From Methylomonas subterranea (lineage in GTDB: Bacteria > Pseudomonadota > Gammaproteobacteria > Methylococcales > Methylomonadaceae), in the NCBI RefSeq assembly GCF_024505185.1, contig NZ_JANIBJ010000007.1, positions 1-64,000 of the forward strand: a stretch of DNA of 64,000 nt, written 5' to 3'. The position numbers and the translations under genes were made by a program. Positions within the stretch are counted from its first letter, which is position 1, and each line of letters begins with the position of its first letter. The notes beneath the pieces were generated by a model. That model did not search any database. It had not been told where the DNA came from and saw nothing but the letters and a program-made list of their open reading frames with translations. Positions 1 to 64,000 of the stretch are shown here, piece after piece.

Positions 1-2
1 TT

Positions 3-338
3 GTGTATGAAGTCGCCATATGGAGTTATGACAAAAATTTATTGGATTCCATAAATGAATTGGAAATGGATGGTGTTGAATATGGAAGTATTGTTTTTGA
101 TGATGCTTTTTCAGCTGAAAACATAACAGCATATATCAACATGGGTGCGGCTCAGATTAATTTTCTTGCTATCGCATTACCACTTCTTGTTTCAAGAAAA
201 AAGCAAGAGGACAATAAAACTGAAATTTATATTAGGACAAGCGAAGTAAATATCGATCTCAAAAACCTTGTTGCTAAATACACAAAGCAAATAAAAATTC
301 AGATTATAGAAATGTCAGATAAAAAAGAGGGAAAATAA
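3..338 (+). CDS. Hypothetical protein, possibly cut by the window edge
   Basis: An open frame of 111 residues beginning with GTG at base 3. The true start may lie upstream of the window, so the N-terminus is uncertain. The protein is mixed alpha/beta in character: a small hydrophobic stretch around residues 50-62, then a basic stretch and a lysine-rich C-terminus. No catalytic motif is recognisable. Base composition is clearly AT-rich compared with the genes after 1600, which suggests acquired DNA. Function unknown. Confidence 0.5.
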   Translation: MYEVAIWSYDKNLLDSINELEMDGVEYGSIVFDDAFSAENITAYINMGAAQINFLAIALPLLVSRKKQEDNKTEIYIRTSEVNIDLKNLVAKYTKQIKIQIIEMSDKKEGK

Positions 339-436
339 ACGTGCACGATTGTAAAAATATATTGCAAACTTTCGAGTATTTGGCTCCTTGCAAAGTTTAT
401 TAGGTCGACCTTTTTAGAGCTTTTAGGTAGAACATA

Positions 437-661
437 ATGAGTAAAGGCTTTATATGTAGCGTGTTATCAACTCAAAGACAGCGGCAACGTTTTTATTGGA
501 TCCGCAACTTTGTTGCCCTATTTTGTGCGGCGGGAACATTTAAAGTAGTTGGTGGTACATTAGGCGGAATTGTCGCTATTGGTGCTTTATTGGGTGGATA
601 TTTTACTATTGCGCCAGTGATAGCATTTCTTGTCTGTCTATTTGAACAAATGAATTCGTAA
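437..661 (+). CDS. Small membrane protein, unknown function
   Basis: A 74-residue protein with a basic N-terminus (arginines and glutamines at residues 13-23) and two hydrophobic segments. The first is glycine-rich, about residues 38-55, and the second about 57-70. A small inner-membrane protein is the simplest reading. It ends 4 bp before the next gene, so the two are probably co-transcribed. A short AGG lies about 8 bp before the ATG. Codon use is AT-rich like the flanking small genes. No family recognised. Confidence 0.45.
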   Translation: MSKGFICSVLSTQRQRQRFYWIRNFVALFCAAGTFKVVGGTLGGIVAIGALLGGYFTIAPVIAFLVCLFEQMNS

Positions 662-665
662 AACC

Positions 666-1085
666 ATGGCTAAAAAAAGCTCTGGAGGCATCGGCCTCAT
701 GATTGTTGTTGGACTATGTGTTGCCGCTTACAAGTGGACACAAGAAAACATGGATACTGTTCTTATAGTTGGCGGAAGCATGTTGTTAATTTATATTTTG
801 CTGTGGAGTCACAAGAGAAAAAAACATGCTGCGTGGATGAAGCATCTTTATGACAAGTACAAGGATGCTGAAGTCGTCGATGGAATTCTTAATTCTATGT
901 TCTGGAAAGGTATGACGGAAGAGCAATTGATAGATTCTCTCGGTAGCCCAGATGCAATTGATACTCAGGTTTTAAAGACCAAGCGTAAAGAAATTTGGAA
1001 ATATAACGAAGTTCGAAAAGGTCAGTTTGCCACCAAGATTACAGTTGAAAATCATAAGGTAATTGGCTGGGATAAAAAGTCATAG
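666..1085 (+). CDS. Membrane-anchored protein with SmpA/BamE-like C-terminal domain
   Basis: A 139-residue protein with two hydrophobic segments (about residues 9-22 and 31-48), a basic KRKK stretch, then a soluble domain. The soluble part has the pattern FWKGMTEEQLIDSLGSPD, followed by a KRKEIWKY strand and a closing beta strand. This resembles the short SmpA/OmlA/BamE-like module in which a helix with a G-x-P turn precedes a beta sheet. The start follows the previous stop by 4 bp and has no clear ribosome binding site. The domain assignment rests on motif resemblance and the role is unknown. Confidence 0.5.
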   Translation: MAKKSSGGIGLMIVVGLCVAAYKWTQENMDTVLIVGGSMLLIYILLWSHKRKKHAAWMKHLYDKYKDAEVVDGILNSMFWKGMTEEQLIDSLGSPDAIDTQVLKTKRKEIWKYNEVRKGQFATKITVENHKVIGWDKKS

Positions 1086-1242
1086 GCAAAGGGGGCTAGG
1101 GCGCTGGCTATCTTACGCTTTAACTCGTATGCCACTTTCGGGTGTGGGGACGAACCAAGCCAAGGGTACGCATCGCGTACCTTATTTAAACGGATGGTTT
1201 GGAAATGGCACACGATTAGTATTGCCCCGCTGGAGTAACGAA

Positions 1243-1485
1243 ATGAAACTAAAGCAGATTGAACATATTGAAGCCTACCGTTTTATATTGACATTCGAAA
1301 ACGGCGAAATCATACAGGCTGACTTGAAAGGGTTGATTGGTTCATTTATAGCCGAGGATGCCTTGCAAACAGCCCGAATTGATCCGGATTGGGGGTGTTT
1401 GGAATTTAATCAGGGGGCGGCCGATATAGAGCCTAAAACCTTGTATCGATTCGTTTGCGAAGCGTGTCAGCAGGAAGCTGCTTAG
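1243..1485 (+). CDS. DUF2442 family protein
   Basis: An 80-residue protein. The frame is open from 1063, but the ATG at 1243 is preceded by GGAG at 1232-1235, seven bases upstream, and is the start at which the protein resembles its family. The N-terminal half matches the pattern of DUF2442 proteins (F-x-L-x-F-E-N-G-E, then D-L-K-G). These small proteins often accompany toxin-antitoxin or accessory genes, but no partner is adjacent here. Bases 1086-1242, between this and the upstream gene, show only a short palindrome near 1168-1183 and no gene. Confidence 0.65.
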   Translation: MKLKQIEHIEAYRFILTFENGEIIQADLKGLIGSFIAEDALQTARIDPDWGCLEFNQGAADIEPKTLYRFVCEACQQEAA

Positions 1486-1549
1486 TTTTTGAAAGTTTAC
1501 TGGTGTTATTCGGTATTAAAGTAACCGTCGCGATAGCGACACATTATTC

Positions 1550-1583
1550 CCCTCACCCTAGCCCTCTCCCTGAGGGAGAGGGC
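1550..1583. repeat. Palindromic CCCTCACCCTAGCCCTCTCCC-type repeat
   Basis: A run of CCCTCACCCTA followed by a perfect 10-bp stem (1561-1570 with 1574-1583) and a 3-base loop. There is no T-run after the stem, so it is classed as a dispersed repeat rather than an intrinsic terminator, although it may fold in RNA. Related copies lie at 38691-38880, 39594-39622, 44726-44860, 49066-49250, 50837-50894 and 60560-60592. Confidence 0.75.
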
Positions 1584-1621
1584 ATTTAGGGGGTGTTATA
1601 AAGCCAAAAGGTCAATAAAAC

Positions 1622-2842
1622 ATGGCATTGTACGTCTATAAATTCGGCGGTACCTCCGTCGGCACGGTCGAACGCATTAAAGCGGTGGCCGAGAAAGTCA
1701 AAAAAGCCCACGACTCGGGCGATCGGATTGTGGTGGTGGTGTCGGCGATGAGCGGCGAAACCAATCGCTTGGTGGCGCTGGCCAAGGAGATGCAAATGCA
1801 GCCGACCGATCGCGAGCTGGATGTGCTGTTGTCCACCGGCGAGCAGGTCACCATCGCGCTGTTGTCGATGGCGTTGCACAATCTGGGTTGCGAGGCGCGC
1901 TCGTATACCGGGCCGCAAGTGCGCATACTCACCGATAGCGCTCATACCAAGGCGCGGATTCGCGAGATCGACGAAGCCAAAATCCGCGCCGATCTGGATG
2001 CCGGCCGGGTAGTGGTTGTCGCCGGTTTTCAGGGTGTGGACGAACATGGCAATATCACGACATTGGGGCGTGGCGGTTCCGATACTACCGGCGTGGCGCT
2101 GGCGGCGGCTTTAAAGGCCGACGAATGCCATATCTATACCGATGTCGACGGCGTCTATACCACCGACCCGCGCGTGGTGCCCAAGGCGCGCCGCCTGGAG
2201 CAGATTACCTTCGAGGAAATGCTGGAAATGGCCAGCCTGGGCTCCAAAGTCCTGCAGATCCGTTCGGTCGAATTCGCCGGCAAATACAACGTTAAATTGC
2301 GCGTGTTGTCTTCGTTCATGGAAGGCAACGGCACCCTAATTACCTACGAGGAATCAGAAATGGAAAGAGCGTTAATTTCAGGCATCGCGTTTAACCGGGA
2401 CGAAGCCAAGCTGACGTTGACCGGTGTGCCCGATCTGCCGGGAGTGGCGTCGAAAATTCTGGGGCCTATCGCCGCCGAGAACATCGAAGTCGATATGATC
2501 GTGCAGAACATTTCCGCTCACGGCACCACCGATTTTACCTTTACCGTCAACCGCAACGATTTCGCTCGTGCCAAAAACGTGTTGGAAGGCTTGCGGGCCG
2601 AACTGGGCGGTAGCAGCCAGGTGATCGGCGACAACAGCATCGTCAAGGTGTCCATTGTCGGCGTCGGCATGCGTTCGCACGCCGGTATCGCTAGCACTAT
2701 GTTCAAAACCCTGGCCGATGAGGGTATCAACATTCAGATGATTTCCACCTCCGAGATCAAGATTTCCGTAGTGGTGGACGAGAAGTATCTGGAACTGGCG
2801 GTGCGGGCCTTGCACAAGGCGTTTGGTCTGGACCAGGACTAA
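1622..2842 (+). CDS. lysC: Aspartokinase
   Basis: Phosphorylates L-aspartate with ATP, the first step to lysine, threonine, methionine and diaminopimelate, in the cytoplasm. The 406 residues match a monofunctional aspartokinase of the lysine-sensitive class. The kinase signature KFGGTSVG is at residues 7-14, followed by the LLSTGEQVT block and YTDVDGVYTTDPRV. Two ACT regulatory domains occupy roughly residues 260-330 and 340-406. An in-frame ATG at 2360, with AGGA seven bases upstream, sits where dual-start aspartokinases begin their beta subunit. The gene is isolated: neither alaS nor csrA, frequent neighbours in gammaproteobacteria, is beside it. No lysine riboswitch is evident upstream. 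Confidence 0.97.
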   Translation: MALYVYKFGGTSVGTVERIKAVAEKVKKAHDSGDRIVVVVSAMSGETNRLVALAKEMQMQPTDRELDVLLSTGEQVTIALLSMALHNLGCEARSYTGPQVRILTDSAHTKARIREIDEAKIRADLDAGRVVVVAGFQGVDEHGNITTLGRGGSDTTGVALAAALKADECHIYTDVDGVYTTDPRVVPKARRLEQITFEEMLEMASLGSKVLQIRSVEFAGKYNVKLRVLSSFMEGNGTLITYEESEMERALISGIAFNRDEAKLTLTGVPDLPGVASKILGPIAAENIEVDMIVQNISAHGTTDFTFTVNRNDFARAKNVLEGLRAELGGSSQVIGDNSIVKVSIVGVGMRSHAGIASTMFKTLADEGINIQMISTSEIKISVVVDEKYLELAVRALHKAFGLDQD

Positions 2843-3045
2843 AGCTTTAAGGGAGCGAAGCGGCGGCCAAGCCGGCGCTTGACTTGAATCGGTTATTGCC
2901 CTAGTTTGATTTTGCTTTTTAATAAATCAGCTACCCATAACAATAACAAATTCGCCATGACCTTAAAGCCATTCTCATCTACAGCGTATCCCTTGCCTTA
3001 CCCGCCGGGTTTGCCGGTTTTTCCAATCGCCAAGGATGAATGGTC

Positions 3046-4095
3046 ATGAGTTTGAGTGTGGGGATAGTCGGTTTGGGCAGGATAGGCGGCGGGGTGTTGC
3101 GGAACAACTTCGCCGAGGAGCCTGGCGGGAAATACGATATTCGGGTGGTATGCGATGTGATGCCCATCGATCACGTCGCTTATCTGATCGCCCATGACAG
3201 CACCTACGGGCGGCCGCCGTTTACGGTGGATTATCAGGGCAGCGATTTGATATTGGGCGGCAACAGAGTGCATTATCAGCGCGTCGACCGCCGCCGCAGT
3301 CCGCCCGAGGACGACAGTTTTGCTCCGCTCAGGGAATTCGATCTGGACGTGTTGTTCGATGCCACCGGTACCGCGTCGATCACGGACTTTCGGGCCCTGA
3401 TACGGCAAAAAGTCGCCAAAAAGATTCTCTGTACCTGGAACGTGGCGGGAGGCGACATCAGCATGGTGTTCGGCGTCAACCATCACAATTACAATCCGGC
3501 CCTGCACGATGTGATTTCCGCCAGCACCTGCACCGGCAACGCCATGGTGCCGTTGTGCTACATTCTCGACAAACATTTCGGCGTCGATTACGCCCGCATC
3601 ATCACTATCCATCCGGCGCTGTCGGATCAAAAAGTTCTGGACGGCTACCATCCGTCCTCGCAATTGGGCCGCGCTTGCGCGGTGTCTATTGTGCCGACGC
3701 CCACCAATGTCGGCAAATCCACCGCGCTGGTGCTGCCGGAATTGGACGGCAAGCTGGATTCCTTGTCCTACCGGGTGCCGACCGCGATCGTTTCGGTGAT
3801 CGACTTTACCGCCAATTTATCGCGCGAGACTAGCCTCGAGGAAGTATCCGACCTGTTCAATGCTTATGCCGCCGGCGAGTTGGCGGGGATTCTGCACTGC
3901 GAATACGGCGCCTGGGGGCATCAAAAGGCCAGTATCGATTATCAGCAAACGCCTTATTCGGCCATTGTGTTGATGGAGCATTTGACCCTCAGCAATTGCC
4001 GACAGCTAGGCGTGGCCTTGATGCACGATAACGAATACGCCTATTGCCGCAGGGTATTGGATGTCCTGGGCGTGCTGGAAAGACGTAAGCAGTAA
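3046..4095 (+). CDS. Divergent glyceraldehyde-3-phosphate dehydrogenase family protein
   Basis: A 349-residue NAD(P)-dependent dehydrogenase of the GAPDH fold. The N-terminus has the nucleotide-binding VGIVGLGRIGGGV. The catalytic region reads SASTCTGNAM, where GAPDH has S-C-T-T-N, so the cysteine and asparagine are kept but the second threonine is glycine. The general-base histidine is kept in TIHPALSDQK, and the RVPTAIVSVIDF strand follows as in the family. The start is placed at 3046 because AAGGA at 3032-3036 is nine bases upstream; the ATG at 3040 would be only three bases away. It could use a substrate other than glyceraldehyde-3-phosphate. Stand-alone gene, convergent with the next one. 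Confidence 0.8.
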   Translation: MSLSVGIVGLGRIGGGVLRNNFAEEPGGKYDIRVVCDVMPIDHVAYLIAHDSTYGRPPFTVDYQGSDLILGGNRVHYQRVDRRRSPPEDDSFAPLREFDLDVLFDATGTASITDFRALIRQKVAKKILCTWNVAGGDISMVFGVNHHNYNPALHDVISASTCTGNAMVPLCYILDKHFGVDYARIITIHPALSDQKVLDGYHPSSQLGRACAVSIVPTPTNVGKSTALVLPELDGKLDSLSYRVPTAIVSVIDFTANLSRETSLEEVSDLFNAYAAGELAGILHCEYGAWGHQKASIDYQQTPYSAIVLMEHLTLSNCRQLGVALMHDNEYAYCRRVLDVLGVLERRKQ

Positions 4096-4111
4096 TGGCG
4101 GCTTACGGCTA

Positions 4112-4882
4112 TCAAATAGTGGCTTGATGTTCCAACCGGTGTAATAAATTTTGAGCGTTAAGCACGGCTTGCTTGGCGATAAACGCTTGCCATGCTTGCG
4201 GTTCGCCAGTTTGCGCGGCATTGAATGAGGCCGTGTAGTCGCTCCAAACCACCCGATTGGCGACAATATTTAGGACGGGAAAGCCTTCGCTCAATAAAAC
4301 CAGGTTCATCAACAAGCGCGCGCACAGGCCGTTATAGTTTTGAAAAGGCAGTAGCGATAACAGCCGGAAATGTGCTTCGGCGGCAAATACCACTGGGTGT
4401 AAAAACGGTCCCTCCAGGTTGAGCCAATGCAGATGTGTTTCCAGCAAATGCGCTATCTGTTCCGGCGGAGGCGCGGTTTGGCCGCCTATCAACCGGCCTT
4501 CTTGGCTGCGAAAGGCGCCGCCGATCTGATGTTGCACGCCTCGGGACAGCATGATATGGAGTTTTTGCAGCAGGCTGGCCGACAGCAGATTTTGTTCCCG
4601 GGCTTGGTCGCGGATGAAGTGAATGGTTTGGTAGTGGTTCAATGCCGTCAGATTTTCCCCCATCGGTTTACCCGGCAGCATCAGGCCGTTCCTGATCACC
4701 ATGTCGGTTTCGGCCAGATTCAGGCTGCTGCCTTCCAGTGCATTGCTGTCATGGGTGTAGTCGATGTCCAGATTTTTTTGCAAAGCCGGGGTAATCTCAT
4801 GCGCATGCAGTTGCAACTCCGCCTTAAGCAGGTCGATTTCGGCGAGCAATAAATCCAGACTATCGTTAATGGTCATCGGCAA
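4112..4882 (-). CDS. Fic-family protein with a degenerate active site
   Basis: Fic proteins normally transfer AMP or other phosphate-linked groups to hydroxyl side chains. This 256-residue protein keeps the fold signals: an N-terminal S-N-A-L-E-G (residues 46-51) matching the [S/T]xxxE[G/N] inhibitory-helix motif, and a C-terminal ARLLMN helix. The catalytic loop, usually HPFxDGNGRxxR, reads LPFQNYNGLCAR at 178-189. The histidine has become leucine, the aspartate asparagine, the first glycine tyrosine and the first arginine leucine. The inhibitor motif survives although the catalytic base is gone, so a binding or regulatory role is more likely than AMPylation. It lies 15 bp downstream of tgt on the same strand. 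Confidence 0.85.
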   Translation of the reverse strand: MPMTINDSLDLLLAEIDLLKAELQLHAHEITPALQKNLDIDYTHDSNALEGSSLNLAETDMVIRNGLMLPGKPMGENLTALNHYQTIHFIRDQAREQNLLSASLLQKLHIMLSRGVQHQIGGAFRSQEGRLIGGQTAPPPEQIAHLLETHLHWLNLEGPFLHPVVFAAEAHFRLLSLLPFQNYNGLCARLLMNLVLLSEGFPVLNIVANRVVWSDYTASFNAAQTGEPQAWQAFIAKQAVLNAQNLLHRLEHQATI

Positions 4883-4897
4883 GTCCCCCGGGGCAGC

Positions 4898-6010
<1,113 letters not shown>

Positions 6011-6069
6011 TTATAAAAACATAAATGCCCGGTATTATCCGGGTTGAGCATGAGTCGGGCCGGCGGTGT

Positions 6070-6582
6070 TTAGATGTCCATCAGCAGCATGGGGACGCCG
6101 TAGGTCAATACAAAATAACTGAAGGCGAAAATCAGGCTGACGCTGAAGCGGTAGTTGAAAAATTGTCTGAAAATATAACTGACGATGGCGATATACCACG
6201 CGACCAGAAATGCGGCGGCGGCGATATTGATGGTCTCGCGGGACTCGATGTGTTCCATGGTCATCCATAAATCCAGCATCTCCGCGGCCACCGCCAAGGT
6301 CATGATGAAATTTTCGCACACGAAGATCGAGGTGTATAACTGGTTGAAGTAATGCCATTTTTTCTCGACCAGCAGTAGCGTGGCTATCGATGAAAATGCC
6401 ATGATGAAGCGCCCCAGCACTTCCAGGGTGCCGTCGGCCGGGTCTGAAATTAGCCCTTCGACGATGCAGCCGGAAACAATGTAGAAGCTTACATTTTTCC
6501 ACATGAAGGAGCGGGGTGGGACCAAGTCGGCCGGGTTGTTCAGAAACCAACAGCTGGAAAGATACTTCAGCAATAAATTCAT
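6070..6582 (-). CDS. Integral membrane protein, unknown function
   Basis: A 170-residue protein with four to five hydrophobic segments (about residues 30-45, 55-72, 85-102, 118-138 and 145-165) and short loops. No catalytic motif or transporter signature is recognised. It lies 62 bp upstream of tgt on the same strand and could share a transcript with it. Bases 6583-6747, upstream of its start, hold no gene. Probably a conserved inner-membrane protein. Confidence 0.6.
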   Translation of the reverse strand: MNLLLKYLSSCWFLNNPADLVPPRSFMWKNVSFYIVSGCIVEGLISDPADGTLEVLGRFIMAFSSIATLLLVEKKWHYFNQLYTSIFVCENFIMTLAVAAEMLDLWMTMEHIESRETINIAAAAFLVAWYIAIVSYIFRQFFNYRFSVSLIFAFSYFVLTYGVPMLLMDI

Positions 6583-6747
6583 AATGTCAGGCCGGCGCGG
6601 CGCCGAAAAGGTAATGGAAAAAATCAGTCGCGCATTATAACCGCCGGGAAGGAAAGAAAAACCGTTGTTGTAAGGACGAGTAGGTTAATCGCCGAGCCGG
6701 TCGCGCGGAGTGACTTGTCGCGGGGATGGGGAATTGCGGGGAAGGGA

Positions 6748-6936
6748 ATTGAGATCTCCCGCCTGCGCCGTCTCATGCTTTCGTCCTTGAACCGGAGGTT
6801 CAAGTGGAAACCAAATCCAGTCAATCAGGCTTCCTGAATAAACAGGCATGCGCACCATGAAAGGCAAAAAGTTTCCGGGGTAAAAACAGGTTCAGGAAAC
6901 ACCCAGCATTGCTCGAACGCTGCAGGAGATAGGCTT
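6748..6936 (-). ncRNA. ssrS: 6S RNA
   Basis: 6S RNA binds sigma-70 RNA polymerase and damps transcription in stationary phase. The minus strand just downstream of zapA, its usual gammaproteobacterial position, contains a closing stem formed by ATCTCCTGC near 6922-6932 and GCAGGCGGGAGAT near 6752-6765. The conserved hairpin TTGAACC-tccg-GGTTCAA lies at 6786-6803. The 3' arm resembles the E. coli arm (TTGAACC, GGTTCAAGG, then GGCGGCATCTC). The ends are estimated from the outer stem and could shift by 5-10 bases. Length is about 189 nt. Confidence 0.87.
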
Positions 6937-6952
6937 GCTATTTTAAACAGGT

Positions 6953-7246
6953 TTAGGAATTTTCTAAAACCTTTTCTATTTTTTGGCGTAAATCGATTAT
7001 GCGGTCACAGAAATCGCCATCGACGGCCGGGCTTTTGCCGGTGACCGCATCATGGGTCAGGTTCAGGGCGGCCAATACGGCAATCCGGTCGGCGCCGGCA
7101 ACCTTGCCAGTGTCGCGAATTTTGCGCATTTGCCTGTCCAATTCCTGAGCGGTCTGAATCAAGCCGGCCTGTTCCTCCTTGGCGCAGGCGATTTTGTATT
7201 CCTTGCCGAGAATGTTCAGTGATACCGCTTGAATGGTTTTGCTCAT
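6953..7246 (-). CDS. zapA: Cell division protein ZapA
   Basis: ZapA binds FtsZ protofilaments and stabilises the Z-ring. The 97-residue product begins MSKTIQAVSLNILGKEYKI, typical of the family, then has the R-x-x-G-K-V-A-G-A-D-R-I-A-V-L-A-A-L block and a C-terminal coiled coil. The frame is open upstream to 7504, but the ATG at 7246 overlaps the stop of the upstream coiled-coil gene (ATGA) and fits the family N-terminus. 6S RNA follows, the usual arrangement. Confidence 0.94.
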   Translation of the reverse strand: MSKTIQAVSLNILGKEYKIACAKEEQAGLIQTAQELDRQMRKIRDTGKVAGADRIAVLAALNLTHDAVTGKSPAVDGDFCDRIIDLRQKIEKVLENS

Positions 7247-7470
7247 GAATCGTGTTCCATTGCTTTCAGGCGGGCAATCATGGCTTCGACGCGAGCCTTG
7301 GCCTGTGTGGTTTTTTCCAATAGTTTGGCTTTTTCCTTCACCAATGCATCTTGTTTGACTTTCAGCGATTTGTTCTCGCTCTTCATCAGATTGTATTGCG
7401 CAATCAGCGTATCCAGTTTCGCTTCCAGCGATGCCAATTCCGTATAAGGGTCTTTTTCCGATTGGGACAT
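7243..7470 (-). CDS. Small coiled-coil protein (TIGR02449/ZapB-like)
   Basis: A 75-residue, almost wholly alpha-helical protein with heptad-like leucine spacing from about residue 12 to 70 and high lysine and glutamate content. Proteins of this type precede zapA in many gammaproteobacteria and are thought to act with it at the divisome. It overlaps zapA by 4 bp, so translation is probably coupled. The promoter should lie in the 108-bp gap to the divergent ygfB gene. Confidence 0.8.
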   Translation of the reverse strand: MSQSEKDPYTELASLEAKLDTLIAQYNLMKSENKSLKVKQDALVKEKAKLLEKTTQAKARVEAMIARLKAMEHDS

Positions 7471-7578
7471 AGTAAAGTGTTGGCCGATACGACATTAAAA
7501 TCATTCAAAACGACGATCAATGTTAGCATAAGAGCCGGTTTTAAACAGCTTTAACAAAGAAGGAAAGTCAGGAAAATC

Positions 7579-8103
7579 ATGTATCGGGCCGTCAGTTCAA
7601 TTTTGCAAAAATACGATGCCGACATGGGTGCGGCCGAAGCCCATGGTATCGCGGCGGGTATGTTGTGCGTCGAGCACAAAGTGGATGCGGCCGGTTGGTT
7701 GCATGAATTATTTACCGATCAAAACGATTTGTTCGATGAAGATCAAACGGTGTTGCGGGAATTGTTCGAAGGCAGTCGGAACTTGCTGGATCCGGACAAT
7801 GGCGAATTCAGCTTCGATTTATTGCTGCCGGATGAGGACGAGCCTCTTGCTGACAGGGTGGAAGCTCTGCGGGTGTGGTGTCAGGGGTTTTTATTCGGGG
7901 TCGGCTATGCGCATACCGATGCGGATTGGCCCGGCGACAGCGCCGAGGTGATGCGCGATTTGATCGAGTTGACCAAAATCGATAGCGATGCCGAGGGCGA
8001 GGAAGATGAAGCCGCGCTGGTGGAAATCCACGAATACGTGCGTGCCGCTGTATTGACCGTGCGGGATCAGTTTGCCGAATACAAAAACACCACCATGCAT
8101 TGA
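7579..8103 (+). CDS. ygfB: UPF0149/YgfB family protein
   Basis: A 174-residue acidic helical protein with the pattern AEAHGIAAGML near residues 18-28 and CQGFLFGVGYA near 105-115, characteristic of UPF0149/YgfB. It begins a conserved gammaproteobacterial operon with pepP and ubiH. The start has AAGGAAAG about 14 bases upstream. In Pseudomonas aeruginosa YgfB has been linked to regulation of beta-lactam resistance genes. No role beyond family membership can be read here. Confidence 0.92.
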   Translation: MYRAVSSILQKYDADMGAAEAHGIAAGMLCVEHKVDAAGWLHELFTDQNDLFDEDQTVLRELFEGSRNLLDPDNGEFSFDLLLPDEDEPLADRVEALRVWCQGFLFGVGYAHTDADWPGDSAEVMRDLIELTKIDSDAEGEEDEAALVEIHEYVRAAVLTVRDQFAEYKNTTMH

Positions 8104-8116
8104 TAGGGATGCCGGA

Positions 8117-9427
8117 ATGAAACAAGCCGAGTTTAAAAAACGCCGCGCCACGCTGATGAAGCAGATCGGCAAGGGCAATATCGCCATTATCGCCAGCGCA
8201 CCGCATCAAACCCGTAATCGCGACGTACAGTACCCTTACCGGCAGGATAGCGATTTTTATTATCTGACCGGCTTCAACGAAGCCGAATCGCTGGCGGTGT
8301 TCATTCCGGGCCGCGAACAAGGCGAATATGTGTTGTTCTGCCGCGAGTTCGATCAGACCAAGGCGCTGTGGGAGGGCGCCCATGCCGGTCTGGAAGGCGC
8401 GACCAAGCATTACGAGGCCGACGACTCGTTTCCGATCGACGATCTGGACGATATTTTGCCGGGCATGCTGGAGAACAAAGGCAAGGTGTTTTACCCGATG
8501 GGCAAGGACAGCGAACTGGATCACAAGTTGCTGGACTGGATTAACAATATCCGCAAGCAATCGCGCAGCGGCGTGACGGCGCCGGGGGAGTTGGTGTCCC
8601 TGGAGCATGTGCTGCATGAAATGCGCTTGTTCAAGAGTCCGGAAGAACTCAAATTGATGCGCCGCGCGGCCGAGGTATCGGCCCGCGCGCATGTGCGGGC
8701 CATGAAAACCTGCCGGCCGGGCCTGTACGAATATCAAGTCGAAGCCGAGCTGCTGCACGAATTCATTCAGGAAGGCCTGCGGGCGGTGGCTTATCCGTCC
8801 ATCGTCGCCGGCGGCAAGAATGCTTGCGTGCTGCATTACATCGAAAACAAGGACAAACTGCATAAAGGCGATCTGCTGCTGATCGACGCCGGGGTGGAAT
8901 GCGACCATTACGCCGCCGACATCACCCGCACCTTTCCGGTATCCGGGAAATTCAGCGAACCGCAACGTTTGCTGTATCAGCTGGTGCTGGATGCCCAGGC
9001 CGCCGCGTTGGAGCAGATTCGGCCGGGTGTTGCCTGGAATAAGGCCCACGAGGCATCGGTGGAAGTGCTCACCAAAGGTCTGGTGGAATTGGGCTTGTTG
9101 AAGGGGCGGGTCAAAAAACTCATCAAGGACGAAAAATACAAACAGTTTTATATGCATCGCATCGGCCACTGGTTGGGCATGGATGTGCACGATGTGGGGG
9201 ATTATAAAATTAAGGACGACTGGCGCTTGCTGGAGCCGGGCATGGTATTGACCGTGGAGCCGGGCTTGTATGTGCCGGCCGACTGCGAAAGCGTGGACAA
9301 ACAATGGCGCGGCATCGGTATTCGTATCGAGGACGACGTGCTGGTAACCAAGGGCGGCCATGAAATTCTTACTCATGGCGTGCCGAAGAGTATCGCGGAT
9401 ATCGAAGCCTTGATGCGGGGTGACTGA
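8117..9427 (+). CDS. pepP: Xaa-Pro aminopeptidase P
   Basis: A cytosolic metallopeptidase that removes the N-terminal residue from peptides with proline in second position. The 436 residues comprise an AMP_N domain (about 1-130) and a pita-bread catalytic domain. The metal ligands are visible in LLIDAGVECDHYAADITRTF, HRIGHWLGMDVHD, MVLTVEPGLY and GIRIEDDVLV. The ATG at 8117 gives the normal N-terminus MKQAEFKKRR; an upstream in-frame ATG at 8072 lies inside ygfB and is unlikely. It abuts ubiH with no gap. Confidence 0.95.
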   Translation: MKQAEFKKRRATLMKQIGKGNIAIIASAPHQTRNRDVQYPYRQDSDFYYLTGFNEAESLAVFIPGREQGEYVLFCREFDQTKALWEGAHAGLEGATKHYEADDSFPIDDLDDILPGMLENKGKVFYPMGKDSELDHKLLDWINNIRKQSRSGVTAPGELVSLEHVLHEMRLFKSPEELKLMRRAAEVSARAHVRAMKTCRPGLYEYQVEAELLHEFIQEGLRAVAYPSIVAGGKNACVLHYIENKDKLHKGDLLLIDAGVECDHYAADITRTFPVSGKFSEPQRLLYQLVLDAQAAALEQIRPGVAWNKAHEASVEVLTKGLVELGLLKGRVKKLIKDEKYKQFYMHRIGHWLGMDVHDVGDYKIKDDWRLLEPGMVLTVEPGLYVPADCESVDKQWRGIGIRIEDDVLVTKGGHEILTHGVPKSIADIEALMRGD

Positions 9428-10636
9428 ATGCGACATCACTATGATCTGCTTATTGTCGGTGCCGGTCTGGCCGGTAATTGTCTGGCATTGGCTCTGAAAA
9501 ATAGCGGTCTCGACATCGCCGTGGTGGAAGCCGCCGGCCACCGGCAGTTAAGGGATGCGCCCGGCGGCGATCGGGCTCTGGCCCTGGCGGCCGGTACCGT
9601 GCAATTATTGCAAGGTCTGGGTGCCTGGGAAGGAGTGGCCGATAAAGCCACCGCCATCAAAAACATCCATATCTCCGATCGAGGTCATTTCGGAAAAACC
9701 CGCCTGTCCGCCGCGGAGCAGCGTGTGGAGGCCCTGGGTTATGTGATTGCCGCCCGAGACATAGAAGAGCATCTGGCCGATCTGGTTTCCCAAACATCGG
9801 TGACCTGTATGTACGAAACACGGGTGGCGGGCTTGATGTCCGGCCACGATGCGGTCAACGTCAGTCTCAAGCAGCAGAATCAATCCTTGAATTTGACCGC
9901 GCAATTGTTGGTCGGCGCCGATGGCGGCCAGTCCACGGTGCGCAAATTGTTGGACATTCCCCAGCAAATCACCGAGTACGGCCAAACGGCCTTGGTTACC
10001 ACGGTGCAAGCCGGCTTGCCGCATCTGCATACCGCTTACGAGCGTTTTACCGAGCAGGGGCCGTTGGCCTTGCTGCCGACGGCCGGCCGGCGGTTGGCGG
10101 TGGTGTGGACGCGGGAACACGAGCACGCGGCTGCCCTGATGGCGAGCGGTGAAGCCGAGTTTATGACGGAATTGCAGGCCTGTTTCGGCTACCGTCTGGG
10201 TGAGTTGAAACTGGCGGCGCCGCGGCGGGCATTCCCGCTCAGTCTGATTCGGGCCGACAGCATGGTGTCCGGACGCGCGGTCATCATCGGCAATGCTGTG
10301 CATCAACTGCATCCGGTGGCCGGGCAGGGTTTTAACCTGGGTATCCGCGACGTGGCCGAATTGGCGCAACTCGTGCTCAAGCAGGCGCAACAACGGGGCG
10401 ATATCGGCGCGGCGGAATTATTGGACGCTTACGCTGGCCAGCGCATGGCCGATCACAATAAAACCATAGGCTTTACCGATAACGTGGTGCGGATATTTTC
10501 CAACGATTGGCTGCCGGTCGCGGCAATGCGCAATACCGGGCTGGCGCTTTTGGACCAACTGCCGTTCGCGAAAAAACTGTTGGCCCGGCATGCCATGGGA
10601 ATTGCAAAGCCCTTGCCCAAGCTCGGGAACGGCTGA
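9428..10636 (+). CDS. ubiH: 2-octaprenyl-6-methoxyphenol hydroxylase
   Basis: An FAD-dependent monooxygenase of ubiquinone biosynthesis. The 402 residues carry the Rossmann motif VGAGLAGN at 10-17, the GADGGQSTVRK block and the second FAD motif GNAVHQLHPVAGQGFNLG. The ATG follows the pepP stop immediately, so translation is probably coupled. Position after pepP supports UbiH rather than the paralogues UbiF or UbiI. The visC/ubiI gene that follows in E. coli is absent and sixA comes next. Confidence 0.93.
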   Translation: MRHHYDLLIVGAGLAGNCLALALKNSGLDIAVVEAAGHRQLRDAPGGDRALALAAGTVQLLQGLGAWEGVADKATAIKNIHISDRGHFGKTRLSAAEQRVEALGYVIAARDIEEHLADLVSQTSVTCMYETRVAGLMSGHDAVNVSLKQQNQSLNLTAQLLVGADGGQSTVRKLLDIPQQITEYGQTALVTTVQAGLPHLHTAYERFTEQGPLALLPTAGRRLAVVWTREHEHAAALMASGEAEFMTELQACFGYRLGELKLAAPRRAFPLSLIRADSMVSGRAVIIGNAVHQLHPVAGQGFNLGIRDVAELAQLVLKQAQQRGDIGAAELLDAYAGQRMADHNKTIGFTDNVVRIFSNDWLPVAAMRNTGLALLDQLPFAKKLLARHAMGIAKPLPKLGNG

Positions 10637-10722
10637 ATGCCACGACATTTTTCGCGCCCCGCTGCTAACGTGCTCTTTGGGGCTGGGGAAGGCGTGTTTG
10701 CTTTTGTTGAAGAGGAGATTCC

Positions 10723-11211
10723 ATGCTCATTACCTGTTTAAGGCATGCCACGGCCGAACCTCATGCCGATCCGGACGCCGATGCCGAGCGGGCCCTAATT
10801 AAAAAAGGCAAGGATCAGGTGCTGCGGGTGGCCGAATTTTGCCGCAAGCATGCGCTGCTTCCCGCCGTGCTTTACTGTAGTCCGCTCAGGCGCGCGCAGC
10901 AGACCGCCAAGTTGCTGCATACGCATTTGCCGGACTGTCCGGCCGTCGAAACAGTCGATTGGTTGAGTTTGGGAACGGGCCCGGACGAGATCATCGCCGA
11001 GCTGAAAATACTGGCGGACGCCGGCGTCAACGACGTGTGGCTGGTGGGTCATGAGCCGGCCATGTCCGGCTTGATCGCCGGACTGATAGGCGCCGCCGGC
11101 GACGGCATTCTGATCAAAAAGGCCTCCTTGACCCGGGTTGAGGCGGACTTCTCCCGTTCGGCGGCGCAATTGCTCTGGAGCATGCCTTGCGCATTGATGA
11201 CGGTGAAATAA
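10723..11211 (+). CDS. sixA: Phosphohistidine phosphatase SixA
   Basis: A 162-residue histidine phosphatase that removes phosphate from phosphohistidines of phosphorelay or PTS proteins. The catalytic LRHATAEP (RH motif) is at the N-terminus, an arginine is supplied by YCSPLRRAQQTA, and the second histidine is in GHEPAMSGLI. The ATG at 10723 is preceded by AGAGGAGAT, a good ribosome binding site. It is in the same orientation as ubiH, 86 bp downstream, and may be read through. Confidence 0.9.
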   Translation: MLITCLRHATAEPHADPDADAERALIKKGKDQVLRVAEFCRKHALLPAVLYCSPLRRAQQTAKLLHTHLPDCPAVETVDWLSLGTGPDEIIAELKILADAGVNDVWLVGHEPAMSGLIAGLIGAAGDGILIKKASLTRVEADFSRSAAQLLWSMPCALMTVK

Positions 11212-11335
11212 GCGGTCTGCCGGTTTTCGTTAGCCTGGCAGGTCGTCCCGCCCGCTGGCGCGGTTGTTTTCTGGCGGCGGGAGCGGGATAAGGTTTATAA
11301 TCGCCAGCTTTGAATTCAATAACATTGGAAGTATC

Positions 11336-14077
11336 ATGCTGGGTAAGCTGGTTAAATTGGTAATTGGTAGCCGCAACGATAGGCTGATCAAGAAAAAACG
11401 CAAGCTGGTCAAAAAAGTCAATGCCTTGGCGGCTGATTATGAAAGCCTGTCCGACGCGGCCTTGCAAGCCAAAACGCAAGAGTTTCGCGACCGTCTGGCG
11501 GCGGGCGAGAAACTCGATAACCTGATACCCGAAGCCTTCGCGCTGGTGCGCGAAGCCTCCACCCGCGTTTTCGGCCTGCGCCATTTCGACGTACAGCTGA
11601 TCGGCGGCATGGTGCTGCACAGCGGCAAAATCGCCGAAATGAAAACCGGCGAGGGCAAAACCCTGATGGCGACCTTGGCGGCCTATCTGAATGCCTTGCC
11701 GGGCAAGGGTGTGCATGTGGTTACCGTCAACGATTATCTGGCCCGCCGCGATGCCGAAACCATGGGCAAGCTCTACGGTTTTCTGGGCTTGACCACCGGC
11801 GTCATCGTCAGCGATCTGGATCACGACCAACGCAAGGCCGCCTATGCCGCCGATATCACCTACGGCACCAATAACGAATTCGGCTTCGATTATCTGCGCG
11901 ACAACATGGCTTTCAGCCTGGAGCATAAAGTACAGCGCGAGCTGTTTTTCGGCATTGTCGACGAGGTGGATTCGATTCTGATCGATGAAGCCAGAACCCC
12001 GCTGATCATTTCCGGGCAGGCCGACGGCAGCACCGACATTTATCTGAAAACCAATCAGGTTATTCCGCACCTGACCCGCCAGCAAAAAGCCGACGACCCC
12101 GAGCAACAGGACCAAATGCCGGGCGATTATTTCGTCGACGAAAAATCACGTCAGGTGCATTTGACCGAAGCCGGTTACGAAAAGGTTGAGCATTTGCTGG
12201 TCGAGCAGGGTTTGATCCAGGAAGGTTCCACGCTGTATGACCCCGCGAATATCCGCCTGATGCATTATTTGAATGCCTCGTTGCGCGGCCACGTGTTGTT
12301 CCAGAAGGATGTCGATTATGTGGTCAGAAACGACCAGATCATCATCGTCGACGAATTTACCGGCCGGATGATGACCGGGCGGCGCTGGTCGGAAGGCCTG
12401 CATCAGGCCATTGAGGCCAAGGAAGGCGTGACGATTCAAAACGAGAATCAGACCCTGGCCTCCATCACCTTTCAAAACTATTTCCGCCTGTATCAGAAAC
12501 TGTCCGGCATGACCGGCACCGCCGATACCGAAGCCTTTGAGCTTAACAAAATCTACGGTTTGGAAGTGGTGGTGATTCCGACCCACCGGCCGATGATACG
12601 CAAGGACATGGGTGATTTGGTCTACCTGTCGGCGCGGGAAAAATACACCGCCGTCATCGAAGACATCAAGGATTGTTACAAACGCGGGCAGCCGGTTCTG
12701 GTGGGCACCACCTCGATCGAAAAATCCGAACTGATTTCCGCTTTATTGGCCCAGCAAAACATTCCGCACGAAGTATTGAATGCCAAGCAGCACGAACGCG
12801 AAGCGCATATCGTCGAAAACGCCGGTATGCCGGGCGCGGTGACCATTGCCACCAATATGGCCGGACGGGGTACCGATATCGTGTTGGGCGGTAACTTGAG
12901 CGCCGAACTTGCCGCGCTGGGCGAGGAAGCCGACGATGCCGAAAAAGAGCGGGTACGCGGCGCCTGGTTGGACAGGCACGAAAAAGTCATCGCCGCCGGC
13001 GGTTTGCATGTGATCGGTTCCGAGCGGCACGAGTCGCGCCGTATCGACAACCAACTGCGCGGCCGTTCCGGCCGGCAGGGCGACCCCGGTTCCTCGCGGT
13101 TTTACCTGTCGCTGGAAGACGATCTGATGCGGATTTTTGCCTCCGACCGGGTGGCCGGTTTGATGCAAAAACTGGGCATGCAGGAAGGCGAAGCTATCGA
13201 GCATCCCTGGGTAACCCGTTCCATAGAAGGCGCCCAGCGTAAGGTGGAAGGACGTAACTTCGATATCCGTAAGGAAATCCTGGCTTACGACGACGTGGCC
13301 AACGACCAGCGCAAGGTCGTGTATGCCCAACGTAATGAATTGATGGCCGCGGAAGACATTTCGGACATCATCTCCGCCATCCGCTCCGATGTCATCAACG
13401 ACGCCATCACTCAGTTCATTCCGCCTAAAACCATGGAAGAGCAATGGGACATAGCCGGACTGGAAGCCTATTTGCAAAAAGATTTGAACATGCCGTTACC
13501 GATTGCGCGGATGCTGGACGAAGACCGCACGCTGAACGAGCAAAAATTACGCAAACTCCTGGTCGAGAGCGCTGAACAGGAAAGCGCGACCAAGGCGGCC
13601 GCCATCGGGGCCGATGTGATCAAGCATTTCGAAAAATCCGTGATGCTGCAGGTGCTGGATAATAGCTGGAAAGAACATCTGGCGGCCATGGATCAGTTGC
13701 GTCAGGGCATCCATCTGCGCGGCTACGGTCAAAAAGACCCCAAGCAGGAGTACAAGCGCGAAGCGTTTGAAATGTTCAACAGTCTGCTGAACCATATCAA
13801 GGTCGAGGTGGTGACGATTCTGGCCAAGGTCCAGGTTACCAAGGAAGAGGATGTGCGGGCCATCGACGAACAGCGCCAAGCGCCGGTGGAAATGCATTAC
13901 GAACATGCCGAGGCGCATTCCGCTTTCGAGCCGGAGCAGGAGCAACTGCCGCCGGCCGATGAAGCCGACGGCGCCGAACAACCCTTTGTTAGGGATTCGC
14001 AAAAGGTTGGCCGGAACGACCCGTGCCCCTGTGGTTCAGGTAAAAAATACAAACATTGCCACGGTAAATTGAGTTAA
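11336..14077 (+). CDS. secA: Preprotein translocase ATPase SecA
   Basis: The motor that drives Sec-dependent export. The 913 residues show Walker A at 105-109 (GEGKT in MKTGEGKT), the DEVD box in [14 protein letters not shown], the second nucleotide domain with [11 protein letters not shown], and the C-terminal zinc/SecB-binding tail [12 protein letters not shown]. The start is the ATG at 11336 with GGAA five bases upstream and the normal [11 protein letters not shown]. The frame is open from 11264 but that extension is not family-like. A strong terminator follows. Confidence 0.98.
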
Positions 14078-14100
14078 GTAAGCCTTTCGATTTCCACCAA

Positions 14101-14138
14101 GCAAAATGCGCCAATGCTGTAAAGCTGGCGCATTTTGC
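14101..14138 (+). terminator. Terminator after secA
   Basis: A perfect 13-bp inverted repeat (14101-14113 with 14126-14138, GCAAAATGCGCCA and its complement) around a 12-base loop, 24 bp after the secA stop. The strand after it is T-rich. A bidirectional or weak intrinsic terminator is likely. Confidence 0.7.
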
Positions 14139-14192
14139 TTTGTAGTGTTAAGTTTTTGCCATTCAAGCATTCACAGCCAAAAAGGGAAATAA

Positions 14193-16700
14193 ATGATGCC
14201 GCATAAAGTCTTCAGTAAGAGCAACCCTAAAGCCGATATCACCAAGCTCCCCAAACTGGGCATGGAAAGAAAACATATCACGGCCGATTTCAAACACTAC
14301 TACAGCCACCGCCTGGGACGGGACGAAAACTGCCGTTCTCCGCATTATGCCTATGAGGCATTATCGCTCGCCATCAGCGACCGACTGGTCGAACGCTGGA
14401 AAAAAACCTACAACGTTTACCGCGACGAAGACTGCAAGAAAGCCTTTTACCTGTCCATGGAGTTTTTGATGGGGCGCTCGTTGAGCAACGCCATGCTGAA
14501 CCTGGGCATAGACGACGAAGTCAGCAAGGCTCTGTATGACATGGGCCTGGAAGCCGAAGAGCTGTTGGAAAGCGAACCGGATGCCGGTTTGGGCAACGGC
14601 GGTCTGGGCCGGTTGGCGGCCTGTTTTATCGACAGTTGCGCCACGCTGCAATTGCCTGTTACCGGTTACGGTTTGCGTTACGAATACGGCATGTTTACCC
14701 AGGAAATCGTCAACGGCGAGCAGGTGGAAAAACCCGACCATTGGTTGCGCAACGGCAATGTTTGGGAAATCGAACGTCCGGAATACATGACTCGCGTTAA
14801 ATTCGGTGGCCATACCCAAACTCATATCGACGAACGCGGCAATAAGCGTACCAGTTGGGTGGACACGCACGACGTATTGGCCATGCCTTACGACACGCCG
14901 GTGCCGGGTTACAAAAACGGCACGGTCAACACCTTGCGCCTGTGGAAGGCCATTGCCACCGAAGAATTCAACCTGCAGGAGTTCAACGCCGGCGATTATG
15001 CGGAAGCCGTGGCGCAAAAAAATACCGCCGAAAACATCACCATGGTGTTGTATCCCAACGATGCCAACGAAAACGGCAAGGCGCTGCGCTTGCAGCAACA
15101 GTATCTGCTGGCCTCCGCCAGCCTGCAGGACGTGATTGCCAACTGGGTGGGACGGCACGGCAGGAACTTCGCCAAATTTGCCGAGAAAAACTGCTTTCAA
15201 CTGAACGACACCCATCCCAGCATCGCGGTGGCGGAATTGATGCGTCTGTTGATGGATATACACGGCTTGTCCTGGAATGAAGCCTGGGGCATTACCCGAA
15301 AAACCATGGCTTACACCAACCACACCCTGTTGCCTGAAGCGCTGGAGAAATGGTCGGTCAATTTGATGCAGAGTTTGTTGCCGCGGCTGATGGAGATCAT
15401 TTTCGACATCAATGCCCATTTTCTGGCCGAGGTATCGGCGCGCTGGCCGGGCGAAAGCGAGCGATTGACGCGGATGTCGCTGATCGAGGAAGGTCATGTC
15501 AAACAGGTTCGCATGGCTTATCTGGCCATCGTCGGCAGCTTTTCAGTGAACGGAGTGGCCGAATTGCATTCCAAATTATTGAAGGAAGGCCTGTTCAAGG
15601 ATTTTTACGAATTATGGCCGGACAAGTTCAACAACAAAACCAATGGCGTCACTCCGCGGCGCTGGTTGGCGGGCTGCAACCCGGAGTTGGCTGAATTCAT
15701 CACCGCCACCATAGGTGACGGCTGGATCACCGATCTGTCGCAATTGGAAAAACTGAAACCCTATGCCGAAGACGCCGCGTTCCGAAAAACCTGGCGAGAT
15801 CTGAACCAAGCCAGCAAACAGCGTCTGGTGGACTTCAAAAAAGCCGAGCTGGACATCGACATCAATGTGGAAGCGATGTTCGACGTGCAGGTAAAGCGCA
15901 TACACGAATACAAGCGGCAAATATTGAATGTGCTGCACGTGATCCATTTGTACGACCGCATCAAGCGCGGCGATACCCAAAACTGGGTGGACCGCTGCGT
16001 ATTGATCGGCGGCAAGGCGGCTCCGGGTTATGTGATGGCCAAAAAAATCATCAAGCTGATCAACAATGTGGCCAGCGTGATCAATAACGATCCCGAAGTG
16101 GGCGATAAATTGAAGCTGGTGTTCCTGCCCAATTACCGGGTGTCGGCCATGGAAAAAATCTGCCCGGGCGCGGATTTGTCCGAACAGATTTCCACTGCCG
16201 GCAAGGAGGCCTCCGGCACCGGCAACATGAAATTCATGATGAACGGTTCGTTGACCATCGGTACCCTGGATGGCGCCAATATCGAAATTCGCGAGGAAGT
16301 GGGCGAGGAAAATTTCTTTCTGTTCGGCTTGACCGAGCAGGAAGTGGAAGCCTTGAGGCCTAATTACAATCCGCAAACCTATATCGACCGGGATGCTGAT
16401 TTGCAGGGAGTATTGCGTTTGCTGGAATGCGGTCACTTCAACCAGTTCGAACCCGGCATCTTCGACGATGTGATCGGTTCGATCAAAAGTCCGCACGACC
16501 CATGGATGACCATTGCCGATTTTCGCGGTTACCTGGATGCGCAGAAACGCGTGGACGAGGCTTGGCGCGATCAGGAATACTGGACCAAGATGAGTATCAT
16601 GAATACGGCGGCCAGCGGCAAGTTCTCCACCGACAGAACCATTAGCGATTACAACCGTGAGATATGGAAACTGTCGCCCATCGATGTCAACAGCAAATAA
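14193..16700 (+). CDS. glgP: Glycogen/starch phosphorylase
   Basis: A PLP enzyme that releases glucose-1-phosphate from alpha-1,4-glucan. It has 835 residues, usual for GlgP/MalP. The N-terminal regulatory fold includes ADFKHYYSHRLGRD and FYLSMEFLMGRSL, the catalytic core has EPDAGLGNGGLGRLAACF, and the PLP lysine lies in KEASGTGNMKFMMNG. AAAGGG six bases before the ATG is the ribosome binding site; a second ATG follows directly. trmL starts 3 bp after the stop. Confidence 0.96.
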   Translation: MMPHKVFSKSNPKADITKLPKLGMERKHITADFKHYYSHRLGRDENCRSPHYAYEALSLAISDRLVERWKKTYNVYRDEDCKKAFYLSMEFLMGRSLSNAMLNLGIDDEVSKALYDMGLEAEELLESEPDAGLGNGGLGRLAACFIDSCATLQLPVTGYGLRYEYGMFTQEIVNGEQVEKPDHWLRNGNVWEIERPEYMTRVKFGGHTQTHIDERGNKRTSWVDTHDVLAMPYDTPVPGYKNGTVNTLRLWKAIATEEFNLQEFNAGDYAEAVAQKNTAENITMVLYPNDANENGKALRLQQQYLLASASLQDVIANWVGRHGRNFAKFAEKNCFQLNDTHPSIAVAELMRLLMDIHGLSWNEAWGITRKTMAYTNHTLLPEALEKWSVNLMQSLLPRLMEIIFDINAHFLAEVSARWPGESERLTRMSLIEEGHVKQVRMAYLAIVGSFSVNGVAELHSKLLKEGLFKDFYELWPDKFNNKTNGVTPRRWLAGCNPELAEFITATIGDGWITDLSQLEKLKPYAEDAAFRKTWRDLNQASKQRLVDFKKAELDIDINVEAMFDVQVKRIHEYKRQILNVLHVIHLYDRIKRGDTQNWVDRCVLIGGKAAPGYVMAKKIIKLINNVASVINNDPEVGDKLKLVFLPNYRVSAMEKICPGADLSEQISTAGKEASGTGNMKFMMNGSLTIGTLDGANIEIREEVGEENFFLFGLTEQEVEALRPNYNPQTYIDRDADLQGVLRLLECGHFNQFEPGIFDDVIGSIKSPHDPWMTIADFRGYLDAQKRVDEAWRDQEYWTKMSIMNTAASGKFSTDRTISDYNREIWKLSPIDVNSK

Positions 16701-16703
16701 CGC

Positions 16704-17174
16704 ATGCTGGATATTGTCCTGTACGAGCCCGAAATTCCGGCGAATACGGGCAATATCATTCGCTTGTGCGCCAACACCGGCGCACACCTGCATTTAATCC
16801 AGCCGTTGGGCTTCGAACTGGACGACAAACGGCTGCGCCGGGCCGGATTGGATTACCACGAATGGGTCAGCGTCAGGCAGTATGCGGACTTAAGCGACTA
16901 TATCGAACGTAATCGGCCCGGACGGGTGTTTGCCCTGACCACCAAGGGCCGCCAGAGTTACGGCAAAATCAAATTCCAACGCGGCGACGCTTTATTGTTC
17001 GGGCCCGAATCGCGCGGCCTGCCGGCCGATTTCCTGGCAAAACATCCCGAGGCTTTAAAAGTCTATTTGCCGATGCGTCAGGAAAGCCGCAGTCTTAATC
17101 TCTCGAACACGGTGGCTATCGTGCTGTACGAAGCCTGGAAGCAACTAGGTTTTCCGGGAGCGCATAGCCGATAA
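16704..17174 (+). CDS. trmL: tRNA (cytidine/uridine-34-2'-O)-methyltransferase TrmL
   Basis: A 156-residue SPOUT methyltransferase that 2'-O-methylates the wobble base of leucine tRNAs. The family signatures are ANTGNIIRLCANTGA near residue 13, LLFGPESRGLP in the knot, and LPMRQESRSLNLSNTVAIV at the C-terminal knot. It follows glgP by 3 bp, so it is probably the second gene of that transcript, an unusual functional pairing. Confidence 0.95.
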   Translation: MLDIVLYEPEIPANTGNIIRLCANTGAHLHLIQPLGFELDDKRLRRAGLDYHEWVSVRQYADLSDYIERNRPGRVFALTTKGRQSYGKIKFQRGDALLFGPESRGLPADFLAKHPEALKVYLPMRQESRSLNLSNTVAIVLYEAWKQLGFPGAHSR

Positions 17175-17889
17175 TTTTGGAATAGATTTAGATGCCTTGG
17201 CAAAATCCGCCGCTCGGGTGCCGCGCATTCCGGTGACTATCGCGACATGGGTCGGGACTGGCTTGCAGTGATTAATGCCGATATCGCTAACCGGGTTGCC
17301 GAGTAGTCCTCCGACTTGGGAAAAACAACACGGTTTACGTCGTAAGGGTCTTTTTCGGCTGCCGTCAGAGAGGCCGCGCGATAAAAGCAAGGTGCTTACG
17401 CTTAGCTGATGCAGTATCAAGCGTTTGTTCCATTAGAATTTTAAATATTGCTGTAATCAGGGAATGGCAGTATGGTTTGGCCGGTTTTTGCGTGAGACAA
17501 ATCGTCGCACTGAAATTTGGGGCTACTTACTTATAATGGCCGCCTGCTTCGGCATGCGAATTATTCCCGGCCCTATGCGTGGGCTCGGCGATGTCGGAAG
17601 TGGCTTGTCCTTCGACTCGTTCCGGGTGAACGGTATTTAAGCAATCGGTCGCTGTGTGGCAAGGCAACTCGCGATTTCGCCCCCCCTTGACGGAGGCGTA
17701 AAGTGCGAGCCGGAATGAGTCTGTGCGGAGTTGACGGGAAGGATGTCCGCGGCAAGCGCTTGATTGCGCGGAGACGTCTATCGAATGGGCCGGTTGCGCT
17801 TGGTGCAAGATAACGACTGAATTTCGGGCCGTTAACTGGGTTGTTCCGCTGTTTGCGGGGCTTGTATGGACTTAACTTAATTTTTGCAC
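17175..17889. other. 715-bp intergenic region before the exosortase gene
   Basis: No convincing gene on either strand; the short open frames here have no family features. Visible content: a stretch near 17610-17638 resembling the dispersed proteobacterial repeat GTCCTTCGAC...GTGAACGG, and a C-run around 17684-17691. A TATAAT hexamer at 17533-17538, in ACTTATAATGG, could serve as a -10. The exosortase promoter should lie here, but no operator could be defined. Confidence 0.5.
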
Positions 17890-19512
17890 ATGGACTCTCA
17901 AGACACTACTTTAATCTCATCCGGCTCTTCGTCTTATATCTTCGCATGGTGGGGCTTGGCCTTGCTGCTGCTTGGCTTGGTGTTCCACGAAAGCTTGGCT
18001 GAAATGGCCGGTATCTGGATGGGGAGCGAGGAATACAGCCACGGTTTTTTTATTCCCGCCATCAGCGTCTATTTGATCTGGGTGCAACGCAATGAACTGA
18101 AATGCACGCGGGACTTTAAGTCGTCTATCTTGGGCGTCGCCATTTTGTTGCTGGGGTTGCTGCTGTTTTTATTGGGCGGCTTGGCCACCATACGCACCAT
18201 TCAGCACTACGCCTTTATAGTGGCCGTTACCGGGATTTTTGCCGCCGCCTTCGGTAGACAGGGTTTAAAGACTGCTTGGGTGCCGCTGGTTTTTCTGCTG
18301 TTCATGGTGCCGTTTCCACAATTCATCATCAATAACCTGTCCTCCAAGTTGCAGCTGATGTCGTCCTGGCTGGGGGTTGAATTCATTCGCGCCTGCGACA
18401 TCATGGTGTACCTGGAAGGCAACGTCATCGATCTGGGCGGTTATAAGCTGCAGGTGGTGGAGGCCTGTAGCGGGCTGCGCTATTTGTTTCCGCTGGCCAG
18501 TCTGTCATTTTTGTGCGCTTATCTGTTCAAGGGGCCCGTTTGGCAAAAGCTGTTGATATTTCTGTCTTCGGTACCGCTGACCATATTCATGAATAGTTTT
18601 CGTATCGGCGTGATCGGTATTCTGGTGAACCACTGGGGTACCGAAATGGCGGAAGGTTTTTTGCACGATTTCGAGGGCTGGGCGGTGTTCTTGCTTTGCA
18701 TGGTATTGTTGTTCATCGAAATGTGGCTGTTCTCGCGCCTCAGCGGTAGAAAAACCGCTTTTGCCGAATTGGTGCAATTGCCCGATGAATGGTTCGCGGC
18801 CGGTAAAAGCGTCCAAATGGATTGGTATTTGAATAAATCGGTATTCGCGGTGTTGGCCTTGATCGTCGCGGTTGGCGTGGCGGGCGTGTTTGTGCGCGGC
18901 GACGAGGAGATTATTCCGCAGCGCAAGGCCTTTCTTAATTTTCCTATGCAATTGGGCGACTGGCGCGGGCACCGAGATTACATCGAGAAGAAATATCTGG
19001 ATGCCCTGAAGTTGACCGATTACGTCATTGCCAATTACGTAACGGAGGACGCGGCCAGCGCGGTGAATTTTTACTCGGCTTATTATCAATCGCAACGCAA
19101 GGGCGCTTCCGTGCATTCGCCTCGCAGTTGTATCCCGGGCGACGGCTGGCAGATTACCAGCTTCGGTCAGCGCGATTTTCCCGATCTACAGGTGCAGGGT
19201 AGTCCATTGCGGATTAACCGCGCGGTGATCGAAAAAGGCGATTACCGGCAATTGGTGTATTACTGGTTTCAGCAACGCGGTCGTTCGATTACCAATGAAT
19301 ACATGGTGAAATGGTATCTGTTCTACGACGCCATCGCCATGCACCGGACCGACGGCGCCTTGGTACGGCTGGTCACCTCCCTGGACAAGGGTCAGGACAT
19401 CGAAGTGGCCGATCAACGTCTGCAGGCGTTTATGCGCGATATGGTGAAGGTGTTGCCGGATTATTTGCCCGGTAAAGAGGTCGTGGCGGCGCAGATCGTG
19501 CAAGCGGATTGA
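17890..19512 (+). CDS. xrtD: Exosortase with C-terminal EpsI domain, XrtD-like
   Basis: Exosortases are multi-pass membrane transpeptidases that cut PEP-CTERM-type tails and attach the proteins at the cell surface. The 540-residue protein has 8-10 hydrophobic segments. The catalytic triad is C193 (VVEACSGLRYLFP), R238 (MNSFRIG) and H259 (GFLHDFEGW). A periplasmic EpsI domain follows (about 325-535, with SAYYQSQRKGASVHSPRSC). Fusion to EpsI and the VPVPA-type tails encoded at 36476, 45126, 52032 and 59719 point to the VPLPA-CTERM-specific XrtD subtype; the subtype is an inference. The start is the ATG at 17890, since an in-frame TTG two codons earlier is less likely. A WecA-like gene follows, linking it to envelope polysaccharide. 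Confidence 0.85.
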   Translation: MDSQDTTLISSGSSSYIFAWWGLALLLLGLVFHESLAEMAGIWMGSEEYSHGFFIPAISVYLIWVQRNELKCTRDFKSSILGVAILLLGLLLFLLGGLATIRTIQHYAFIVAVTGIFAAAFGRQGLKTAWVPLVFLLFMVPFPQFIINNLSSKLQLMSSWLGVEFIRACDIMVYLEGNVIDLGGYKLQVVEACSGLRYLFPLASLSFLCAYLFKGPVWQKLLIFLSSVPLTIFMNSFRIGVIGILVNHWGTEMAEGFLHDFEGWAVFLLCMVLLFIEMWLFSRLSGRKTAFAELVQLPDEWFAAGKSVQMDWYLNKSVFAVLALIVAVGVAGVFVRGDEEIIPQRKAFLNFPMQLGDWRGHRDYIEKKYLDALKLTDYVIANYVTEDAASAVNFYSAYYQSQRKGASVHSPRSCIPGDGWQITSFGQRDFPDLQVQGSPLRINRAVIEKGDYRQLVYYWFQQRGRSITNEYMVKWYLFYDAIAMHRTDGALVRLVTSLDKGQDIEVADQRLQAFMRDMVKVLPDYLPGKEVVAAQIVQAD

Positions 19513-19764
19513 GTAATGGCGTTCTGCAAAAGCAGGAAATACCGGCTACCTTTATACCTTGAAGACGCCGCCGTAATCTAAGCACGTGGTCGTTATGCCC
19601 GTCAGCTCCGCATTTGGTCGGCAGTCCCAAGCGCGGGGCGGGCGCGGCTTTTTCTACCCACGCGGATTCTGAATTATTCCAAACAACCCTATGTTGCGTA
19701 CGCCGGATAGATATCCGGCTTAAAGACGGCTTGATTCAAATGGCCGCCACCACCGGACTAAATA

Positions 19765-21453
19765 ATGGAATTATTTTTAAGTTTTACCCTTTCGACTTTG
19801 ATTAGCGTGTTATTGATGCCGTTTTTAATCAAGTCGGCTAAATATCTTGGCATGCTGGACGAGCCGGATGAACGTAAGGTTCATACTCAAGCCATACCCC
19901 GTTGCGGCGGCTTGGGGCTGTCTTTTGCCACCTTGACCACTATTCTGGTTCTGGCGCCGCTGGAACAGCCGTTTAGCAGCTTGCTGGTCGGCGGGGCCAT
20001 TATTGTTTTATTCGGCTTGCTGGACGATATATTCAACCTGAATTATAAGTGGAAATTCCTGGGTCAGTTTATTGCCGTTATTTTCGTTTTACAGCAAGGG
20101 ATATATTTAAAATTTCTGCCTTTCTGCGGATTGGACGACGCTCCGCTATGGATAGCCTACCCATTGAGTTTTATTTTTGTGGTGGGTGTGACCAACGCCG
20201 TCAATCTGTCCGACGGTCTGGATGGCTTGGCCGCCGGCATTATGCTGATGACCTTGGCGGCCGTGGCCTTTTTTGCCGATTATGTCGGCGGCAAGGATTT
20301 GGCGTTGATCGCCTTGGCCATCATCGGCGGCATTTTGGGTTTCTTGCGTTTCAACAGTCACCCGGCCGTTGTGTTCATGGGCGACACGGGCAGTCAGTTT
20401 ATCGGTTTCATGGCGGCTTTTCTGTGCATTTATCTGGTCGAGCACGTCTATGTCACTTTAAACCCCGCGCTGCCATTGTTGTTGTTGGGCTTGCCGATAC
20501 TGGATACCCTGACGGTAATGACTCAAAGGATATATAGCGGCAAGTCGCCATTTTCGCCGGACAAACGCCACATACATCACCGCTTGCTGGCCTTGGGATT
20601 CAGTCATGCGGAGGCTGTGTCCTGCATCTACACCCTGCAAGCGTTGTTTTTACTGGCTGCGTTTCTTTTACGTTATCAAAGCGACTTCGCGGTAATGGCT
20701 ACCTGGGGCTTGATTTGCGCGCTGATTCTGTCGTTGTTTGTTTTGGCGGCGCATACCGGTTGGAAAGCGCGGCCGGAGCACGATCCGAGCGACCGTAGGC
20801 ACAGTATTTTGCGGCGTTTTGATTGGCTATATTGGACTTGCAGGCTGTATATAGAATTCGGTTTGTTGATTTATTTATGGGTCATGATTTTTGCCATGTA
20901 TAAATCGTTTGAATTATTTTCCGAGTCCGGGCCGGTTCTGCTCTCGAGTTTGTTGGTGTCGTCAGCATTGGTGTTTTTATTCAAGCGGCCATTGTTGAAT
21001 TCCGTGGTTAAGCTGTGCGTTTATATCACTGCAACCTTCTCCGGCTTTTTGTTGACCTCGGACCACTTTAACAACCCTTACATTGATATCACTGTTGCGG
21101 CCTATTTGACCATGCTGATGGTGGTGATCTTTATTGGCATCCGGGTGACGCGCAGAAATGTGTTTTCATTTTCCACCCAGGATTTGTTGATTTCATTATT
21201 CGCCGTGGCGGCGGTATTGCTTTCCGATACGCCGTTTCCGGTAAATTTCTTATTCAAACTGTTATGCCTGGCGTACGGCATAGAGTATTTATTCAATTTT
21301 CCGCTCAGGGATTACAAGTTATTGAAAATGTCCGCGTTGTTGTCCGGCTTGATGGTTTTTTCGGTGCTGAGCCAAGGTTATGATGCCAAATCGGAAATAT
21401 TCAATGCCGAAACGTCGTTGTCTTACTCCGCGTTTTTTTCGCCCTCGCCTTGA
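19765..21453 (+). CDS. WecA/MraY-family undecaprenyl-phosphate sugar-1-phosphate transferase with C-terminal extension
   Basis: Transfers an N-acetylhexosamine-1-phosphate to undecaprenyl phosphate, starting O-antigen or exopolysaccharide synthesis. Signatures: DEPDERKVHTQAIPRCGG near residue 33, the magnesium-binding GLLDDIFNL, TNAVNLSDGLDGLAAG, FMGDTGSQF, and HIHHRLLALG typical of the WecA branch. WecA is usually about 360 residues, whereas this one is 562. The extra 200 or so residues hold about six further membrane segments and no known motif. It probably supplies the polysaccharide that accompanies the exosortase system. Confidence 0.85.
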   Translation: MELFLSFTLSTLISVLLMPFLIKSAKYLGMLDEPDERKVHTQAIPRCGGLGLSFATLTTILVLAPLEQPFSSLLVGGAIIVLFGLLDDIFNLNYKWKFLGQFIAVIFVLQQGIYLKFLPFCGLDDAPLWIAYPLSFIFVVGVTNAVNLSDGLDGLAAGIMLMTLAAVAFFADYVGGKDLALIALAIIGGILGFLRFNSHPAVVFMGDTGSQFIGFMAAFLCIYLVEHVYVTLNPALPLLLLGLPILDTLTVMTQRIYSGKSPFSPDKRHIHHRLLALGFSHAEAVSCIYTLQALFLLAAFLLRYQSDFAVMATWGLICALILSLFVLAAHTGWKARPEHDPSDRRHSILRRFDWLYWTCRLYIEFGLLIYLWVMIFAMYKSFELFSESGPVLLSSLLVSSALVFLFKRPLLNSVVKLCVYITATFSGFLLTSDHFNNPYIDITVAAYLTMLMVVIFIGIRVTRRNVFSFSTQDLLISLFAVAAVLLSDTPFPVNFLFKLLCLAYGIEYLFNFPLRDYKLLKMSALLSGLMVFSVLSQGYDAKSEIFNAETSLSYSAFFSPSP

Positions 21454-21585
21454 CGCGGTTTGTAAGTCGCGGGGAACTCGGCTCCGGCCAAAGCCGGGGT
21501 TGGCGTTTTAAAGGACTTGCCGAGTCAAGATCGGCTAAAATGCCGGCAGTCCCGGATTTCTTTTATCGTTATTGGAAACTGCTAC

Positions 21586-22311
21586 ATGAGCGATGCATTT
21601 ATCTCCACCAAACCCATTCCCGTTCGCGAACGCCTGATCATGGCACTGGACGTGCCCGGTATTCCCGAAGCGCGGGCCTTGGTGGAAGAATTGGGCGATG
21701 CGGTGATTTTTTATAAAGTCGGCATGGAACTGTTCATGTCCGGCGATTATTTTGCCTTTATCGAATGGCTGAAAGCCCGCAATAAAAAAGTGTTTGTCGA
21801 TTTAAAATTTTTCGACATTCCGGCCACGGTCGGCCGGGCCATCAAGGCCTTGAGCAGCAAGGGCGTGGATTTGGCCACCATACACGGCAACGATTCGATC
21901 ATGGAAGCCGCCGCCCAGGCCAAGGGCGATTTGAAAGTGTTGGCGGTGACGGCCTTGACCAGTCTCGATCGCGGCGACCTGGACGATCTGGGTTTTCAAT
22001 GCGACGTCAAACAGTTGGTGTTGTCGCGCGCCAAGCGGGCCCTGCAAATCGGCTGCGACGGTATCGTGTCGTCCGGATTGGAAGTTTCCATGATTCGGGA
22101 AGAACTGGGGCAAAAACTATTGGTGATTACGCCCGGCATTCGTCCGGTGGACAATCGCGAAGACGACGATCAAAAACGCGCCGTCAGCGTGGAGCAGGCC
22201 ATCCTGAACGGCGCCGATTATTTGGTGGTCGGCAGGCCGATTCGCGACGCGGCGGATCGCAAAGCCATGGCGGAAAAAATCCAGGGCCAAATCGCCGCGT
22301 TGTTCGTTTAA
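21586..22311 (+). CDS. pyrF: Orotidine 5'-phosphate decarboxylase
   Basis: Last step of UMP synthesis, cytosolic. The 241-residue TIM barrel has MALDVPG at the first strand and the catalytic D-x-K-x-x-D in VFVDLKFFDIPATV. The phosphate-binding loops are TPGIRP and YLVVGRPI. The ATG at 21586 has GGA nine bases upstream; the frame extends back to 21517 but that stretch is not family-like. Monocistronic by spacing (about 130 bp before, 85 bp after). Confidence 0.96.
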   Translation: MSDAFISTKPIPVRERLIMALDVPGIPEARALVEELGDAVIFYKVGMELFMSGDYFAFIEWLKARNKKVFVDLKFFDIPATVGRAIKALSSKGVDLATIHGNDSIMEAAAQAKGDLKVLAVTALTSLDRGDLDDLGFQCDVKQLVLSRAKRALQIGCDGIVSSGLEVSMIREELGQKLLVITPGIRPVDNREDDDQKRAVSVEQAILNGADYLVVGRPIRDAADRKAMAEKIQGQIAALFV

Positions 22312-22396
22312 ACCCTATCTCCCCCTGTCGGATTAAATTTTATTCCTGTTAAAAAGTGGGCATAATGCCTGCCTTTGTTTGCATCAACCTGTTTCG

Positions 22397-22942
22397 ATGA
22401 AAAAACTGGAGAATATTTATCTGATTGGCTTGATGGGCGTGGGCAAAACCACTATCGGCAAGCAATTGGCCAAAGCCTTGCAACGGCCGTTTTACGATAG
22501 CGATAAAGTCATCGAAGACAGCATGGGTGTGGATATTCCGACCATTTTTTCCTACGAAGGCGAAGAAGGCTTTCGTTTGCGGGAACAGGCCGTGATTCAG
22601 CAATTGACGGCCTTGCCCGGCATTGTGATGGCTACCGGCGGCGGTTCGGTGATTAAGGCGGAAAACCGCGAGGCCCTGAAAGCCAGCGGATTCGTGGTGT
22701 ATCTGCACTGTTCCATCGACAAAATTTTATACAGAACCCGCCACGATACGCAGCGGCCGCTATTGCGCACGGACAACCCGCGTCAGCGGCTGCAAAGTTT
22801 GCTGGTGGCCCGCGAGCCGTTGTATATGGCTTGCGCGGATTTTAAGATAGACTCCGGTTCCCTGCCCGGCAAAACCGTGGTCAAAACCATTTTGCAGCAA
22901 TACAGGGCTGCCCTGGAACAACATGAAAGCATTGCAAGTTGA
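22397..22942 (+). CDS. aroK: Shikimate kinase
   Basis: Phosphorylates shikimate with ATP in the aromatic pathway. The 181 residues begin [19 protein letters not shown] with the P-loop at GLMGVGKT. Shikimate-binding D-S-D and R-x-R-E, and the GGG of MATGGGSVI, are present. The ATG at 22397 gives the normal start. Its 3' end overlaps aroB by 20 bp, indicating tight coupling. Confidence 0.96.
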
Positions 22943-24005
22943 ATTGGATAATGGTCGCGGTTACCCGATTTATATCGGTTCCGGCTTGTTGGCTCAAACG
23001 GAATTGCTGACCAGGCATATCCGTTCCAAGCAGGTGGCTATCGTCACCAACGAAACCATCGCCCCCCTGTATCTTGCTCCGCTGCGGGCGGCTTTGTCCG
23101 CTTATCAATTGGAGGCGGTGATTCTGCCGGACGGCGAACAATACAAAACCCTGGGATATCTGGAAAAAATCTTCGATCAATTGCTGGCCGCCAAATTTAG
23201 CCGCAATGCCACGCTGATTGCCCTGGGCGGCGGCGTGATCGGCGATATGGGCGGTTTCGCGGCGGCCTGTTATCAACGCGGCATAGCCTTCATTCAGATT
23301 CCCACCACCTTGCTGGCCCAGGTGGATTCTTCGGTCGGCGGTAAAACCGGCGTCAACCATGCGCTGGGCAAGAATATGATAGGCGCGTTTTATCAGCCGC
23401 AATGCGTGATCGCCGATGCCGACGTGCTGGACACGCTGGACGATAGGCAACTGTCGGCCGGTTTGGCCGAAGTGATTAAATACGGCCTGATTCGCGACCC
23501 GGAATTTTTAGCATGGCTGGAAGCCAGTATGCCGCTATTACTGGCGCGCGACAAGACTGCCCTGGCCCATGCCATCGAGCGTTCCTGCGCCAATAAAGCC
23601 GAAGTGGTCGGCGAGGACGAATTCGAGTCAGGCGCGCGGGCCACCCTGAATTTGGGTCATACCTTCGGTCACGCCATCGAAACCGGTAGCGGTTATGGGC
23701 ATTATCTGCACGGCGAGGCGGTGGCCATCGGTACCTGTTTTGCGGCGGATTTATCCCGTAGGCTGGGCTGGCTGAACGACGCGGATGTTGAGCGTATCGT
23801 GGCGCTTTTTAAAGCCGCCAAACTGCCCGTTACCCCGCCGGCCAGCATGACTGCCGCGCAGTATGTGGATTTGATGGCGGTGGACAAGAAAAACGTGGAC
23901 GGCAAAATTAGGGTGATTTTATTGGAAGCCGTGGGCAGGGCCTCTTTGCCGGTGAATGTGGAGTTGACCCACTTGCAAGAAACCTTGAACACCTATGTTG
24001 GATAA
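22923..24005 (+). CDS. aroB: 3-dehydroquinate synthase
   Basis: Converts DAHP to 3-dehydroquinate, NAD- and metal-dependent. It has 360 residues, the usual length. Seen are PDGEQYKTL, the [17 protein letters not shown] loop, [19 protein letters not shown], and the metal ligands in [20 protein letters not shown] and HGEAVAIG. It overlaps aroK by 20 bp and the DamX-like gene by 11 bp: a conserved aroK-aroB-damX operon. Confidence 0.97.
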
Positions 24006-25527
24006 GGGCGACTTGACCTACAGTTATCAAAAGCGCCCGACCGTTGCCGGTAATTCAAGGCAGGCGGAGCGGGCGCTGATTACCGTGGATCGTTCGCAAA
24101 AGCTGGATTTGCTGATACATCTGCTGACCAATTTGCAACAGTCCATGATCGTCTGCGGGCCGGACGGTATAGGTAAAACCACCTTGTTGCATACTTTCGC
24201 CACAAGCCATCAAGATACTTGGCCGATTTGCCTGTTGCCGGGATCCGCCGCCTTGAGTTTCGAGACCGTGGTGGCTCAGTTGAGCCGGTTTTTGAATCTT
24301 AGCAATGCCAGCGTGAATTTCGACTTGTCCTCGCTGCGCGCCTTTTGCAACAAGCAGAAAGTGATATTGATCATCGACGATGCCGGTGAGTTGGTGCCGG
24401 GGCTGATTGGCGAACTGATCGATTTTGCCGATTCGCTGGCCGGGTTACGCTTGGTGTTGGCGCTGAGCAGCGACGAACTGCAAGCCAAGACAGCCTCCGA
24501 CGGCGCCATGGAAGCCTGTCATATCATCGAACTGCCGCCCCTCAATCAGCGCCAATGTCTGGAGTATTTGCAAAATTTATCCGCTCGGCCCAGTTCGCCG
24601 CTTTTGTTTAATGCCATCAGCGACGCTTTGGTGGAAGACATTTACCGGCAATCCGAGGGCGTGCCGGGCAGAATATTGGCGGAATTACCGAAGTACAAAC
24701 ATTATCAACAGCGCCGGAGTCGGCAATTTGGCTTGTGGTTGGGGATTCCGGTCGTGGTTGCGGCGGTGGCTTTCGCCGTTAAGTCCTTCATGCCGGCGGA
24801 GATATTTGGCCCAACGGTTTTGCCCTCCGCCAGCCAACCCCTTCAGGGTGCCGATAAAGTAAGCCTCGATCCAGCCCCGCCTGTTATTGAGGCGGTGACG
24901 CCGCCGATAAACGGAGATCTCGTGCCGGCCGGCGAGTTGCTGCCGGAAGCGCGTATCATGCTGGAACCGGTACCGAATTCGGCTATCCCTGAACGGCTTG
25001 TCGAGCCGTTGCCGGCAGTGCCGCCGGTTGCGGAAAACATCCCGCCGTCCTTGCTTGATAAGCAAGCGGCCGTTTCGGAACCCGGCGTGGCGGCAGCGCC
25101 AGCGGAAGCCAAACAGACCGAGCCTGCATCGGGCGAATCCGCGCCGCCGGTGGAAGCCAAACCGGCAGAGCAGCCCGCGGCCGTTGTCGCACCCAAACCG
25201 GTCGCGGCCAAAGTTGGCAAAGTTGAGTCCGATGCCGGCAACCTCGATTGGATCATGGCTCAGCCGGCCAATAATTACACCGTGCAAGTCATGGTGCTTT
25301 CCAATAAGGAGTCCGCGCAACGCTTTTTACGCAAATATGCCGATTACCGGGATGTGCTGGCGTATTATCCCGTGGGCATAGAGGGGCAGGAAAAATACGT
25401 CATCATCTACGGCTCCTTCCCGACCTCCGTCGAAGCCTTGAACAATAAATCCGAGATGCCGGCCGAGTTTAACGGCGGCGTGGTGAAGCGATTTAATCAA
25501 GTACAAAAGGCTAGCCGGCGCAAATAA
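23995..25527 (+). CDS. damX: DamX-like SPOR-domain protein with AAA ATPase domain
   Basis: SPOR proteins bind denuded peptidoglycan at the division septum. The 510 residues contain a cytoplasmic AAA domain (P-loop GPDGIGKT at 55-62, Walker B-like ILIIDDAG), one membrane segment (about 246-265), a proline/alanine/glutamate-rich periplasmic linker (about 290-415) and a C-terminal SPOR domain (about 425-510, [18 protein letters not shown]). Position directly after aroB is the classic damX position. The protein is periplasmic apart from its N-terminal ATPase domain. Confidence 0.9.
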
Positions 25528-25589
25528 TTTTTATCTTTAGTTTTGTAGCGGATGCCGTTCCAGCGGCGTCCCATTACCGTCCAAAATCA

Positions 25590-26654
25590 ATGACACCATT
25601 AAAAAACGATTTATTCCTTCGCGCCCTGTTAAAGCAACCCGTGGAACGCACTCCGGTTTGGATGATGCGGCAAGCCGGGCGCTATTTGCCGGAGTACCGT
25701 GAAGTACGCAATAAAGCCGGCAGCTTTATGCAATTGTGCACGAATCCGGAGCTTGCTTGCGAAGTGACCTTACAGCCGTTGGATAGATTCAATTTCGATG
25801 CGGCGATTTTGTTTTCCGATATTCTGACCATACCCGACGCCATGGGCTTGGGCTTGTCGTTTGCCGAAGGCGAAGGCCCTCAATTTGCCCGCCCGGTCAG
25901 AACTGCCGCCGATGTGGCCAAACTGCCGATACCGGACCCGCATGCCGAATTACGCTATGTGGTCGACGCGGTAAGCTTAATCAAAGCCAATCTGCACGGC
26001 CGGGTGCCGCTGATCGGTTTTTCCGGCAGCCCCTGGACGCTGGCAACCTATATGGTGGAAGGCAAAAGCAGCAAGTCATTCCAAAAAGTCAAAAGCATGA
26101 TGTTCGAACAACCGCTGCTGATGCATCAAATGCTGGATAAACTGGCGCAAGCGGTGGCGGCTTATTTGAATGCGCAAATCGCCGCCGGCGCCGATGCGGT
26201 GATGGTGTTCGATACCTGGGGCGGCATGCTCAGCCATGACGATTACCTGGAATTCTCCCTGCGCTATGCGCAACAGGTCAGGCAATTGCTGCATACCGAC
26301 CGCGATGGTCGATCGATTCCCACCATCTTGTTTACCAAGGGCGGCGGCTTGTGGCTGGAGGCAATGGCCGATACCGGATACGACGCACTGGGATTGGATT
26401 GGCAAACCGACATCGGCAGTGCCCGTGCCCGTGTCGGCGACAAAGTGGCTTTGCAGGGCAATATGGATCCCATCACCTTGTACGCGCAACCGGAAGTCAT
26501 TCGGGAGAAAGTCGGCAAGGTCCTTTACGCTTACGGACAAGGTTCCGGCCATGTATTCAACTTGGGGCATGGTATTTTGCCGGACATCGATCCGGAGCAT
26601 GTCGCCGCCATGGTGACTGCCGTGCGCGAACTGAGCCCTCAATATCATCAATAA
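25590..26654 (+). CDS. hemE: Uroporphyrinogen decarboxylase
   Basis: Removes four carboxyl groups from uroporphyrinogen III to give coproporphyrinogen III in haem synthesis. The 354 residues start normally, with [16 protein letters not shown] as the substrate-binding signature. The second signature, [16 protein letters not shown], and [16 protein letters not shown] near the C-terminus are intact. It is 62 bp after damX in the same direction. A small unknown gene starts 3 bp after its stop. Confidence 0.97.
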
Positions 26655-26656
26655 CC

Positions 26657-27088
26657 GTGAAACAATTTCACGGCTTGGACCGGCTGTGCCGGGCGCATGG
26701 TGGCTGGCTTAAACCGGCGGATTTGGCGGGCCTGCTGCTGGCCGATCTAAATGTCTGTGAGTGCCGGATATACGGCTGCATGGGCGAGGACCCTGAAATC
26801 CTGCTGGCTACACTGTATTTGCTGCCGGACACGTTGAATTACGACAGCTTTGACCAGCGGCTGGATTTCATAGTCGCGGGCCCCATATTGCGGAATGATT
26901 GCGTGCCGCTGACGTATCGGCTGCAAGGGCGGGATTTCGGCATCAGCGGGCGCTGTTCGATGATTGCTCGGGTTTGCGGCGTCGATTTATACCTGCAGAG
27001 CAGTTACACGGGCGTGATCGGCGAGGTGGCGCGGCAGAAATTTTCCATCGCCATTAAACCTTTGTTGCAGCAGCTAAAAAGCTCATAG
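26657..27088 (+). CDS. Hypothetical protein after hemE
   Basis: A 143-residue protein beginning at GTG 26657, 3 bp after the hemE stop; the upstream part of the open frame lies inside hemE and is discarded. Seven cysteines are present (residues 11, 34, 36, 41, 80, 98 and 105), without a recognised metal-site spacing. Sequence is mixed alpha/beta with no signal peptide. Tight spacing suggests co-transcription and perhaps a link to haem or redox, but there is no direct evidence. Confidence 0.6.
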   Translation: MKQFHGLDRLCRAHGGWLKPADLAGLLLADLNVCECRIYGCMGEDPEILLATLYLLPDTLNYDSFDQRLDFIVAGPILRNDCVPLTYRLQGRDFGISGRCSMIARVCGVDLYLQSSYTGVIGEVARQKFSIAIKPLLQQLKSS

Positions 27089-27143
27089 CGGGCAAAAAAT
27101 AGTCCTACAATTTTTTCCGATATTCGATAGAATGAAGGCTCTT

Positions 27144-27522
27144 GGGGGCGACCTGGCTTCGACGTGGGTAGCAAAACCTCGGGTGCATGCCGAGCACAGT
27201 ACAGCTCGTAAAACCTACTGAAAAAAAGTATTCGCAAACGACGAAAACTACTCAGTGGCCTTAGCAGCTTAAAACCTGCACCACTTCTCTGACCGGATGT
27301 ACTTATGCGTCCGGAGTCCTTTCGGGGACGCTCGGGGATCATATTACATAAGCTCGCGCCAAGGCTTAGTTCGGAGCCCGAAGCGCTAAATCCAATCGAA
27401 ATCGCTGTTGATCCTCTTGGCCCGACGGGTAGTCAACAGTTAAATCAAAAGCGCGGGATAAGCATGTAGAGCTTGTGGCGGAGTGCTTGCGGACGCGGGT
27501 TCAATTCCCGCCGCCTCCACCA
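27144..27522 (+). ncRNA. ssrA: tmRNA
   Basis: Rescues stalled ribosomes by trans-translation. The 5' GGGGGCG (27144-27150) pairs with CGCCTCC before the 3' ACCA (ends 27522), with one G-U pair, and the T-arm GGGTTCAATTCCC is present. The tag reading frame runs 27234-27272 and encodes ANDENYSVALAA followed by TAA. This has the ANDENY start and ALAA end of gammaproteobacterial tags, with S-V inserted. Length 379 nt. A terminator follows at once. Confidence 0.97.
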
Positions 27523-27531
27523 ATCACCCAA

Positions 27532-27559
27532 CCCCAACTGGTTTCAGTTGGGGTTTTTT
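27532..27559 (+). terminator. Intrinsic terminator of tmRNA
   Basis: A 9-bp stem CCCCAACTG / CAGTTGGGG (27532-27540 with 27545-27553) with a 4-base loop, followed by six T. It lies 10 bp after the mature tmRNA end. Confidence 0.92.
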
Positions 27560-27756
27560 ATTGCCTGTTGCTGCGGGTTCGCGGGGTTTCGTGCGGGTTT
27601 CTGCGGACTTCGCCGTTATTGCATTTTCGCGAGGAGACGATGAATTAATGGTCAATCGATCGGGAAAATTTATTTGCGAAGTGCAAGCAACTGGGTGTAG
27701 ATTGCGTGCGTCGTTTGTACTAACATAATGAAGCAATTTAATCCCTTGAGGTATGT

Positions 27757-28047
27757 ATGATGACTACAGCAGCTGTCGCAACCCGATCTGCACGACTTGG
27801 CCTGCGAGCTACCCCAGAGCAAGAAGCGATATTACGTCGAGCCGCCGAGGTGGCACACAAGTCTTTAACCGACTTTATTCTTGATAGCGCTTGCCAAGCA
27901 GCAGAACAAACCTTGCTCGACCAACGATTGTTTATGGTATCAGGCAGTCAATATCAGGCTTTTTTGGATTTATTGGATGGTCCAAGTGAAGACAATGAGG
28001 GGTTACGCGACTTATTTTCCCGAACTGCTCCCTGGGATAATTCGTGA
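27757..28047 (+). CDS. DUF1778 (TacA-type) antitoxin
   Basis: A 96-residue protein with a ribbon-helix-helix-like N-terminus (SARLGLRATPEQEAILRRAA, then TDFILDSAC), typical of DUF1778 antitoxins. These repress their own promoter and neutralise a partner GNAT toxin through the C-terminal tail. TTGAGG is five to eight bases before the two adjacent ATGs at 27757 and 27760. It overlaps the toxin gene by 4 bp (GTGA). The 200-bp gap to the tmRNA terminator probably holds its promoter. Confidence 0.9.
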   Translation: MMTTAAVATRSARLGLRATPEQEAILRRAAEVAHKSLTDFILDSACQAAEQTLLDQRLFMVSGSQYQAFLDLLDGPSEDNEGLRDLFSRTAPWDNS

Positions 28048-28544
28048 ATCACTCTCGCCCTGAGTCCCTTGGGGCATTGCACCATCTGGAATTATTTGAC
28101 TGTGGCAAGCCCGCACTTAACGAATGGTTGGTTCGTCATGCCAGACAGGCACAAGGCAGTGGCTCAGCTAAAACCTTCGTCATTACGGGCGATACTCAAC
28201 GAGTCATTGGCTATTTCAGTTTGACTGTTGGTCAGATCGACACGTTGGACGCCCCTGAGCGTATTCGAAAAGGAATGGGACAGTACCCCATTCCAGTCGC
28301 AATTCTTGCTCGTTTGGCGGTTTCCAAAGATCATCAAGGGCGCGGTATCGGCATCGGATTATTGCAGGATGCTATTCGACGATCGCTGTTGATTGCTGAG
28401 CAAGCCGGTATCCGGGCAATGTTAACGCACCCGATTGATGATGAGGCCGCCCGTTTTTACAGGCGTTTTGGATTTATTGCCTCTCCCTTACAAGAGCAAC
28501 AACTCCTGTTATTGCTTAAAGACGCGCGGCGCTGGGTCAGGTAA
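28044..28544 (+). CDS. GNAT acetyltransferase toxin (TacT-like)
   Basis: TacT-type toxins acetylate the amino group of aminoacyl-tRNAs and block translation. The 166-residue GNAT domain has the acetyl-CoA loop HQGRGIGIGLL near 111-121, the ILARLAVSKD strand before it, and FYRRFGF near 148-154 with the tyrosine expected of the family. The start is GTG overlapping the antitoxin stop. Its 3' end overlaps the convergent nuclease gene by 8 bp. Confidence 0.9.
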   Translation: MNHSRPESLGALHHLELFDCGKPALNEWLVRHARQAQGSGSAKTFVITGDTQRVIGYFSLTVGQIDTLDAPERIRKGMGQYPIPVAILARLAVSKDHQGRGIGIGLLQDAIRRSLLIAEQAGIRAMLTHPIDDEAARFYRRFGFIASPLQEQQLLLLLKDARRWVR

Positions 28545-29943
28545 TCTTGCTAATCCCGCGGATGGTTTCATGGCGTGGCGTTGTACGTAAATGCACGACC
28601 TGCGTTTTCTTTAAGGCCTTGACCAAGGTCATATAGGTATCGCGATCAAACGCCGGCCTGCCTTGCTCCAGCAATGCTTGGACTTCGTCATCACTGCGCG
28701 CCGTGCCGAGATAACACCAATGATCGATGACGTGCAAATCGTCTTCCTCGCGAATGCCGATGGCGCCGTGGTAAGGCCAACTGCTCAGTTTGAGTTTGCT
28801 CATGGCGGTCAGTAAGCGCGTGGCGTGCTCCAAACCGGATTCCTTGCCGACACAGGCGCCACGACAGCGTTTGAGTTGATGGGCAAAGCAGGGTTTGCCG
28901 CTGCCAATCTTTTCAAGACCGAGCACGCCCAGGCATAGCTGATGTTGTTCGGCCAAACTGCGAAGCGCCTTTTCGGCATCCCGTTTATTACCGTACAAGC
29001 CATATAAATTATCCTGCGCGCCAAAGTCCAGATCATAGGCCCAAGTCAGACGCGGTAACAACTGATCCTGCTTCTGCTCCAGTTGCCAGGCACATAGTGC
29101 ATTTTTGCGCCGCAGCCGTTGGTTATGCACCGGTGTCATCTGTTTGATCAGTTTGGCTTCGGTCAATAACGCCCCCAGCTCGCCACCGGTTTCAATCCAG
29201 TCGATACGCTTGGTTTGCTGCGACAAGCTCATCTCCTTGGCGTGGCGATGGTCCGCGGCAAAGTGCGATAGTACCCGCTGGCGGATATTGACGCTTTTGC
29301 CGATGTACAGCGGCAAATCGTTTTCGCCATAGAACAGATAAACGCCCGGGCCTTCCGGTAGATCGTGGACCAGATTGGGATCAAGCTGCGACGGCAGACT
29401 GGAACGTTGTACCAAATTCTTAACGGTGGTTTCGATGGCATCAGCCGAAAACTGCTGATGGGTATGTTGCCAGAATTGATGAATCAGTTGGGCATCCGCT
29501 AAAGCGCGGTGGCGTTCCTTGGCCTTTAATTGATAGCGTTCGATCAGGCTATCGAGATTATGCCGGTGATACTGCGGATACAGTGCCCGCGATAATTTTA
29601 CGGTACATAGCACCTGCGGTTTGAACAGCAGGCCGACCCGTTTGAATTCATTTTTCAGAAAACCGTAATCAAAGCGGGCGTTGTGGGCGATGAACAGTCG
29701 GCCTTGCAATAAGGCATCGACTTCCTTGGCCACCTGTTCAAAGCAGGGTGCATTTTCGACCATGGCGTTGCTGATGCCGGTCATCTGTTCGATGAACAAC
29801 GGAATGCGCATCTGCGGATGCACCAGTTGGCTCCATTCCCGCACGCCATCGTCATCCACCAGGACAATACCGATCTCGGTAATACGGTCTTTAGTCGCCG
29901 AAGCGCCGGTGGTTTCCAGATCGACAAAAGCTAAAGGTTGCAT
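28537..29943 (-). CDS. DnaQ-like exonuclease fused to a GIY-YIG nuclease domain
   Basis: A 468-residue protein. Residues 1-165 are a DEDDh 3'-5' exonuclease with D8 and E10 (FVDLETTG), D92 (HNARFDYGF), and H145 and D150 (HRALADAQ). Residues 195-290 form a GIY-YIG domain (GVY at 200-202, YIG at 213-215, R221) like UvrC and Cho. A CFAHQLKRCRGAC stretch resembles the cysteine cluster after the UvrC nuclease domain. This suggests a DNA-repair nuclease combining incision and trimming. The architecture occurs in other proteobacteria. Single gene, convergent with the toxin gene. Bases 29944-30110 hold a short palindrome (29980-30037) and no gene. Confidence 0.88.
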   Translation of the reverse strand: MQPLAFVDLETTGASATKDRITEIGIVLVDDDGVREWSQLVHPQMRIPLFIEQMTGISNAMVENAPCFEQVAKEVDALLQGRLFIAHNARFDYGFLKNEFKRVGLLFKPQVLCTVKLSRALYPQYHRHNLDSLIERYQLKAKERHRALADAQLIHQFWQHTHQQFSADAIETTVKNLVQRSSLPSQLDPNLVHDLPEGPGVYLFYGENDLPLYIGKSVNIRQRVLSHFAADHRHAKEMSLSQQTKRIDWIETGGELGALLTEAKLIKQMTPVHNQRLRRKNALCAWQLEQKQDQLLPRLTWAYDLDFGAQDNLYGLYGNKRDAEKALRSLAEQHQLCLGVLGLEKIGSGKPCFAHQLKRCRGACVGKESGLEHATRLLTAMSKLKLSSWPYHGAIGIREEDDLHVIDHWCYLGTARSDDEVQALLEQGRPAFDRDTYMTLVKALKKTQVVHLRTTPRHETIRGISKIT

Positions 29944-30110
29944 GGTAAAGTTCTAAAGGTAATGAAAGACATTCTGCTAGGCGCGACGCATAGCCGCGAT
30001 TTTGGCCGTGAGAAACGCCACTACGCGGCGTTCCTCCAGGGACTTTCAGGGTGACAGGCGAAACCGGCAGTTACCAAAGCCGCGCTTACCGCGGCATCCG
30101 GCAGTTCTGG

Positions 30111-31727
30111 TTATTGCCCGTTTGCGGCGATTGTCTCCACGGCTATCGTGCCGTCCTCACGCAGGATAGCGAAACCGTTTCGGCCTTGGCGCTTGACTTC
30201 GTACATGGCTTGATCGGCGGCCTTGTACATGGTCTCCAGGCTTTGTTCGCCATCCTGTTCCAGACAGATACCGATACTGACGCCCACTTCCACACTCAAT
30301 TGCGGCTTGAGTTGGATGGGCCGGCCAATCGCCGTGACGATGTCCCGGGCGATTTGGCGGATGTGTTCCAGGGACGCGCAGTTGACCAGCGCAATCAGAA
30401 ACTCGTCACCGCCCAGTCTGGCGACGATATCGCTGGCCCGCACGCAATTTTGGAAACGTTCGGCGGCTTCTATCAGTACCCGGTCGCCGGCGTCGTGCCC
30501 GTGGGTATCGTTGATTTCCTTGAAGCGATCCAGATCGAGCAGGCACAAAACCAAAGTATCGTCCCGATTGCGCTGGCCGCGCATCAGGCTGATCAGTTTT
30601 CGGTCGGCCGCTTGTCTGCGCAGTAATCCTGTCAGCGAATCGTGATCGGCTTCATGACGCACGCTGGTTTCCGCCGCCACCCGCTCGGTAATGTCGTAAA
30701 CCACGCCCTCGAAATTCTTCTCGGTCAAGGCCGACGATTGCAGGGATAGCAAGCAATGTACCCAGTTGTCGAGATTTTTCAAGCGTAAATCCCGCGCGAC
30801 TGTTTGTTTGCGCTCTTCCGCCAAACGGATCAGTTCGCGCAACCTATCCGGATCGGCGAAAGCCAAGTCGGCAAAATCCCGCCCCAACAAGGCTTCCGTC
30901 GACGATTGTTCCAGCGCAATGACTTTACTCAAGGTCGGATTGGCGGTTTTTAACCTGCCGGCTTCGTCCAGCACAAAAATGCCGGCACTGGTGGTTTCGA
31001 AGATAGTGCGCAACTGCTGCTCTATGGTTTCGATTTCCTTGCGCAGGGCGTGTTCGGACTTAAATTTTTCCTGCAAGGTTTCCAGCAAGCCGTTGATATC
31101 TTCCACCAACTGGCTCAATTCGTCGTGATTGCCCGGCAGCGGTTCCAGGCGTTCCTGTTCGCCGGCCTTGATGGCATGCAGGGTGTCGGATACTTTCATC
31201 AGCGGCCGCGAAAGCAGGGAACGCACCATCAACAACACGATCAGCGCGGTCAGACCGATCAGCGCGGACGAATTCAACGCGCTGAACAGGGCGCTGTGCC
31301 GCGCCTCCAACAGATTGTATTGAGCTTCGGGCGTCGCCGACAGCCGGCCTATGACCTCGCCGTCTCCGAACGGCGAATACAGTGTGCGGCTGATTTCGGC
31401 CTGCCTGGGCACGTTGGTACCGCGTGCCTGTGTCAGAGCCAAGCCCGCGCTGCCCTCCAGCTTGGCTTCGTGGATAATGTCGTTGCGCAGCAGGCCCGCC
31501 AGTACATCCTCGCCGATACTACGATTATTGGAATAGGCCGCCACCGCCGCGGTGTTTTCCACGGTGTCCAGCAGCTGATTGATCATCAGCACGGTCTTTT
31601 CGCTGGAACGCTTGAATTCGGTGATGAACAGCAACAACGAGGTACAGGCCGAAAACAACAGCGCTACCCCAAATACCGCCTTGGCCAGTTTATGGTACAG
31701 ATAGCGCTTTTTTTTGCCGGCGTTCAT
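30111..31727 (-). CDS. Membrane diguanylate cyclase (sensor-HAMP-PAS-GGDEF)
   Basis: Makes cyclic di-GMP from GTP. The 538 residues comprise a membrane segment (about 17-36), a periplasmic sensor of about 110 residues resembling the YfiN/CHASE8 type, a second membrane segment (about 150-170), HAMP, PAS (about 240-345) and a GGDEF domain. GGDEF is at 439-443 and the inhibitory site RASD at 430-433, five residues before the GGDEF, so the enzyme should be active and product-inhibited. The start at 31727 overlaps the stop of the upstream binding-protein gene by one base; the earlier open frame is not used. It is the last gene of a porin / binding protein / cyclase operon. Confidence 0.92.
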   Translation of the reverse strand: MNAGKKKRYLYHKLAKAVFGVALLFSACTSLLLFITEFKRSSEKTVLMINQLLDTVENTAAVAAYSNNRSIGEDVLAGLLRNDIIHEAKLEGSAGLALTQARGTNVPRQAEISRTLYSPFGDGEVIGRLSATPEAQYNLLEARHSALFSALNSSALIGLTALIVLLMVRSLLSRPLMKVSDTLHAIKAGEQERLEPLPGNHDELSQLVEDINGLLETLQEKFKSEHALRKEIETIEQQLRTIFETTSAGIFVLDEAGRLKTANPTLSKVIALEQSSTEALLGRDFADLAFADPDRLRELIRLAEERKQTVARDLRLKNLDNWVHCLLSLQSSALTEKNFEGVVYDITERVAAETSVRHEADHDSLTGLLRRQAADRKLISLMRGQRNRDDTLVLCLLDLDRFKEINDTHGHDAGDRVLIEAAERFQNCVRASDIVARLGGDEFLIALVNCASLEHIRQIARDIVTAIGRPIQLKPQLSVEVGVSIGICLEQDGEQSLETMYKAADQAMYEVKRQGRNGFAILREDGTIAVETIAANGQ

Positions 31728-32134
31728 CAGTCCAATTGCAGCAGTACGCGAACGGTTTTGTCGGCGCTGGCCTTGTTGACGTAGCCGATGGCGCCCTCGT
31801 TTTCCCTCACCGTTCGCATCACCACCTCGTCGCTGGGCAGTTGCTGGGGCGGGGAGGCCTGACCGGTAAACATGATCCGCGCCCAATAGGCGTTGATCTG
31901 CTCCACCGGCCGGCCGGTCAGCTTTTCGTAAAACTCGGCGCGCAGAGGCGAGGGCTGGTCTATCGGCAAGGCGAATTTGCCGTTGGGCAAAACGCGGCTG
32001 CGGCCCAGGTAAATGTCCTGCACTTGTTTGGCGGTCAGGCTGTCGATGTCGTTTTTGACGTGGCCGATTACCAGAATCTCGGCCCGTACCGCCGGGATAC
32101 AGGCCAGCAGCAATGAGATAAGAAAGGTTTTCAT
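31727..32134 (-). CDS. Small periplasmic phosphate-binding-like protein
   Basis: A 135-residue protein with a cleavable signal (MKTFLISLLLACIPAVRA). The mature part matches the single-lobe PBP-like fold of short PstS relatives: SLTAKQVQDIYLGRSR, ending with NEGAIGYVNK. It probably binds phosphate or another anion and could pass the signal to the sensor domain of the adjacent cyclase. It starts 3 bp after the porin gene stop. The function is inferred from family and operon. Confidence 0.75.
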   Translation of the reverse strand: MKTFLISLLLACIPAVRAEILVIGHVKNDIDSLTAKQVQDIYLGRSRVLPNGKFALPIDQPSPLRAEFYEKLTGRPVEQINAYWARIMFTGQASPPQQLPSDEVVMRTVRENEGAIGYVNKASADKTVRVLLQLD

Positions 32135-32136
32135 GT

Positions 32137-33381
32137 TCAAAAGATGAAATCCATGCCGACGGACCAAACGTTGACCGTATCGGCCGCCGCCCCGCTTGCC
32201 GGCCTTAGCCATAATGCGCTGCCATTATTGCCCAGCCAGTAATGGCTCCATTGCGTCTTCAGGTCGATATTCTCGGTAACGTCCCAGCGCAGGCCCAGGG
32301 ATATCGATTTCTCGTCGACGCCGCCGGTGTTCAAGGTCAGGTCGGCGGCGTTTCGCAGCTCCAGCAGGGCCGGGACGGGCGCCAGCGGCGAGGAAACGCT
32401 GCTTCTGTCATTCAAGGTTTCCGAGATGCCCAGCAAGGTATACAGGGTAAGCTTGCCGACCCGTCGTCCAAGACTGAGATAGCCGCTGGCAACGCTTCTG
32501 TAGACATTTAATTCCGAATGAATATACGAGCCTTCCGCTTGAGCCAGCCACAGTCCGTCATCGTAGGCCAAGCCGACGGAAGTGAAATGCACAGCCTTGT
32601 CCTTGGCGGAGATTTTGGCCGCCAAACCCGATGCATCCGGCCAAACCGCACTCAATGCCGGGTCGTTGAGCGCATCGAGCAGCGGGTGTAATGGCGAGAG
32701 TTCGAGATTATTCAGCGCGTAGTTATAACCGATGCGGGCATTCCAGTTGCCTTGTTCGTAGGCCAGTTTAATGCCGGCCAAGGTATAACGCTGATCGGAT
32801 TGCTCGGACAAGCCGATGGGCACCTGATTGAAGCTATGGCCGCCGAATACCTTGACGGTCAGCTGCCCCTCGCCGAGCGCGAATTTTTTCGCGATGTCCA
32901 TGCCGTCGAAATGGTAAACCGGCAAGCCGCCGTAAAACTCATGGGGAGGGCGTATCCACGGATAGGCGTAGCCGACATCGCGGTATTCCGACAACATAAA
33001 CACATCGAAACCCATCCTTCCCGCGCGGATATCCAGGTCGTCCAACGGCCGCCAGCGCAAAAATGCCCAATCCAGATTTTGTTCGACGAAATCGCCGGTG
33101 GTATTACGCGCCACCCATTGCACGGTGGCATGCCATGCGTTATTGAATTCCGCATCGACTTGCAGGCCGAGACGCGAATCGGTGTCTATCCCCCAGCCGC
33201 TGCCTACCCCCCGGCCTTGCTTGATGTCGCGGCGAAACCTCAGGCTGTCGTTATCCGTGCCGCTGGTTCCCAGGCTGCCGAAACCCTTCAGCGACAGCAT
33301 GGACCGCTCCTCGTCGGCATGCGCGGCCGCGCCGGCCAGAGCCAGGGAGGCCGCGATGACAAAATTTATACAGAATTTCAT
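32137..33381 (-). CDS. Outer-membrane porin-like beta-barrel protein
   Basis: A 414-residue protein with a signal peptide ending at AAAHA, a repeated alternating hydrophobic/polar pattern throughout and a C-terminal phenylalanine (MDFIF), as expected of beta-barrels. The family is not certain, but length and composition fit a specific porin or DUF-type channel. First gene of the three-gene operon; its promoter lies in the 361-bp gap shared with phoA. Near 33515-33537 there is only a weak PhoB-like match on this strand. Confidence 0.75.
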   Translation of the reverse strand: MKFCINFVIAASLALAGAAAHADEERSMLSLKGFGSLGTSGTDNDSLRFRRDIKQGRGVGSGWGIDTDSRLGLQVDAEFNNAWHATVQWVARNTTGDFVEQNLDWAFLRWRPLDDLDIRAGRMGFDVFMLSEYRDVGYAYPWIRPPHEFYGGLPVYHFDGMDIAKKFALGEGQLTVKVFGGHSFNQVPIGLSEQSDQRYTLAGIKLAYEQGNWNARIGYNYALNNLELSPLHPLLDALNDPALSAVWPDASGLAAKISAKDKAVHFTSVGLAYDDGLWLAQAEGSYIHSELNVYRSVASGYLSLGRRVGKLTLYTLLGISETLNDRSSVSSPLAPVPALLELRNAADLTLNTGGVDEKSISLGLRWDVTENIDLKTQWSHYWLGNNGSALWLRPASGAAADTVNVWSVGMDFIF

Positions 33382-33675
33382 GGTATCGGTCTGGGTTTCC
33401 GCAAAAGCGATGTGGCTGCATTCGGTCCCGCCCGCAAGCGAAAACAGCCTTGGGGAGATTCGCTTGCCGCTTGTATCGGTGGCGGGCTTTTCGCCAGCCG
33501 ATCGAAGCGGGGTTTGTCGAGTAAATTAGCAGGTTTATGACGTTGCGCAATCATACCATTCCGTCCGCATTAACCCTATGGCCGATCGGTCTGTTGCGCC
33601 GGCGGGGAAAATGTTCGCCAACTCCGCAAGCAGCCGCGCCTAACCCCCGGCGACTTATTCAACGTCAGGTCCGCC

Positions 33676-33693
33676 GCGTCATCAAAATTTCAC
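33676..33693 (+). promoter_or_regulatory. PhoB box before the PhoA-type phosphatase gene
   Basis: Two 7-bp units, GCGTCAT and ATTTCAC, begin 11 bp apart (33676 and 33687), matching the CTGTCAT-N4-CTGTCAC layout of Pho boxes at 10 of 14 unit bases. A -10-like TTAATT is at 33703-33708, about 10 bp downstream, where PhoB boxes replace the -35. This is the weakest unit match of the set, but position and target agree. Confidence 0.55.
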
Positions 33694-33742
33694 ATTCAGG
33701 CATTAATTTAGCGCTTCCTAATTTCGCTCTCAGGGGGCAGCA

Positions 33743-35350
33743 ATGACACATCGAAAAACGCCAAAAACGACAGCCTTGGCCGTGGCCATGGGCGTATTCG
33801 GCTTAAGCTTGTCGGTGGGCGTGGTCGCGCACGGCGACAAGGCTAAAAAGCCCGCGAATCAAGCGTCCGACCAGGTTCCGTCGTCCGCCGCGGAATGGTT
33901 CAAGGCCGGCCAAAACGCCGTATTGGTGAATAAAAAAGACCTGCAGGAACTGCGCAAGGCCAAAAACGTGATTCTGTTCGTCGGCGACGGCATGGGCGTA
34001 TCCACCGTGACCGCGACCCGCATACTGGAAGGCCAAATGGCTGGTCGCGATGGCGAATTCAACCGCTTGTCATTCGAACGTTTCAGCCACATGGCCCACT
34101 CGGTTACCGCCAGCGCCAACCAACAAACCTCCGATTCGGCACCGACCGCCACCGCCATGGTGGCCGGCATCAAAACCAACGACGGCGCCATCTCGGTCGA
34201 TCAAAGCATCAACCGTTTGGAGCCGAGCGCGGCCGTCACGGCGGCCAAAAGCGTCAAAACCATACTGGAGCGGGCCGAAGAACGCGGCCTGTCCACCGGC
34301 GTAGTGAGCACCGCCCGCTTTACCCACGCCACCCCGGCCGTGAATTACGCCCATATTTCCAACCGCGACTGGGAAGCCGACAGCAATCTGCCCGCCGGCG
34401 CCACCGTCAAGGACATCGCCCGCCAATTGCTGGAATTTCCATATGGCGACGGCTTGGAAGTCGCGTTGGGCGGCGGTCGTAGCTATTTCATGCCCAACAG
34501 CCTGAACGACCCTGAATATCCCAGCCAAAAAGGCCGCCGGGCCGACGGCCGCGACCTGACCCTGGAATGGATCTCGCAATACAACAACTCGGAATACGTT
34601 TGGAATCAGGCACAGTTTGACGCCGTCAACCCTAAGAAAACCGATCATTTGCTGGGTTTGTTCGAACGCTCGCACATGCGTTACGAAGCCGACCGTAAGG
34701 ACGACGCCGCCGGCGAACCGTCATTGGCCGAGATGACCGATAAGGCCATCAAAATTCTGCAAAAAAACAAAAAAGGTTACTACCTGATGGTTGAAGCCGG
34801 CCGCATCGACCACGCCCACCATGCCGGCAATGCCTACCGGGCCTTGACCGACACCATCGCCTTGTCGGATGCCGTGAAAAAAGCCAGGGAACTGACCAAT
34901 GACAAGGATACCTTGATTCTGGTTACCGCCGATCATAGCCATGTGTTCACCATCGCCGGCTACCCGTCGCGCGGTAACCCGATTTTGGGCAAAACCGCGG
35001 TTGACGGCGTTGAGCTGAAGGATTCCTTGGGCTTGCCTTACACCACCTTGTCCTACGCCAACGGCCCCGGTTGGACCGGCGGCATGCAGCGCAAGGAATT
35101 CAATCCGGCCAATGAAGGTACGGTTGCCGCTGCCTATGACGGTGGCAAATTGCGTCCCGATCTGGCTAGCGTCGACACCGAAAATCCCAACTATCTGCAG
35201 GAAGCGACCGTGCCGATGGGCTCGGAAACCCACGCCGGTGAAGACGTGGCAATTTATGCCGATGGCCCCGGCGCCTATCTGGTGCGCGGTACGTTGGAGC
35301 AAAACGCGATTTATCACGTGATGGCCGACGCGCTGGGCATGCGCAAGTAA
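33743..35350 (+). CDS. phoA: Alkaline phosphatase, PhoA family
   Basis: An exported phosphomonoesterase. The 535 residues have a long basic signal (residues 1-30, cut near VVAHG), the metal aspartate D82 in LFVGDGMG, and the nucleophile S132 in the D-S-A-P-T-A-T-A-M motif. Further metal ligands lie in MVEAGRIDHAHHAGNA, TADHSHVF and SETHAGEDV. GGGGGC lies before the ATG at 33743. A candidate Pho box is 50 bp upstream and a strong terminator follows. It heads the cluster of phosphate-acquisition genes. Confidence 0.93.
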   Translation: MTHRKTPKTTALAVAMGVFGLSLSVGVVAHGDKAKKPANQASDQVPSSAAEWFKAGQNAVLVNKKDLQELRKAKNVILFVGDGMGVSTVTATRILEGQMAGRDGEFNRLSFERFSHMAHSVTASANQQTSDSAPTATAMVAGIKTNDGAISVDQSINRLEPSAAVTAAKSVKTILERAEERGLSTGVVSTARFTHATPAVNYAHISNRDWEADSNLPAGATVKDIARQLLEFPYGDGLEVALGGGRSYFMPNSLNDPEYPSQKGRRADGRDLTLEWISQYNNSEYVWNQAQFDAVNPKKTDHLLGLFERSHMRYEADRKDDAAGEPSLAEMTDKAIKILQKNKKGYYLMVEAGRIDHAHHAGNAYRALTDTIALSDAVKKARELTNDKDTLILVTADHSHVFTIAGYPSRGNPILGKTAVDGVELKDSLGLPYTTLSYANGPGWTGGMQRKEFNPANEGTVAAAYDGGKLRPDLASVDTENPNYLQEATVPMGSETHAGEDVAIYADGPGAYLVRGTLEQNAIYHVMADALGMRK

Positions 35351-35387
35351 ACGTTTCGGTTCTCGCGCGGGAACCTTAACAAAGCGG

Positions 35388-35420
35388 AACCGGGGGACGC
35401 CTGTGTCCCCCGGTTTTTTG
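35388..35420 (+). terminator. Terminator after phoA
   Basis: An 11-bp GC-rich stem (AACCGGGGGAC at 35388-35398 with its complement at 35405-35415), a 6-base loop and a T-run, 37 bp after the phoA stop. Confidence 0.9.
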
Positions 35421-35422
35421 TT

Positions 35423-35497
35423 GTAGGCCGGAATAAGCGTAGCGTTTCCGGCAGGTTGGTGCGTTTTTCCGGAAACGCTGCGCTTATTCCGGCCTAC
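35423..35497. repeat. REP pair (two inverted GTAGGCCGGAATAAGCG units)
   Basis: Left unit 35423-35451 (GTAGGCCGGAATAAGCG... TTTCCGG), inverted right unit 35468-35497 ending GGCCTAC, spaced by about 15 bases. The same unit occurs at 58402-58478, 58578-58656 and 59244-59277, around a REP-associated transposase gene. Confidence 0.88.
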
Positions 35498-35533
35498 CGA
35501 TTTTTACAGACCATTTACAAGCTCAAGTTACCC

Positions 35534-36295
35534 ATGTCAAATCGAAGCCGCCAAATCTTGATCCACCTTATCGTTGCCGCGCTAGGGCTAACCCTGACCG
35601 CTTGCGGCACGCCATCGGCGCAACGCAAGGCCAATGTAAACATCATCGATCCGGCCGTCGCCAACCCGCCGGCACTGGCGGCCGAATTCGTCACCACCCG
35701 CGCCGGCGAAGAACACCGGCATGAGTCGCCTCACGAGGAACAGCAAGCCGCGCCGGAGACAGTCGAATGGCGTATCTGGCGGGACAGCCGGCAAATCGTC
35801 ACGGAACGGCCGCGACTGGGTATCGGCGAATTATGGCAACTGGATGGGCAGACCATCATTCACCGCAAGCTGTACCACGCGGATCGGCGCGCCATCGAAT
35901 TTCAACACGACGACTTGAAAATGCTGCAGAGCGCTCCTTCCTGGCAAAAACTGTCGCTGATGCTGGATCCGCAATTGCTGCGCCAATTGAGCGCGGGCGA
36001 CATCGAATGGGTGGATGGCTATCCGGTGCGGGAATATAGCGGACAGTTGGAAGGAACCGACTGGCGCGTGGTGATGCGGATGGACATAGCCTTGCCGAGC
36101 ATCATAGAGCGGCGGCATGGCGAGTTTTTCGAGCGCACCGAATTGCTGGCGTCTTATCCCTTGAGTCAGTCCCCCTGGCGGCCCACCTCGGCGGACGCTT
36201 ACGAAATCATCGACTTCGCCGACCTGGGCGACAAGGAAACCGACCCCTTCGTGATAAAGGTACAGGCGCAAATGGGGCATGAACATCATCATTAA
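35534..36295 (+). CDS. Putative lipoprotein, unknown function
   Basis: A 253-residue protein starting at ATG 35534 (MSNRSRQILIHLIVAALG) with the lipobox LTAC near residue 23. The mature part is acidic and histidine-bearing (EEHRHESPHEE, C-terminal HEHHH), suggesting possible metal contact. A WRIWRDSRQ segment and alternating strands follow. It is downstream of phoA but beyond a terminator and a REP pair, so it probably has its own promoter. No family recognised. Confidence 0.65.
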   Translation: MSNRSRQILIHLIVAALGLTLTACGTPSAQRKANVNIIDPAVANPPALAAEFVTTRAGEEHRHESPHEEQQAAPETVEWRIWRDSRQIVTERPRLGIGELWQLDGQTIIHRKLYHADRRAIEFQHDDLKMLQSAPSWQKLSLMLDPQLLRQLSAGDIEWVDGYPVREYSGQLEGTDWRVVMRMDIALPSIIERRHGEFFERTELLASYPLSQSPWRPTSADAYEIIDFADLGDKETDPFVIKVQAQMGHEHHH

Positions 36296-36475
36296 GCGAT
36301 AAGCAAGGCAAATGTAACCGGGCCGGGTACATATCCACTATCCGATACGGAGAGGTCGAGCGGAAACCGAAGGTGCAAGCTCCGGCCTACCGCTACGCAA
36401 TCAGCTGTTGGTTACGCTAGCTTGCATGCCGCGGTCGCTGTTGCAAGCCGCGGCATGGCCGGTTCAAGGCGTCGA

Positions 36476-37207
36476 TCAGGCGGCAACGGACATGTTGCGG
36501 CGTCTATGCAAGCCCAGCAGGGCAACCAGGCCCGAACCCATCATCCAGAACGCGGCCGGAACCGGAACCGGTGAGCCGGTGACGCTGACCATGTCGAAGC
36601 GCCAGGTACCGCTTGCGGCGTAGTTGCTGGCGGAATTGGAGGCCAAATAGCCCAGCGAGTCAGGGGCAAAGCTGGCTACGATGCGGAAGGCGAAATTCGC
36701 GTTGTCCGCCACGCCGGCAATGCTGCTGAAGTCCACGCTGCGGCCGTTGAACCAGGTGTCGCCGGCATTGCCGTCGAATAGCGTGCTGTCGATAAAATTG
36801 ATGCCGTCCAGCGAATATTGCACGAGTTCATAACGAGAGCTGGTGTTGCTGTGGCGCAGGTCGTAGCTGATCGCGATGTCCTTCAAACCGACGGTGCTGA
36901 CGTTGAATTGCACGCCGCGGCTTTTGTCGCCGGTGCCTTGGGCGGCATAGCCGGTGGTTTGCCAGCCGCTGTTGTCGGTCAGGGCCGGGTCGGAGGAACC
37001 GCCGTTGGCCGCGCCGCTGCTGAACGAGCCGCTGATGCCGCCCAGCAAGGATGCCGTGCCGGAGCCTATGCCGGGCACTATGGAACCCGTGCCGGTGCTG
37101 CCGTCCGGCACGCTGGAATTGAAGTTCCATTCGCTGATGACGGACGCTTGGGCGCCGGCGGCGGACAGTGCCAAGGCCATGACGGCGACAAGGGATTGCG
37201 ATTTCAT
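36476..37207 (-). CDS. PEP-CTERM (VPVPA-type) exported protein
   Basis: A 243-residue protein with an N-terminal signal ending ALSAAGAQA, a beta-rich domain of about 180 residues of unknown activity (SVISEWNFNSS...), and a C-terminal sorting tail: VPVPAAFW, a hydrophobic helix, then HRRR. The tail marks it as a substrate of the exosortase at 17890. The ATG at 37207 is chosen because the signal peptide begins there; the frame extends to 37306 without support. A Pho box lies 116 bp upstream. Confidence 0.88.
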   Translation of the reverse strand: MKSQSLVAVMALALSAAGAQASVISEWNFNSSVPDGSTGTGSIVPGIGSGTASLLGGISGSFSSGAANGGSSDPALTDNSGWQTTGYAAQGTGDKSRGVQFNVSTVGLKDIAISYDLRHSNTSSRYELVQYSLDGINFIDSTLFDGNAGDTWFNGRSVDFSSIAGVADNANFAFRIVASFAPDSLGYLASNSASNYAASGTWRFDMVSVTGSPVPVPAAFWMMGSGLVALLGLHRRRNMSVAA

Positions 37208-37322
37208 GAATACACTCCTGTAAAAGCGGTTGAAACAAAGTTGAAGGTGTAAGCGGCCCGATTCGATTGCTGAACCATGTCGGGCTGTCGCGGCGCGACT
37301 GCGCAATTTATAAAGAACTCAC

Positions 37323-37362
37323 GTGACCGGACGGTGACGGAAAAATTATCGTTTTGTGACGT
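37323..37362 (-). promoter_or_regulatory. PhoB box before the PEP-CTERM gene at 37207
   Basis: On the minus strand, units CCGTCAC and CGGTCAC are 11 bp apart, and a third GTCAC lies a further 22 bp upstream. The plus-strand GTGAC cores start at 37323, 37334 and 37356. A TATAAA-like -10 lies at about 37306-37312, about 10 bp downstream. Close match to the CTGTCAC consensus. Confidence 0.78.
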
Positions 37363-37555
37363 AGGTTTGGAGTGCCGAGCTATTTTTGCCACTTCCCTAT
37401 TGCCAAAAAAGATGGCGGGCGGGGCGTATGGTGAAGTTATGGTGCGGATGCGATATCTGAATCGCCGGCCGACGATAAATAAGGGATTGGCGGAGCTGTC
37501 GTAAACAATCTCCCCCAATCCCCCTGTTCCAAAAGTAACGGTTGTTTGTAAGCAA

Positions 37556-38650
37556 TTACGGCTGCGGATGTTGCTCCAGATTGGTCTCGACGATTTCCTG
37601 ATGCACCGAGAAGACCTCGGCCGAATTGGGGTCGACTTCGACACGCAACCAATGCACGTCGTCGGCGCCGAAGGTTTCGATGCGGGTGGCGTTTTCGATG
37701 CGACGTTTGCTGATGGCGCCCAGCATGGGTTTATCGACCCGGAAGTAGTGGGAATCGCCGTGTACCAATGCCACCGGTTTTTTGAAGTCAACGATTTCCC
37801 GCTCCAGGTCGGCGAGGATTTCCTCGAAACCTCTACGGCCGCTGTTGCCTTTTGCCAGTTCGAAACCGGGGTTGGCCTGGAACATCAACAACACGCCTCG
37901 GGCATTTTCGGCCGTGGCCTTGGCGAAGGTCTCGCCAATCCAGGCCCGCGCCGCTTCGATACGACGAACCACTTCCTCATTATCGGCGGCGGTGCGGCCG
38001 GCAAAGTTGGCTAGCGCATTGTTGCTGCCGACGATATGCAGGGTGGCGAACATGACGTTTTGTTCCTTCCAGCGCACGTTCTCGACGAATTCGGCATATT
38101 GGGCGTCGTCCGCTTGGGTTTCGACGCGCATGGTTTTTCGGCCCAGGGTTTGGCCCGGCAGCGGATAAAACACCTCGCGCAGTTTGCTCAAACGTTCCAG
38201 CGGCTGGTAGCCGCCATTGTTGGCGCGATGGCAATCCGTCCATTCGTTATCGCCGGGTGTCAGAATGAAGGGCTTTTTGAATGAGGAAAATCGTTGCAGG
38301 CGGTCGAGAAACATTTCATCGGAACACAGGGTAGAGCCGTTTTTGATATCGCCGGCGTGCAACACCCATTTCAATTGCTGGTCGGCGTTGATTTCGGCAA
38401 TGACATTATCCAGCTTCCAAAAATCGACTTCGTTGTACGGCACGTCGCCAATCAGGGCGAATTCGAATTTACCGTGGCCTTGGGCGTTTTGTTGTTGCGG
38501 CCCGGCCAAGACGGGTTGAACGCAGCCGGCCGTGCAGAATGCGGCCAGCAAGGCGATGTTTTTCAGCAGGGGTTTCTTGACGTTTACAGGCATTAAGCCG
38601 GCTTCGGCCGCGAAGATTTTTGAAAATGATCGACCAGCTATCGTTGACAT
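37556..38650 (-). CDS. Exported metallophosphoesterase-like protein
   Basis: A 364-residue protein of the calcineurin-like phosphoesterase fold. Metal-binding blocks: ALIGDVPYNEVD (D-x-P instead of D-x-H), LHAGDIKNGS, TPGDNEWTDCH (GDNE) and LVHGDSHYFRV (GDSH). The N-terminus has a basic leader then a hydrophobic stretch with TAGC, which may be a lipobox. GGGAGG precedes the ATG at 38650, which supports the long leader; a start at residue 20 is possible. It is the last of three same-strand genes downstream of the nuclease gene, so the Pho box near 42370 may control it. Substrate unknown, probably an organic phosphate. Confidence 0.82.
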   Translation of the reverse strand: MSTIAGRSFSKIFAAEAGLMPVNVKKPLLKNIALLAAFCTAGCVQPVLAGPQQQNAQGHGKFEFALIGDVPYNEVDFWKLDNVIAEINADQQLKWVLHAGDIKNGSTLCSDEMFLDRLQRFSSFKKPFILTPGDNEWTDCHRANNGGYQPLERLSKLREVFYPLPGQTLGRKTMRVETQADDAQYAEFVENVRWKEQNVMFATLHIVGSNNALANFAGRTAADNEEVVRRIEAARAWIGETFAKATAENARGVLLMFQANPGFELAKGNSGRRGFEEILADLEREIVDFKKPVALVHGDSHYFRVDKPMLGAISKRRIENATRIETFGADDVHWLRVEVDPNSAEVFSVHQEIVETNLEQHPQP

Positions 38651-38690
38651 GGAGCCTCCCGGTATTGGGTTATTGGATGAATAAATCGCT

Positions 38691-38880
38691 AAGGATTCCG
38701 ACCCTAATAATTTCGCTATTTATATCCCTCACCCTAGCCTTTTCCCGGAGGAGTTTGTCGTAAAAGCTCCCTCTCCTTTATGCCCCGTGGGTGCGGTGGG
38801 AGAAGGAACTGTTTCTATTTTTACGACACCCTCCGGAGGGGAGAGGGACAGAATGCGGAAGTTTTTAGGGGCGTAATCCT
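38691..38880. repeat. Nested palindromic MITE-like element (AGGATTCCG ends)
   Basis: Outer ends: AAGGATTCCGACCCTAATAA at 38691-38710 and its near-complement ending GTAATCCT at 38880. The inside carries a second palindromic family, with TTGTCGTAAAAGC at 38756 and TTTTTACGACA at 38818-38828, plus CCCTCACCCTAGCC and GGAGAGGG arms. No gene lies between 38651 and 38955. Confidence 0.75.
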
Positions 38881-38955
38881 AAAAGTGTGCCACCGGCCGG
38901 TTACAGCCCGGTTAAGGCTTTGTTAACGATTTGTGATGGCCGGCGGCAAGGCCGC

Positions 38956-39546
38956 TTAGGCCGGGATGGGGGAGAGGCGGCGTTTGCCGCGCCAAGTCAA
39001 CCAAGCGCCGCTGGCAAACAGCAGCCCGGCGGGCGGCAGCGGTACAGCGGCAATGTTGACGTTCAAGCTAGCCGACATCGAAAGCGAATTGCCGAACAAG
39101 TAAATCAGGCCTTGATTGAGGTCGGCGGGGTCGGCGGTCATGCTCAGTATCGTCGCACCGTCTGCCAGTGCCTGAAAGCGCAAGGTTCCCAGATGCAGGT
39201 CGCCGCTGAAATCGTTGGCCGCCAGGCCTGGAAAGGCCGAGCCGGCCAAATCCAAGTTAAGGATTTCAGCATCGTCCGAGAACAGCGGATTCAGCCAGCT
39301 TGCGTTCAGTCCCAGCAAAGCCGGGGAAACGTTCAGATTGAAGCCAAAAGCCAGCAGCAGGTCGTCGGCGTAGCTGTCGGCAAACACGTCGCGGGCTATG
39401 AGGTCGACGTCGAACACATCGCCGACCCGGATCGTGTCGGTTTGGGTCCGCAAGGCCAGCGATGGCACGGCGGCTTGCAGTGGCGAGGAGGATATGGCCG
39501 CCAGCAGGCCGGCGACGATGAGTGGTTTGATGTTCATGTTCTTCAC
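38956..39546 (-). CDS. PEP-CTERM protein with cohesin-like domain
   Basis: A 196-residue protein: signal peptide (cut near SSSPLQA), then a domain (about 27-160) with the cohesin pattern. A first strand with RVGDVFDVDLIARDV leads to LLLAFGFNLNVSPALLG, and LHLGTLRFQALADGATILSM lies near the end. The tail VPLPPAG, a hydrophobic helix and RGKRR form an exosortase signal. Cohesins bind dockerins, and the next gene upstream, the nuclease ending at 39765, carries a dockerin. It may therefore tether that enzyme to the cell. The tail departs from the VPVPA type of its neighbours. Same strand as the nuclease, 218 bp downstream. Confidence 0.78.
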   Translation of the reverse strand: MKNMNIKPLIVAGLLAAISSSPLQAAVPSLALRTQTDTIRVGDVFDVDLIARDVFADSYADDLLLAFGFNLNVSPALLGLNASWLNPLFSDDAEILNLDLAGSAFPGLAANDFSGDLHLGTLRFQALADGATILSMTADPADLNQGLIYLFGNSLSMSASLNVNIAAVPLPPAGLLFASGAWLTWRGKRRLSPIPA

Positions 39547-39551
39547 CTTGA

Positions 39552-39650
39552 ATAATGGTAAGGCTTACGCCCAAAATAACTTCCTTATTTAAATCCCTCA
39601 CCCTAGCCCTCCCGGAGGGGAAAAGAATGCGGAAGTTATTACTCTGAAAG
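39552..39650. repeat. Degenerate copy of the AGGATTCCG-type palindromic element
   Basis: The left part AGGCTTACGCCCAAAATAAC and right part GCGGAAGTTATTACTCTGAA frame a CCCTCACCCTAGCCC / GGAGGGG core, the same layout as the elements at 38691 and 60521. Confidence 0.65.
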
Positions 39651-39655
39651 CCACG

Positions 39656-39716
39656 GTAGGAGCGACGCGTAGTCGCGATTCGTAAGGTCGTCATCGCGAC
39701 TGTGCGTTGCTCCCAC
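39656..39716. repeat. Inverted repeat GTAGGAGCGACGC...GCGTTGCTCCCAC
   Basis: GTAGGAGCGACGCGTAGTCG at 39656-39675 faces CGACTGTGCGTTGCTCCCAC at 39697-39716. Partial relatives occur at 29980-30037 and 44898-44915. A REP-like palindrome between two genes. Confidence 0.65.
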
Positions 39717-39764
39717 GATTTTTCCAGCCTTGTTCCGGCAGTTAAGCCGCCGCGATAAACAGGA

Positions 39765-42287
<2,523 letters not shown>

Positions 42288-42358
42288 ATTCCGATCTCCG
42301 AAATGTGGCGGTAAACGAGGCAAGCGCTGCCGTACCGGCCATATTTCAAAGCAGTCAT

Positions 42359-42387
42359 GTGACAAAGCCATGAGGATTTGTTGACGA
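42359..42387 (-). promoter_or_regulatory. PhoB box before the nuclease gene
   Basis: Minus-strand units at exact 11-bp steps. Plus-strand cores are GTGAC at 42359, ATGAG at 42370 and TTGAC at 42381. An AT-rich -10 candidate lies at about 42340-42347. Confidence 0.72.
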
Positions 42388-42413
42388 AACGGTAAAACGT
42401 AATACGCGCATTG

Positions 42414-42453
42414 TTGTCATTTTTCGGTCTTAAACCTGTCACGGATTTTTCAT
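42414..42453 (+). promoter_or_regulatory. Four-unit PhoB box before the first PhoX gene
   Basis: Units TTGTCAT (42414), CGGTCTT (42425), CTGTCAC (42436) and TTTTCAT (42447) at exact 11-bp steps. A TAATTT -10 is at 42464-42469, 10 bp downstream. One of the clearest operators in the window. Confidence 0.85.
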
Positions 42454-42506
42454 CTCCCGTTGCTAATTTGAGCGCTCAACCTTAGCCAACACGAGAGAGA
42501 ACTTAC

Positions 42507-44570
42507 ATGAACGATAACGAGCATAACCTGATCGACTCCGGCGACGAGCCGATGAGCAATCATTCCGACAACCCGCATTTTTCCAGCATTCTGGAAAAGC
42601 GTTTGTCCCGCCGCGACATGTTGAGCGGCAGCTTGACCGCCGCCGTGGCCGGCATGTTCGGCGCTTCCAGCCTGGGCAATGTCGCGGCGGCGGCCGGCAG
42701 CTTTTTACCGCCGGCGGCCGGCGCTAATCCGTCTTTCGCCTTGAACCCAAGCCTGGGTTTTGCGGCGGTTCCGCCCACCCGTTCCGATAACGCTACCGTA
42801 CCGGCCGGCTATAAAGCACAAACCCTGGCGCCTTGGGGTACCCCATTGACCGGCAGCTATCCCGCTTATAAAGCCGACGGCAGCAACAGCGGCGCCGAGC
42901 AGGAGCAGCAAGTGGGTTCGCATCATGACGGCATGCATTATTTCCCGATGGCCAGCAATCCGAACGGCCACGGCTTGTTGTGCGTGAATCACGAGTACGT
43001 CGATCAATACAACCTGCATCAAGGCGGCGCCATCAACAGCAATCCGCGCCCGGAAGACCAAGTCCGTAAGGAAATCGCCGCCCACGGCGTCAGCGTCATC
43101 GAAGTCAAGAAAGACCCATTCACTGGCGAATGGGGCGTCGTGCAGGGTGGTTACAATCGCCGCATCACCGCCAACACACCGATGGAAATCCGTGGTCCGG
43201 TGCGCGGCAGCGATTTCGTCAAAACCAAATACAGCCCCGACGGCACCATGACCCGCGGCACCATCAACAACTGCGGTCACGGTTATACACCTTGGGGCAC
43301 TTACCTGACCTGCGAGGAAAACTGGTCGGGTTATTTCGTCAATCGCACAGGTCGTCCGCGCGAGCACGCCCGTTACGGTGTCAGCACCAGCGCCGGCCGT
43401 TACCGCTGGGAAACCGCGCAGGGCGGCGCCGATCAATACATCCGCTTCGACGCCTCGGTTAAAGCGGCCGATCCTGTCGACGACTACCGCAACGAGCCCA
43501 ACGGCCAAGGCTGGATCGTCGAGATCGATCCGTTCAACCCCAACAGCACGCCGAAAAAACGCACCGCGATGGGACGTTTCGGGCACGAAGGTTGCTGGTT
43601 ATCGCCGCCGCAATTGGGTCAACCGGTCGTTTTTTACTCCGGCGACGATGCGCAAAACGAATATGTCTATAAATTCGTCACCAAGGCCCGTTACAGCAAA
43701 AACGTCAATGGCGACATCCTGGATCAAGGCACTTTGTACGTGGCGCGCTTCAACGACGACGGCACCGGCGAATGGCTGGCATTGGACATCAACGACTTGG
43801 CGTTCCAGGCCGCCGCGTTTGCCAAGGGCGTGGCTTTTGCCGATCAGGCCGACGTATTGGTCAACACCCGTCTGGCGGCCGACGTGGTCGGCGCCACCAA
43901 AATGGACAGACCGGAGTGGGGCACGGTGCATCCGCAAACCCGCGAAGTCTATATGACCATGACCAACAACGGCAGCCGCAACGCCGGCAATATCGACGCC
44001 GCCAATCCGCGCGGCCCAAATCCTTACGGCCATATCATCCGCTGGCGCGAGCAGGGCAACCGTTCCTGGGCCACCAAATTCGAGTGGGACATCTTCGTGT
44101 TGGGCGGTATCGAATCCGACAGCCAAGTGTTGCCGGAACAAGGCGGCCCCGCGCTGACCCAAGACAACATCTTCGCCAGCCCGGACGGTTTGTGGCTGGA
44201 CCAAAACGGCATCCTGTGGATTCAGACCGATATGAGCGGCTCTCAGCAATTGTCCGGCCCCTTCGGCGCCAACCAAATGCTGGCCGCCAACCCGATCAGC
44301 GGCGAAATCAAGCGCTTTTTGGTCGGTCCCAACGATCAGGAAACCACCGGTGTGGTGTCGACCCCGGACGGCAAAAACCTGTTCGTCAACTTCCAGCATC
44401 CTGGCGACCGCTCCAGCGCCAGCCTGGGCTTCACCAGCAACTGGCCTGACCACGGCGCGGTGTATCGTCAACCCGGCGATGCGGTTGTGGTAGCCGACCC
44501 GGTGGGTCCGCGTCCACGCAGTTCCACCATCGTCATCACCCGCGAAGACGGTGGCGTGGTCGGCTTGTAA
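42507..44570 (+). CDS. phoX: PhoX-family phosphatase (DUF839), Tat-exported
   Basis: A calcium- and iron-dependent alkaline phosphatase family. The 687 residues begin with a 30-residue leader and a twin-arginine signal (SRRDML at 34-39) with a hydrophobic alanine-rich stretch. The beta-propeller carries the family signatures HDGMHYFPM, LLCVNHEYV, GTINNCGHGYTPWGTYLTCE (the cysteine and glutamate of the metal site) and RFGHEGC. AGAGAGAA precedes the ATG. Its Tat signal fits the nearby tatABC genes. Strong Pho box upstream, strong terminator downstream. Confidence 0.93.
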   Translation: MNDNEHNLIDSGDEPMSNHSDNPHFSSILEKRLSRRDMLSGSLTAAVAGMFGASSLGNVAAAAGSFLPPAAGANPSFALNPSLGFAAVPPTRSDNATVPAGYKAQTLAPWGTPLTGSYPAYKADGSNSGAEQEQQVGSHHDGMHYFPMASNPNGHGLLCVNHEYVDQYNLHQGGAINSNPRPEDQVRKEIAAHGVSVIEVKKDPFTGEWGVVQGGYNRRITANTPMEIRGPVRGSDFVKTKYSPDGTMTRGTINNCGHGYTPWGTYLTCEENWSGYFVNRTGRPREHARYGVSTSAGRYRWETAQGGADQYIRFDASVKAADPVDDYRNEPNGQGWIVEIDPFNPNSTPKKRTAMGRFGHEGCWLSPPQLGQPVVFYSGDDAQNEYVYKFVTKARYSKNVNGDILDQGTLYVARFNDDGTGEWLALDINDLAFQAAAFAKGVAFADQADVLVNTRLAADVVGATKMDRPEWGTVHPQTREVYMTMTNNGSRNAGNIDAANPRGPNPYGHIIRWREQGNRSWATKFEWDIFVLGGIESDSQVLPEQGGPALTQDNIFASPDGLWLDQNGILWIQTDMSGSQQLSGPFGANQMLAANPISGEIKRFLVGPNDQETTGVVSTPDGKNLFVNFQHPGDRSSASLGFTSNWPDHGAVYRQPGDAVVVADPVGPRPRSSTIVITREDGGVVGL

Positions 44571-44629
44571 GCGTTTTACGCTTAGCCCGGACAGGGACGT
44601 TCGGGCATTAACCCAAGCGCATGAACAAC

Positions 44630-44660
44630 AAGGCCGGTTTTACCGGCCTTGCTTTTTTTG
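44630..44660 (+). terminator. Terminator after the first PhoX gene
   Basis: A 9-bp stem AAGGCCGGT / ACCGGCCTT (44630-44638 with 44642-44650), a 3-base loop, then GC and seven T (44653-44659). Confidence 0.93.
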
Positions 44661-44725
44661 CCTGGAGAGTTTGGGCATGCGGGAGGTCATCCCATCGCTC
44701 ATGAGAGGGCGCCGTAATGGCCGAT

Positions 44726-44860
44726 CAGTCCCTTCTCCCGCCGCACCCACGGGGCATAAAGGAGAAGGTTAGGGTGAGGGTATAAAAATCAACGCCTTGC
44801 CTTGTTATTTCCCCTCACCCCAGCCCTCTCCTGCAAGGAGAGGGAGCTTTTTACGACGCC
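44726..44860. repeat. Composite CCCTCACCC/GGAGAGGG palindromic element
   Basis: Successive arms TCCCTTCTCCC, GGAGAAGGTTAGGGTGAGGG, AAATCAACGCCTTGCC, CCCCTCACCCCAGCCCTCTC and GGAGAGGGAGCTTTTTACGA. The middle part recurs at 49128-49160. The rest of the gap 44661-45125 shows no gene. Confidence 0.7.
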
Positions 44861-45125
44861 TACCATGAAGGCACGGCCCCGGCCGGTGGTGGCAGTCCGG
44901 TGGGAGAGACGCATAGTCGCGAAGATGGTATTTGTCGGATTCCGGGAAGTGCTCGTCATTTCGGCGGCGATTGGCGAAATCCGTACTCCACGGACGGAGC
45001 TAAGCTTGCCATCCATGGTAATGGAGGCCCGTTCTTGTGACCATTGGGTATCCCGGCGGCCAGTCCGGCGCTGCCCAGCGGGAATGCCCTATTGCGGACA
45101 TTCCCACAGTGTTTTCAGTCGGCGA

Positions 45126-45782
45126 TCAGGCGGCTTCGCGGCGGCGTAGGCCCGCCAAACCGGCCAGAGCCGAGCTGAACAACCAAATGGCGGACGGAAC
45201 CGGCACTTGCGAAACGTCGCCGTTGAATACCGCAATCGCATAACCGTTGCCGGTTTTCAGGGCGTCGGTTTGCAGGCCTAAATCGGTCAGGAAGGACCAG
45301 GCGAAATTGGCCGGGTCGGGGGCGTATTCGGTAGCTGTCCAATACAGGTCGGCTTGCAAGTTGGACAGCGGGCCCTTGTTGGTCAACTTGCCGTCGATAT
45401 AGTCGCCGTTGCTGGCGTATGCGCCGCTGTTATTCAGCGTGACGTAATACAAATGAGCCAGTTCGGACGCCGGGCTGGAAATGTTGTAGCTCCAGTCGGT
45501 GCCGCCGTCCACGCTCTCGGCGTATTGAAACGATGAACCGTTGACCGGAGAAACGGTCGGCAAGCGCCAGCCGCTGATGCCGGCATGAGACAGGCCGGCT
45601 ACCCAGTCCAGCGCCTCTTGCCAGGATTGAACGGCTTGGCTTTGGTTCAGCCAGGTGACGTTCAAAACGGTGTCGTAGTACATGTCGTTGCCGCGCGCTT
45701 CCAGGGCCGCTTCGGAACTTGCGGTGAACAACATACCGGCGGATAAAGCCGAAGCGAGCAGTAAGGGTTTGCCTGAAATCAT
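45126..45782 (-). CDS. PEP-CTERM protein with DUF1566-type domain
   Basis: A 218-residue protein: signal peptide (cut near TASSEA), a DUF1566/Lcl-like domain (YYDTVLNVTWLNQ, then WVAGLSHAGISGWRLPT), and the tail VPVPSAIW, hydrophobic helix, RRREAA. DUF1566 domains are lectin-like surface modules of unclear function. The ATG at 45782 is followed by the signal peptide and preceded by AAGGAGT, a good ribosome binding site. A Pho box lies 70 bp upstream, suggesting phosphate control. Confidence 0.87.
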   Translation of the reverse strand: MISGKPLLLASALSAGMLFTASSEAALEARGNDMYYDTVLNVTWLNQSQAVQSWQEALDWVAGLSHAGISGWRLPTVSPVNGSSFQYAESVDGGTDWSYNISSPASELAHLYYVTLNNSGAYASNGDYIDGKLTNKGPLSNLQADLYWTATEYAPDPANFAWSFLTDLGLQTDALKTGNGYAIAVFNGDVSQVPVPSAIWLFSSALAGLAGLRRREAA

Positions 45783-45851
45783 GTAGAGACTCCTTGTGAT
45801 AATGGTGAATGGGATGATTATGTGTCGCACTTCACACATTAAGCCTTCACT

Positions 45852-45891
45852 GTGACGGAGTCGTTACCTGTATATAAAGGTTTGATGACAG
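45852..45891 (-). promoter_or_regulatory. PhoB box before the DUF1566 PEP-CTERM gene
   Basis: Plus-strand cores GTGAC at 45852, GTTAC at 45863 and ATGAC at 45885 (11 then 22 bp apart), so on the minus strand the outermost unit reads CTGTCAT. A TTAATG -10 candidate lies at about 45836-45841. Confidence 0.72.
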
Positions 45892-46043
45892 ATTGGAAGG
45901 AAGGCAATACCGCGAGCCATAGCCTCTGCTGACCGAAACCGCAACGCCGCCCCTTGATCGTCTGGATGAAGGGGCGGACTTATAAGGAGCCGAAAAGCCA
46001 TGGCTAAATCGCCAAGCGGGTTTTTCCTTTAAAACAAGAGCAA

Positions 46044-46697
46044 TCAGGCGCTCAACGGACCGTTGCGGCGCTTGCCGGCCATGGCGGCCAAGCCCAATGC
46101 CATCAGGCACAGGATTGACGGTTCGGGTACAGTAGTCAGGTGAAACGCCCTATCGCCGGCGTCATTGAAACGCTCGCCCAGAAAGTCTTGATAGCCCAGG
46201 CCGTCGCCCACGTTGCTGGAGGCCCAACCCCACTCGGCGGGAGAGTTCAGGCTGGGTTGAATAGACAGCCAGTATTGGGTGTTTTCCAGCGCAAGGAAGC
46301 CGCTGGCCAAAACCGTGTGGTAGCTGTACATCACTATGCTGCCCAGATCGCTCAGCAAGGTTTCACCGGCGGAACCGGCTACGGTCTCGGAAAACAGCAG
46401 CGAAGCGGGGGCATTGTTGTTATCCGACCAAAACTCGATCAAGAATTGGGAAATGCCGCCGTTTGAAGGTGCGTCATAAAAACCGCCGGTCCAGCTGACC
46501 TCGGTAACCGTCAGTGTGCGGGTCAATGTGAAATTATCGTAGACCTTGGCGTAGTCGCCGAATGAGACGGGATCGTTCTGCGAAGAGAATGCATCGCTAG
46601 TGCCGTTCCAGGCTTGGTCGTAATCGAAACTGCTTGCTTGAGCGCCGCCGGCCATCAAGCCAAGCAGCACTATCATTGACATCATGTGTTTTTTCAT
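46044..46697 (-). CDS. PEP-CTERM exported protein
   Basis: A 217-residue protein with a signal peptide (MMSMIVLLGLMAGGAQA) and a beta-rich domain with aromatic motifs. The tail VPEPS, hydrophobic helix, GKRRNG is the classic PEP-CTERM signal rather than the VPVPA form of its neighbours, so another exosortase may process it. It lies 102 bp downstream of the second PhoX gene on the same strand, separated by a hairpin (46741-46783). Function unknown. Confidence 0.87.
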   Translation of the reverse strand: MKKHMMSMIVLLGLMAGGAQASSFDYDQAWNGTSDAFSSQNDPVSFGDYAKVYDNFTLTRTLTVTEVSWTGGFYDAPSNGGISQFLIEFWSDNNNAPASLLFSETVAGSAGETLLSDLGSIVMYSYHTVLASGFLALENTQYWLSIQPSLNSPAEWGWASSNVGDGLGYQDFLGERFNDAGDRAFHLTTVPEPSILCLMALGLAAMAGKRRNGPLSA

Positions 46698-46740
46698 GGG
46701 TTTACCTAATATTGATTTCGTAAATTCATTGGGTTGAGAG

Positions 46741-46783
46741 AGCCGCGCGGCGACGGAATGTCATCCGGCCTGTCCGCGCGGCT
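46741..46783 (-). terminator. GC-rich hairpin between the second PhoX gene and a PEP-CTERM gene
   Basis: A 10-bp inverted repeat AGCCGCGCGG (46741-46750) / CCGCGCGGCT (46774-46783) with a 23-base loop, 17 bp after the PhoX stop. No T-run, so it may attenuate rather than terminate. Confidence 0.45.
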
Positions 46784-46799
46784 CCGTTGCTGGTTGCCG

Positions 46800-48923
46800 T
46801 TACGATCTGCGTTTGGGCGGCGTCAGGTTGCCGCCGGTGGTCCGCGTGGTGAAATAACCGCTTACGCCGCCGACGGTGAGCGACGAACGCGTAACGAACA
46901 GCGGCGAAGCCGACGACAGGTGCCGCATTTGTAGGCTTTGTTCCGGTTTCAGTTCGCCGTTGGCATTGGTCCACGGACCGTTACCGATGCGGTATTCGGC
47001 GTTGCCATCGCAGACGATAGTCGTCGGCAGGTTGAAGCCGGTCAGTACGATGCTCGCGGACTCGATCAAGCTGTTGGCCGCCACGTTTTCCTGTGTGCCG
47101 AAATCGAAGGCATCCGGCGTCGTGCTGGCTTCGGCGGTTGTTGTGCGGAATGCCGCCGTGGTGCGGCTGGCGCCGCTGCTCAGGCCTATCGTGACGGTGG
47201 TTTCGACGGCTTCGCCTATGGTTTCCGCGCTCAAGTGGCGCACGCGCAAGGTCTGGCCAGCCTCAATGGAGGCCGCTTCGTTGGTCCAATTACCCTCATC
47301 AATGCTGAATTCGGCGTTATTGCCGCCGCCTATGCTGACCGTCAATGGGCCGATAAAACCGTCGATGGCGACGGATTCGGACTCCACGAGCACGGCCGGT
47401 GCCACGTTCAAGCGCTCGATAAAGCTGAAGCCGTCGGCTTTTTGCAAGGCGCGGAAGCGCGGCGGAATGGTCATTTCATAAATCACGCCACGGTTCTGGG
47501 TACCGCTCAGTCCGCCGGGGCCGGCTTGGCTGGAGAAATACAGTCGCGAGCCGTCGGGGGTAAAGGCCGGGCCGCAAATTTCCGAACCGCCGCGAGTGAT
47601 TTGCATCAGCAATTTGGGTTGCTGGTTGTTGGTGATGATGGCCAGACGCATAGCTGTGCCGTCTTCCGCCACCAACACGTCGCCGCCAGGGCTGACCACC
47701 ACGTTATCCACCTGGCTGTAATTGCTCAACGCGCCATTGGCGTTGCGCAGGTTGGTGAAGGCTTGGTTGTTGTGGGTGTCGTAAATCAGCTCGATCAAAT
47801 CGTTTTCGATGTCGATCGCCCAGATGCGGCCGTCGCCCTTGCTGGCAAAGAACATCACGCCGCGGGTCGGTTTGCTGCCAGCGCTTGGAATGGTACGCAG
47901 ACCTTCCGGAATTTCGTAATACCAGATGCCTTCGCCGCCGTTGAAATTGGTGCCGTTGCTGCCGGTGTCTGCTACCCACTGGATAGGACGGGCTTGACGT
48001 AATTGCGAACTGCCGCTGGCGGTATTGGGAACCACGATGTTATTAAAACCGGGTAAATCGTTGAACTGCGGGATGAACAAACGCTGCGATACACCGCTTT
48101 CCATGCGCATGCGGGTAACGCCGTCGGCCGTTACTTCCAGATCGTCCGGGTTCGAGACGAAGCGGACGAATTTGCCGGGATTGGTGTCCAGGGTTTGATA
48201 GCAGACGTGGTTGATAGGGTCGATAGCCACCGCCTCGCGGCCGTTGCGGGCGCCCAGCGCGTCCAGGCGGCGTTGCGGTACTACGCCCCAAGGGTCGCAT
48301 TCAAAAGCGTAACCGCCGGTGACTTCCTCGCAGGTGATCCAGGTACCCCAGGGCGTTTGACCGCCGGCGCAGTTATTGCGGGTACCGGTGCAGATGCGGT
48401 AATAGTCGATGACGTTGCCCTCGGCGTCGAAGCGGATCGAACTGACGCCGCCAAACGCGTTGCCGGTGGTGGATCCTTCTTCATGATTGGAAACATAAAC
48501 CCAACCGTCGTCGGGCGCCATGAACACCGCGCCGCCGTCGGGATCGATATGACCCAGCGGTTGACGGCTATCGTCGAGGGTAACCGGATTGACGTTGTAG
48601 CGCATTACCACCCGCACGTCGAAACCGGCCGGTCCGTATAGCTGGTGATTGACGGACGCGATATTGTCGCCGACGGTTTTCAGTTCCAGCGGGCCGAAGT
48701 CCTGGCCGCCCAATGGGCCGTAGGGAATATCCAGTTCCGGTCCGCCGACCAGTTGGGTTTGCGCAATCGCGTCCTTGACGACCCAGGCCGGCAGACTGGC
48801 CGCGCCCAGACCCAGAAAAATACCGCGCAACACGGTGCGGCGGTCGATGTCGCGTTGCATGACGCCTTCGAGCGGGCCGGATAGCCCCGCTTCCTTCAAT
48901 TCGTAATTTGTTTTCATTTTCAA
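46800..48923 (-). CDS. phoX: PhoX-family phosphatase with C-terminal repeat domains, Tat-exported
   Basis: A second DUF839 protein, 707 residues. Twin-arginine signal DRRTVLRG at 27-34, then a hydrophobic segment. The propeller has YVSNHEEG, GGQTPWGTWITCEE and GGSEICGPAFTPDGSRLYFSS. The metal-site CEE is kept. Residues about 500-700 add two copies of a roughly 95-residue beta module (AEFSIDEGNWTNEA and AEYRIGNGPWTNAN; RVRHLSAET and QMRHLSSAS). These resemble surface adhesion repeats and are absent from the other PhoX. The extension may hold the enzyme at the surface or on polymer. A four-unit Pho box is 43 bp upstream. Confidence 0.92.
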   Translation of the reverse strand: MKMKTNYELKEAGLSGPLEGVMQRDIDRRTVLRGIFLGLGAASLPAWVVKDAIAQTQLVGGPELDIPYGPLGGQDFGPLELKTVGDNIASVNHQLYGPAGFDVRVVMRYNVNPVTLDDSRQPLGHIDPDGGAVFMAPDDGWVYVSNHEEGSTTGNAFGGVSSIRFDAEGNVIDYYRICTGTRNNCAGGQTPWGTWITCEEVTGGYAFECDPWGVVPQRRLDALGARNGREAVAIDPINHVCYQTLDTNPGKFVRFVSNPDDLEVTADGVTRMRMESGVSQRLFIPQFNDLPGFNNIVVPNTASGSSQLRQARPIQWVADTGSNGTNFNGGEGIWYYEIPEGLRTIPSAGSKPTRGVMFFASKGDGRIWAIDIENDLIELIYDTHNNQAFTNLRNANGALSNYSQVDNVVVSPGGDVLVAEDGTAMRLAIITNNQQPKLLMQITRGGSEICGPAFTPDGSRLYFSSQAGPGGLSGTQNRGVIYEMTIPPRFRALQKADGFSFIERLNVAPAVLVESESVAIDGFIGPLTVSIGGGNNAEFSIDEGNWTNEAASIEAGQTLRVRHLSAETIGEAVETTVTIGLSSGASRTTAAFRTTTAEASTTPDAFDFGTQENVAANSLIESASIVLTGFNLPTTIVCDGNAEYRIGNGPWTNANGELKPEQSLQMRHLSSASPLFVTRSSLTVGGVSGYFTTRTTGGNLTPPKRRS

Positions 48924-48966
48924 TGTTATAGCTTGGTTGGTGGAGCCGAAAGCATAAATGCGAGCT

Positions 48967-49006
48967 GTGACACGATTGTGAAATTGATGTTAGCGGTTTA
49001 TGACAT
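48967..49006 (-). promoter_or_regulatory. Four-unit PhoB box before the second PhoX gene
   Basis: Plus-strand cores GTGAC 48967, GTGAA 48978, GTTAG 48989 and ATGAC 49000, at perfect 11-bp steps. A TATGCT-like -10 lies about 10 bp downstream on the minus strand, near 48950-48956. Confidence 0.85.
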
Positions 49007-49065
49007 GCAAGCGCGCGGGCCGAGGCGCCGAATAGGCTTCCGTTACAGATAGTCTTTCCCTTTGG

Positions 49066-49250
49066 AAACTGCCGTAAAAGCCATAAAAGAACCCTCTCCC
49101 TCCGGGAGAGGGCAGGGTGAGGGTATAGAAAATCAACGCCTTACCTTGTTATTTCCCCTCTCCCCAACCCTCTCCCGCGAGGAGAGGGAGCTTTTGCGAC
49201 AGCCTCCCGAGGGAGAAGGGACTGATCCGATTTTACGACAGCATCCTTAG
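49066..49250. repeat. Long composite palindromic repeat downstream of tatC
   Basis: GCCGTAAAAGCC near 49070, then CCCTCTCCC/GGGAGAGGG arms, AAATCAACGCCTTACC (49130-49145), CCCCTCTCCCCAACCCTCTC, GGAGAGGGAGCTTTTGCGAC and GATTTTACGACAGC. It shares its middle with 44783-44822. No gene lies between 49007 and 49455. Confidence 0.7.
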
Positions 49251-49455
49251 TCAAAAGGGGAGCTTGTTACTCTGAAAGTAAAATATTAGGTTGGGTGAGA
49301 TTGCTTGCCGGACAGGACGCCGTGAATACGTCCGTGTAGGCTCGGCGGCGGCATCCTTGCCGCCAACGCCTGTCCAACAAGCAACCGCGCCTTGGAAGAT
49401 TGTTTTTATGGGCCGGGGCGATGCGCCGGGTTCATGAGCGTTAGTAGCAAAATCC

Positions 49456-50229
49456 CTAGCGGTTGTCCGGCGCCAGTTCGGTTGTCCTGTCGGATTTGGC
49501 GGTGGAAAGGTAGGCCAGCAGCACGCCGAGCTCGAACAGCAGCCAGATCGGCACCGCCATCAGGGTTTGCGAAATGACGTCCGGCGGGGTCAGCAGTGCG
49601 CCGATGATGAAGGCTCCCACGATCACGTAAGCGCGTTGGTCATGCAGGGTGCGGTATTCGACCAAGCCGCTTTTGACCAGCAACAGGGTGAATATCGGCA
49701 CTTCGAACACCGCGCCGAAGGCGATCAGCATGCGTATGACAAAGTCCAGGTAATGGCCGATGTCGGTCATGACGGCCACCCCTTGCGGCGCGGCGGTTAC
49801 CATGAAACCGAAGATCACCGGAAACACCGCGAAATAGGCAAACGCCAGACCGAGGTAAAACAACAGCGTGCTGGCCAGCAGCAAGGGGAAAAACAGGCGC
49901 TTTTCCGCCCGGCGCAAACCGGGGGCGACAAAGGCCCAGGCCTGATAAAGCAGAAACGGCACCGCCAGCAGCACGGCGGCCAGGAAGGCCAGTTTGAAAG
50001 GAATCAGAAACGGCGACGCCACTTCGATGGCTATCATTTGCGAGCCCGCCGGCATATAGCGCAGCAGCGGGTCGGCCAGTTGGGCATAAATCTCGTTGGC
50101 GTAATAAGCCAGTCCGGCAAAAACCAACAGCACGAATAGCACCGATTTCAATACCCGGTTGCGCAGTTCCAGCAAATGTCCCAGCCAGCTCATGCGGGCG
50201 GAATCCCCGGAAAAATCTCCGTCAGCCAT
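49456..50229 (-). CDS. tatC: Sec-independent translocase protein TatC
   Basis: Core of the twin-arginine export system and receptor for the twin-arginine signal. The 257 residues hold six membrane segments, starting with SWLGHLLELRNRV before the first. The conserved FLLYQAWAFVAPGL and FEVPIFTLLLVKSG blocks are present. It overlaps tatB by 8 bp. Both PhoX proteins nearby carry Tat signals. Confidence 0.96.
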   Translation of the reverse strand: MADGDFSGDSARMSWLGHLLELRNRVLKSVLFVLLVFAGLAYYANEIYAQLADPLLRYMPAGSQMIAIEVASPFLIPFKLAFLAAVLLAVPFLLYQAWAFVAPGLRRAEKRLFFPLLLASTLLFYLGLAFAYFAVFPVIFGFMVTAAPQGVAVMTDIGHYLDFVIRMLIAFGAVFEVPIFTLLLVKSGLVEYRTLHDQRAYVIVGAFIIGALLTPPDVISQTLMAVPIWLLFELGVLLAYLSTAKSDRTTELAPDNR

Positions 50230-50542
50230 GGCTTGCTCCGCTGGATGCGGGCGCCGGCCGGCCTATCGTTTCCGCCGACTCGGTTTGACTGGCGGATTCC
50301 TGTAACAGCGCCAGCGGATCGATGCGCGGCAATTGCATGGATTCGTTCAGGGCCCGTAATTCCTTCAATTCTTCCAGGTCCAGTTCGCGTTTGATTTCCG
50401 CCTTGGCATCGTGCAGCAGCGAGCGGGCCTTGCCCAGCCACAGTGCCGCTTCGCGGGCCAGCTTGGGCAAACGTTCCGGGCCCAGTACCAGCAGGCCCAC
50501 CAGACCCACCATCAGCATTTCCGAAAAACCGACGTCGAACAT
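50222..50542 (-). CDS. tatB: Sec-independent translocase protein TatB
   Basis: A 106-residue protein with an N-terminal membrane helix (MFDVGFSEMLMVGLVGLLVLGPERLP), the G-P-E-R-L-P hinge, and a long amphipathic helix (to about residue 70), then a disordered tail. It forms the receptor complex with TatC. It starts 5 bp after the tatA stop. Confidence 0.94.
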   Translation of the reverse strand: MFDVGFSEMLMVGLVGLLVLGPERLPKLAREAALWLGKARSLLHDAKAEIKRELDLEELKELRALNESMQLPRIDPLALLQESASQTESAETIGRPAPASSGASHG

Positions 50543-50547
50543 GGCGC

Positions 50548-50757
50548 TCAGGAGCTATGTTCGGCGTTTTCGGCAAGCGGTTTTTTCAGCGCGCCGGTTT
50601 GAGCCGCGTGCTCGTCCAGCGCGGGCTCGTTCATGGCCTGTTTAAAGCTGCGTATCGCGCCGCCCAGGTCGCCGCCCATGCCGCGCAGTTTTTTGGTGCC
50701 GAAAATGATGATGACCATGGTTAAAATCAATAGCAGTTCCGTGACGCCTAAGTTCAT
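50548..50757 (-). CDS. tatA: Sec-independent translocase protein TatA
   Basis: A 69-residue pore-forming subunit: MNLGVTELLLILTMVIIIFG helix, the F-G-T-K-K-L-R hinge, amphipathic helix and a short acidic tail. First gene of tatABC. Upstream (50770-50795), GTGAT and GTTAA cores sit 22 bp apart on the reverse strand, too weak to call a Pho box. Confidence 0.94.
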   Translation of the reverse strand: MNLGVTELLLILTMVIIIFGTKKLRGMGGDLGGAIRSFKQAMNEPALDEHAAQTGALKKPLAENAEHSS

Positions 50758-50836
50758 ATCGAATACCTCGTGATGTTGATGAATTGTGTTTGTTAACTAT
50801 TTAGTTTTAGCTGCCTATCCCTTCTCCGGGACGAGT

Positions 50837-50894
50837 GTGTCGTAAAAGCCATAACAGAACCCTCTCCCTCCGGGAGAGGTGGCTTTTACGACAC
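50837..50894. repeat. 58-bp MITE-like palindrome with perfect 14-bp ends
   Basis: GTGTCGTAAAAGCC (50837-50850) and its exact complement (50881-50894) flank a CCTCTCCC/GGGAGAGG core. The same ends occur inside the nested element at 38756-38828. The remainder of 50758-51100 has no gene. Confidence 0.85.
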
Positions 50895-51100
50895 CCTCCG
50901 TAGCGGGATGGATAATGATGCCGCGCGCCGAATAGATACTGTTTTTGTTGCCAAGCCCGGCTCGAGCGATTTTTTACAAAAGCCTCGCGGCGGAGCGGGA
51001 GATTGCCACCCGGATATGCTAGCCGGGGTTTATGACAATACGGTGAAGAAAGTTAAAAGCAGGAGCAGTGGAGGCGTTACGAATCGCCAGACGAGAAATG

Positions 51101-51835
51101 TCAATCGGGGGTGACCAGACGAATCCCCAAGGTCCACCAGCGGTCGCGGTCGTCCTTGACGTTTTTGCCTATCGTGCCGTCGAACTGCAGCGTATCGCTG
51201 ATCACATAACGAAAACCGATCTGACTTTGCCATTTGGCGTGCAAGGGTGCGTACGGGTCGCCGTAATAAATTTCGGCAACTCCGTGCAAGCCGGCAACAA
51301 TGTGACTTTGCATGCCGAATCCGCCGGTCGTTGCGGTTTTCCACAACTGGTCCGTTTGCGCGGCGGCCACGCCCAGGTTGGCGTGCAATTGCAATTTGTC
51401 GTCGAACAAAGACTCGGTGGCGGCCAGAAAGCCGAATGCCGTGCTGCCCTCGGGTTTCAGCGAGCCGTATCCCCAGGGTGGAATGAAACCGGCCACCCAT
51501 GCCAGACCGGGCGCGCCATCCGGCAGCGGCTCGAAGGCTAGTGCCTTCAGTTGAAACAAGGGACCGTTGATGCCGTAGCCGGCATCAACGGCAGAGTAAT
51601 TACCGCCATGGACGAAACCGCTGGTCAATTCCAGCCATTCGGTCGGGCCGTAAGCGGCCAACACATTGTGGCTGATGCCTTCCCGGTTGGCGTCCAGCCA
51701 ACTTTCCAATTGCGCCAATCCCTCGCCGACCACCCGGGCATCGTCGGTCACCAAGGGGCGGATGGCATGAGCCGTGTCGAATGAAAACAGGGTCAGAGGC
51801 AGTGCAAGGCTGGCGGCTTTCAAAAGCTTACGCAT
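51101..51835 (-). CDS. Outer-membrane beta-barrel-like protein
   Basis: A 244-residue exported protein: signal peptide (MRKLLKAASLALPLTLFSF... cut near TAHA), then an alternating-strand protein opening RPLVTDDARVVGEG, typical of proteins annotated as transporter-like (phenol-degradation MetA type) barrels. It ends RWWTLGIRLVTPD. The start at 51835 fits the signal; the upstream frame to 51949 has no support. No operon partner and no Pho box seen. Confidence 0.72.
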   Translation of the reverse strand: MRKLLKAASLALPLTLFSFDTAHAIRPLVTDDARVVGEGLAQLESWLDANREGISHNVLAAYGPTEWLELTSGFVHGGNYSAVDAGYGINGPLFQLKALAFEPLPDGAPGLAWVAGFIPPWGYGSLKPEGSTAFGFLAATESLFDDKLQLHANLGVAAAQTDQLWKTATTGGFGMQSHIVAGLHGVAEIYYGDPYAPLHAKWQSQIGFRYVISDTLQFDGTIGKNVKDDRDRWWTLGIRLVTPD

Positions 51836-52031
51836 AGCGCCGATGATTTTAAGATTGTGGGAGCTTGGATTATAGCTTCCTTGCGGAGACGGGTTTGGTA
51901 AAACCGTTCCCACGGCTTCAACGAGCCGGCGCCCATGATGGCCCCGCAAATCGCGACCACCATCAATCCCGGCGTAAGCCGGCCAATCCGGCGAGCCGGG
52001 TCGGGCGAAGGCCGCGACCCGGCGGCGGCCT

Positions 52032-53642
52032 TTAGTTCTTGCGGCGGGAAACGCCCAAAAATCCCAGCATGACCGAACCGAACAACCATACCGCGCCCGG
52101 TACCGGCACGGCCGAAACCTTATACAGCGAAGTGGTGCCGCTGACTTCGTTGGCGACGGCCAGATAATGGCCGCTGGCGTTGCTGAAGAAGCTCAAGCCT
52201 TCCGGGCTGATATCGCCGGCGGTGAACAGCATGTCCAGAAACGTGATGTTGGCCAAGTCGGTCAAGTCCCATACCATCACGGCATTGGAGCGTTCCAGGC
52301 CCAAAAACAGCAGGTCGCGGCCGTTGACCTGGCCGACCACCGCGCTTTCCGGTTCCGGGCCCTTGTTGTCGCTACGGGTGTCGTCCCATAATTGCGGATA
52401 AAAGGCCATGATGATCTGTTCCAGTTGGTTGCCGGAGTCGAATAGCATGGTGCCGGCCGCGTCCAGAATCGAGAATGAGCGGCCGCCGAACACGTGAATG
52501 GCATCCAGATCGCCGTCGCCGTCCAGGTCGCCGCTGGTCGAAACGGTCAGGCGGTTCAGTTTGTCGTTGTTGGTCTGCCAATCGGCGCCGTGGGCCAAGG
52601 TCATGGCGTCGTTCAACGCCGCATCGATTACCGCGCTGCCCAGGCGGAGTTCATCGTTGCCGCCCGGCCAATCCGCCCGCGAGTCGCCTTCGTTGGCGAT
52701 GACGTAATACTGCTTGCCGGATTTTTCAAAGCCGGCAATGCCGTCCGGCATATACATGCCCTGCACGTTCCAGTTTTGGATGTTGCCGTTCAGCGGGTTG
52801 TTGCCGGCACCGTCCCGGTCGGATACGTCCAGACCGTTGCCGGGCAGGCTGTGATCCTTCAGTCCCAGCGCCTTGATGGCGGTGACGCTGGCGCTTTCGA
52901 TATCGACGATGGCCACCGAGTTGGCTTCCTGCAGCGTGACCATGGCGGTGGTGCCGTCCTTGCTGACCGCGATGTACTCGGGTTCCAGATCCTGTGCCAC
53001 GCTGGCGTTGGGGCCGGTCAAGCGCACGCCGGCGGCTTTCAAAGTGTCGGCCTGGGCGTTGAAGGCTTCGAAGCTGGCGGTTTGTACATTAAAAGTGGCG
53101 GTATCGATGATGCTGACCGAGCCGAGCGGGTCGCCGCTGGGGCCGACCAGATAACTGCTGGGTTCGCCTTCGTTGGCGACCAGCAATTTGCCGCCGTTGG
53201 GAGTAAAGGTCACCGCATCCGGGTTGGCGCCCACCGTCACGTCTTGCAGTACGTTGTAGTTGCCGGCATCGTAAAACCGCACCAGACCGGGATCGGTTTT
53301 GATCGGAGCGGTCAAGGCAATCGCGGCCAGACCGTTACCGAGCGCCACGCTGTTGATGCCGCCCAGGCTGCTGGTGTCGATGCTTTGCAGCAAATTGCCG
53401 GACATATCCAGGATATCGATACCGCCCAGGCCCAGATTGGCGCCGTTGGCGTCGGTGCCCGCCACCCACAGGCGGTCGTTGGCCGCATCGAAAGCCACGA
53501 TTTCCGAGCCCATGGCCTTGGAGCCGTTGGCGGCGGTGTGGTTAAAGGTCCATTCCAGATTCCAGTTAAAGCCGCCGGCGGCGCTGGCCGAGCCGGATGC
53601 CAGCGCGGCGGCGATGGCGAGAGCGATGGATTTGCGTTTCAT
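52032..53642 (-). CDS. Choice-of-anchor I beta-propeller PEP-CTERM protein
   Basis: A 536-residue protein: signal peptide (SGSASA), a propeller-like domain with repeated D-x-x-N-x-x-W-V-A-G-T and GKLLVANEGEPSSY / YYVIANEGDSRAD motifs, a calcium-loop-like GDLDGDGDLDA, and the tail VPVPGAVWLFGSV ... SRRKN. The choice-of-anchor I family is associated with alkaline-phosphatase or phytase-like secreted proteins, which fits the Pho box 96 bp upstream. Enzyme activity is not proven from sequence. Confidence 0.85.
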   Translation of the reverse strand: MKRKSIALAIAAALASGSASAAGGFNWNLEWTFNHTAANGSKAMGSEIVAFDAANDRLWVAGTDANGANLGLGGIDILDMSGNLLQSIDTSSLGGINSVALGNGLAAIALTAPIKTDPGLVRFYDAGNYNVLQDVTVGANPDAVTFTPNGGKLLVANEGEPSSYLVGPSGDPLGSVSIIDTATFNVQTASFEAFNAQADTLKAAGVRLTGPNASVAQDLEPEYIAVSKDGTTAMVTLQEANSVAIVDIESASVTAIKALGLKDHSLPGNGLDVSDRDGAGNNPLNGNIQNWNVQGMYMPDGIAGFEKSGKQYYVIANEGDSRADWPGGNDELRLGSAVIDAALNDAMTLAHGADWQTNNDKLNRLTVSTSGDLDGDGDLDAIHVFGGRSFSILDAAGTMLFDSGNQLEQIIMAFYPQLWDDTRSDNKGPEPESAVVGQVNGRDLLFLGLERSNAVMVWDLTDLANITFLDMLFTAGDISPEGLSFFSNASGHYLAVANEVSGTTSLYKVSAVPVPGAVWLFGSVMLGFLGVSRRKN

Positions 53643-53737
53643 AATGTCGTTTCCGGTTTAAGTTGCGATTCGAATAAGCGGCGCGGGCGCTCGATAATGC
53701 GAAGCCCGTCACACGAATGGCATCTTAAAAACCGATT

Positions 53738-53755
53738 GTGACAAAACGGTTAAAC
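53738..53755 (-). promoter_or_regulatory. PhoB box before the choice-of-anchor I gene
   Basis: On the minus strand GTTTAAC and TTGTCAC are 11 bp apart (plus-strand cores GTGAC 53738, GTTAA 53749). It lies back to back with the T2SS box at 53805. Confidence 0.62.
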
Positions 53756-53793
53756 CGCTCGAAATCCCAAAATTGTCCTGCTTACGCACGGGA

Positions 53794-53822
53794 CTTGACG
53801 GGGTTTGTCATACGCCTGTCAC
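53794..53822 (+). promoter_or_regulatory. PhoB box before the type II secretion operon
   Basis: TTGTCAT at 53805 and CTGTCAC at 53816, exactly 11 bp apart, with a weaker CTTGACG at 53794. A TTAATA/TAATAT -10 is at 53832-53838, about 10 bp downstream. A near-consensus Pho box, placing the gsp operon under phosphate control. Confidence 0.87.
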
Positions 53823-53894
53823 GTTGGTTTCTTAATATTTCCGTCACAACAGCCGCCGGCCGGCTATCCGTTTGCACAACACTTTTTGACTGGC

Positions 53895-54326
53895 ATGAAC
53901 AAAAAAATACAGCAAGGTTTTACTCTGATCGAAGTAATGATCGTGGTGGTGATATTGGGGATACTGGCGTCCATCGTGGTGCCGAAAATCATGGGCAGGC
54001 CGGACGAAGCCCGCGCCACCCGCAGCATGCAGGACATCCGCGCCATCGGCGCGGCGCTGGATTTGTACCGGCTGGATAATTTCAGCTACCCCAGTACCGA
54101 GCAGGGCCTGGAGGCTTTGGTGACCAAGCCGGCGGGACTGGCGCCCGGCGCGCATTGGAAGCAGGGCGGCTATCTGGACCAACTGCCGACCGATGCCTGG
54201 GGCAAGCCCTACATGTATCTGAAGCCGGGCCTGCACGGCGAATACGATTTGTATTCCTTCGGCGCCGACGGCGTGGAAGGCGGCGAAGAGGCCAATGCCG
54301 ATATTGCCAACTGGAAGCTTAAATAA
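53895..54326 (+). CDS. gspG: Type II secretion major pseudopilin GspG
   Basis: Builds the T2SS pseudopilus. The 143 residues begin MNKKIQQGFTLIEVMIVVV with the prepilin peptidase site G-F and the glutamate at +5. The calcium-loop C-terminus GADGVEGGEEANADIANW is intact. The start at 53895 fits the short leader; the earlier frame would add a non-pilin N-terminus. First gene of gspGHIJKLM, 73 bp after a Pho box. Confidence 0.95.
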   Translation: MNKKIQQGFTLIEVMIVVVILGILASIVVPKIMGRPDEARATRSMQDIRAIGAALDLYRLDNFSYPSTEQGLEALVTKPAGLAPGAHWKQGGYLDQLPTDAWGKPYMYLKPGLHGEYDLYSFGADGVEGGEEANADIANWKLK

Positions 54327-54334
54327 ACCGGGCC

Positions 54335-54841
54335 ATGCGCGCCGGCGGCTTTACGCTGATCGAATTATTGATCGTGCTGGTGTTGATCGGCGTCATGACG
54401 GGCATGGCCATGCTGGCTATCGGCAACGACGGCAAGGACAGGCGGCCGCTGCTGGAGGCGGAGCGCCTGCAAACCCTGCTGGACCTGGCGGAACAGGAAA
54501 GCCAGTTGCGCGGCCAAGCCATGGCGCTGGAACTGTTTGCCCACGGCTACCGCTTTCTGATCCTGACCGAATCCGGCTGGTTGGAAGAAACCGGCGACGC
54601 GGTGTTTCGGGCCCGCGAACTGGACGGCGATTTACGCCTGGGCCTGCGGATAAACGACAACAAGCAAGTGCTGGCCGCCCGGCCGGGCTTGGGGGCAAAG
54701 CCCCGGCCGGGCATATTGCTGATCCCGGATGCTCAAGCCGACAGCATACGCATAGACATCGGCGATTCTCACGGCAGCCTGCAGATCGGCAATGGCGGGG
54801 AGCGCGGTTGGGAAATCGCCGCCGCCGGAGTTATCCCATGA
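54335..54841 (+). CDS. gspH: Minor pseudopilin GspH
   Basis: A 168-residue pseudopilin with the leader MRAGGFTLIELLIVLVLIGV (cleavage after G), then a long helix and a beta domain. The ATG is 8 bp after gspG; the stop overlaps gspI by ATGA. It caps the pseudopilus with the other minor subunits. Confidence 0.9.
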   Translation: MRAGGFTLIELLIVLVLIGVMTGMAMLAIGNDGKDRRPLLEAERLQTLLDLAEQESQLRGQAMALELFAHGYRFLILTESGWLEETGDAVFRARELDGDLRLGLRINDNKQVLAARPGLGAKPRPGILLIPDAQADSIRIDIGDSHGSLQIGNGGERGWEIAAAGVIP

Positions 54842-55236
54842 CCGGGCTCCACGCTGAGCCCGAATCTTCCCGCCGGCGCCAAGCTGGTTTCACCTTGCTG
54901 GAAGTGTTGATCGCATTGGCGATACTGGCCATCCTGATGAGCGCCCTGATCAAAATCGCCGCCAACAATATCCGCAATCTGGGTTTTCTGGAAAACGCCA
55001 CCCTGGCCGAACAGGTGGCGCACAACCGTCTGCTGCAACTGCGTCTGACGGAGGAAAGGCCGGAGACCGCCGAGGGTTGGGAAGACATGGCCGGCCGGCG
55101 CTGGTTTTGGCGCATTTCGCGCTCGGTCGGCCATGGCATGGGAAGAGGGGTTTTGCGCTATCGGGTACAGGTGTTTGCCGACGGCGAAAAAACGCCTTAT
55201 GTCGAGCTGATCGGCTATGTGCCGGAGCCGTCGTGA
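54838..55236 (+). CDS. gspI: Minor pseudopilin GspI
   Basis: A 132-residue pseudopilin. The basic leader of about 17 residues precedes GFTLLEVLIALAILAILM. The C-terminus has the W-R-I and V-x-V-F-A-D strands of the family. It starts in the ATGA overlap with gspH and ends in a GTGA overlap with gspJ. Confidence 0.9.
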   Translation: MTGLHAEPESSRRRQAGFTLLEVLIALAILAILMSALIKIAANNIRNLGFLENATLAEQVAHNRLLQLRLTEERPETAEGWEDMAGRRWFWRISRSVGHGMGRGVLRYRVQVFADGEKTPYVELIGYVPEPS

Positions 55237-55814
55237 ACGGAGGCCGGGTTCGGGCCCGAGGCTTTACCTTGCTGGAGTTGCTGATTGCCATGGCGATTTT
55301 CGCCATCATGGCCGGCATGGCCTACGGCGGCTTGAAAGCCGTCCTCGATGCCGGCCGGGCCACGCGGGGCAGGGCGGAACAAATGCAACAACTGCGGCAG
55401 GCCCTGTATTTATTGAACGAAGATTTGCAGCAGGCCGTGCCGCGCGCGGTGCGCGACGAGCTCGGCGACCTGGAGGACGAGTTTCGCGGCGGCATGGGCC
55501 GGGAATTGTTGACACTGACCCGCGCCACGCCGGAATTGTTGCCGAACAATACCGCAAGCGGCCTGCTACGCGTCAGTTACCGTTTCGAATCCGGCGTCTT
55601 GTACCGGCTGGTTTGGCATACCCTGGACAGGACGCAGCAAAGCCGGCCCTTGCGAAAACGCATCATGGAGGCCGAGGCCTTGCAAATCCGCTTTTTCGGC
55701 GCCGATTGGAGCACAAGCTGGCCGGTGGCCGGCGCCGGCTTGCCCAGGGCGGTGGAAGTGACGCTGAATGTGCCGGGCCTGGGCCGGATTCGGCGCGGAT
55801 TTTGGTTGCGATGA
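55233..55814 (+). CDS. gspJ: Minor pseudopilin GspJ
   Basis: A 193-residue pseudopilin starting at GTG 55233, which overlaps the gspI stop. Leader MNGGRVRARGFTLLELLIAM, then the DLQQAVPRAVRD segment and LLTLTRATP typical of GspJ. The upstream open frame to 55077 lies in gspI and is not used. Confidence 0.9.
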   Translation: MNGGRVRARGFTLLELLIAMAIFAIMAGMAYGGLKAVLDAGRATRGRAEQMQQLRQALYLLNEDLQQAVPRAVRDELGDLEDEFRGGMGRELLTLTRATPELLPNNTASGLLRVSYRFESGVLYRLVWHTLDRTQQSRPLRKRIMEAEALQIRFFGADWSTSWPVAGAGLPRAVEVTLNVPGLGRIRRGFWLR

Positions 55815-56728
55815 GCGCGGGACGGCGGATGCGGCGGCAACGCGGAGTGGCCTTGATTACTGTGTTGCTGGTGCTGGCCTTGGCCACCGTGACCATAGTG
55901 TCCATGTCCGGCGAACGGCAACTGGATATTCGGCGCACCGAAAACCAGCTGCGCGGCGATCAGGCCTGGGCCCATGCCCACAGCCTGGAGAGCTGGGCCT
56001 TGGCGCGCCTGCGGGACGAGGCCGGCGACCGGCAAAAGCCGCTACGCCTGCGGGAAGACGGCGGCGCCGAATTGCGGGCAAGTCTGGCCGAAGCGCAGGG
56101 CAAAATCAATTTGAACAATCTATTGGTGGACGGCGAAGTCAGTCAGACCGATGCGCAGCGCCTGAGGCGGCTGTTGCGGCACTTGGAACTGAACGGCGAA
56201 TTGCTGGATGCCATCCTGGACTGGATCGATGCCGACGGCGATATTCGTTATCCGTTCGGAGCGGAAGACGAAGCCTATTCCCGCCGCCAGCCGCCGGGCA
56301 GAGCCGCCAACCGCGAGTTTGCGGATCTCGGCGAATTGCGTCTGATACAGGGCGTGACGCCGGAAGTTTTTCGCAAGCTGCGGCCTTTCGTCAGCGTCCT
56401 GCCGGGTTATGCGCCCATCAACGTCAACACCGCCGCTCCCGAAGTGCTGCGTTGTCTGGCGGACGACATCAGCGCCGACCGAGCGGCTTCCATGTTTCGG
56501 GCCAGCGGCAAACCCTTCGCCGATCTGGATGAGTTTTTAAAGGACGAGGCGGTGCTGGGCAGCGGCATCGGTAGATACGGTTTGAGCGTGCAGAGCAAAT
56601 ACTTTTTATTGGCGGGATCGGTGGATATGGGCGGGACGCGTTTGCGTTTCGAATCGCTGTTGCGCAAGGACGGCGACGGCGCCGTGGCAGTGGTCGGCCG
56701 CGCGCGCGAAGGGTGGCAATATGACTGA
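55811..56728 (+). CDS. gspK: Minor pseudopilin GspK
   Basis: A 305-residue, large minor pseudopilin. Leader MSAGRRMRRQRGVALITVLL: the residue at +5 is not glutamate, as is normal for GspK. The alpha domain and helix-hairpin-helix-like stretch APINVNTAAPEVLRCL are typical. It starts in an ATGA overlap with gspJ and overlaps gspL by 8 bp. Confidence 0.92.
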   Translation: MSAGRRMRRQRGVALITVLLVLALATVTIVSMSGERQLDIRRTENQLRGDQAWAHAHSLESWALARLRDEAGDRQKPLRLREDGGAELRASLAEAQGKINLNNLLVDGEVSQTDAQRLRRLLRHLELNGELLDAILDWIDADGDIRYPFGAEDEAYSRRQPPGRAANREFADLGELRLIQGVTPEVFRKLRPFVSVLPGYAPINVNTAAPEVLRCLADDISADRAASMFRASGKPFADLDEFLKDEAVLGSGIGRYGLSVQSKYFLLAGSVDMGGTRLRFESLLRKDGDGAVAVVGRAREGWQYD

Positions 56729-57914
56729 GCCGATATTGCTGCGGGAATTGTCCGGCCCGCAACAAGCGCAATGGCTGGATTTGGCGGCGCCGGCCGACGG
56801 CGTGCATGTCGGCGGTCTGCGCGAACTGGCCGGTCTGGCGCGGGAGCGGCCGCTGATCCTGGTTTGGCCGGCGGCCTCGATATTGTTGCTGCAACTGGAT
56901 CTGCCGCTACGCGGCGCCGGGCAAATCGCCAAGGCTCTGCCGTATGCGCTGGAAGATTCGCTGGCGCTGGACGTCGAGGCTTACCATTTCAGTTGGTGCC
57001 GGGCCGCGCGCGACGGAGCCATAGCCGTGGCCGCCGTCGACCGGCAAGCGATGACGGCCTGCATGGCGCGCTTCGCGGCGGCCGGCTTGCGCTTGAGCAT
57101 GGCCTTGCCGGAACCCTTGTTGTTGCCGTGGCATGCGGGCGAATGCGCCATGTTGCTGGAAGGCGGCAGCGGCGTGTGCAGATTCGGCGCATGGCTGGGC
57201 GGCGGCGGCGAGGCGGATTTGTGCGGCGTGTTGCTGGAAAAACTCCATGCGGACGGACAACTGCGAGGCAGTTTGCAACTGTGGTCCGCGCCCGGAGGCG
57301 CGGATTTCGGCCCGCTGCCGGTCGAAGTCCAGGCGCGGGAATGGCGGGAGCCGCTGGCGCTGTATGCCGAGCAATGGCGGGCGGCGACCGGCTTGAATCT
57401 GCTGGTCGGCGCATACGCTCCGCCAAGCCGGCGTTCCGGCAGCCTGAAGGCATGGTTGCCGGCGGCCTTGATTTTACTGGCCGCCTTGCTGGCGCAACTG
57501 GCCGGGCAGTGGAACTTGCAGCGGCTGCAACAACAGCAATTGCAAGCTTTGGAGGCCGACAGCGAGGCCTTGTTCCGGCAAACCTTTCCGGAAGTCAAGC
57601 GCTTGGTCAATATTAAGGCGCAAGCGGATCAGCAGTTGCAGGCCTTGCATGAGCAATCCCGGCACAACGCGGGCGGCTTTTTGGCCTTGTTGCATGTCGC
57701 GGGCGGGCCATTGATGGAAGCCCCGCAAATCAGGTTGCAAGGCCTGCAATTCGACGGCGAGGTGTTGCGTATCAAACTGCTGGCGCCGGACGCGGCCGGC
57801 CTGGAACAATTTAAAGATAGGCTAAGCGGCGAGGGCGGCACGCAGGCTGATATCGTGGCGGCGACCGGCGTTGCCGAAGGCGTGGAGGCGGAAATTGCCA
57901 TTCGACAAAACTGA
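56721..57914 (+). CDS. gspL: Type II secretion protein GspL
   Basis: An inner-membrane assembly factor that recruits the ATPase GspE. The 397 residues form an actin-like cytoplasmic domain (1-235, with GAGQIAKALPYALEDSLALD), one membrane segment (about 240-258) and a periplasmic ferredoxin-like domain. It overlaps gspK by 8 bp and gspM by 20 bp. No gspE is in the window. Confidence 0.9.
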   Translation: MTEPILLRELSGPQQAQWLDLAAPADGVHVGGLRELAGLARERPLILVWPAASILLLQLDLPLRGAGQIAKALPYALEDSLALDVEAYHFSWCRAARDGAIAVAAVDRQAMTACMARFAAAGLRLSMALPEPLLLPWHAGECAMLLEGGSGVCRFGAWLGGGGEADLCGVLLEKLHADGQLRGSLQLWSAPGGADFGPLPVEVQAREWREPLALYAEQWRAATGLNLLVGAYAPPSRRSGSLKAWLPAALILLAALLAQLAGQWNLQRLQQQQLQALEADSEALFRQTFPEVKRLVNIKAQADQQLQALHEQSRHNAGGFLALLHVAGGPLMEAPQIRLQGLQFDGEVLRIKLLAPDAAGLEQFKDRLSGEGGTQADIVAATGVAEGVEAEIAIRQN

Positions 57915-58413
57915 TGTGATCCGGCGTTGGCGGGCCTTGTCGGCGCGCGAACAAATGTTGGCGGTCGCTGGTATGGCGGTGGTCGCTTTGGCGGCGGTCT
58001 ACGGCGGGCTGTACGAACCGATGCGGGAGGAAAACCGGCGCCTGCGGCAACAACTGCAAGTCCGCCAACAAGTTCGCCAGCATTTGCGGGAGGTGGCGCA
58101 ACGGGCGGCGCAACTGCGCGGGTCGGGCGAATACAGCGCTGTTTCGCCCATGGAGCCGGCGGCGGCCATTGCCGGCAGCAGCCGGCAGTTGGATCTGGAA
58201 AGCTATATCGGCAAGCGGCAAGCGGCTGCGGAGGAGGGGATAGAACTCGAGCTGCAAGCCATTCCCTTCGACAAGCTGGTCTATTGGCTGGCGGTCATGC
58301 GGCAACAGCATGGCGTGGTGGTCGCCAAGCTGGACATGCGGCGGCACGCGGCCGACAGCCCCTTGCTGGACGGCACGCTGACCTTGGGCGGCATAAACCG
58401 TGGGCCGGAATAA
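57895..58413 (+). CDS. gspM: Type II secretion protein GspM
   Basis: A partner of GspL. The 172 residues have a membrane segment (about 21-40, LAVAGMAVVALAAVYGG), a coiled coil (about 45-75) and a periplasmic domain. The start is placed at TTG 57895 because GGAGG at 57884-57888 is six bases upstream. The last codons (G-P-E-stop) are read inside a REP unit, so the C-terminus was probably altered by the repeat. No gspN follows. Confidence 0.85.
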   Translation: MPFDKTDVIRRWRALSAREQMLAVAGMAVVALAAVYGGLYEPMREENRRLRQQLQVRQQVRQHLREVAQRAAQLRGSGEYSAVSPMEPAAAIAGSSRQLDLESYIGKRQAAAEEGIELELQAIPFDKLVYWLAVMRQQHGVVVAKLDMRRHAADSPLLDGTLTLGGINRGPE

Positions 58414-58478
58414 GCTCGGCGTTTCCGGCAATTCGAGACCGGCGCGCCGGAAACGCCTGGCGGCTTATTCCGGCCTAC
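58402..58478. repeat. REP pair overlapping the gspM stop
   Basis: Left unit GGGCCGGAATAAGC...TTTCCGGC (58402-58429) and inverted right unit ending GGCCTAC (58446-58478). It supplies the gspM stop codon. The right unit is nearly identical to those at 58624-58656 and 59244-59277. Confidence 0.9.
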
Positions 58479-58525
58479 AACTTTCGGTATTTCGGCAAGG
58501 GCATGGTTTTTTTCAAATTCGACGA

Positions 58526-58656
58526 GCGGTCGACAGCGCCTTGCCGGACGGCACGCTGGCATAAATCGGCATAAATCGTAGGCCGGAATAAGCACCGCGT
58601 TTCCGGCAATTCAAAGCCCGCGCGCCGGAAACGCCTGGCGGCTTATTCCGGCCTGC
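58526..58656. repeat. Second copy of the gspM tail plus REP pair
   Basis: 58526-58653 aligns without gaps to 58348-58475 (offset 178 bp). The first 33 bases match the gspM 3' end at 30 of 33 positions, and then comes a second REP pair (58578-58656). It ends inside the transposase pseudogene, whose stop it provides. Confidence 0.85.
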
Positions 58657-59176
58657 GTATCCATTCCGGCGCAATATTCGCGGGATCAAGGCCGGCGGCG
58701 GCCCAATCGTGGGTATACCAGCCCCGGTTGACGAAATGTTTAAAGGAACTATGCGGCCAGTCGGCGGGAGAATGCGCCAAGCCGTGTTTGACCGGATTGT
58801 AATGCAGATAATCCAGGTGGCGCCGAAAGTCGCTTTCGTCGCGCAAGCAATGCTCGTAAAAGCGCGGTTGCCAAACGGTTTTGGCGCCGTCCGCCTTGAC
58901 CCTGGCGCTAATGCGCCGCGAAAACGCCGTTTTCACCATTTGCCAGCGGCTGGAAAAGTCGGCGTCGTCCGGCGGCAGGCGCCATATGCAATGCAGATGG
59001 TCCGGCAAAACCACCGCCGCCAACAGATCGAAAGGCCGCTTGTTCTTGACCTCCCGAAACGCTTGCCGAAGCAACATGACCCGTTGCCGGTCGCAAAAAA
59101 TCGCCCGGCGTCAATAAGTCACCACGGTAAAAAAATAACAGCCGCCCGGAATGTACAAACGTCGGTAGTCGCTCAT
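58643..59176 (-). pseudogene. REP-associated tyrosine transposase (RAYT) with a nonsense codon
   Basis: A Y1-transposase-like gene. In one frame from the ATG at 59176 it encodes 177 codons: MSDYRRLYIPGGCYFFTVVT-Y, then TGA (59113-59111) where the family has arginine (Y-R-R-R), then normal sequence. The HUH histidines are H60 and H62 (LPDHLHCIW) and the catalytic tyrosine is Y126 (HYNPVKHG). A single C-to-T change, CGA to TGA, explains the stop. Restart at the ATG 59077 would give 144 residues lacking the first strand. REP pairs lie on both sides, as expected for this family. Confidence 0.88.
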
Positions 59177-59243
59177 GAGGCAAAGTCGGCCGGAAAAGTG
59201 GTTTGCCAGCCTAGCGCGCGCAAGCGTTTTCGGCAAGCCGGTG

Positions 59244-59277
59244 TGCCGGAAACGCCTGGCGGCTTATTCCGGCCTAC
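59244..59277. repeat. REP unit upstream of the RAYT gene
   Basis: GTGCCGGAAACGCCTGGCGG to TTATTCCGGCCTAC, near-identical to the right units at 58446 and 58624. The left partner before it (59187-59235) is strongly degenerate. The remaining bases up to 59718 hold short hairpins (59609-59630, 59628-59655) and no gene. Confidence 0.85.
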
Positions 59278-59718
59278 AAGTCTCCTTTGTATCACCAATG
59301 TAATACGTTTAACCGAATTGTCATGGACGTGTAACTGAAACCGCGCATTTGCTTTGAAACAATATGTCCAAGGCTCGGGGGAGCGTATGCGCAACCTCCG
59401 GCCAACGGATAGGGAAAACGTGGGAACAGGGACGGCACGCAGAGGGAGCGGCAAGGGAGCGGGTTAGGGAGTTGGAAAACAGGGGGTTCAAAAAATGGTA
59501 GCGGGGAAACGCCACTCTTTGAGTGTTAGATAGTAAAGCGTGTAAAAGCCAAACCCGTCGCGAGGCGGGGACGGAAAATCACGGGTCTTGATGTTAGTCG
59601 TACTCCCGCCGGGAGTAGCCGCGTAAGGGCTTGCCGCCCGCAAGGGCGGCAATGACAAGGAAGCCAAGACGGCCGGATCGTCACCTTGTGTACAACCAAT
59701 TTAAACATGAGGAAATCT

Positions 59719-60519
59719 ATGAAAATTTTAGCTAAATCGGTTGCCGTCGCGGCAATCGCCATGTCCATGACCGGCGTTGCCGAGGCCCGTATTCAGGCTA
59801 TCGGCGATGCAACAGCTGACGGTAGCGAGTTGTTGTTCAACTTGGTCAACTATACCGCCCAAAACAGCTACACGCTGGATCTGGGTATCACGATTGCCCA
59901 ATTCCGCACCAGCAGCGATCAGACTCTGGATTCATGGTCCGCCTTGTTGAATGCGGACAGCAATTTTCAAGCATTCCTGGCGACTTACGATGCCAGCCAC
60001 AACGTAACCTGGGGTGTTTCCGGCGGTCATCAGCTGTTGAATGAACTGAGCGATTTACCGATCTTCGGTTTCTACACCACCTCGGTAAGCGCCGCGCCGG
60101 CGGTAATCGACGTTAATGCCGCCGATATTAACAACACACAAGGCGTGTGGAGTACGCTGGTTGCGGACATTCAAACCCAGGACAGCAACGCCAACAACCT
60201 GAGCACCTTTAGAAGCGTCGGCGAGCAAGGTTATACCGCTGTTTACGGCAACGACTTCCTGACCGCGCTGCCATTCCAGGCCCAGGGCAATGTCGGCGAA
60301 GCGCTGGCTTTTCTGCAGGAAAGAGTCAATGCCGATGATTTCGATACCGGCGAATTGACGGTTTTCGGCGGCAAATGGTTGTTCGACATCAACAACGGCG
60401 TCGCGGTACTGAAATACGACGTATCGGCGGTATCTGAAGTACCGGTGCCGGCCGCCGCGTGGATGTTCGGTAGCGCTCTTTTGGGCCTGCTGGGTCTGAA
60501 CCGTCGTAAAGCCGCTTAA
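59719..60519 (+). CDS. PEP-CTERM (VPVPA-type) exported protein
   Basis: A 266-residue protein: signal peptide (MKILAKSVAVAAIAMSMTGV... cut near AEA), a beta-rich domain with repeated N-F-V-x-Y and T-L-D-x-G patterns, and the tail VPVPAAAWMFGSALLG, then NRRKAA. The ATG at 59719 follows GAGGA with proper spacing; upstream ATGs lack this. A possible weak Pho-like pair lies far upstream (59318) but is not counted. Function unknown. Confidence 0.88.
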   Translation: MKILAKSVAVAAIAMSMTGVAEARIQAIGDATADGSELLFNLVNYTAQNSYTLDLGITIAQFRTSSDQTLDSWSALLNADSNFQAFLATYDASHNVTWGVSGGHQLLNELSDLPIFGFYTTSVSAAPAVIDVNAADINNTQGVWSTLVADIQTQDSNANNLSTFRSVGEQGYTAVYGNDFLTALPFQAQGNVGEALAFLQERVNADDFDTGELTVFGGKWLFDINNGVAVLKYDVSAVSEVPVPAAAWMFGSALLGLLGLNRRKAA

Positions 60520-60520
60520 G

Positions 60521-60630
60521 CCTTTAGGATTCCGGCCCTAATAACTGCCCTATTTATACCCCTCACCCTAACCCTCTCCCGGAGGGCGAGGGAACAGAAT
60601 GCGGAAGTTATTTTGGGCGGAATCCTTAGG
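60521..60630. repeat. 110-bp palindromic MITE-like element
   Basis: Ends AGGATTCCGGCCCTAATAAC (from 60526) and AGTTATTTTGGGCGGAATCC (to 60625) are inverted copies, outermost CCTTTAGG and CCTTAGG. The core is CCCTCACCCTAACCCTCTCC / GGAGGGCGAGGG. The clearest copy of this family; others at 38691 and 39552. Confidence 0.82.
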
Positions 60631-60718
60631 CAGGCAAACGGCCGGCGCGTCAGGGATGACGGCTTTGCCACGGCGGCGGGCCGGCCAAGGTATGTTTTTA
60701 ATTTCCATGGTAATCAAT

Positions 60719-62287
60719 ATGAAAAAGCACGTATTATCGGCCGCCGTTGCGCTGGCTTCTTTGGCGGGATTCTCGCAAGGCGCTCTGGCGCACGCACCGG
60801 GCGTGACGCCCGATCTGGAAATCTTCATGTCCGGAGCCACCGCGCCGGATAAAGGCCTGAAAGCCCTGTTCACAAGCATGTGCACACCCGGCACGCTGGA
60901 TATCTACCGCGACGATCCGGGCGCGGCTTCCACCAAGGGCAGAAACCACAACGCCTTCTTTTGCACCGTATCCGCCTCTGAAATCCCCAACCTGACGGTA
61001 AACGGTTCGGCGGTAACCAGCGCGAAAATTCTGTTTCACAAACGTTCGCAAGGCGGCTCGGCGCAGGGCGTCAACCCCTTGATCGACGGCGTGGCGATTG
61101 CGCACATGCGCATAGACAACGGCAACTGCACCAACGTGGGCTCGGGCAACTGGGATTGTAACGCGGCCGGTGCCAACCTGGTGAACGTGGTGTCCGATGC
61201 CGGCGTATCCGACGTGGAACCCAAATTGTTCGTCGGCCCCAACAAACCTTCCAATGCCTCGGCGGTTAATCCAGCCCAGGCCGATGCGGTGCTGACCGTG
61301 GTGCCGGCGGCCTCCCTGATTTTCGGCGTGCCGGTTACCGACAACCTGTATATCGCCCTGCAAAAAGCCCAGGGCTTGCTGGATGCGCCCAGCAGCTGCA
61401 GCGCCGGCGCTTATACCGAGGCCTGCATGCCCAGCCTGAGCAAGGAGCAGGTGGCTACCCTGGTATCCGGTCAAATCAAGCGCTGGAACGAGTTCAGCGT
61501 CAACGGCACTGCCCTGACCACCCTGACCGCCGGCATGACCTATACCGACGACACCGTCAACCCGCCGGTGGTGCGCAACGTCACTCCGTCCGATACCAAG
61601 CTGCATTTTTGCAAGCGTATCGACGGTTCCGGTACCGGCGCGCAAATGTACGCCAAATTCCTCAACAACCCCTGCAGCACGGCCGGTCTGGATCCTGATT
61701 GGGGCGGAAGCGCGCTGGCTGGTCCGGTCAAGCACGAGGTATCCGGTTCCGGCGACATGGAATTGTGTCTGACCGACTTTGCCCGCGGCACCAACACGGC
61801 TAAAAAAGTCACCAGCACCAACCCAGACGTGTTCACCACCGATGTCAATCCCAGTTTAGCCACCGGCTGGGCCATCGGCATGCAAAGCCTGGAAAACAAT
61901 GCCACCCATACCAGACCTTACCGTTTCGTCAAGGTCGACGGCGTGGCGCCAACCCTGGAAAACGTCTTCAAGGGCAGATACATGGACTGGGTGGAATATA
62001 CCTTCCAATACCGTAAAGCCATCAGCCAGGACAAGAAAACCGTGATCGCCCAAATCGCCAAGGATGCCGGCGCGCCCAGCATCATTGCCACCGAGTTGAA
62101 TTCCGGTTTTGTGCATCCGTTCGGCCCATCGGGCTATCTGGCTAACGGCAATAACTTCAGCTACAGCCATACCTTGAATCTGAATGCGCCGGTCAACCCC
62201 TACTCGCACGAAGTCAAGGGTTCCTTGAGCAACTGCCAGGTACCGGTTATCAAATCGGTCGTCAACAACAACAAGCCTATCAATTAA
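60719..62287 (+). CDS. Exported substrate-binding-like protein (PstS-like)
   Basis: A 522-residue protein with a signal peptide (MKKHVLSAAVALASLAGFSQ, cut near GALA). The start of the mature protein, DLEIFMSGATAPDKGLKAL, resembles the S-G-x-T-A-P opening of PstS-type binding proteins. The C-terminal third has IIATELNSGFVHPFGPSGYL. It is longer than PstS (about 350) and cysteine-containing (C-x-C pairs spread through the sequence), so it is a distant relative at best. An in-frame ATG at 60707 is an alternative start. It may bind phosphate or an ester. Confidence 0.6.
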   Translation: MKKHVLSAAVALASLAGFSQGALAHAPGVTPDLEIFMSGATAPDKGLKALFTSMCTPGTLDIYRDDPGAASTKGRNHNAFFCTVSASEIPNLTVNGSAVTSAKILFHKRSQGGSAQGVNPLIDGVAIAHMRIDNGNCTNVGSGNWDCNAAGANLVNVVSDAGVSDVEPKLFVGPNKPSNASAVNPAQADAVLTVVPAASLIFGVPVTDNLYIALQKAQGLLDAPSSCSAGAYTEACMPSLSKEQVATLVSGQIKRWNEFSVNGTALTTLTAGMTYTDDTVNPPVVRNVTPSDTKLHFCKRIDGSGTGAQMYAKFLNNPCSTAGLDPDWGGSALAGPVKHEVSGSGDMELCLTDFARGTNTAKKVTSTNPDVFTTDVNPSLATGWAIGMQSLENNATHTRPYRFVKVDGVAPTLENVFKGRYMDWVEYTFQYRKAISQDKKTVIAQIAKDAGAPSIIATELNSGFVHPFGPSGYLANGNNFSYSHTLNLNAPVNPYSHEVKGSLSNCQVPVIKSVVNNNKPIN

Positions 62288-62340
62288 GGCTCGATAGGGA
62301 CGGACGGGCGGCAGGGACGCCGCACAGGGATGTAGTTTAA

Positions 62341-62372
62341 TCGGCCGGCCGCGGGTTTCTGCGGTCGGCCGG
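62341..62372 (+). terminator. GC-rich hairpin after the binding-protein gene
   Basis: An imperfect 11-bp inverted repeat CGGCCGGCCGC / GCGGTCGGCCG with an 8-base loop, about 55 bp after the stop. No T-run, so the termination role is uncertain. Confidence 0.4.
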
Positions 62373-62519
62373 AGTCACGAGGCCCGGCCAGTCAATCTTG
62401 CCGGGTCTTGCTTGACTTAAGTTGCCGGCAGGCAGCGACGATGATTTGTCAAGACATTTTTACAACACTTTTACGGGTATGTCTGACATACCTTTTTTTG
62501 TTTAGGCCGACTCGCCGAC

Positions 62520-62537
62520 TTGTCACAAAACCTTAAA
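62520..62537 (+). promoter_or_regulatory. PhoB box before the two-partner-secretion gene
   Basis: TTGTCAC at 62520 and CCTTAAA at 62531, 11 bp apart, with a TAGAAT -10 at 62548-62553, about 10 bp downstream. The second unit is weak. Confidence 0.55.
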
Positions 62538-62608
62538 GATTCCTGCCTAGAATAGCCGGCTGGCGGTTTTCAGCGGGAGAACCGGTTTATTTCGGAACAT
62601 TCCAAACC

Positions 62609-64000
62609 ATGCAGTTAAACGATACCCGATTCGCAAACGTTGTCCTGATGGCGACCAGCTTTGTATTGCTGGCGCCCGGCCCGGTCCGGGGCCAGGAAGT
62701 GGAGATGATGGACGAGGCGGAGCAAACACAAGCGCAAGCGGAGCAGCCCGGCGGGCAAGCCAATGCAGCCAGCTTCGATTTGCTGGAATTACGGATCAAG
62801 GGCAACAGCCTGATCGAGAAAAAACAGCTGGAACGCACCATTTATCCGTTTCTGGGGCCGAAAAAAAGCATAGACATCGTCGAACAGGCCCGCGCCAGCC
62901 TGGAAGAGCTGTATCGCAGTCTGGGTTATCAGACCGTGGCGGTGGATATTCCCGAGCAGGATGTCAAAAACGGCGTGGTGTATCTGCAGGTTTCCGAAGG
63001 CAAAATTTCCAAATTGCGGGTCAAGGACTCGCGGTATTTCGATCAAGGCCGGATCAAGGCCACGGTGTCCGAGCTGGCGGAAGGCACGGTACCCAATTTT
63101 CCCAAGATGCAGGCCCAGCTGGCGGAGCTCACCGCCCAGAGCAACGATAGACAGATCGTGCCCATCCTGCGAGCCGGCGAAACGCCGGGCACGCTGGAAG
63201 TGGATTTGAAGGTCAAGGACGAACTGCCCTTGCACGCCAAGCTGGAAATCAACGCCCACAACACCGCCAATACCTCGCGTTTGCGCACCATCGCCTCGGT
63301 ACGCTACGACAACCTGTGGCAGAAATATCATAGCGCTTCCTTGATGTATCAGACCGCGCCGGAAAATCCGCAAGAGGTGGATGTGCTGGTGGGCAGCTAC
63401 GTGATGCCAGTGTTCGATAGCGACAAGCGTTTGGCCATGTATGCGGTCAGTTCGTCTTCTACCTCGCAGGTGGCCAGCGCCGGTGCGCTGGCCGTGATCG
63501 GTACCGGCGATATTTACGGCGCCCGCCTGATCAGCCCGCTGAAGGCACTGAAGGATTATTCGCACAATCTGACGGTGGGTTTCGATTACAAGGATTTCAA
63601 GGAAGATTTGGCCTTGCTGGGGGCGGATACCCTGAAAACCCCCATTCATTACCTGCCGTTCATGGCGCAATACAGCGGCGTTCTGCGCGGCAAGGAGTCG
63701 CTGTTGAGTTTTAATTTCGGGGTGAATTTCGCTATTCGCGGCTTGGGCAGCGAAGAAAGGCAATTCGCCGAGAAACGCTTTCTGGCCCGTTCCAATTACG
63801 CCTATCTGACCGGCGGGTTGAATTTTCGCCACGATCTGCCCTGGGACATGATGCTGGTCAGCCGCGTCAACGGCCAGTATGCCGATTCGCCGATGATCAG
63901 TAACGAACAGTTTTCCATGGGCGGCGCGCAAAGCGTGCGCGGTTACCTGGAAACCCATGCCCTGGCCGACGACGGCATCACCGGTTCTCTGGAGTTGTAC
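62609..64000 (+). CDS. ShlB/FhaC-family two-partner secretion transporter, cut by the window end
   Basis: An outer-membrane transporter that exports a TpsA exoprotein. The first 464 codons are visible without a stop. Signal peptide (about 1-29), a glutamine/glutamate-rich linker, POTRA-type domains (about 52-200, beginning FDLLELRIKGNSLIEKKQLE), and a barrel with the conserved GGAQSVRGY at about 438-447, the loop-6 signature of the Omp85/TpsB superfamily. The partner exoprotein should follow beyond the window. The ATG at 62609 has GGAA nearby. A weak Pho box lies 72 bp upstream. Confidence 0.88.
   Translation, partial: MQLNDTRFANVVLMATSFVLLAPGPVRGQEVEMMDEAEQTQAQAEQPGGQANAASFDLLELRIKGNSLIEKKQLERTIYPFLGPKKSIDIVEQARASLEELYRSLGYQTVAVDIPEQDVKNGVVYLQVSEGKISKLRVKDSRYFDQGRIKATVSELAEGTVPNFPKMQAQLAELTAQSNDRQIVPILRAGETPGTLEVDLKVKDELPLHAKLEINAHNTANTSRLRTIASVRYDNLWQKYHSASLMYQTAPENPQEVDVLVGSYVMPVFDSDKRLAMYAVSSSSTSQVASAGALAVIGTGDIYGARLISPLKALKDYSHNLTVGFDYKDFKEDLALLGADTLKTPIHYLPFMAQYSGVLRGKESLLSFNFGVNFAIRGLGSEERQFAEKRFLARSNYAYLTGGLNFRHDLPWDMMLVSRVNGQYADSPMISNEQFSMGGAQSVRGYLETHALADDGITGSLELY

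What the first reader, a model, noticed from the sequence alone, without database searches (positions are those of the whole stretch)
33676..62537. A phosphate-starvation secretome island with nine PhoB-like operators
Nine promoter regions contain 7-bp CTGTCAT/CTGTCAC-like units at exact 11-bp (or 22-bp) steps. They precede phoA, two phoX genes, the dockerin nuclease, the T2SS operon, three PEP-CTERM genes and a TpsB transporter. The box-to-(-10) spacing is about 10 bp at seven of the nine, as in known PhoB promoters. Gene content (phosphatases, nuclease, Tat, T2SS, PEP-CTERM proteins) agrees. A coordinated export and surface-display system for phosphate scavenging is the best explanation.
Basis: partly seen in the sequence, partly recalled or inferred. 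Interest (0 to 1): 0.85.

Follow-up and report, generated by a model that had tools for sequence, protein, structure and literature searches.

The report
Phosphate-starvation secretion island with c-di-GMP riboswitches
A methane-eating bacterium groups enzymes and export machines for scavenging phosphate behind phosphate-starvation switches, and its big surface-protein genes there also carry RNA sensors for the "settle down" signal c-di-GMP, a pairing not found in the papers searched.

Summary
In a probable methanotroph (two pmoA/amoA-type genes), E. coli-like Pho-box repeats at 11-bp steps, followed 10 bp later by a -10, are enriched before the island's genes: 7 of the 9 named promoters rank in the top 9 of 190. 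phoX1 and gspG are very strong; PEP45 is weak (27/190); the PEP59 site lies ~385 bp upstream without a good -10. Outside the island the same signal marks pstS, a phosphate-selective porin and a separate gspCDEF operon, so the T2SS is split over two Pho-boxed loci. The gspG and gspC sites are kept in 14/14 and 12/12 relatives. The core continues past the window: gspG-M, a PEP-CTERM protein, a PstS-like protein, tpsB-tpsA, exbB, tonB, porin, like the P. aeruginosa hxc-pdt-tonB4 locus. New here: c-di-GMP-I riboswitches in the PEP59 leader and the tpsB-tpsA gap, recurring in relatives. Best reading: a PhoB-regulated secretion locus whose surface proteins are also gated by c-di-GMP. Not shown: PhoB binding, induction, riboswitch direction.

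The parts
33676..33693 (+). Pho-box-like site before phoA, 10 bp then TAATTT
   Evidence: composite 9.3, rank 9/190; weak by repeats alone (rank 58/190)
33743..35350 (+). phoA alkaline phosphatase
   Evidence: PF00245 440.6 bits
36476..37207 (-). PEP36: exosortase-type (VPLPA-CTERM-like) secreted protein; start chosen by eye at the signal peptide
   Evidence: TIGR03370 E 3.5e-5, 23.7 bits, below its cut-off of 25.35; sequence
37323..37362 (-). Pho-box-like site before PEP36, 10 bp then TATAAA
   Evidence: rank 3/190
39765..42371 (-). extracellular endonuclease (LTD-like, Exo_endo_phos, dockerin-like C-terminus)
   Evidence: PF03372 1.4e-8; PF00932 and PF00404 below cut-off
42359..42387 (-). 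Pho-box-like site before the nuclease; it overlaps the longest-frame start, so the true start is probably downstream
   Evidence: rank 7/190; -10 is TGAAAT
42414..42453 (+). four-unit Pho box before phoX1, 10 bp then TAATTT
   Evidence: rank 1/190; four-unit score 29.8, the highest of the window
42507..44570 (+). phoX1, Tat-type signal (SRRDML, read by eye)
   Evidence: PF05787 526.5 bits; sequence
45126..45779 (-). PEP45: exosortase-type secreted protein; start chosen by eye
   Evidence: TIGR03370 E 2.2e-4, below cut-off; C-terminus
45852..45891 (-). four-unit Pho-box-like site before PEP45, 10 bp then TAATGT
   Evidence: four-unit rank 2/190; composite rank only 27/190
46800..48923 (-). phoX2, divergent PhoX with Tat-type signal (DRRTVLRG, read by eye)
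   Evidence: PF05787 75.5 bits; no full-length match in the 60 relatives searched
48967..49006 (-). four-unit Pho-box-like site before phoX2, 10 bp then TATGCT
   Evidence: rank 3/190
49456..50757 (-). tat operon: tatC, a TatA/B-family gene (50222-50542) and a tatA-like gene starting at 50757
   Evidence: TatC PF00902 226 bits; TatA_B_E for 50225-50542; the gene at 50757 read by eye
51032..51049 (-).
   Evidence: score 16.9; outside the 250-bp region ranked; no such site beside tat in G026
52032..53642 (-). choice-of-anchor I protein with VPVPGAVWLFGS-type C-terminus
   Evidence: PF22494 295.9 bits; C-terminus
53738..53755 (-).
   Evidence: rank 2/190; 3 of 3 relatives
53805..53822 (+). Pho box before gspG, 10 bp then TAATAT
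   Evidence: one of only three exact matches in 4.41 Mb; rank 1/190; 14 of 14 relatives
53895..58413 (+). T2SS operon part gspG-H-I-J-K-L-M
   Evidence: PF08334, PF12019, PF02501, PF11612, PF03934/PF21687, PF05134/PF12693, PF04612
59307..59335 (+). Pho-box-like site at the head of the PEP59 leader; no good -10 at 10 bp
   Evidence: three-unit score 15.4; aligned counterpart in relatives; composite over threshold in 2 of 10 relatives
59535..59685 (+). c-di-GMP-I riboswitch aptamer in the PEP59 leader, with an insertion of about 70 nt in P3 (extent inferred)
   Evidence: Rfam RF01051 42.0 bits, gathering score 35, at 59538-59610; leader alignment; 3' half placed
59719..60519 (+). PEP59: PEP-CTERM-type secreted protein (VPVPAAAWMFGSALLGLLGLNRRK)
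   Evidence: weak NF033554 match, below cut-off; C-terminus
60719..62287 (+). PstS-like (PBP superfamily) secreted protein
   Evidence: PF12849 E 0.0045 in own, below cut-off; best 2.7e-7 among 5 members, 2 of 5 matching
62520..62537 (+). Pho-box-like site before tpsB, 10 bp then TAGAAT
   Evidence: rank 3/190; relatives 4 of 12 over threshold, median 13.2
62609..64000 (+). tpsB (ShlB/FhaC-type transporter). It runs past the window end; then a c-di-GMP-I riboswitch (C7:64313-64391), tpsA (C7:64436-75082), exbB, tonB and a porin
17884..19512 (+). exosortase (EpsH), a candidate processing enzyme of the PEP-CTERM-type proteins
   Evidence: TIGR02602 171.4 bits; PF09721 262.6 bits

Best explanation
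This is a PhoB-regulated phosphate-scavenging secretion locus of a methanotroph. Under phosphate starvation PhoB binds 11-bp direct repeats that stand in for the -35 region, 10 bp upstream of the -10. It turns on two groups of genes: (a) secreted phosphatases and a nuclease, with Tat for the PhoX proteins, and (b) a type II secretion system split over two loci, followed by a PEP-CTERM-type protein, a PstS-like protein, a two-partner-secretion giant protein and a TonB/ExbB/porin module. The leader of the PEP-CTERM gene and the tpsB-tpsA gap each hold a c-di-GMP-I riboswitch. The surface-display part is therefore made as a joint function of low phosphate and c-di-GMP, most simply 'starved and sessile'. 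Shown here: genes, repeats, conservation, aptamers. Inferred: PhoB binding, induction, ligand response, the ON direction of the riboswitches, and the routes of individual substrates.
For: Composite sites rank in the top 9 of 190 at 7 of 9 named promoters and at 8 of all 16 island promoters tested. Unit spacing of 11 bp and gap of 10 bp stand out against other spacings. In 4.41 Mb only three exact matches to YTGTCAYN4YTGTCAY exist: before gspG, pstS and a phosphate-selective porin. gspCDEF has a one-mismatch site. PhoB (330 bits) and PhoR are present. Sites over the 99th background percentile: gspG 14/14, gspC 12/12, choice-of-anchor gene 3/3 relatives; the reversed-sequence control gave 0, and six internal gene sets (gspD, E, F, K, L, PstS-like) gave 0. 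Riboswitches: RF01051 over its gathering score at 59538 and C7:64313; 10 hits (nine RF01051, one RF03167) in 6 of the 7 relative stretches given; aptamer motif between tpsB and tpsA in 12 of 13 genomes; on 12 aptamers 97.2% of helix cells paired and 11 of 21 pairs with two-sided changes.
Against: No expression or binding data. The matrix rests on recalled E. coli boxes. phoA and PEP45 are weak; PEP59 lacks a good -10; PEP46, the metallophosphatase, the gene at 35456, the PstS-like gene and the gene at 51101 have no good site. The 33 kb left of the island hold three composite sites >=14 beside no known Pho gene that I identified. The phoX1 site is absent in relative G026 (-3.3), just under threshold in G007 (13.1), and over it in 3 of the 7 homologues tested. 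tpsB is over threshold in 4 of 12 and PEP59 in 2 of 10 relatives. The phosphatase block is not beside the T2SS in the relatives' stretches. The predicted anti-SD pairing in the tpsA leader reached <=0.05 of shuffles in only 5 of 12 species and failed in the window's own (0.766).
Confidence: 0.78

Rival explanations
1. The boxes are bound by another OmpR/PhoB-family regulator, with T2SS and TPS expression tied to another signal; only the phosphatases are truly in the Pho regulon.
For: The genome has many PhoB-like proteins or domains (97 matches to the PhoB model, one over its cut-off).
Against: The same composite site marks pstS and a phosphate-selective porin, and the 18-base gspC site differs from the pstS site at two positions.
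Confidence: 0.1
2. Only the strong sites (phoX1, gspG, gspC, choice-of-anchor gene, perhaps phoX2, PEP36, tpsB) are operators; the phoA, nuclease, PEP45 and PEP59 sites are chance, so the 'nine-operator island' is overstated.
For: Ranks 9, 7, 27 and 166 of 190; phoA repeats alone rank 58/190; the phoX1 site is not kept in G026.
Against: The exact 10-bp spacing to a -10 at phoA and PEP45, and the aligned PEP59 leader site in ten species.
Confidence: 0.3
3. The riboswitch-bearing part (PEP59, tpsA) is basically a c-di-GMP surface-adhesion module, and the nearby Pho boxes matter little for it.
For: Five of the eight c-di-GMP-I aptamers found in the genome precede PEP-CTERM-type genes, and the best two-unit scores upstream of the six aptamers elsewhere are only -0.1 to 9.3. 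PEP59 and tpsB sites are weaker than those of gspG.
Against: Box-like sites recur before PEP59 and tpsB in relatives; P. aeruginosa pdtA, in a similar locus, is PhoB-dependent (PMC7035377, passages read).
Confidence: 0.2

Closest known systems
Pseudomonas aeruginosa hxc-lapA-pdtA-phdA-pdtB-exbB2-exbD2-tonB4-PA0696 locus
   Same: A phosphate-starvation T2SS, an alkaline phosphatase, a two-partner secretion pair, ExbB, TonB and a putative porin in one locus (PMC7035377, passages read; families here)
   Different: Here Pho-box-like sites precede the genes themselves; PEP-CTERM-type and PstS-like proteins are added; T2SS C-F lies on another contig; c-di-GMP riboswitches are present. A sigma factor like VreI was not sought. 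Sequence identity to the P. aeruginosa proteins was not measured. A TpsB search in 20 genomes reached through my loci (17 Pseudomonas/Stutzerimonas, 3 others) found only distant matches (7 of 20, best E 2.4e-11, 22% identity).
Caulobacter crescentus phosphate-starvation lipoprotein ElpS and its adjacent T2SS
   Same: Phosphate starvation linked to a T2SS and a surface or released protein (PMC2996285, abstract and passages read)
   Different: Caulobacter has a complete 12-gene T2SS beside elpS; ElpS is a lipoprotein; no TPS or riboswitch is mentioned in the passages read.
Pseudomonas fluorescens Pho-RapA-c-di-GMP-LapD-LapG-LapA circuit
   Same: Phosphate and c-di-GMP together control a giant surface protein (PMC3032545, abstract and passages read)
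   Different: There Pho lowers c-di-GMP through RapA and LapA is cleaved off; here the joint is in the gene's own leader RNA, and the direction may be opposite.
c-di-GMP riboswitches before PEP-CTERM genes in Methylophaga nitratireducenticrescens GP59
   Same: Four of seven c-di-GMP riboswitches precede PEP-CTERM or VPLPA-CTERM genes (PMC12530212, passages read); here 5 of 8
   Different: No Pho box or secretion locus is described in the passages read.

Membership tests
PhoB regulon (Pho-box promoters) | 7-bp units in 11-bp register placed 10 bp before a -10, enriched over other promoters | tested here: met
   7 of 9 named and 8 of 16 island promoters in the top 9 of 190; spacing controls
PhoB regulon (Pho-box promoters) | Same site at known Pho genes of the genome, with PhoB/PhoR present | tested here: met
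   pstS, phosphate-selective porin; PhoB, PhoR
PhoB regulon (Pho-box promoters) | PhoB-dependent induction and binding | not testable with these tools
   no expression or binding data at hand
Hxc-like phosphate-regulated T2SS locus | T2SS core set with Pho boxes | tested here: met
   G-M in the window, C-F on C10, both with sites kept in relatives
Hxc-like phosphate-regulated T2SS locus | Orthology of T2SS and TPS proteins to Hxc and Pdt | not tested
   no P. aeruginosa record was fetched; one search found only distant TpsB matches in other genomes
Hxc-like phosphate-regulated T2SS locus | Secretes an alkaline phosphatase | not testable with these tools
   phosphatases are neighbours; their route is unknown
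c-di-GMP-I riboswitch (RF01051) | Covariance-model score over the gathering threshold | tested here: met
   42.0 and 56.4 bits against 35
c-di-GMP-I riboswitch (RF01051) | P2 and P3 helices kept by compensatory change | tested here: met
   97.2% of cells paired, 11 of 21 pairs with two-sided changes; 0/500 shuffles as high for four measures, 53/500 for the fifth (further pair types); slid controls 33-50% paired. Twelve aptamers picked by hand; the own PEP59 aptamer was not among them.
c-di-GMP-I riboswitch (RF01051) | Ligand-dependent switch of ribosome-site access | tested here: inconclusive
   anti-SD pairing beyond shuffles in 5 of 12 species, not in the own one
PEP-CTERM/exosortase system | C-terminal sorting signal and an exosortase in the genome | tested here: met
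   C-termini (PEP46 is over the Pfam cut-off; PEP36, PEP45 and PEP59 match below cut-off); two exosortases, one in the window
Two-partner secretion | TpsB with POTRA/ShlB domains and a TpsA with TPS domain | tested here: met
   PF03865, PF08479; PF05860, PF12545 in a 3548-aa protein

The most novel reading that the evidence does not exclude
One promoter and one leader RNA integrate two global signals: a Pho-box promoter (phosphate starvation) and a c-di-GMP riboswitch (sessile state) act in series before the PEP-CTERM/PstS-like genes, and again around tpsB-tpsA. The cell would build a phosphate-scavenging surface layer only when starved and attached. This would be a conserved two-input gate for a kind of secretion locus so far known to me as phosphate- or sigma-factor-regulated only.
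Probability: 0.45. Interest if true: 0.7.

Novelty: new variant of a known kind. Interest (0 to 1): 0.57.

Why it matters
It extends phosphate-regulated secretion (Hxc/Pdt-like) to methanotrophs, links PEP-CTERM-type surface proteins and perhaps Tat to the Pho box, and shows a place where phosphate and c-di-GMP signalling may meet in a single leader RNA. Reporter fusions can test that directly. Searches of the held papers for 'pho box' with PEP-CTERM (0 papers), 'c-di-GMP riboswitch' with 'phosphate starvation' (1 paper, the P. fluorescens LapA/LapD work) and PEP-CTERM with phosphate starvation and PhoB (1 paper, in which the PEP-CTERM genes are targets of another regulator, passages) found no report of this combination. 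Subscription papers are mostly not held, and other wordings were not tried.

Tried and rejected
I followed the error's own advice and took stretches.

A plain consensus search with mismatches is too noisy to judge single sites. PWM scans on three or four units favour a 62446-62474 site before tpsB, but the -10 spacing and the alignment with relatives point to 62520-62537 instead.

A first footprint count for gspC used a region that ended too early and gave 0 of 12. The corrected region gave 12 of 12 (one of them, G016, exactly at the threshold of 13.3). In one search the start codon was mis-set for G028 and probably for G016; both rows stay in the count of 12.

Structure prediction of the PstS-like protein as a single sequence failed (mean pLDDT 31) and was not used. 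A profile search of solved structures gave nothing. Its filing as PstS-like rests on weak PF12849 matches and on reading the sequence.

TpsB was sought in 20 genomes reached through loci to find an Hxc/Pdt neighbour; only distant matches were found. Gene order around PhoX in the 80 best of 588 PhoX loci: at least one other island gene beside PhoX in only 5 of 80 (choice-of-anchor gene in 3, gspG in 2, gspK in 1, the 51101 gene in 1). One of them, an Azoarcus MAG (L032), has PhoX, the choice-of-anchor gene and gspG within 10 kb in the window's relative orientation; this was not followed further.

In one search the island genes had 400 bp upstream and the background 250 bp; one search used equal lengths and its ranks are the ones relied on. 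Island starts of PEP36, nuclease, PEP45, gspG and the 51101 gene were moved by eye to the signal-peptide or prepilin start, and PEP59, tatA and the PstS-like gene were also set by eye; background starts were not.

Full report
What was checked. The window is bases 1-64000 of contig C7 of a 4.41-Mb, 104-contig genome. The genome has two pmoA/amoA-type genes, and the nearest named PhoX homologues are from Methylomonas sp. BC.006 (82%, partial) and Methylicorpusculum (80%), so the organism is very probably a methanotroph near Methylomonas; the genus is inferred. The named genes are present.

The boxes. With a matrix from ten recalled E. coli boxes, three units at 11-bp steps scoring >=14 occur 7 times in the island (overlapping counts over phoX1, gspG, PEP59 and tpsB). 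The background rate is 0.43 per 29 kb in 17 sampled stretches; other spacings give 0-2. Adding a -10 exactly 10 bp downstream sharpens this. At score 14 the island has 7 sites at gap 10 and 1-3 at gaps 4-9 and 11-17, against 0.93 per 29 kb in the background at gap 10. Three further sites of that strength lie in the 33 kb left of the island (17440 +, 19796 +, 21311 -), which tempers the claim. Against 189 background promoters, island ranks are phoX1 1, gspG 1, choice-of-anchor gene 2, PEP36 3, phoX2 3, tpsB 3, nuclease 7, phoA 9, PEP45 27. The other seven of the 16 tested are gene 35456 at 175, metallophosphatase 60, PEP46 184, tatA 167, gene 51101 156, PEP59 166 and PstS-like 149, all out of 190. 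So 8 of 16 lie in the top 9 of 190 where about 0.8 would be expected (my arithmetic). The tatABC site (51032-51049 -, score 16.9) and the PEP59 site lie beyond the 250 bp ranked.

The genome's own Pho genes. Searching the whole genome for YTGTCAYN4YTGTCAY with up to two mismatches gives 165 matches against 120 for the pattern read backwards, so weak matches are mostly chance. Only three are exact: the gspG promoter, pstS on C12 and a phosphate-selective porin on C18. A one-mismatch site on C10 precedes gspC, D, E and F. Other one-mismatch places (13 in all) were not all traced to genes. pstS, porin and gspC score 24-30 in the composite model. The T2SS is therefore split, C-F on C10 and G-M here, and both parts carry Pho boxes. 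The only other GspE over its cut-off (C3) has no other homologue of these T2SS genes in the 20 kb fetched around it. PhoB (330 bits, over cut-off) and PhoR are adjacent on C15.

Conservation. GspL is found in 15 of 36 same-genus genomes and in none of 24 same-order genomes. In the stretches fetched for these 15 (some cut by contig ends), one search shows gspCDEF near gspG in 12, PEP59 homologues in 12 (two of them weak), tpsB in 12, the choice-of-anchor gene in 3 and tatC in 1. No phoA, nuclease, phoX, PEP36, PEP45 or PEP46 homologue was seen in them. G007 has neither gspCDEF nor the PEP59-tps part in its stretch, and G009 lacks PEP59 and tpsB. Sites over the 99th background percentile (13.3): gspG 14 of 14, gspC 12 of 12, choice-of-anchor gene 3 of 3, tpsB 4 of 12 (median 13.2), PEP59 2 of 10, exbB 2 of 11. 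gspD, E, F, K, L and the PstS-like gene give none, nor do tonB (4) and porin (1), and the reversed-sequence control gives none. In the alignment of 15 gspG upstream regions the box and -10 stand out of otherwise poorly conserved flanks. Against the reading: phoX1 occurs in only 3 of the 36 genus members, one of them in two pieces. In G007, which has both, it lies far from the T2SS on the same contig. Its site is missing in G026 and just under threshold in G007; of seven homologues tested, three are over it (Methylicorpusculum 18.2, Azoarcus 14.6, L033 14.5). phoX2 has only partial or very weak matches in the relatives. So in this genus the phosphatase block looks like a lineage-specific addition beside a more widely kept secretion core. 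One Azoarcus MAG (L032) does have PhoX, the choice-of-anchor gene and gspG together, so the linkage may recur elsewhere.

The riboswitches. The stretch between the PEP59 box and its start codon is strongly conserved in ten species, the own included. Rfam finds a c-di-GMP-I riboswitch there (59538-59610, 42.0 bits, gathering score 35). From the alignment I infer that the own copy, with those of G014, G026 and G015, has an insertion of about 70 nt in P3 and that its 3' half lies at 59665-59685. A second, stronger aptamer (56.4 bits) lies between tpsB and tpsA at C7:64313-64391, about 45 nt before tpsA. Of the 28 relative stretches fetched I gave Rfam seven, from 7 of the 15 relatives: ten aptamers pass (nine RF01051, one RF03167), in six of the seven; L170 has none. 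By motif an aptamer lies between tpsB and tpsA in 12 of 13 genomes; G015 is the miss. On 12 aptamers picked by hand (the own PEP59 and C21 ones and four near-identical relatives left out) 97.2% of helix cells pair and 11 of 21 pairs change on both sides; four of five measures beat all 500 shuffles, the fifth was reached by 53. The genome search lists eight aptamers, a lower bound, since 150 of 502 first-look candidates were scored. Five precede genes whose products end in a PEP-CTERM-type signal (PEP59, C14, C3, C29, C21); the other three precede tpsA, a large secreted protein (C24) and a GDSL-type protein (C32) (signals and GDSL read by eye). I place the 3' strand of the aptamer as a possible anti-SD, which would make c-di-GMP an ON signal. 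The duplex test supports this in 5 of 12 species and not in the own sequence, so the direction is open.

Mechanism. Low phosphate activates PhoR and PhoB (established knowledge). PhoB would bind the repeats with the last unit over the -35 region (inferred, by analogy with E. coli as I recall it). PhoX proteins with Tat-type signals go through Tat, whose operon may also have a site. The T2SS would export some of the phosphatases or the nuclease (unknown). PEP-CTERM-type proteins would be processed by one of two exosortases, one of them in this window. TpsB would export the 3548-aa TpsA. c-di-GMP would tune PEP59 and TpsA after transcription starts.

Comparison. The nearest known system is the P. 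aeruginosa hxc-lapA-pdtA-phdA-pdtB-exbB2-exbD2-tonB4-PA0696 locus, in which pdtA depends in vitro on the VreI/VreR cascade and PhoB (PMC7035377, passages read). The module list matches well, but protein orthology was not measured. Caulobacter couples phosphate starvation and a T2SS (PMC2996285, abstract and passages). P. fluorescens couples Pho to c-di-GMP through RapA (PMC3032545, abstract and passages). c-di-GMP riboswitches before PEP-CTERM genes are listed in Methylophaga (PMC12530212, passages). I found no paper that joins a Pho box, PEP-CTERM or TPS genes and a c-di-GMP riboswitch (searches; capped listings, and only listings unless said). Verdict: a new variant of a known kind.

Noticed in passing
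window 30111-31886 (-): A PAS-GGDEF diguanylate cyclase gene (PF00990) sits just left of the island; it could supply c-di-GMP to the riboswitches.
   Followed up: no
window 17884-21453 (+): Exosortase EpsH-DUF3485 fusion followed by a glycosyltransferase-4 gene, likely an exopolysaccharide/exosortase cluster.
   Followed up: partly
window 17440 (+), 19796 (+), 21311 (-): Three composite Pho-box-like sites scoring 14.7-16.1 lie left of the island, in or near the exosortase/glycosyltransferase genes; chance or real not decided.
   Followed up: no
window 27144-27522 (+) and 6752-6931 (-): tmRNA (205 bits) and 6S RNA (78 bits) by Rfam.
   Followed up: no
window 59347-59530: About 180 nt of the PEP59 leader upstream of the aptamer are also highly conserved in ten species and gave no Rfam match up to E 1 in that stretch; possibly a second RNA element.
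   Followed up: partly
window, several intergenic places (about 38700-38850, 49100-49350, 50800-50950, 60550-60600): Recurring CCCTCTCC...GGGAGAGGG / TTTTACGACA repeat-like elements between genes, seen in the sequences.
   Followed up: no
L010:11431-13230: The ExbB-like protein of the core carries DUF2341 and Laminin_G_3 domains in front of the MotA/TolQ/ExbB channel domain, which looks unusual; matched nearly full length in relatives.
   Followed up: no
L032 (Azoarcus MAG) 10001-18900: PhoX (70%), a choice-of-anchor I homologue (41%) and gspG (45%) lie together in the window's relative orientation.
   Followed up: no
G000 C21:26624-26705, C14:73279-73362, C3:15551-15625, C29:19414-19495: c-di-GMP-I aptamers before PEP-CTERM-type genes elsewhere in the genome; best upstream two-unit Pho scores 0.8-9.3.
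   Followed up: yes
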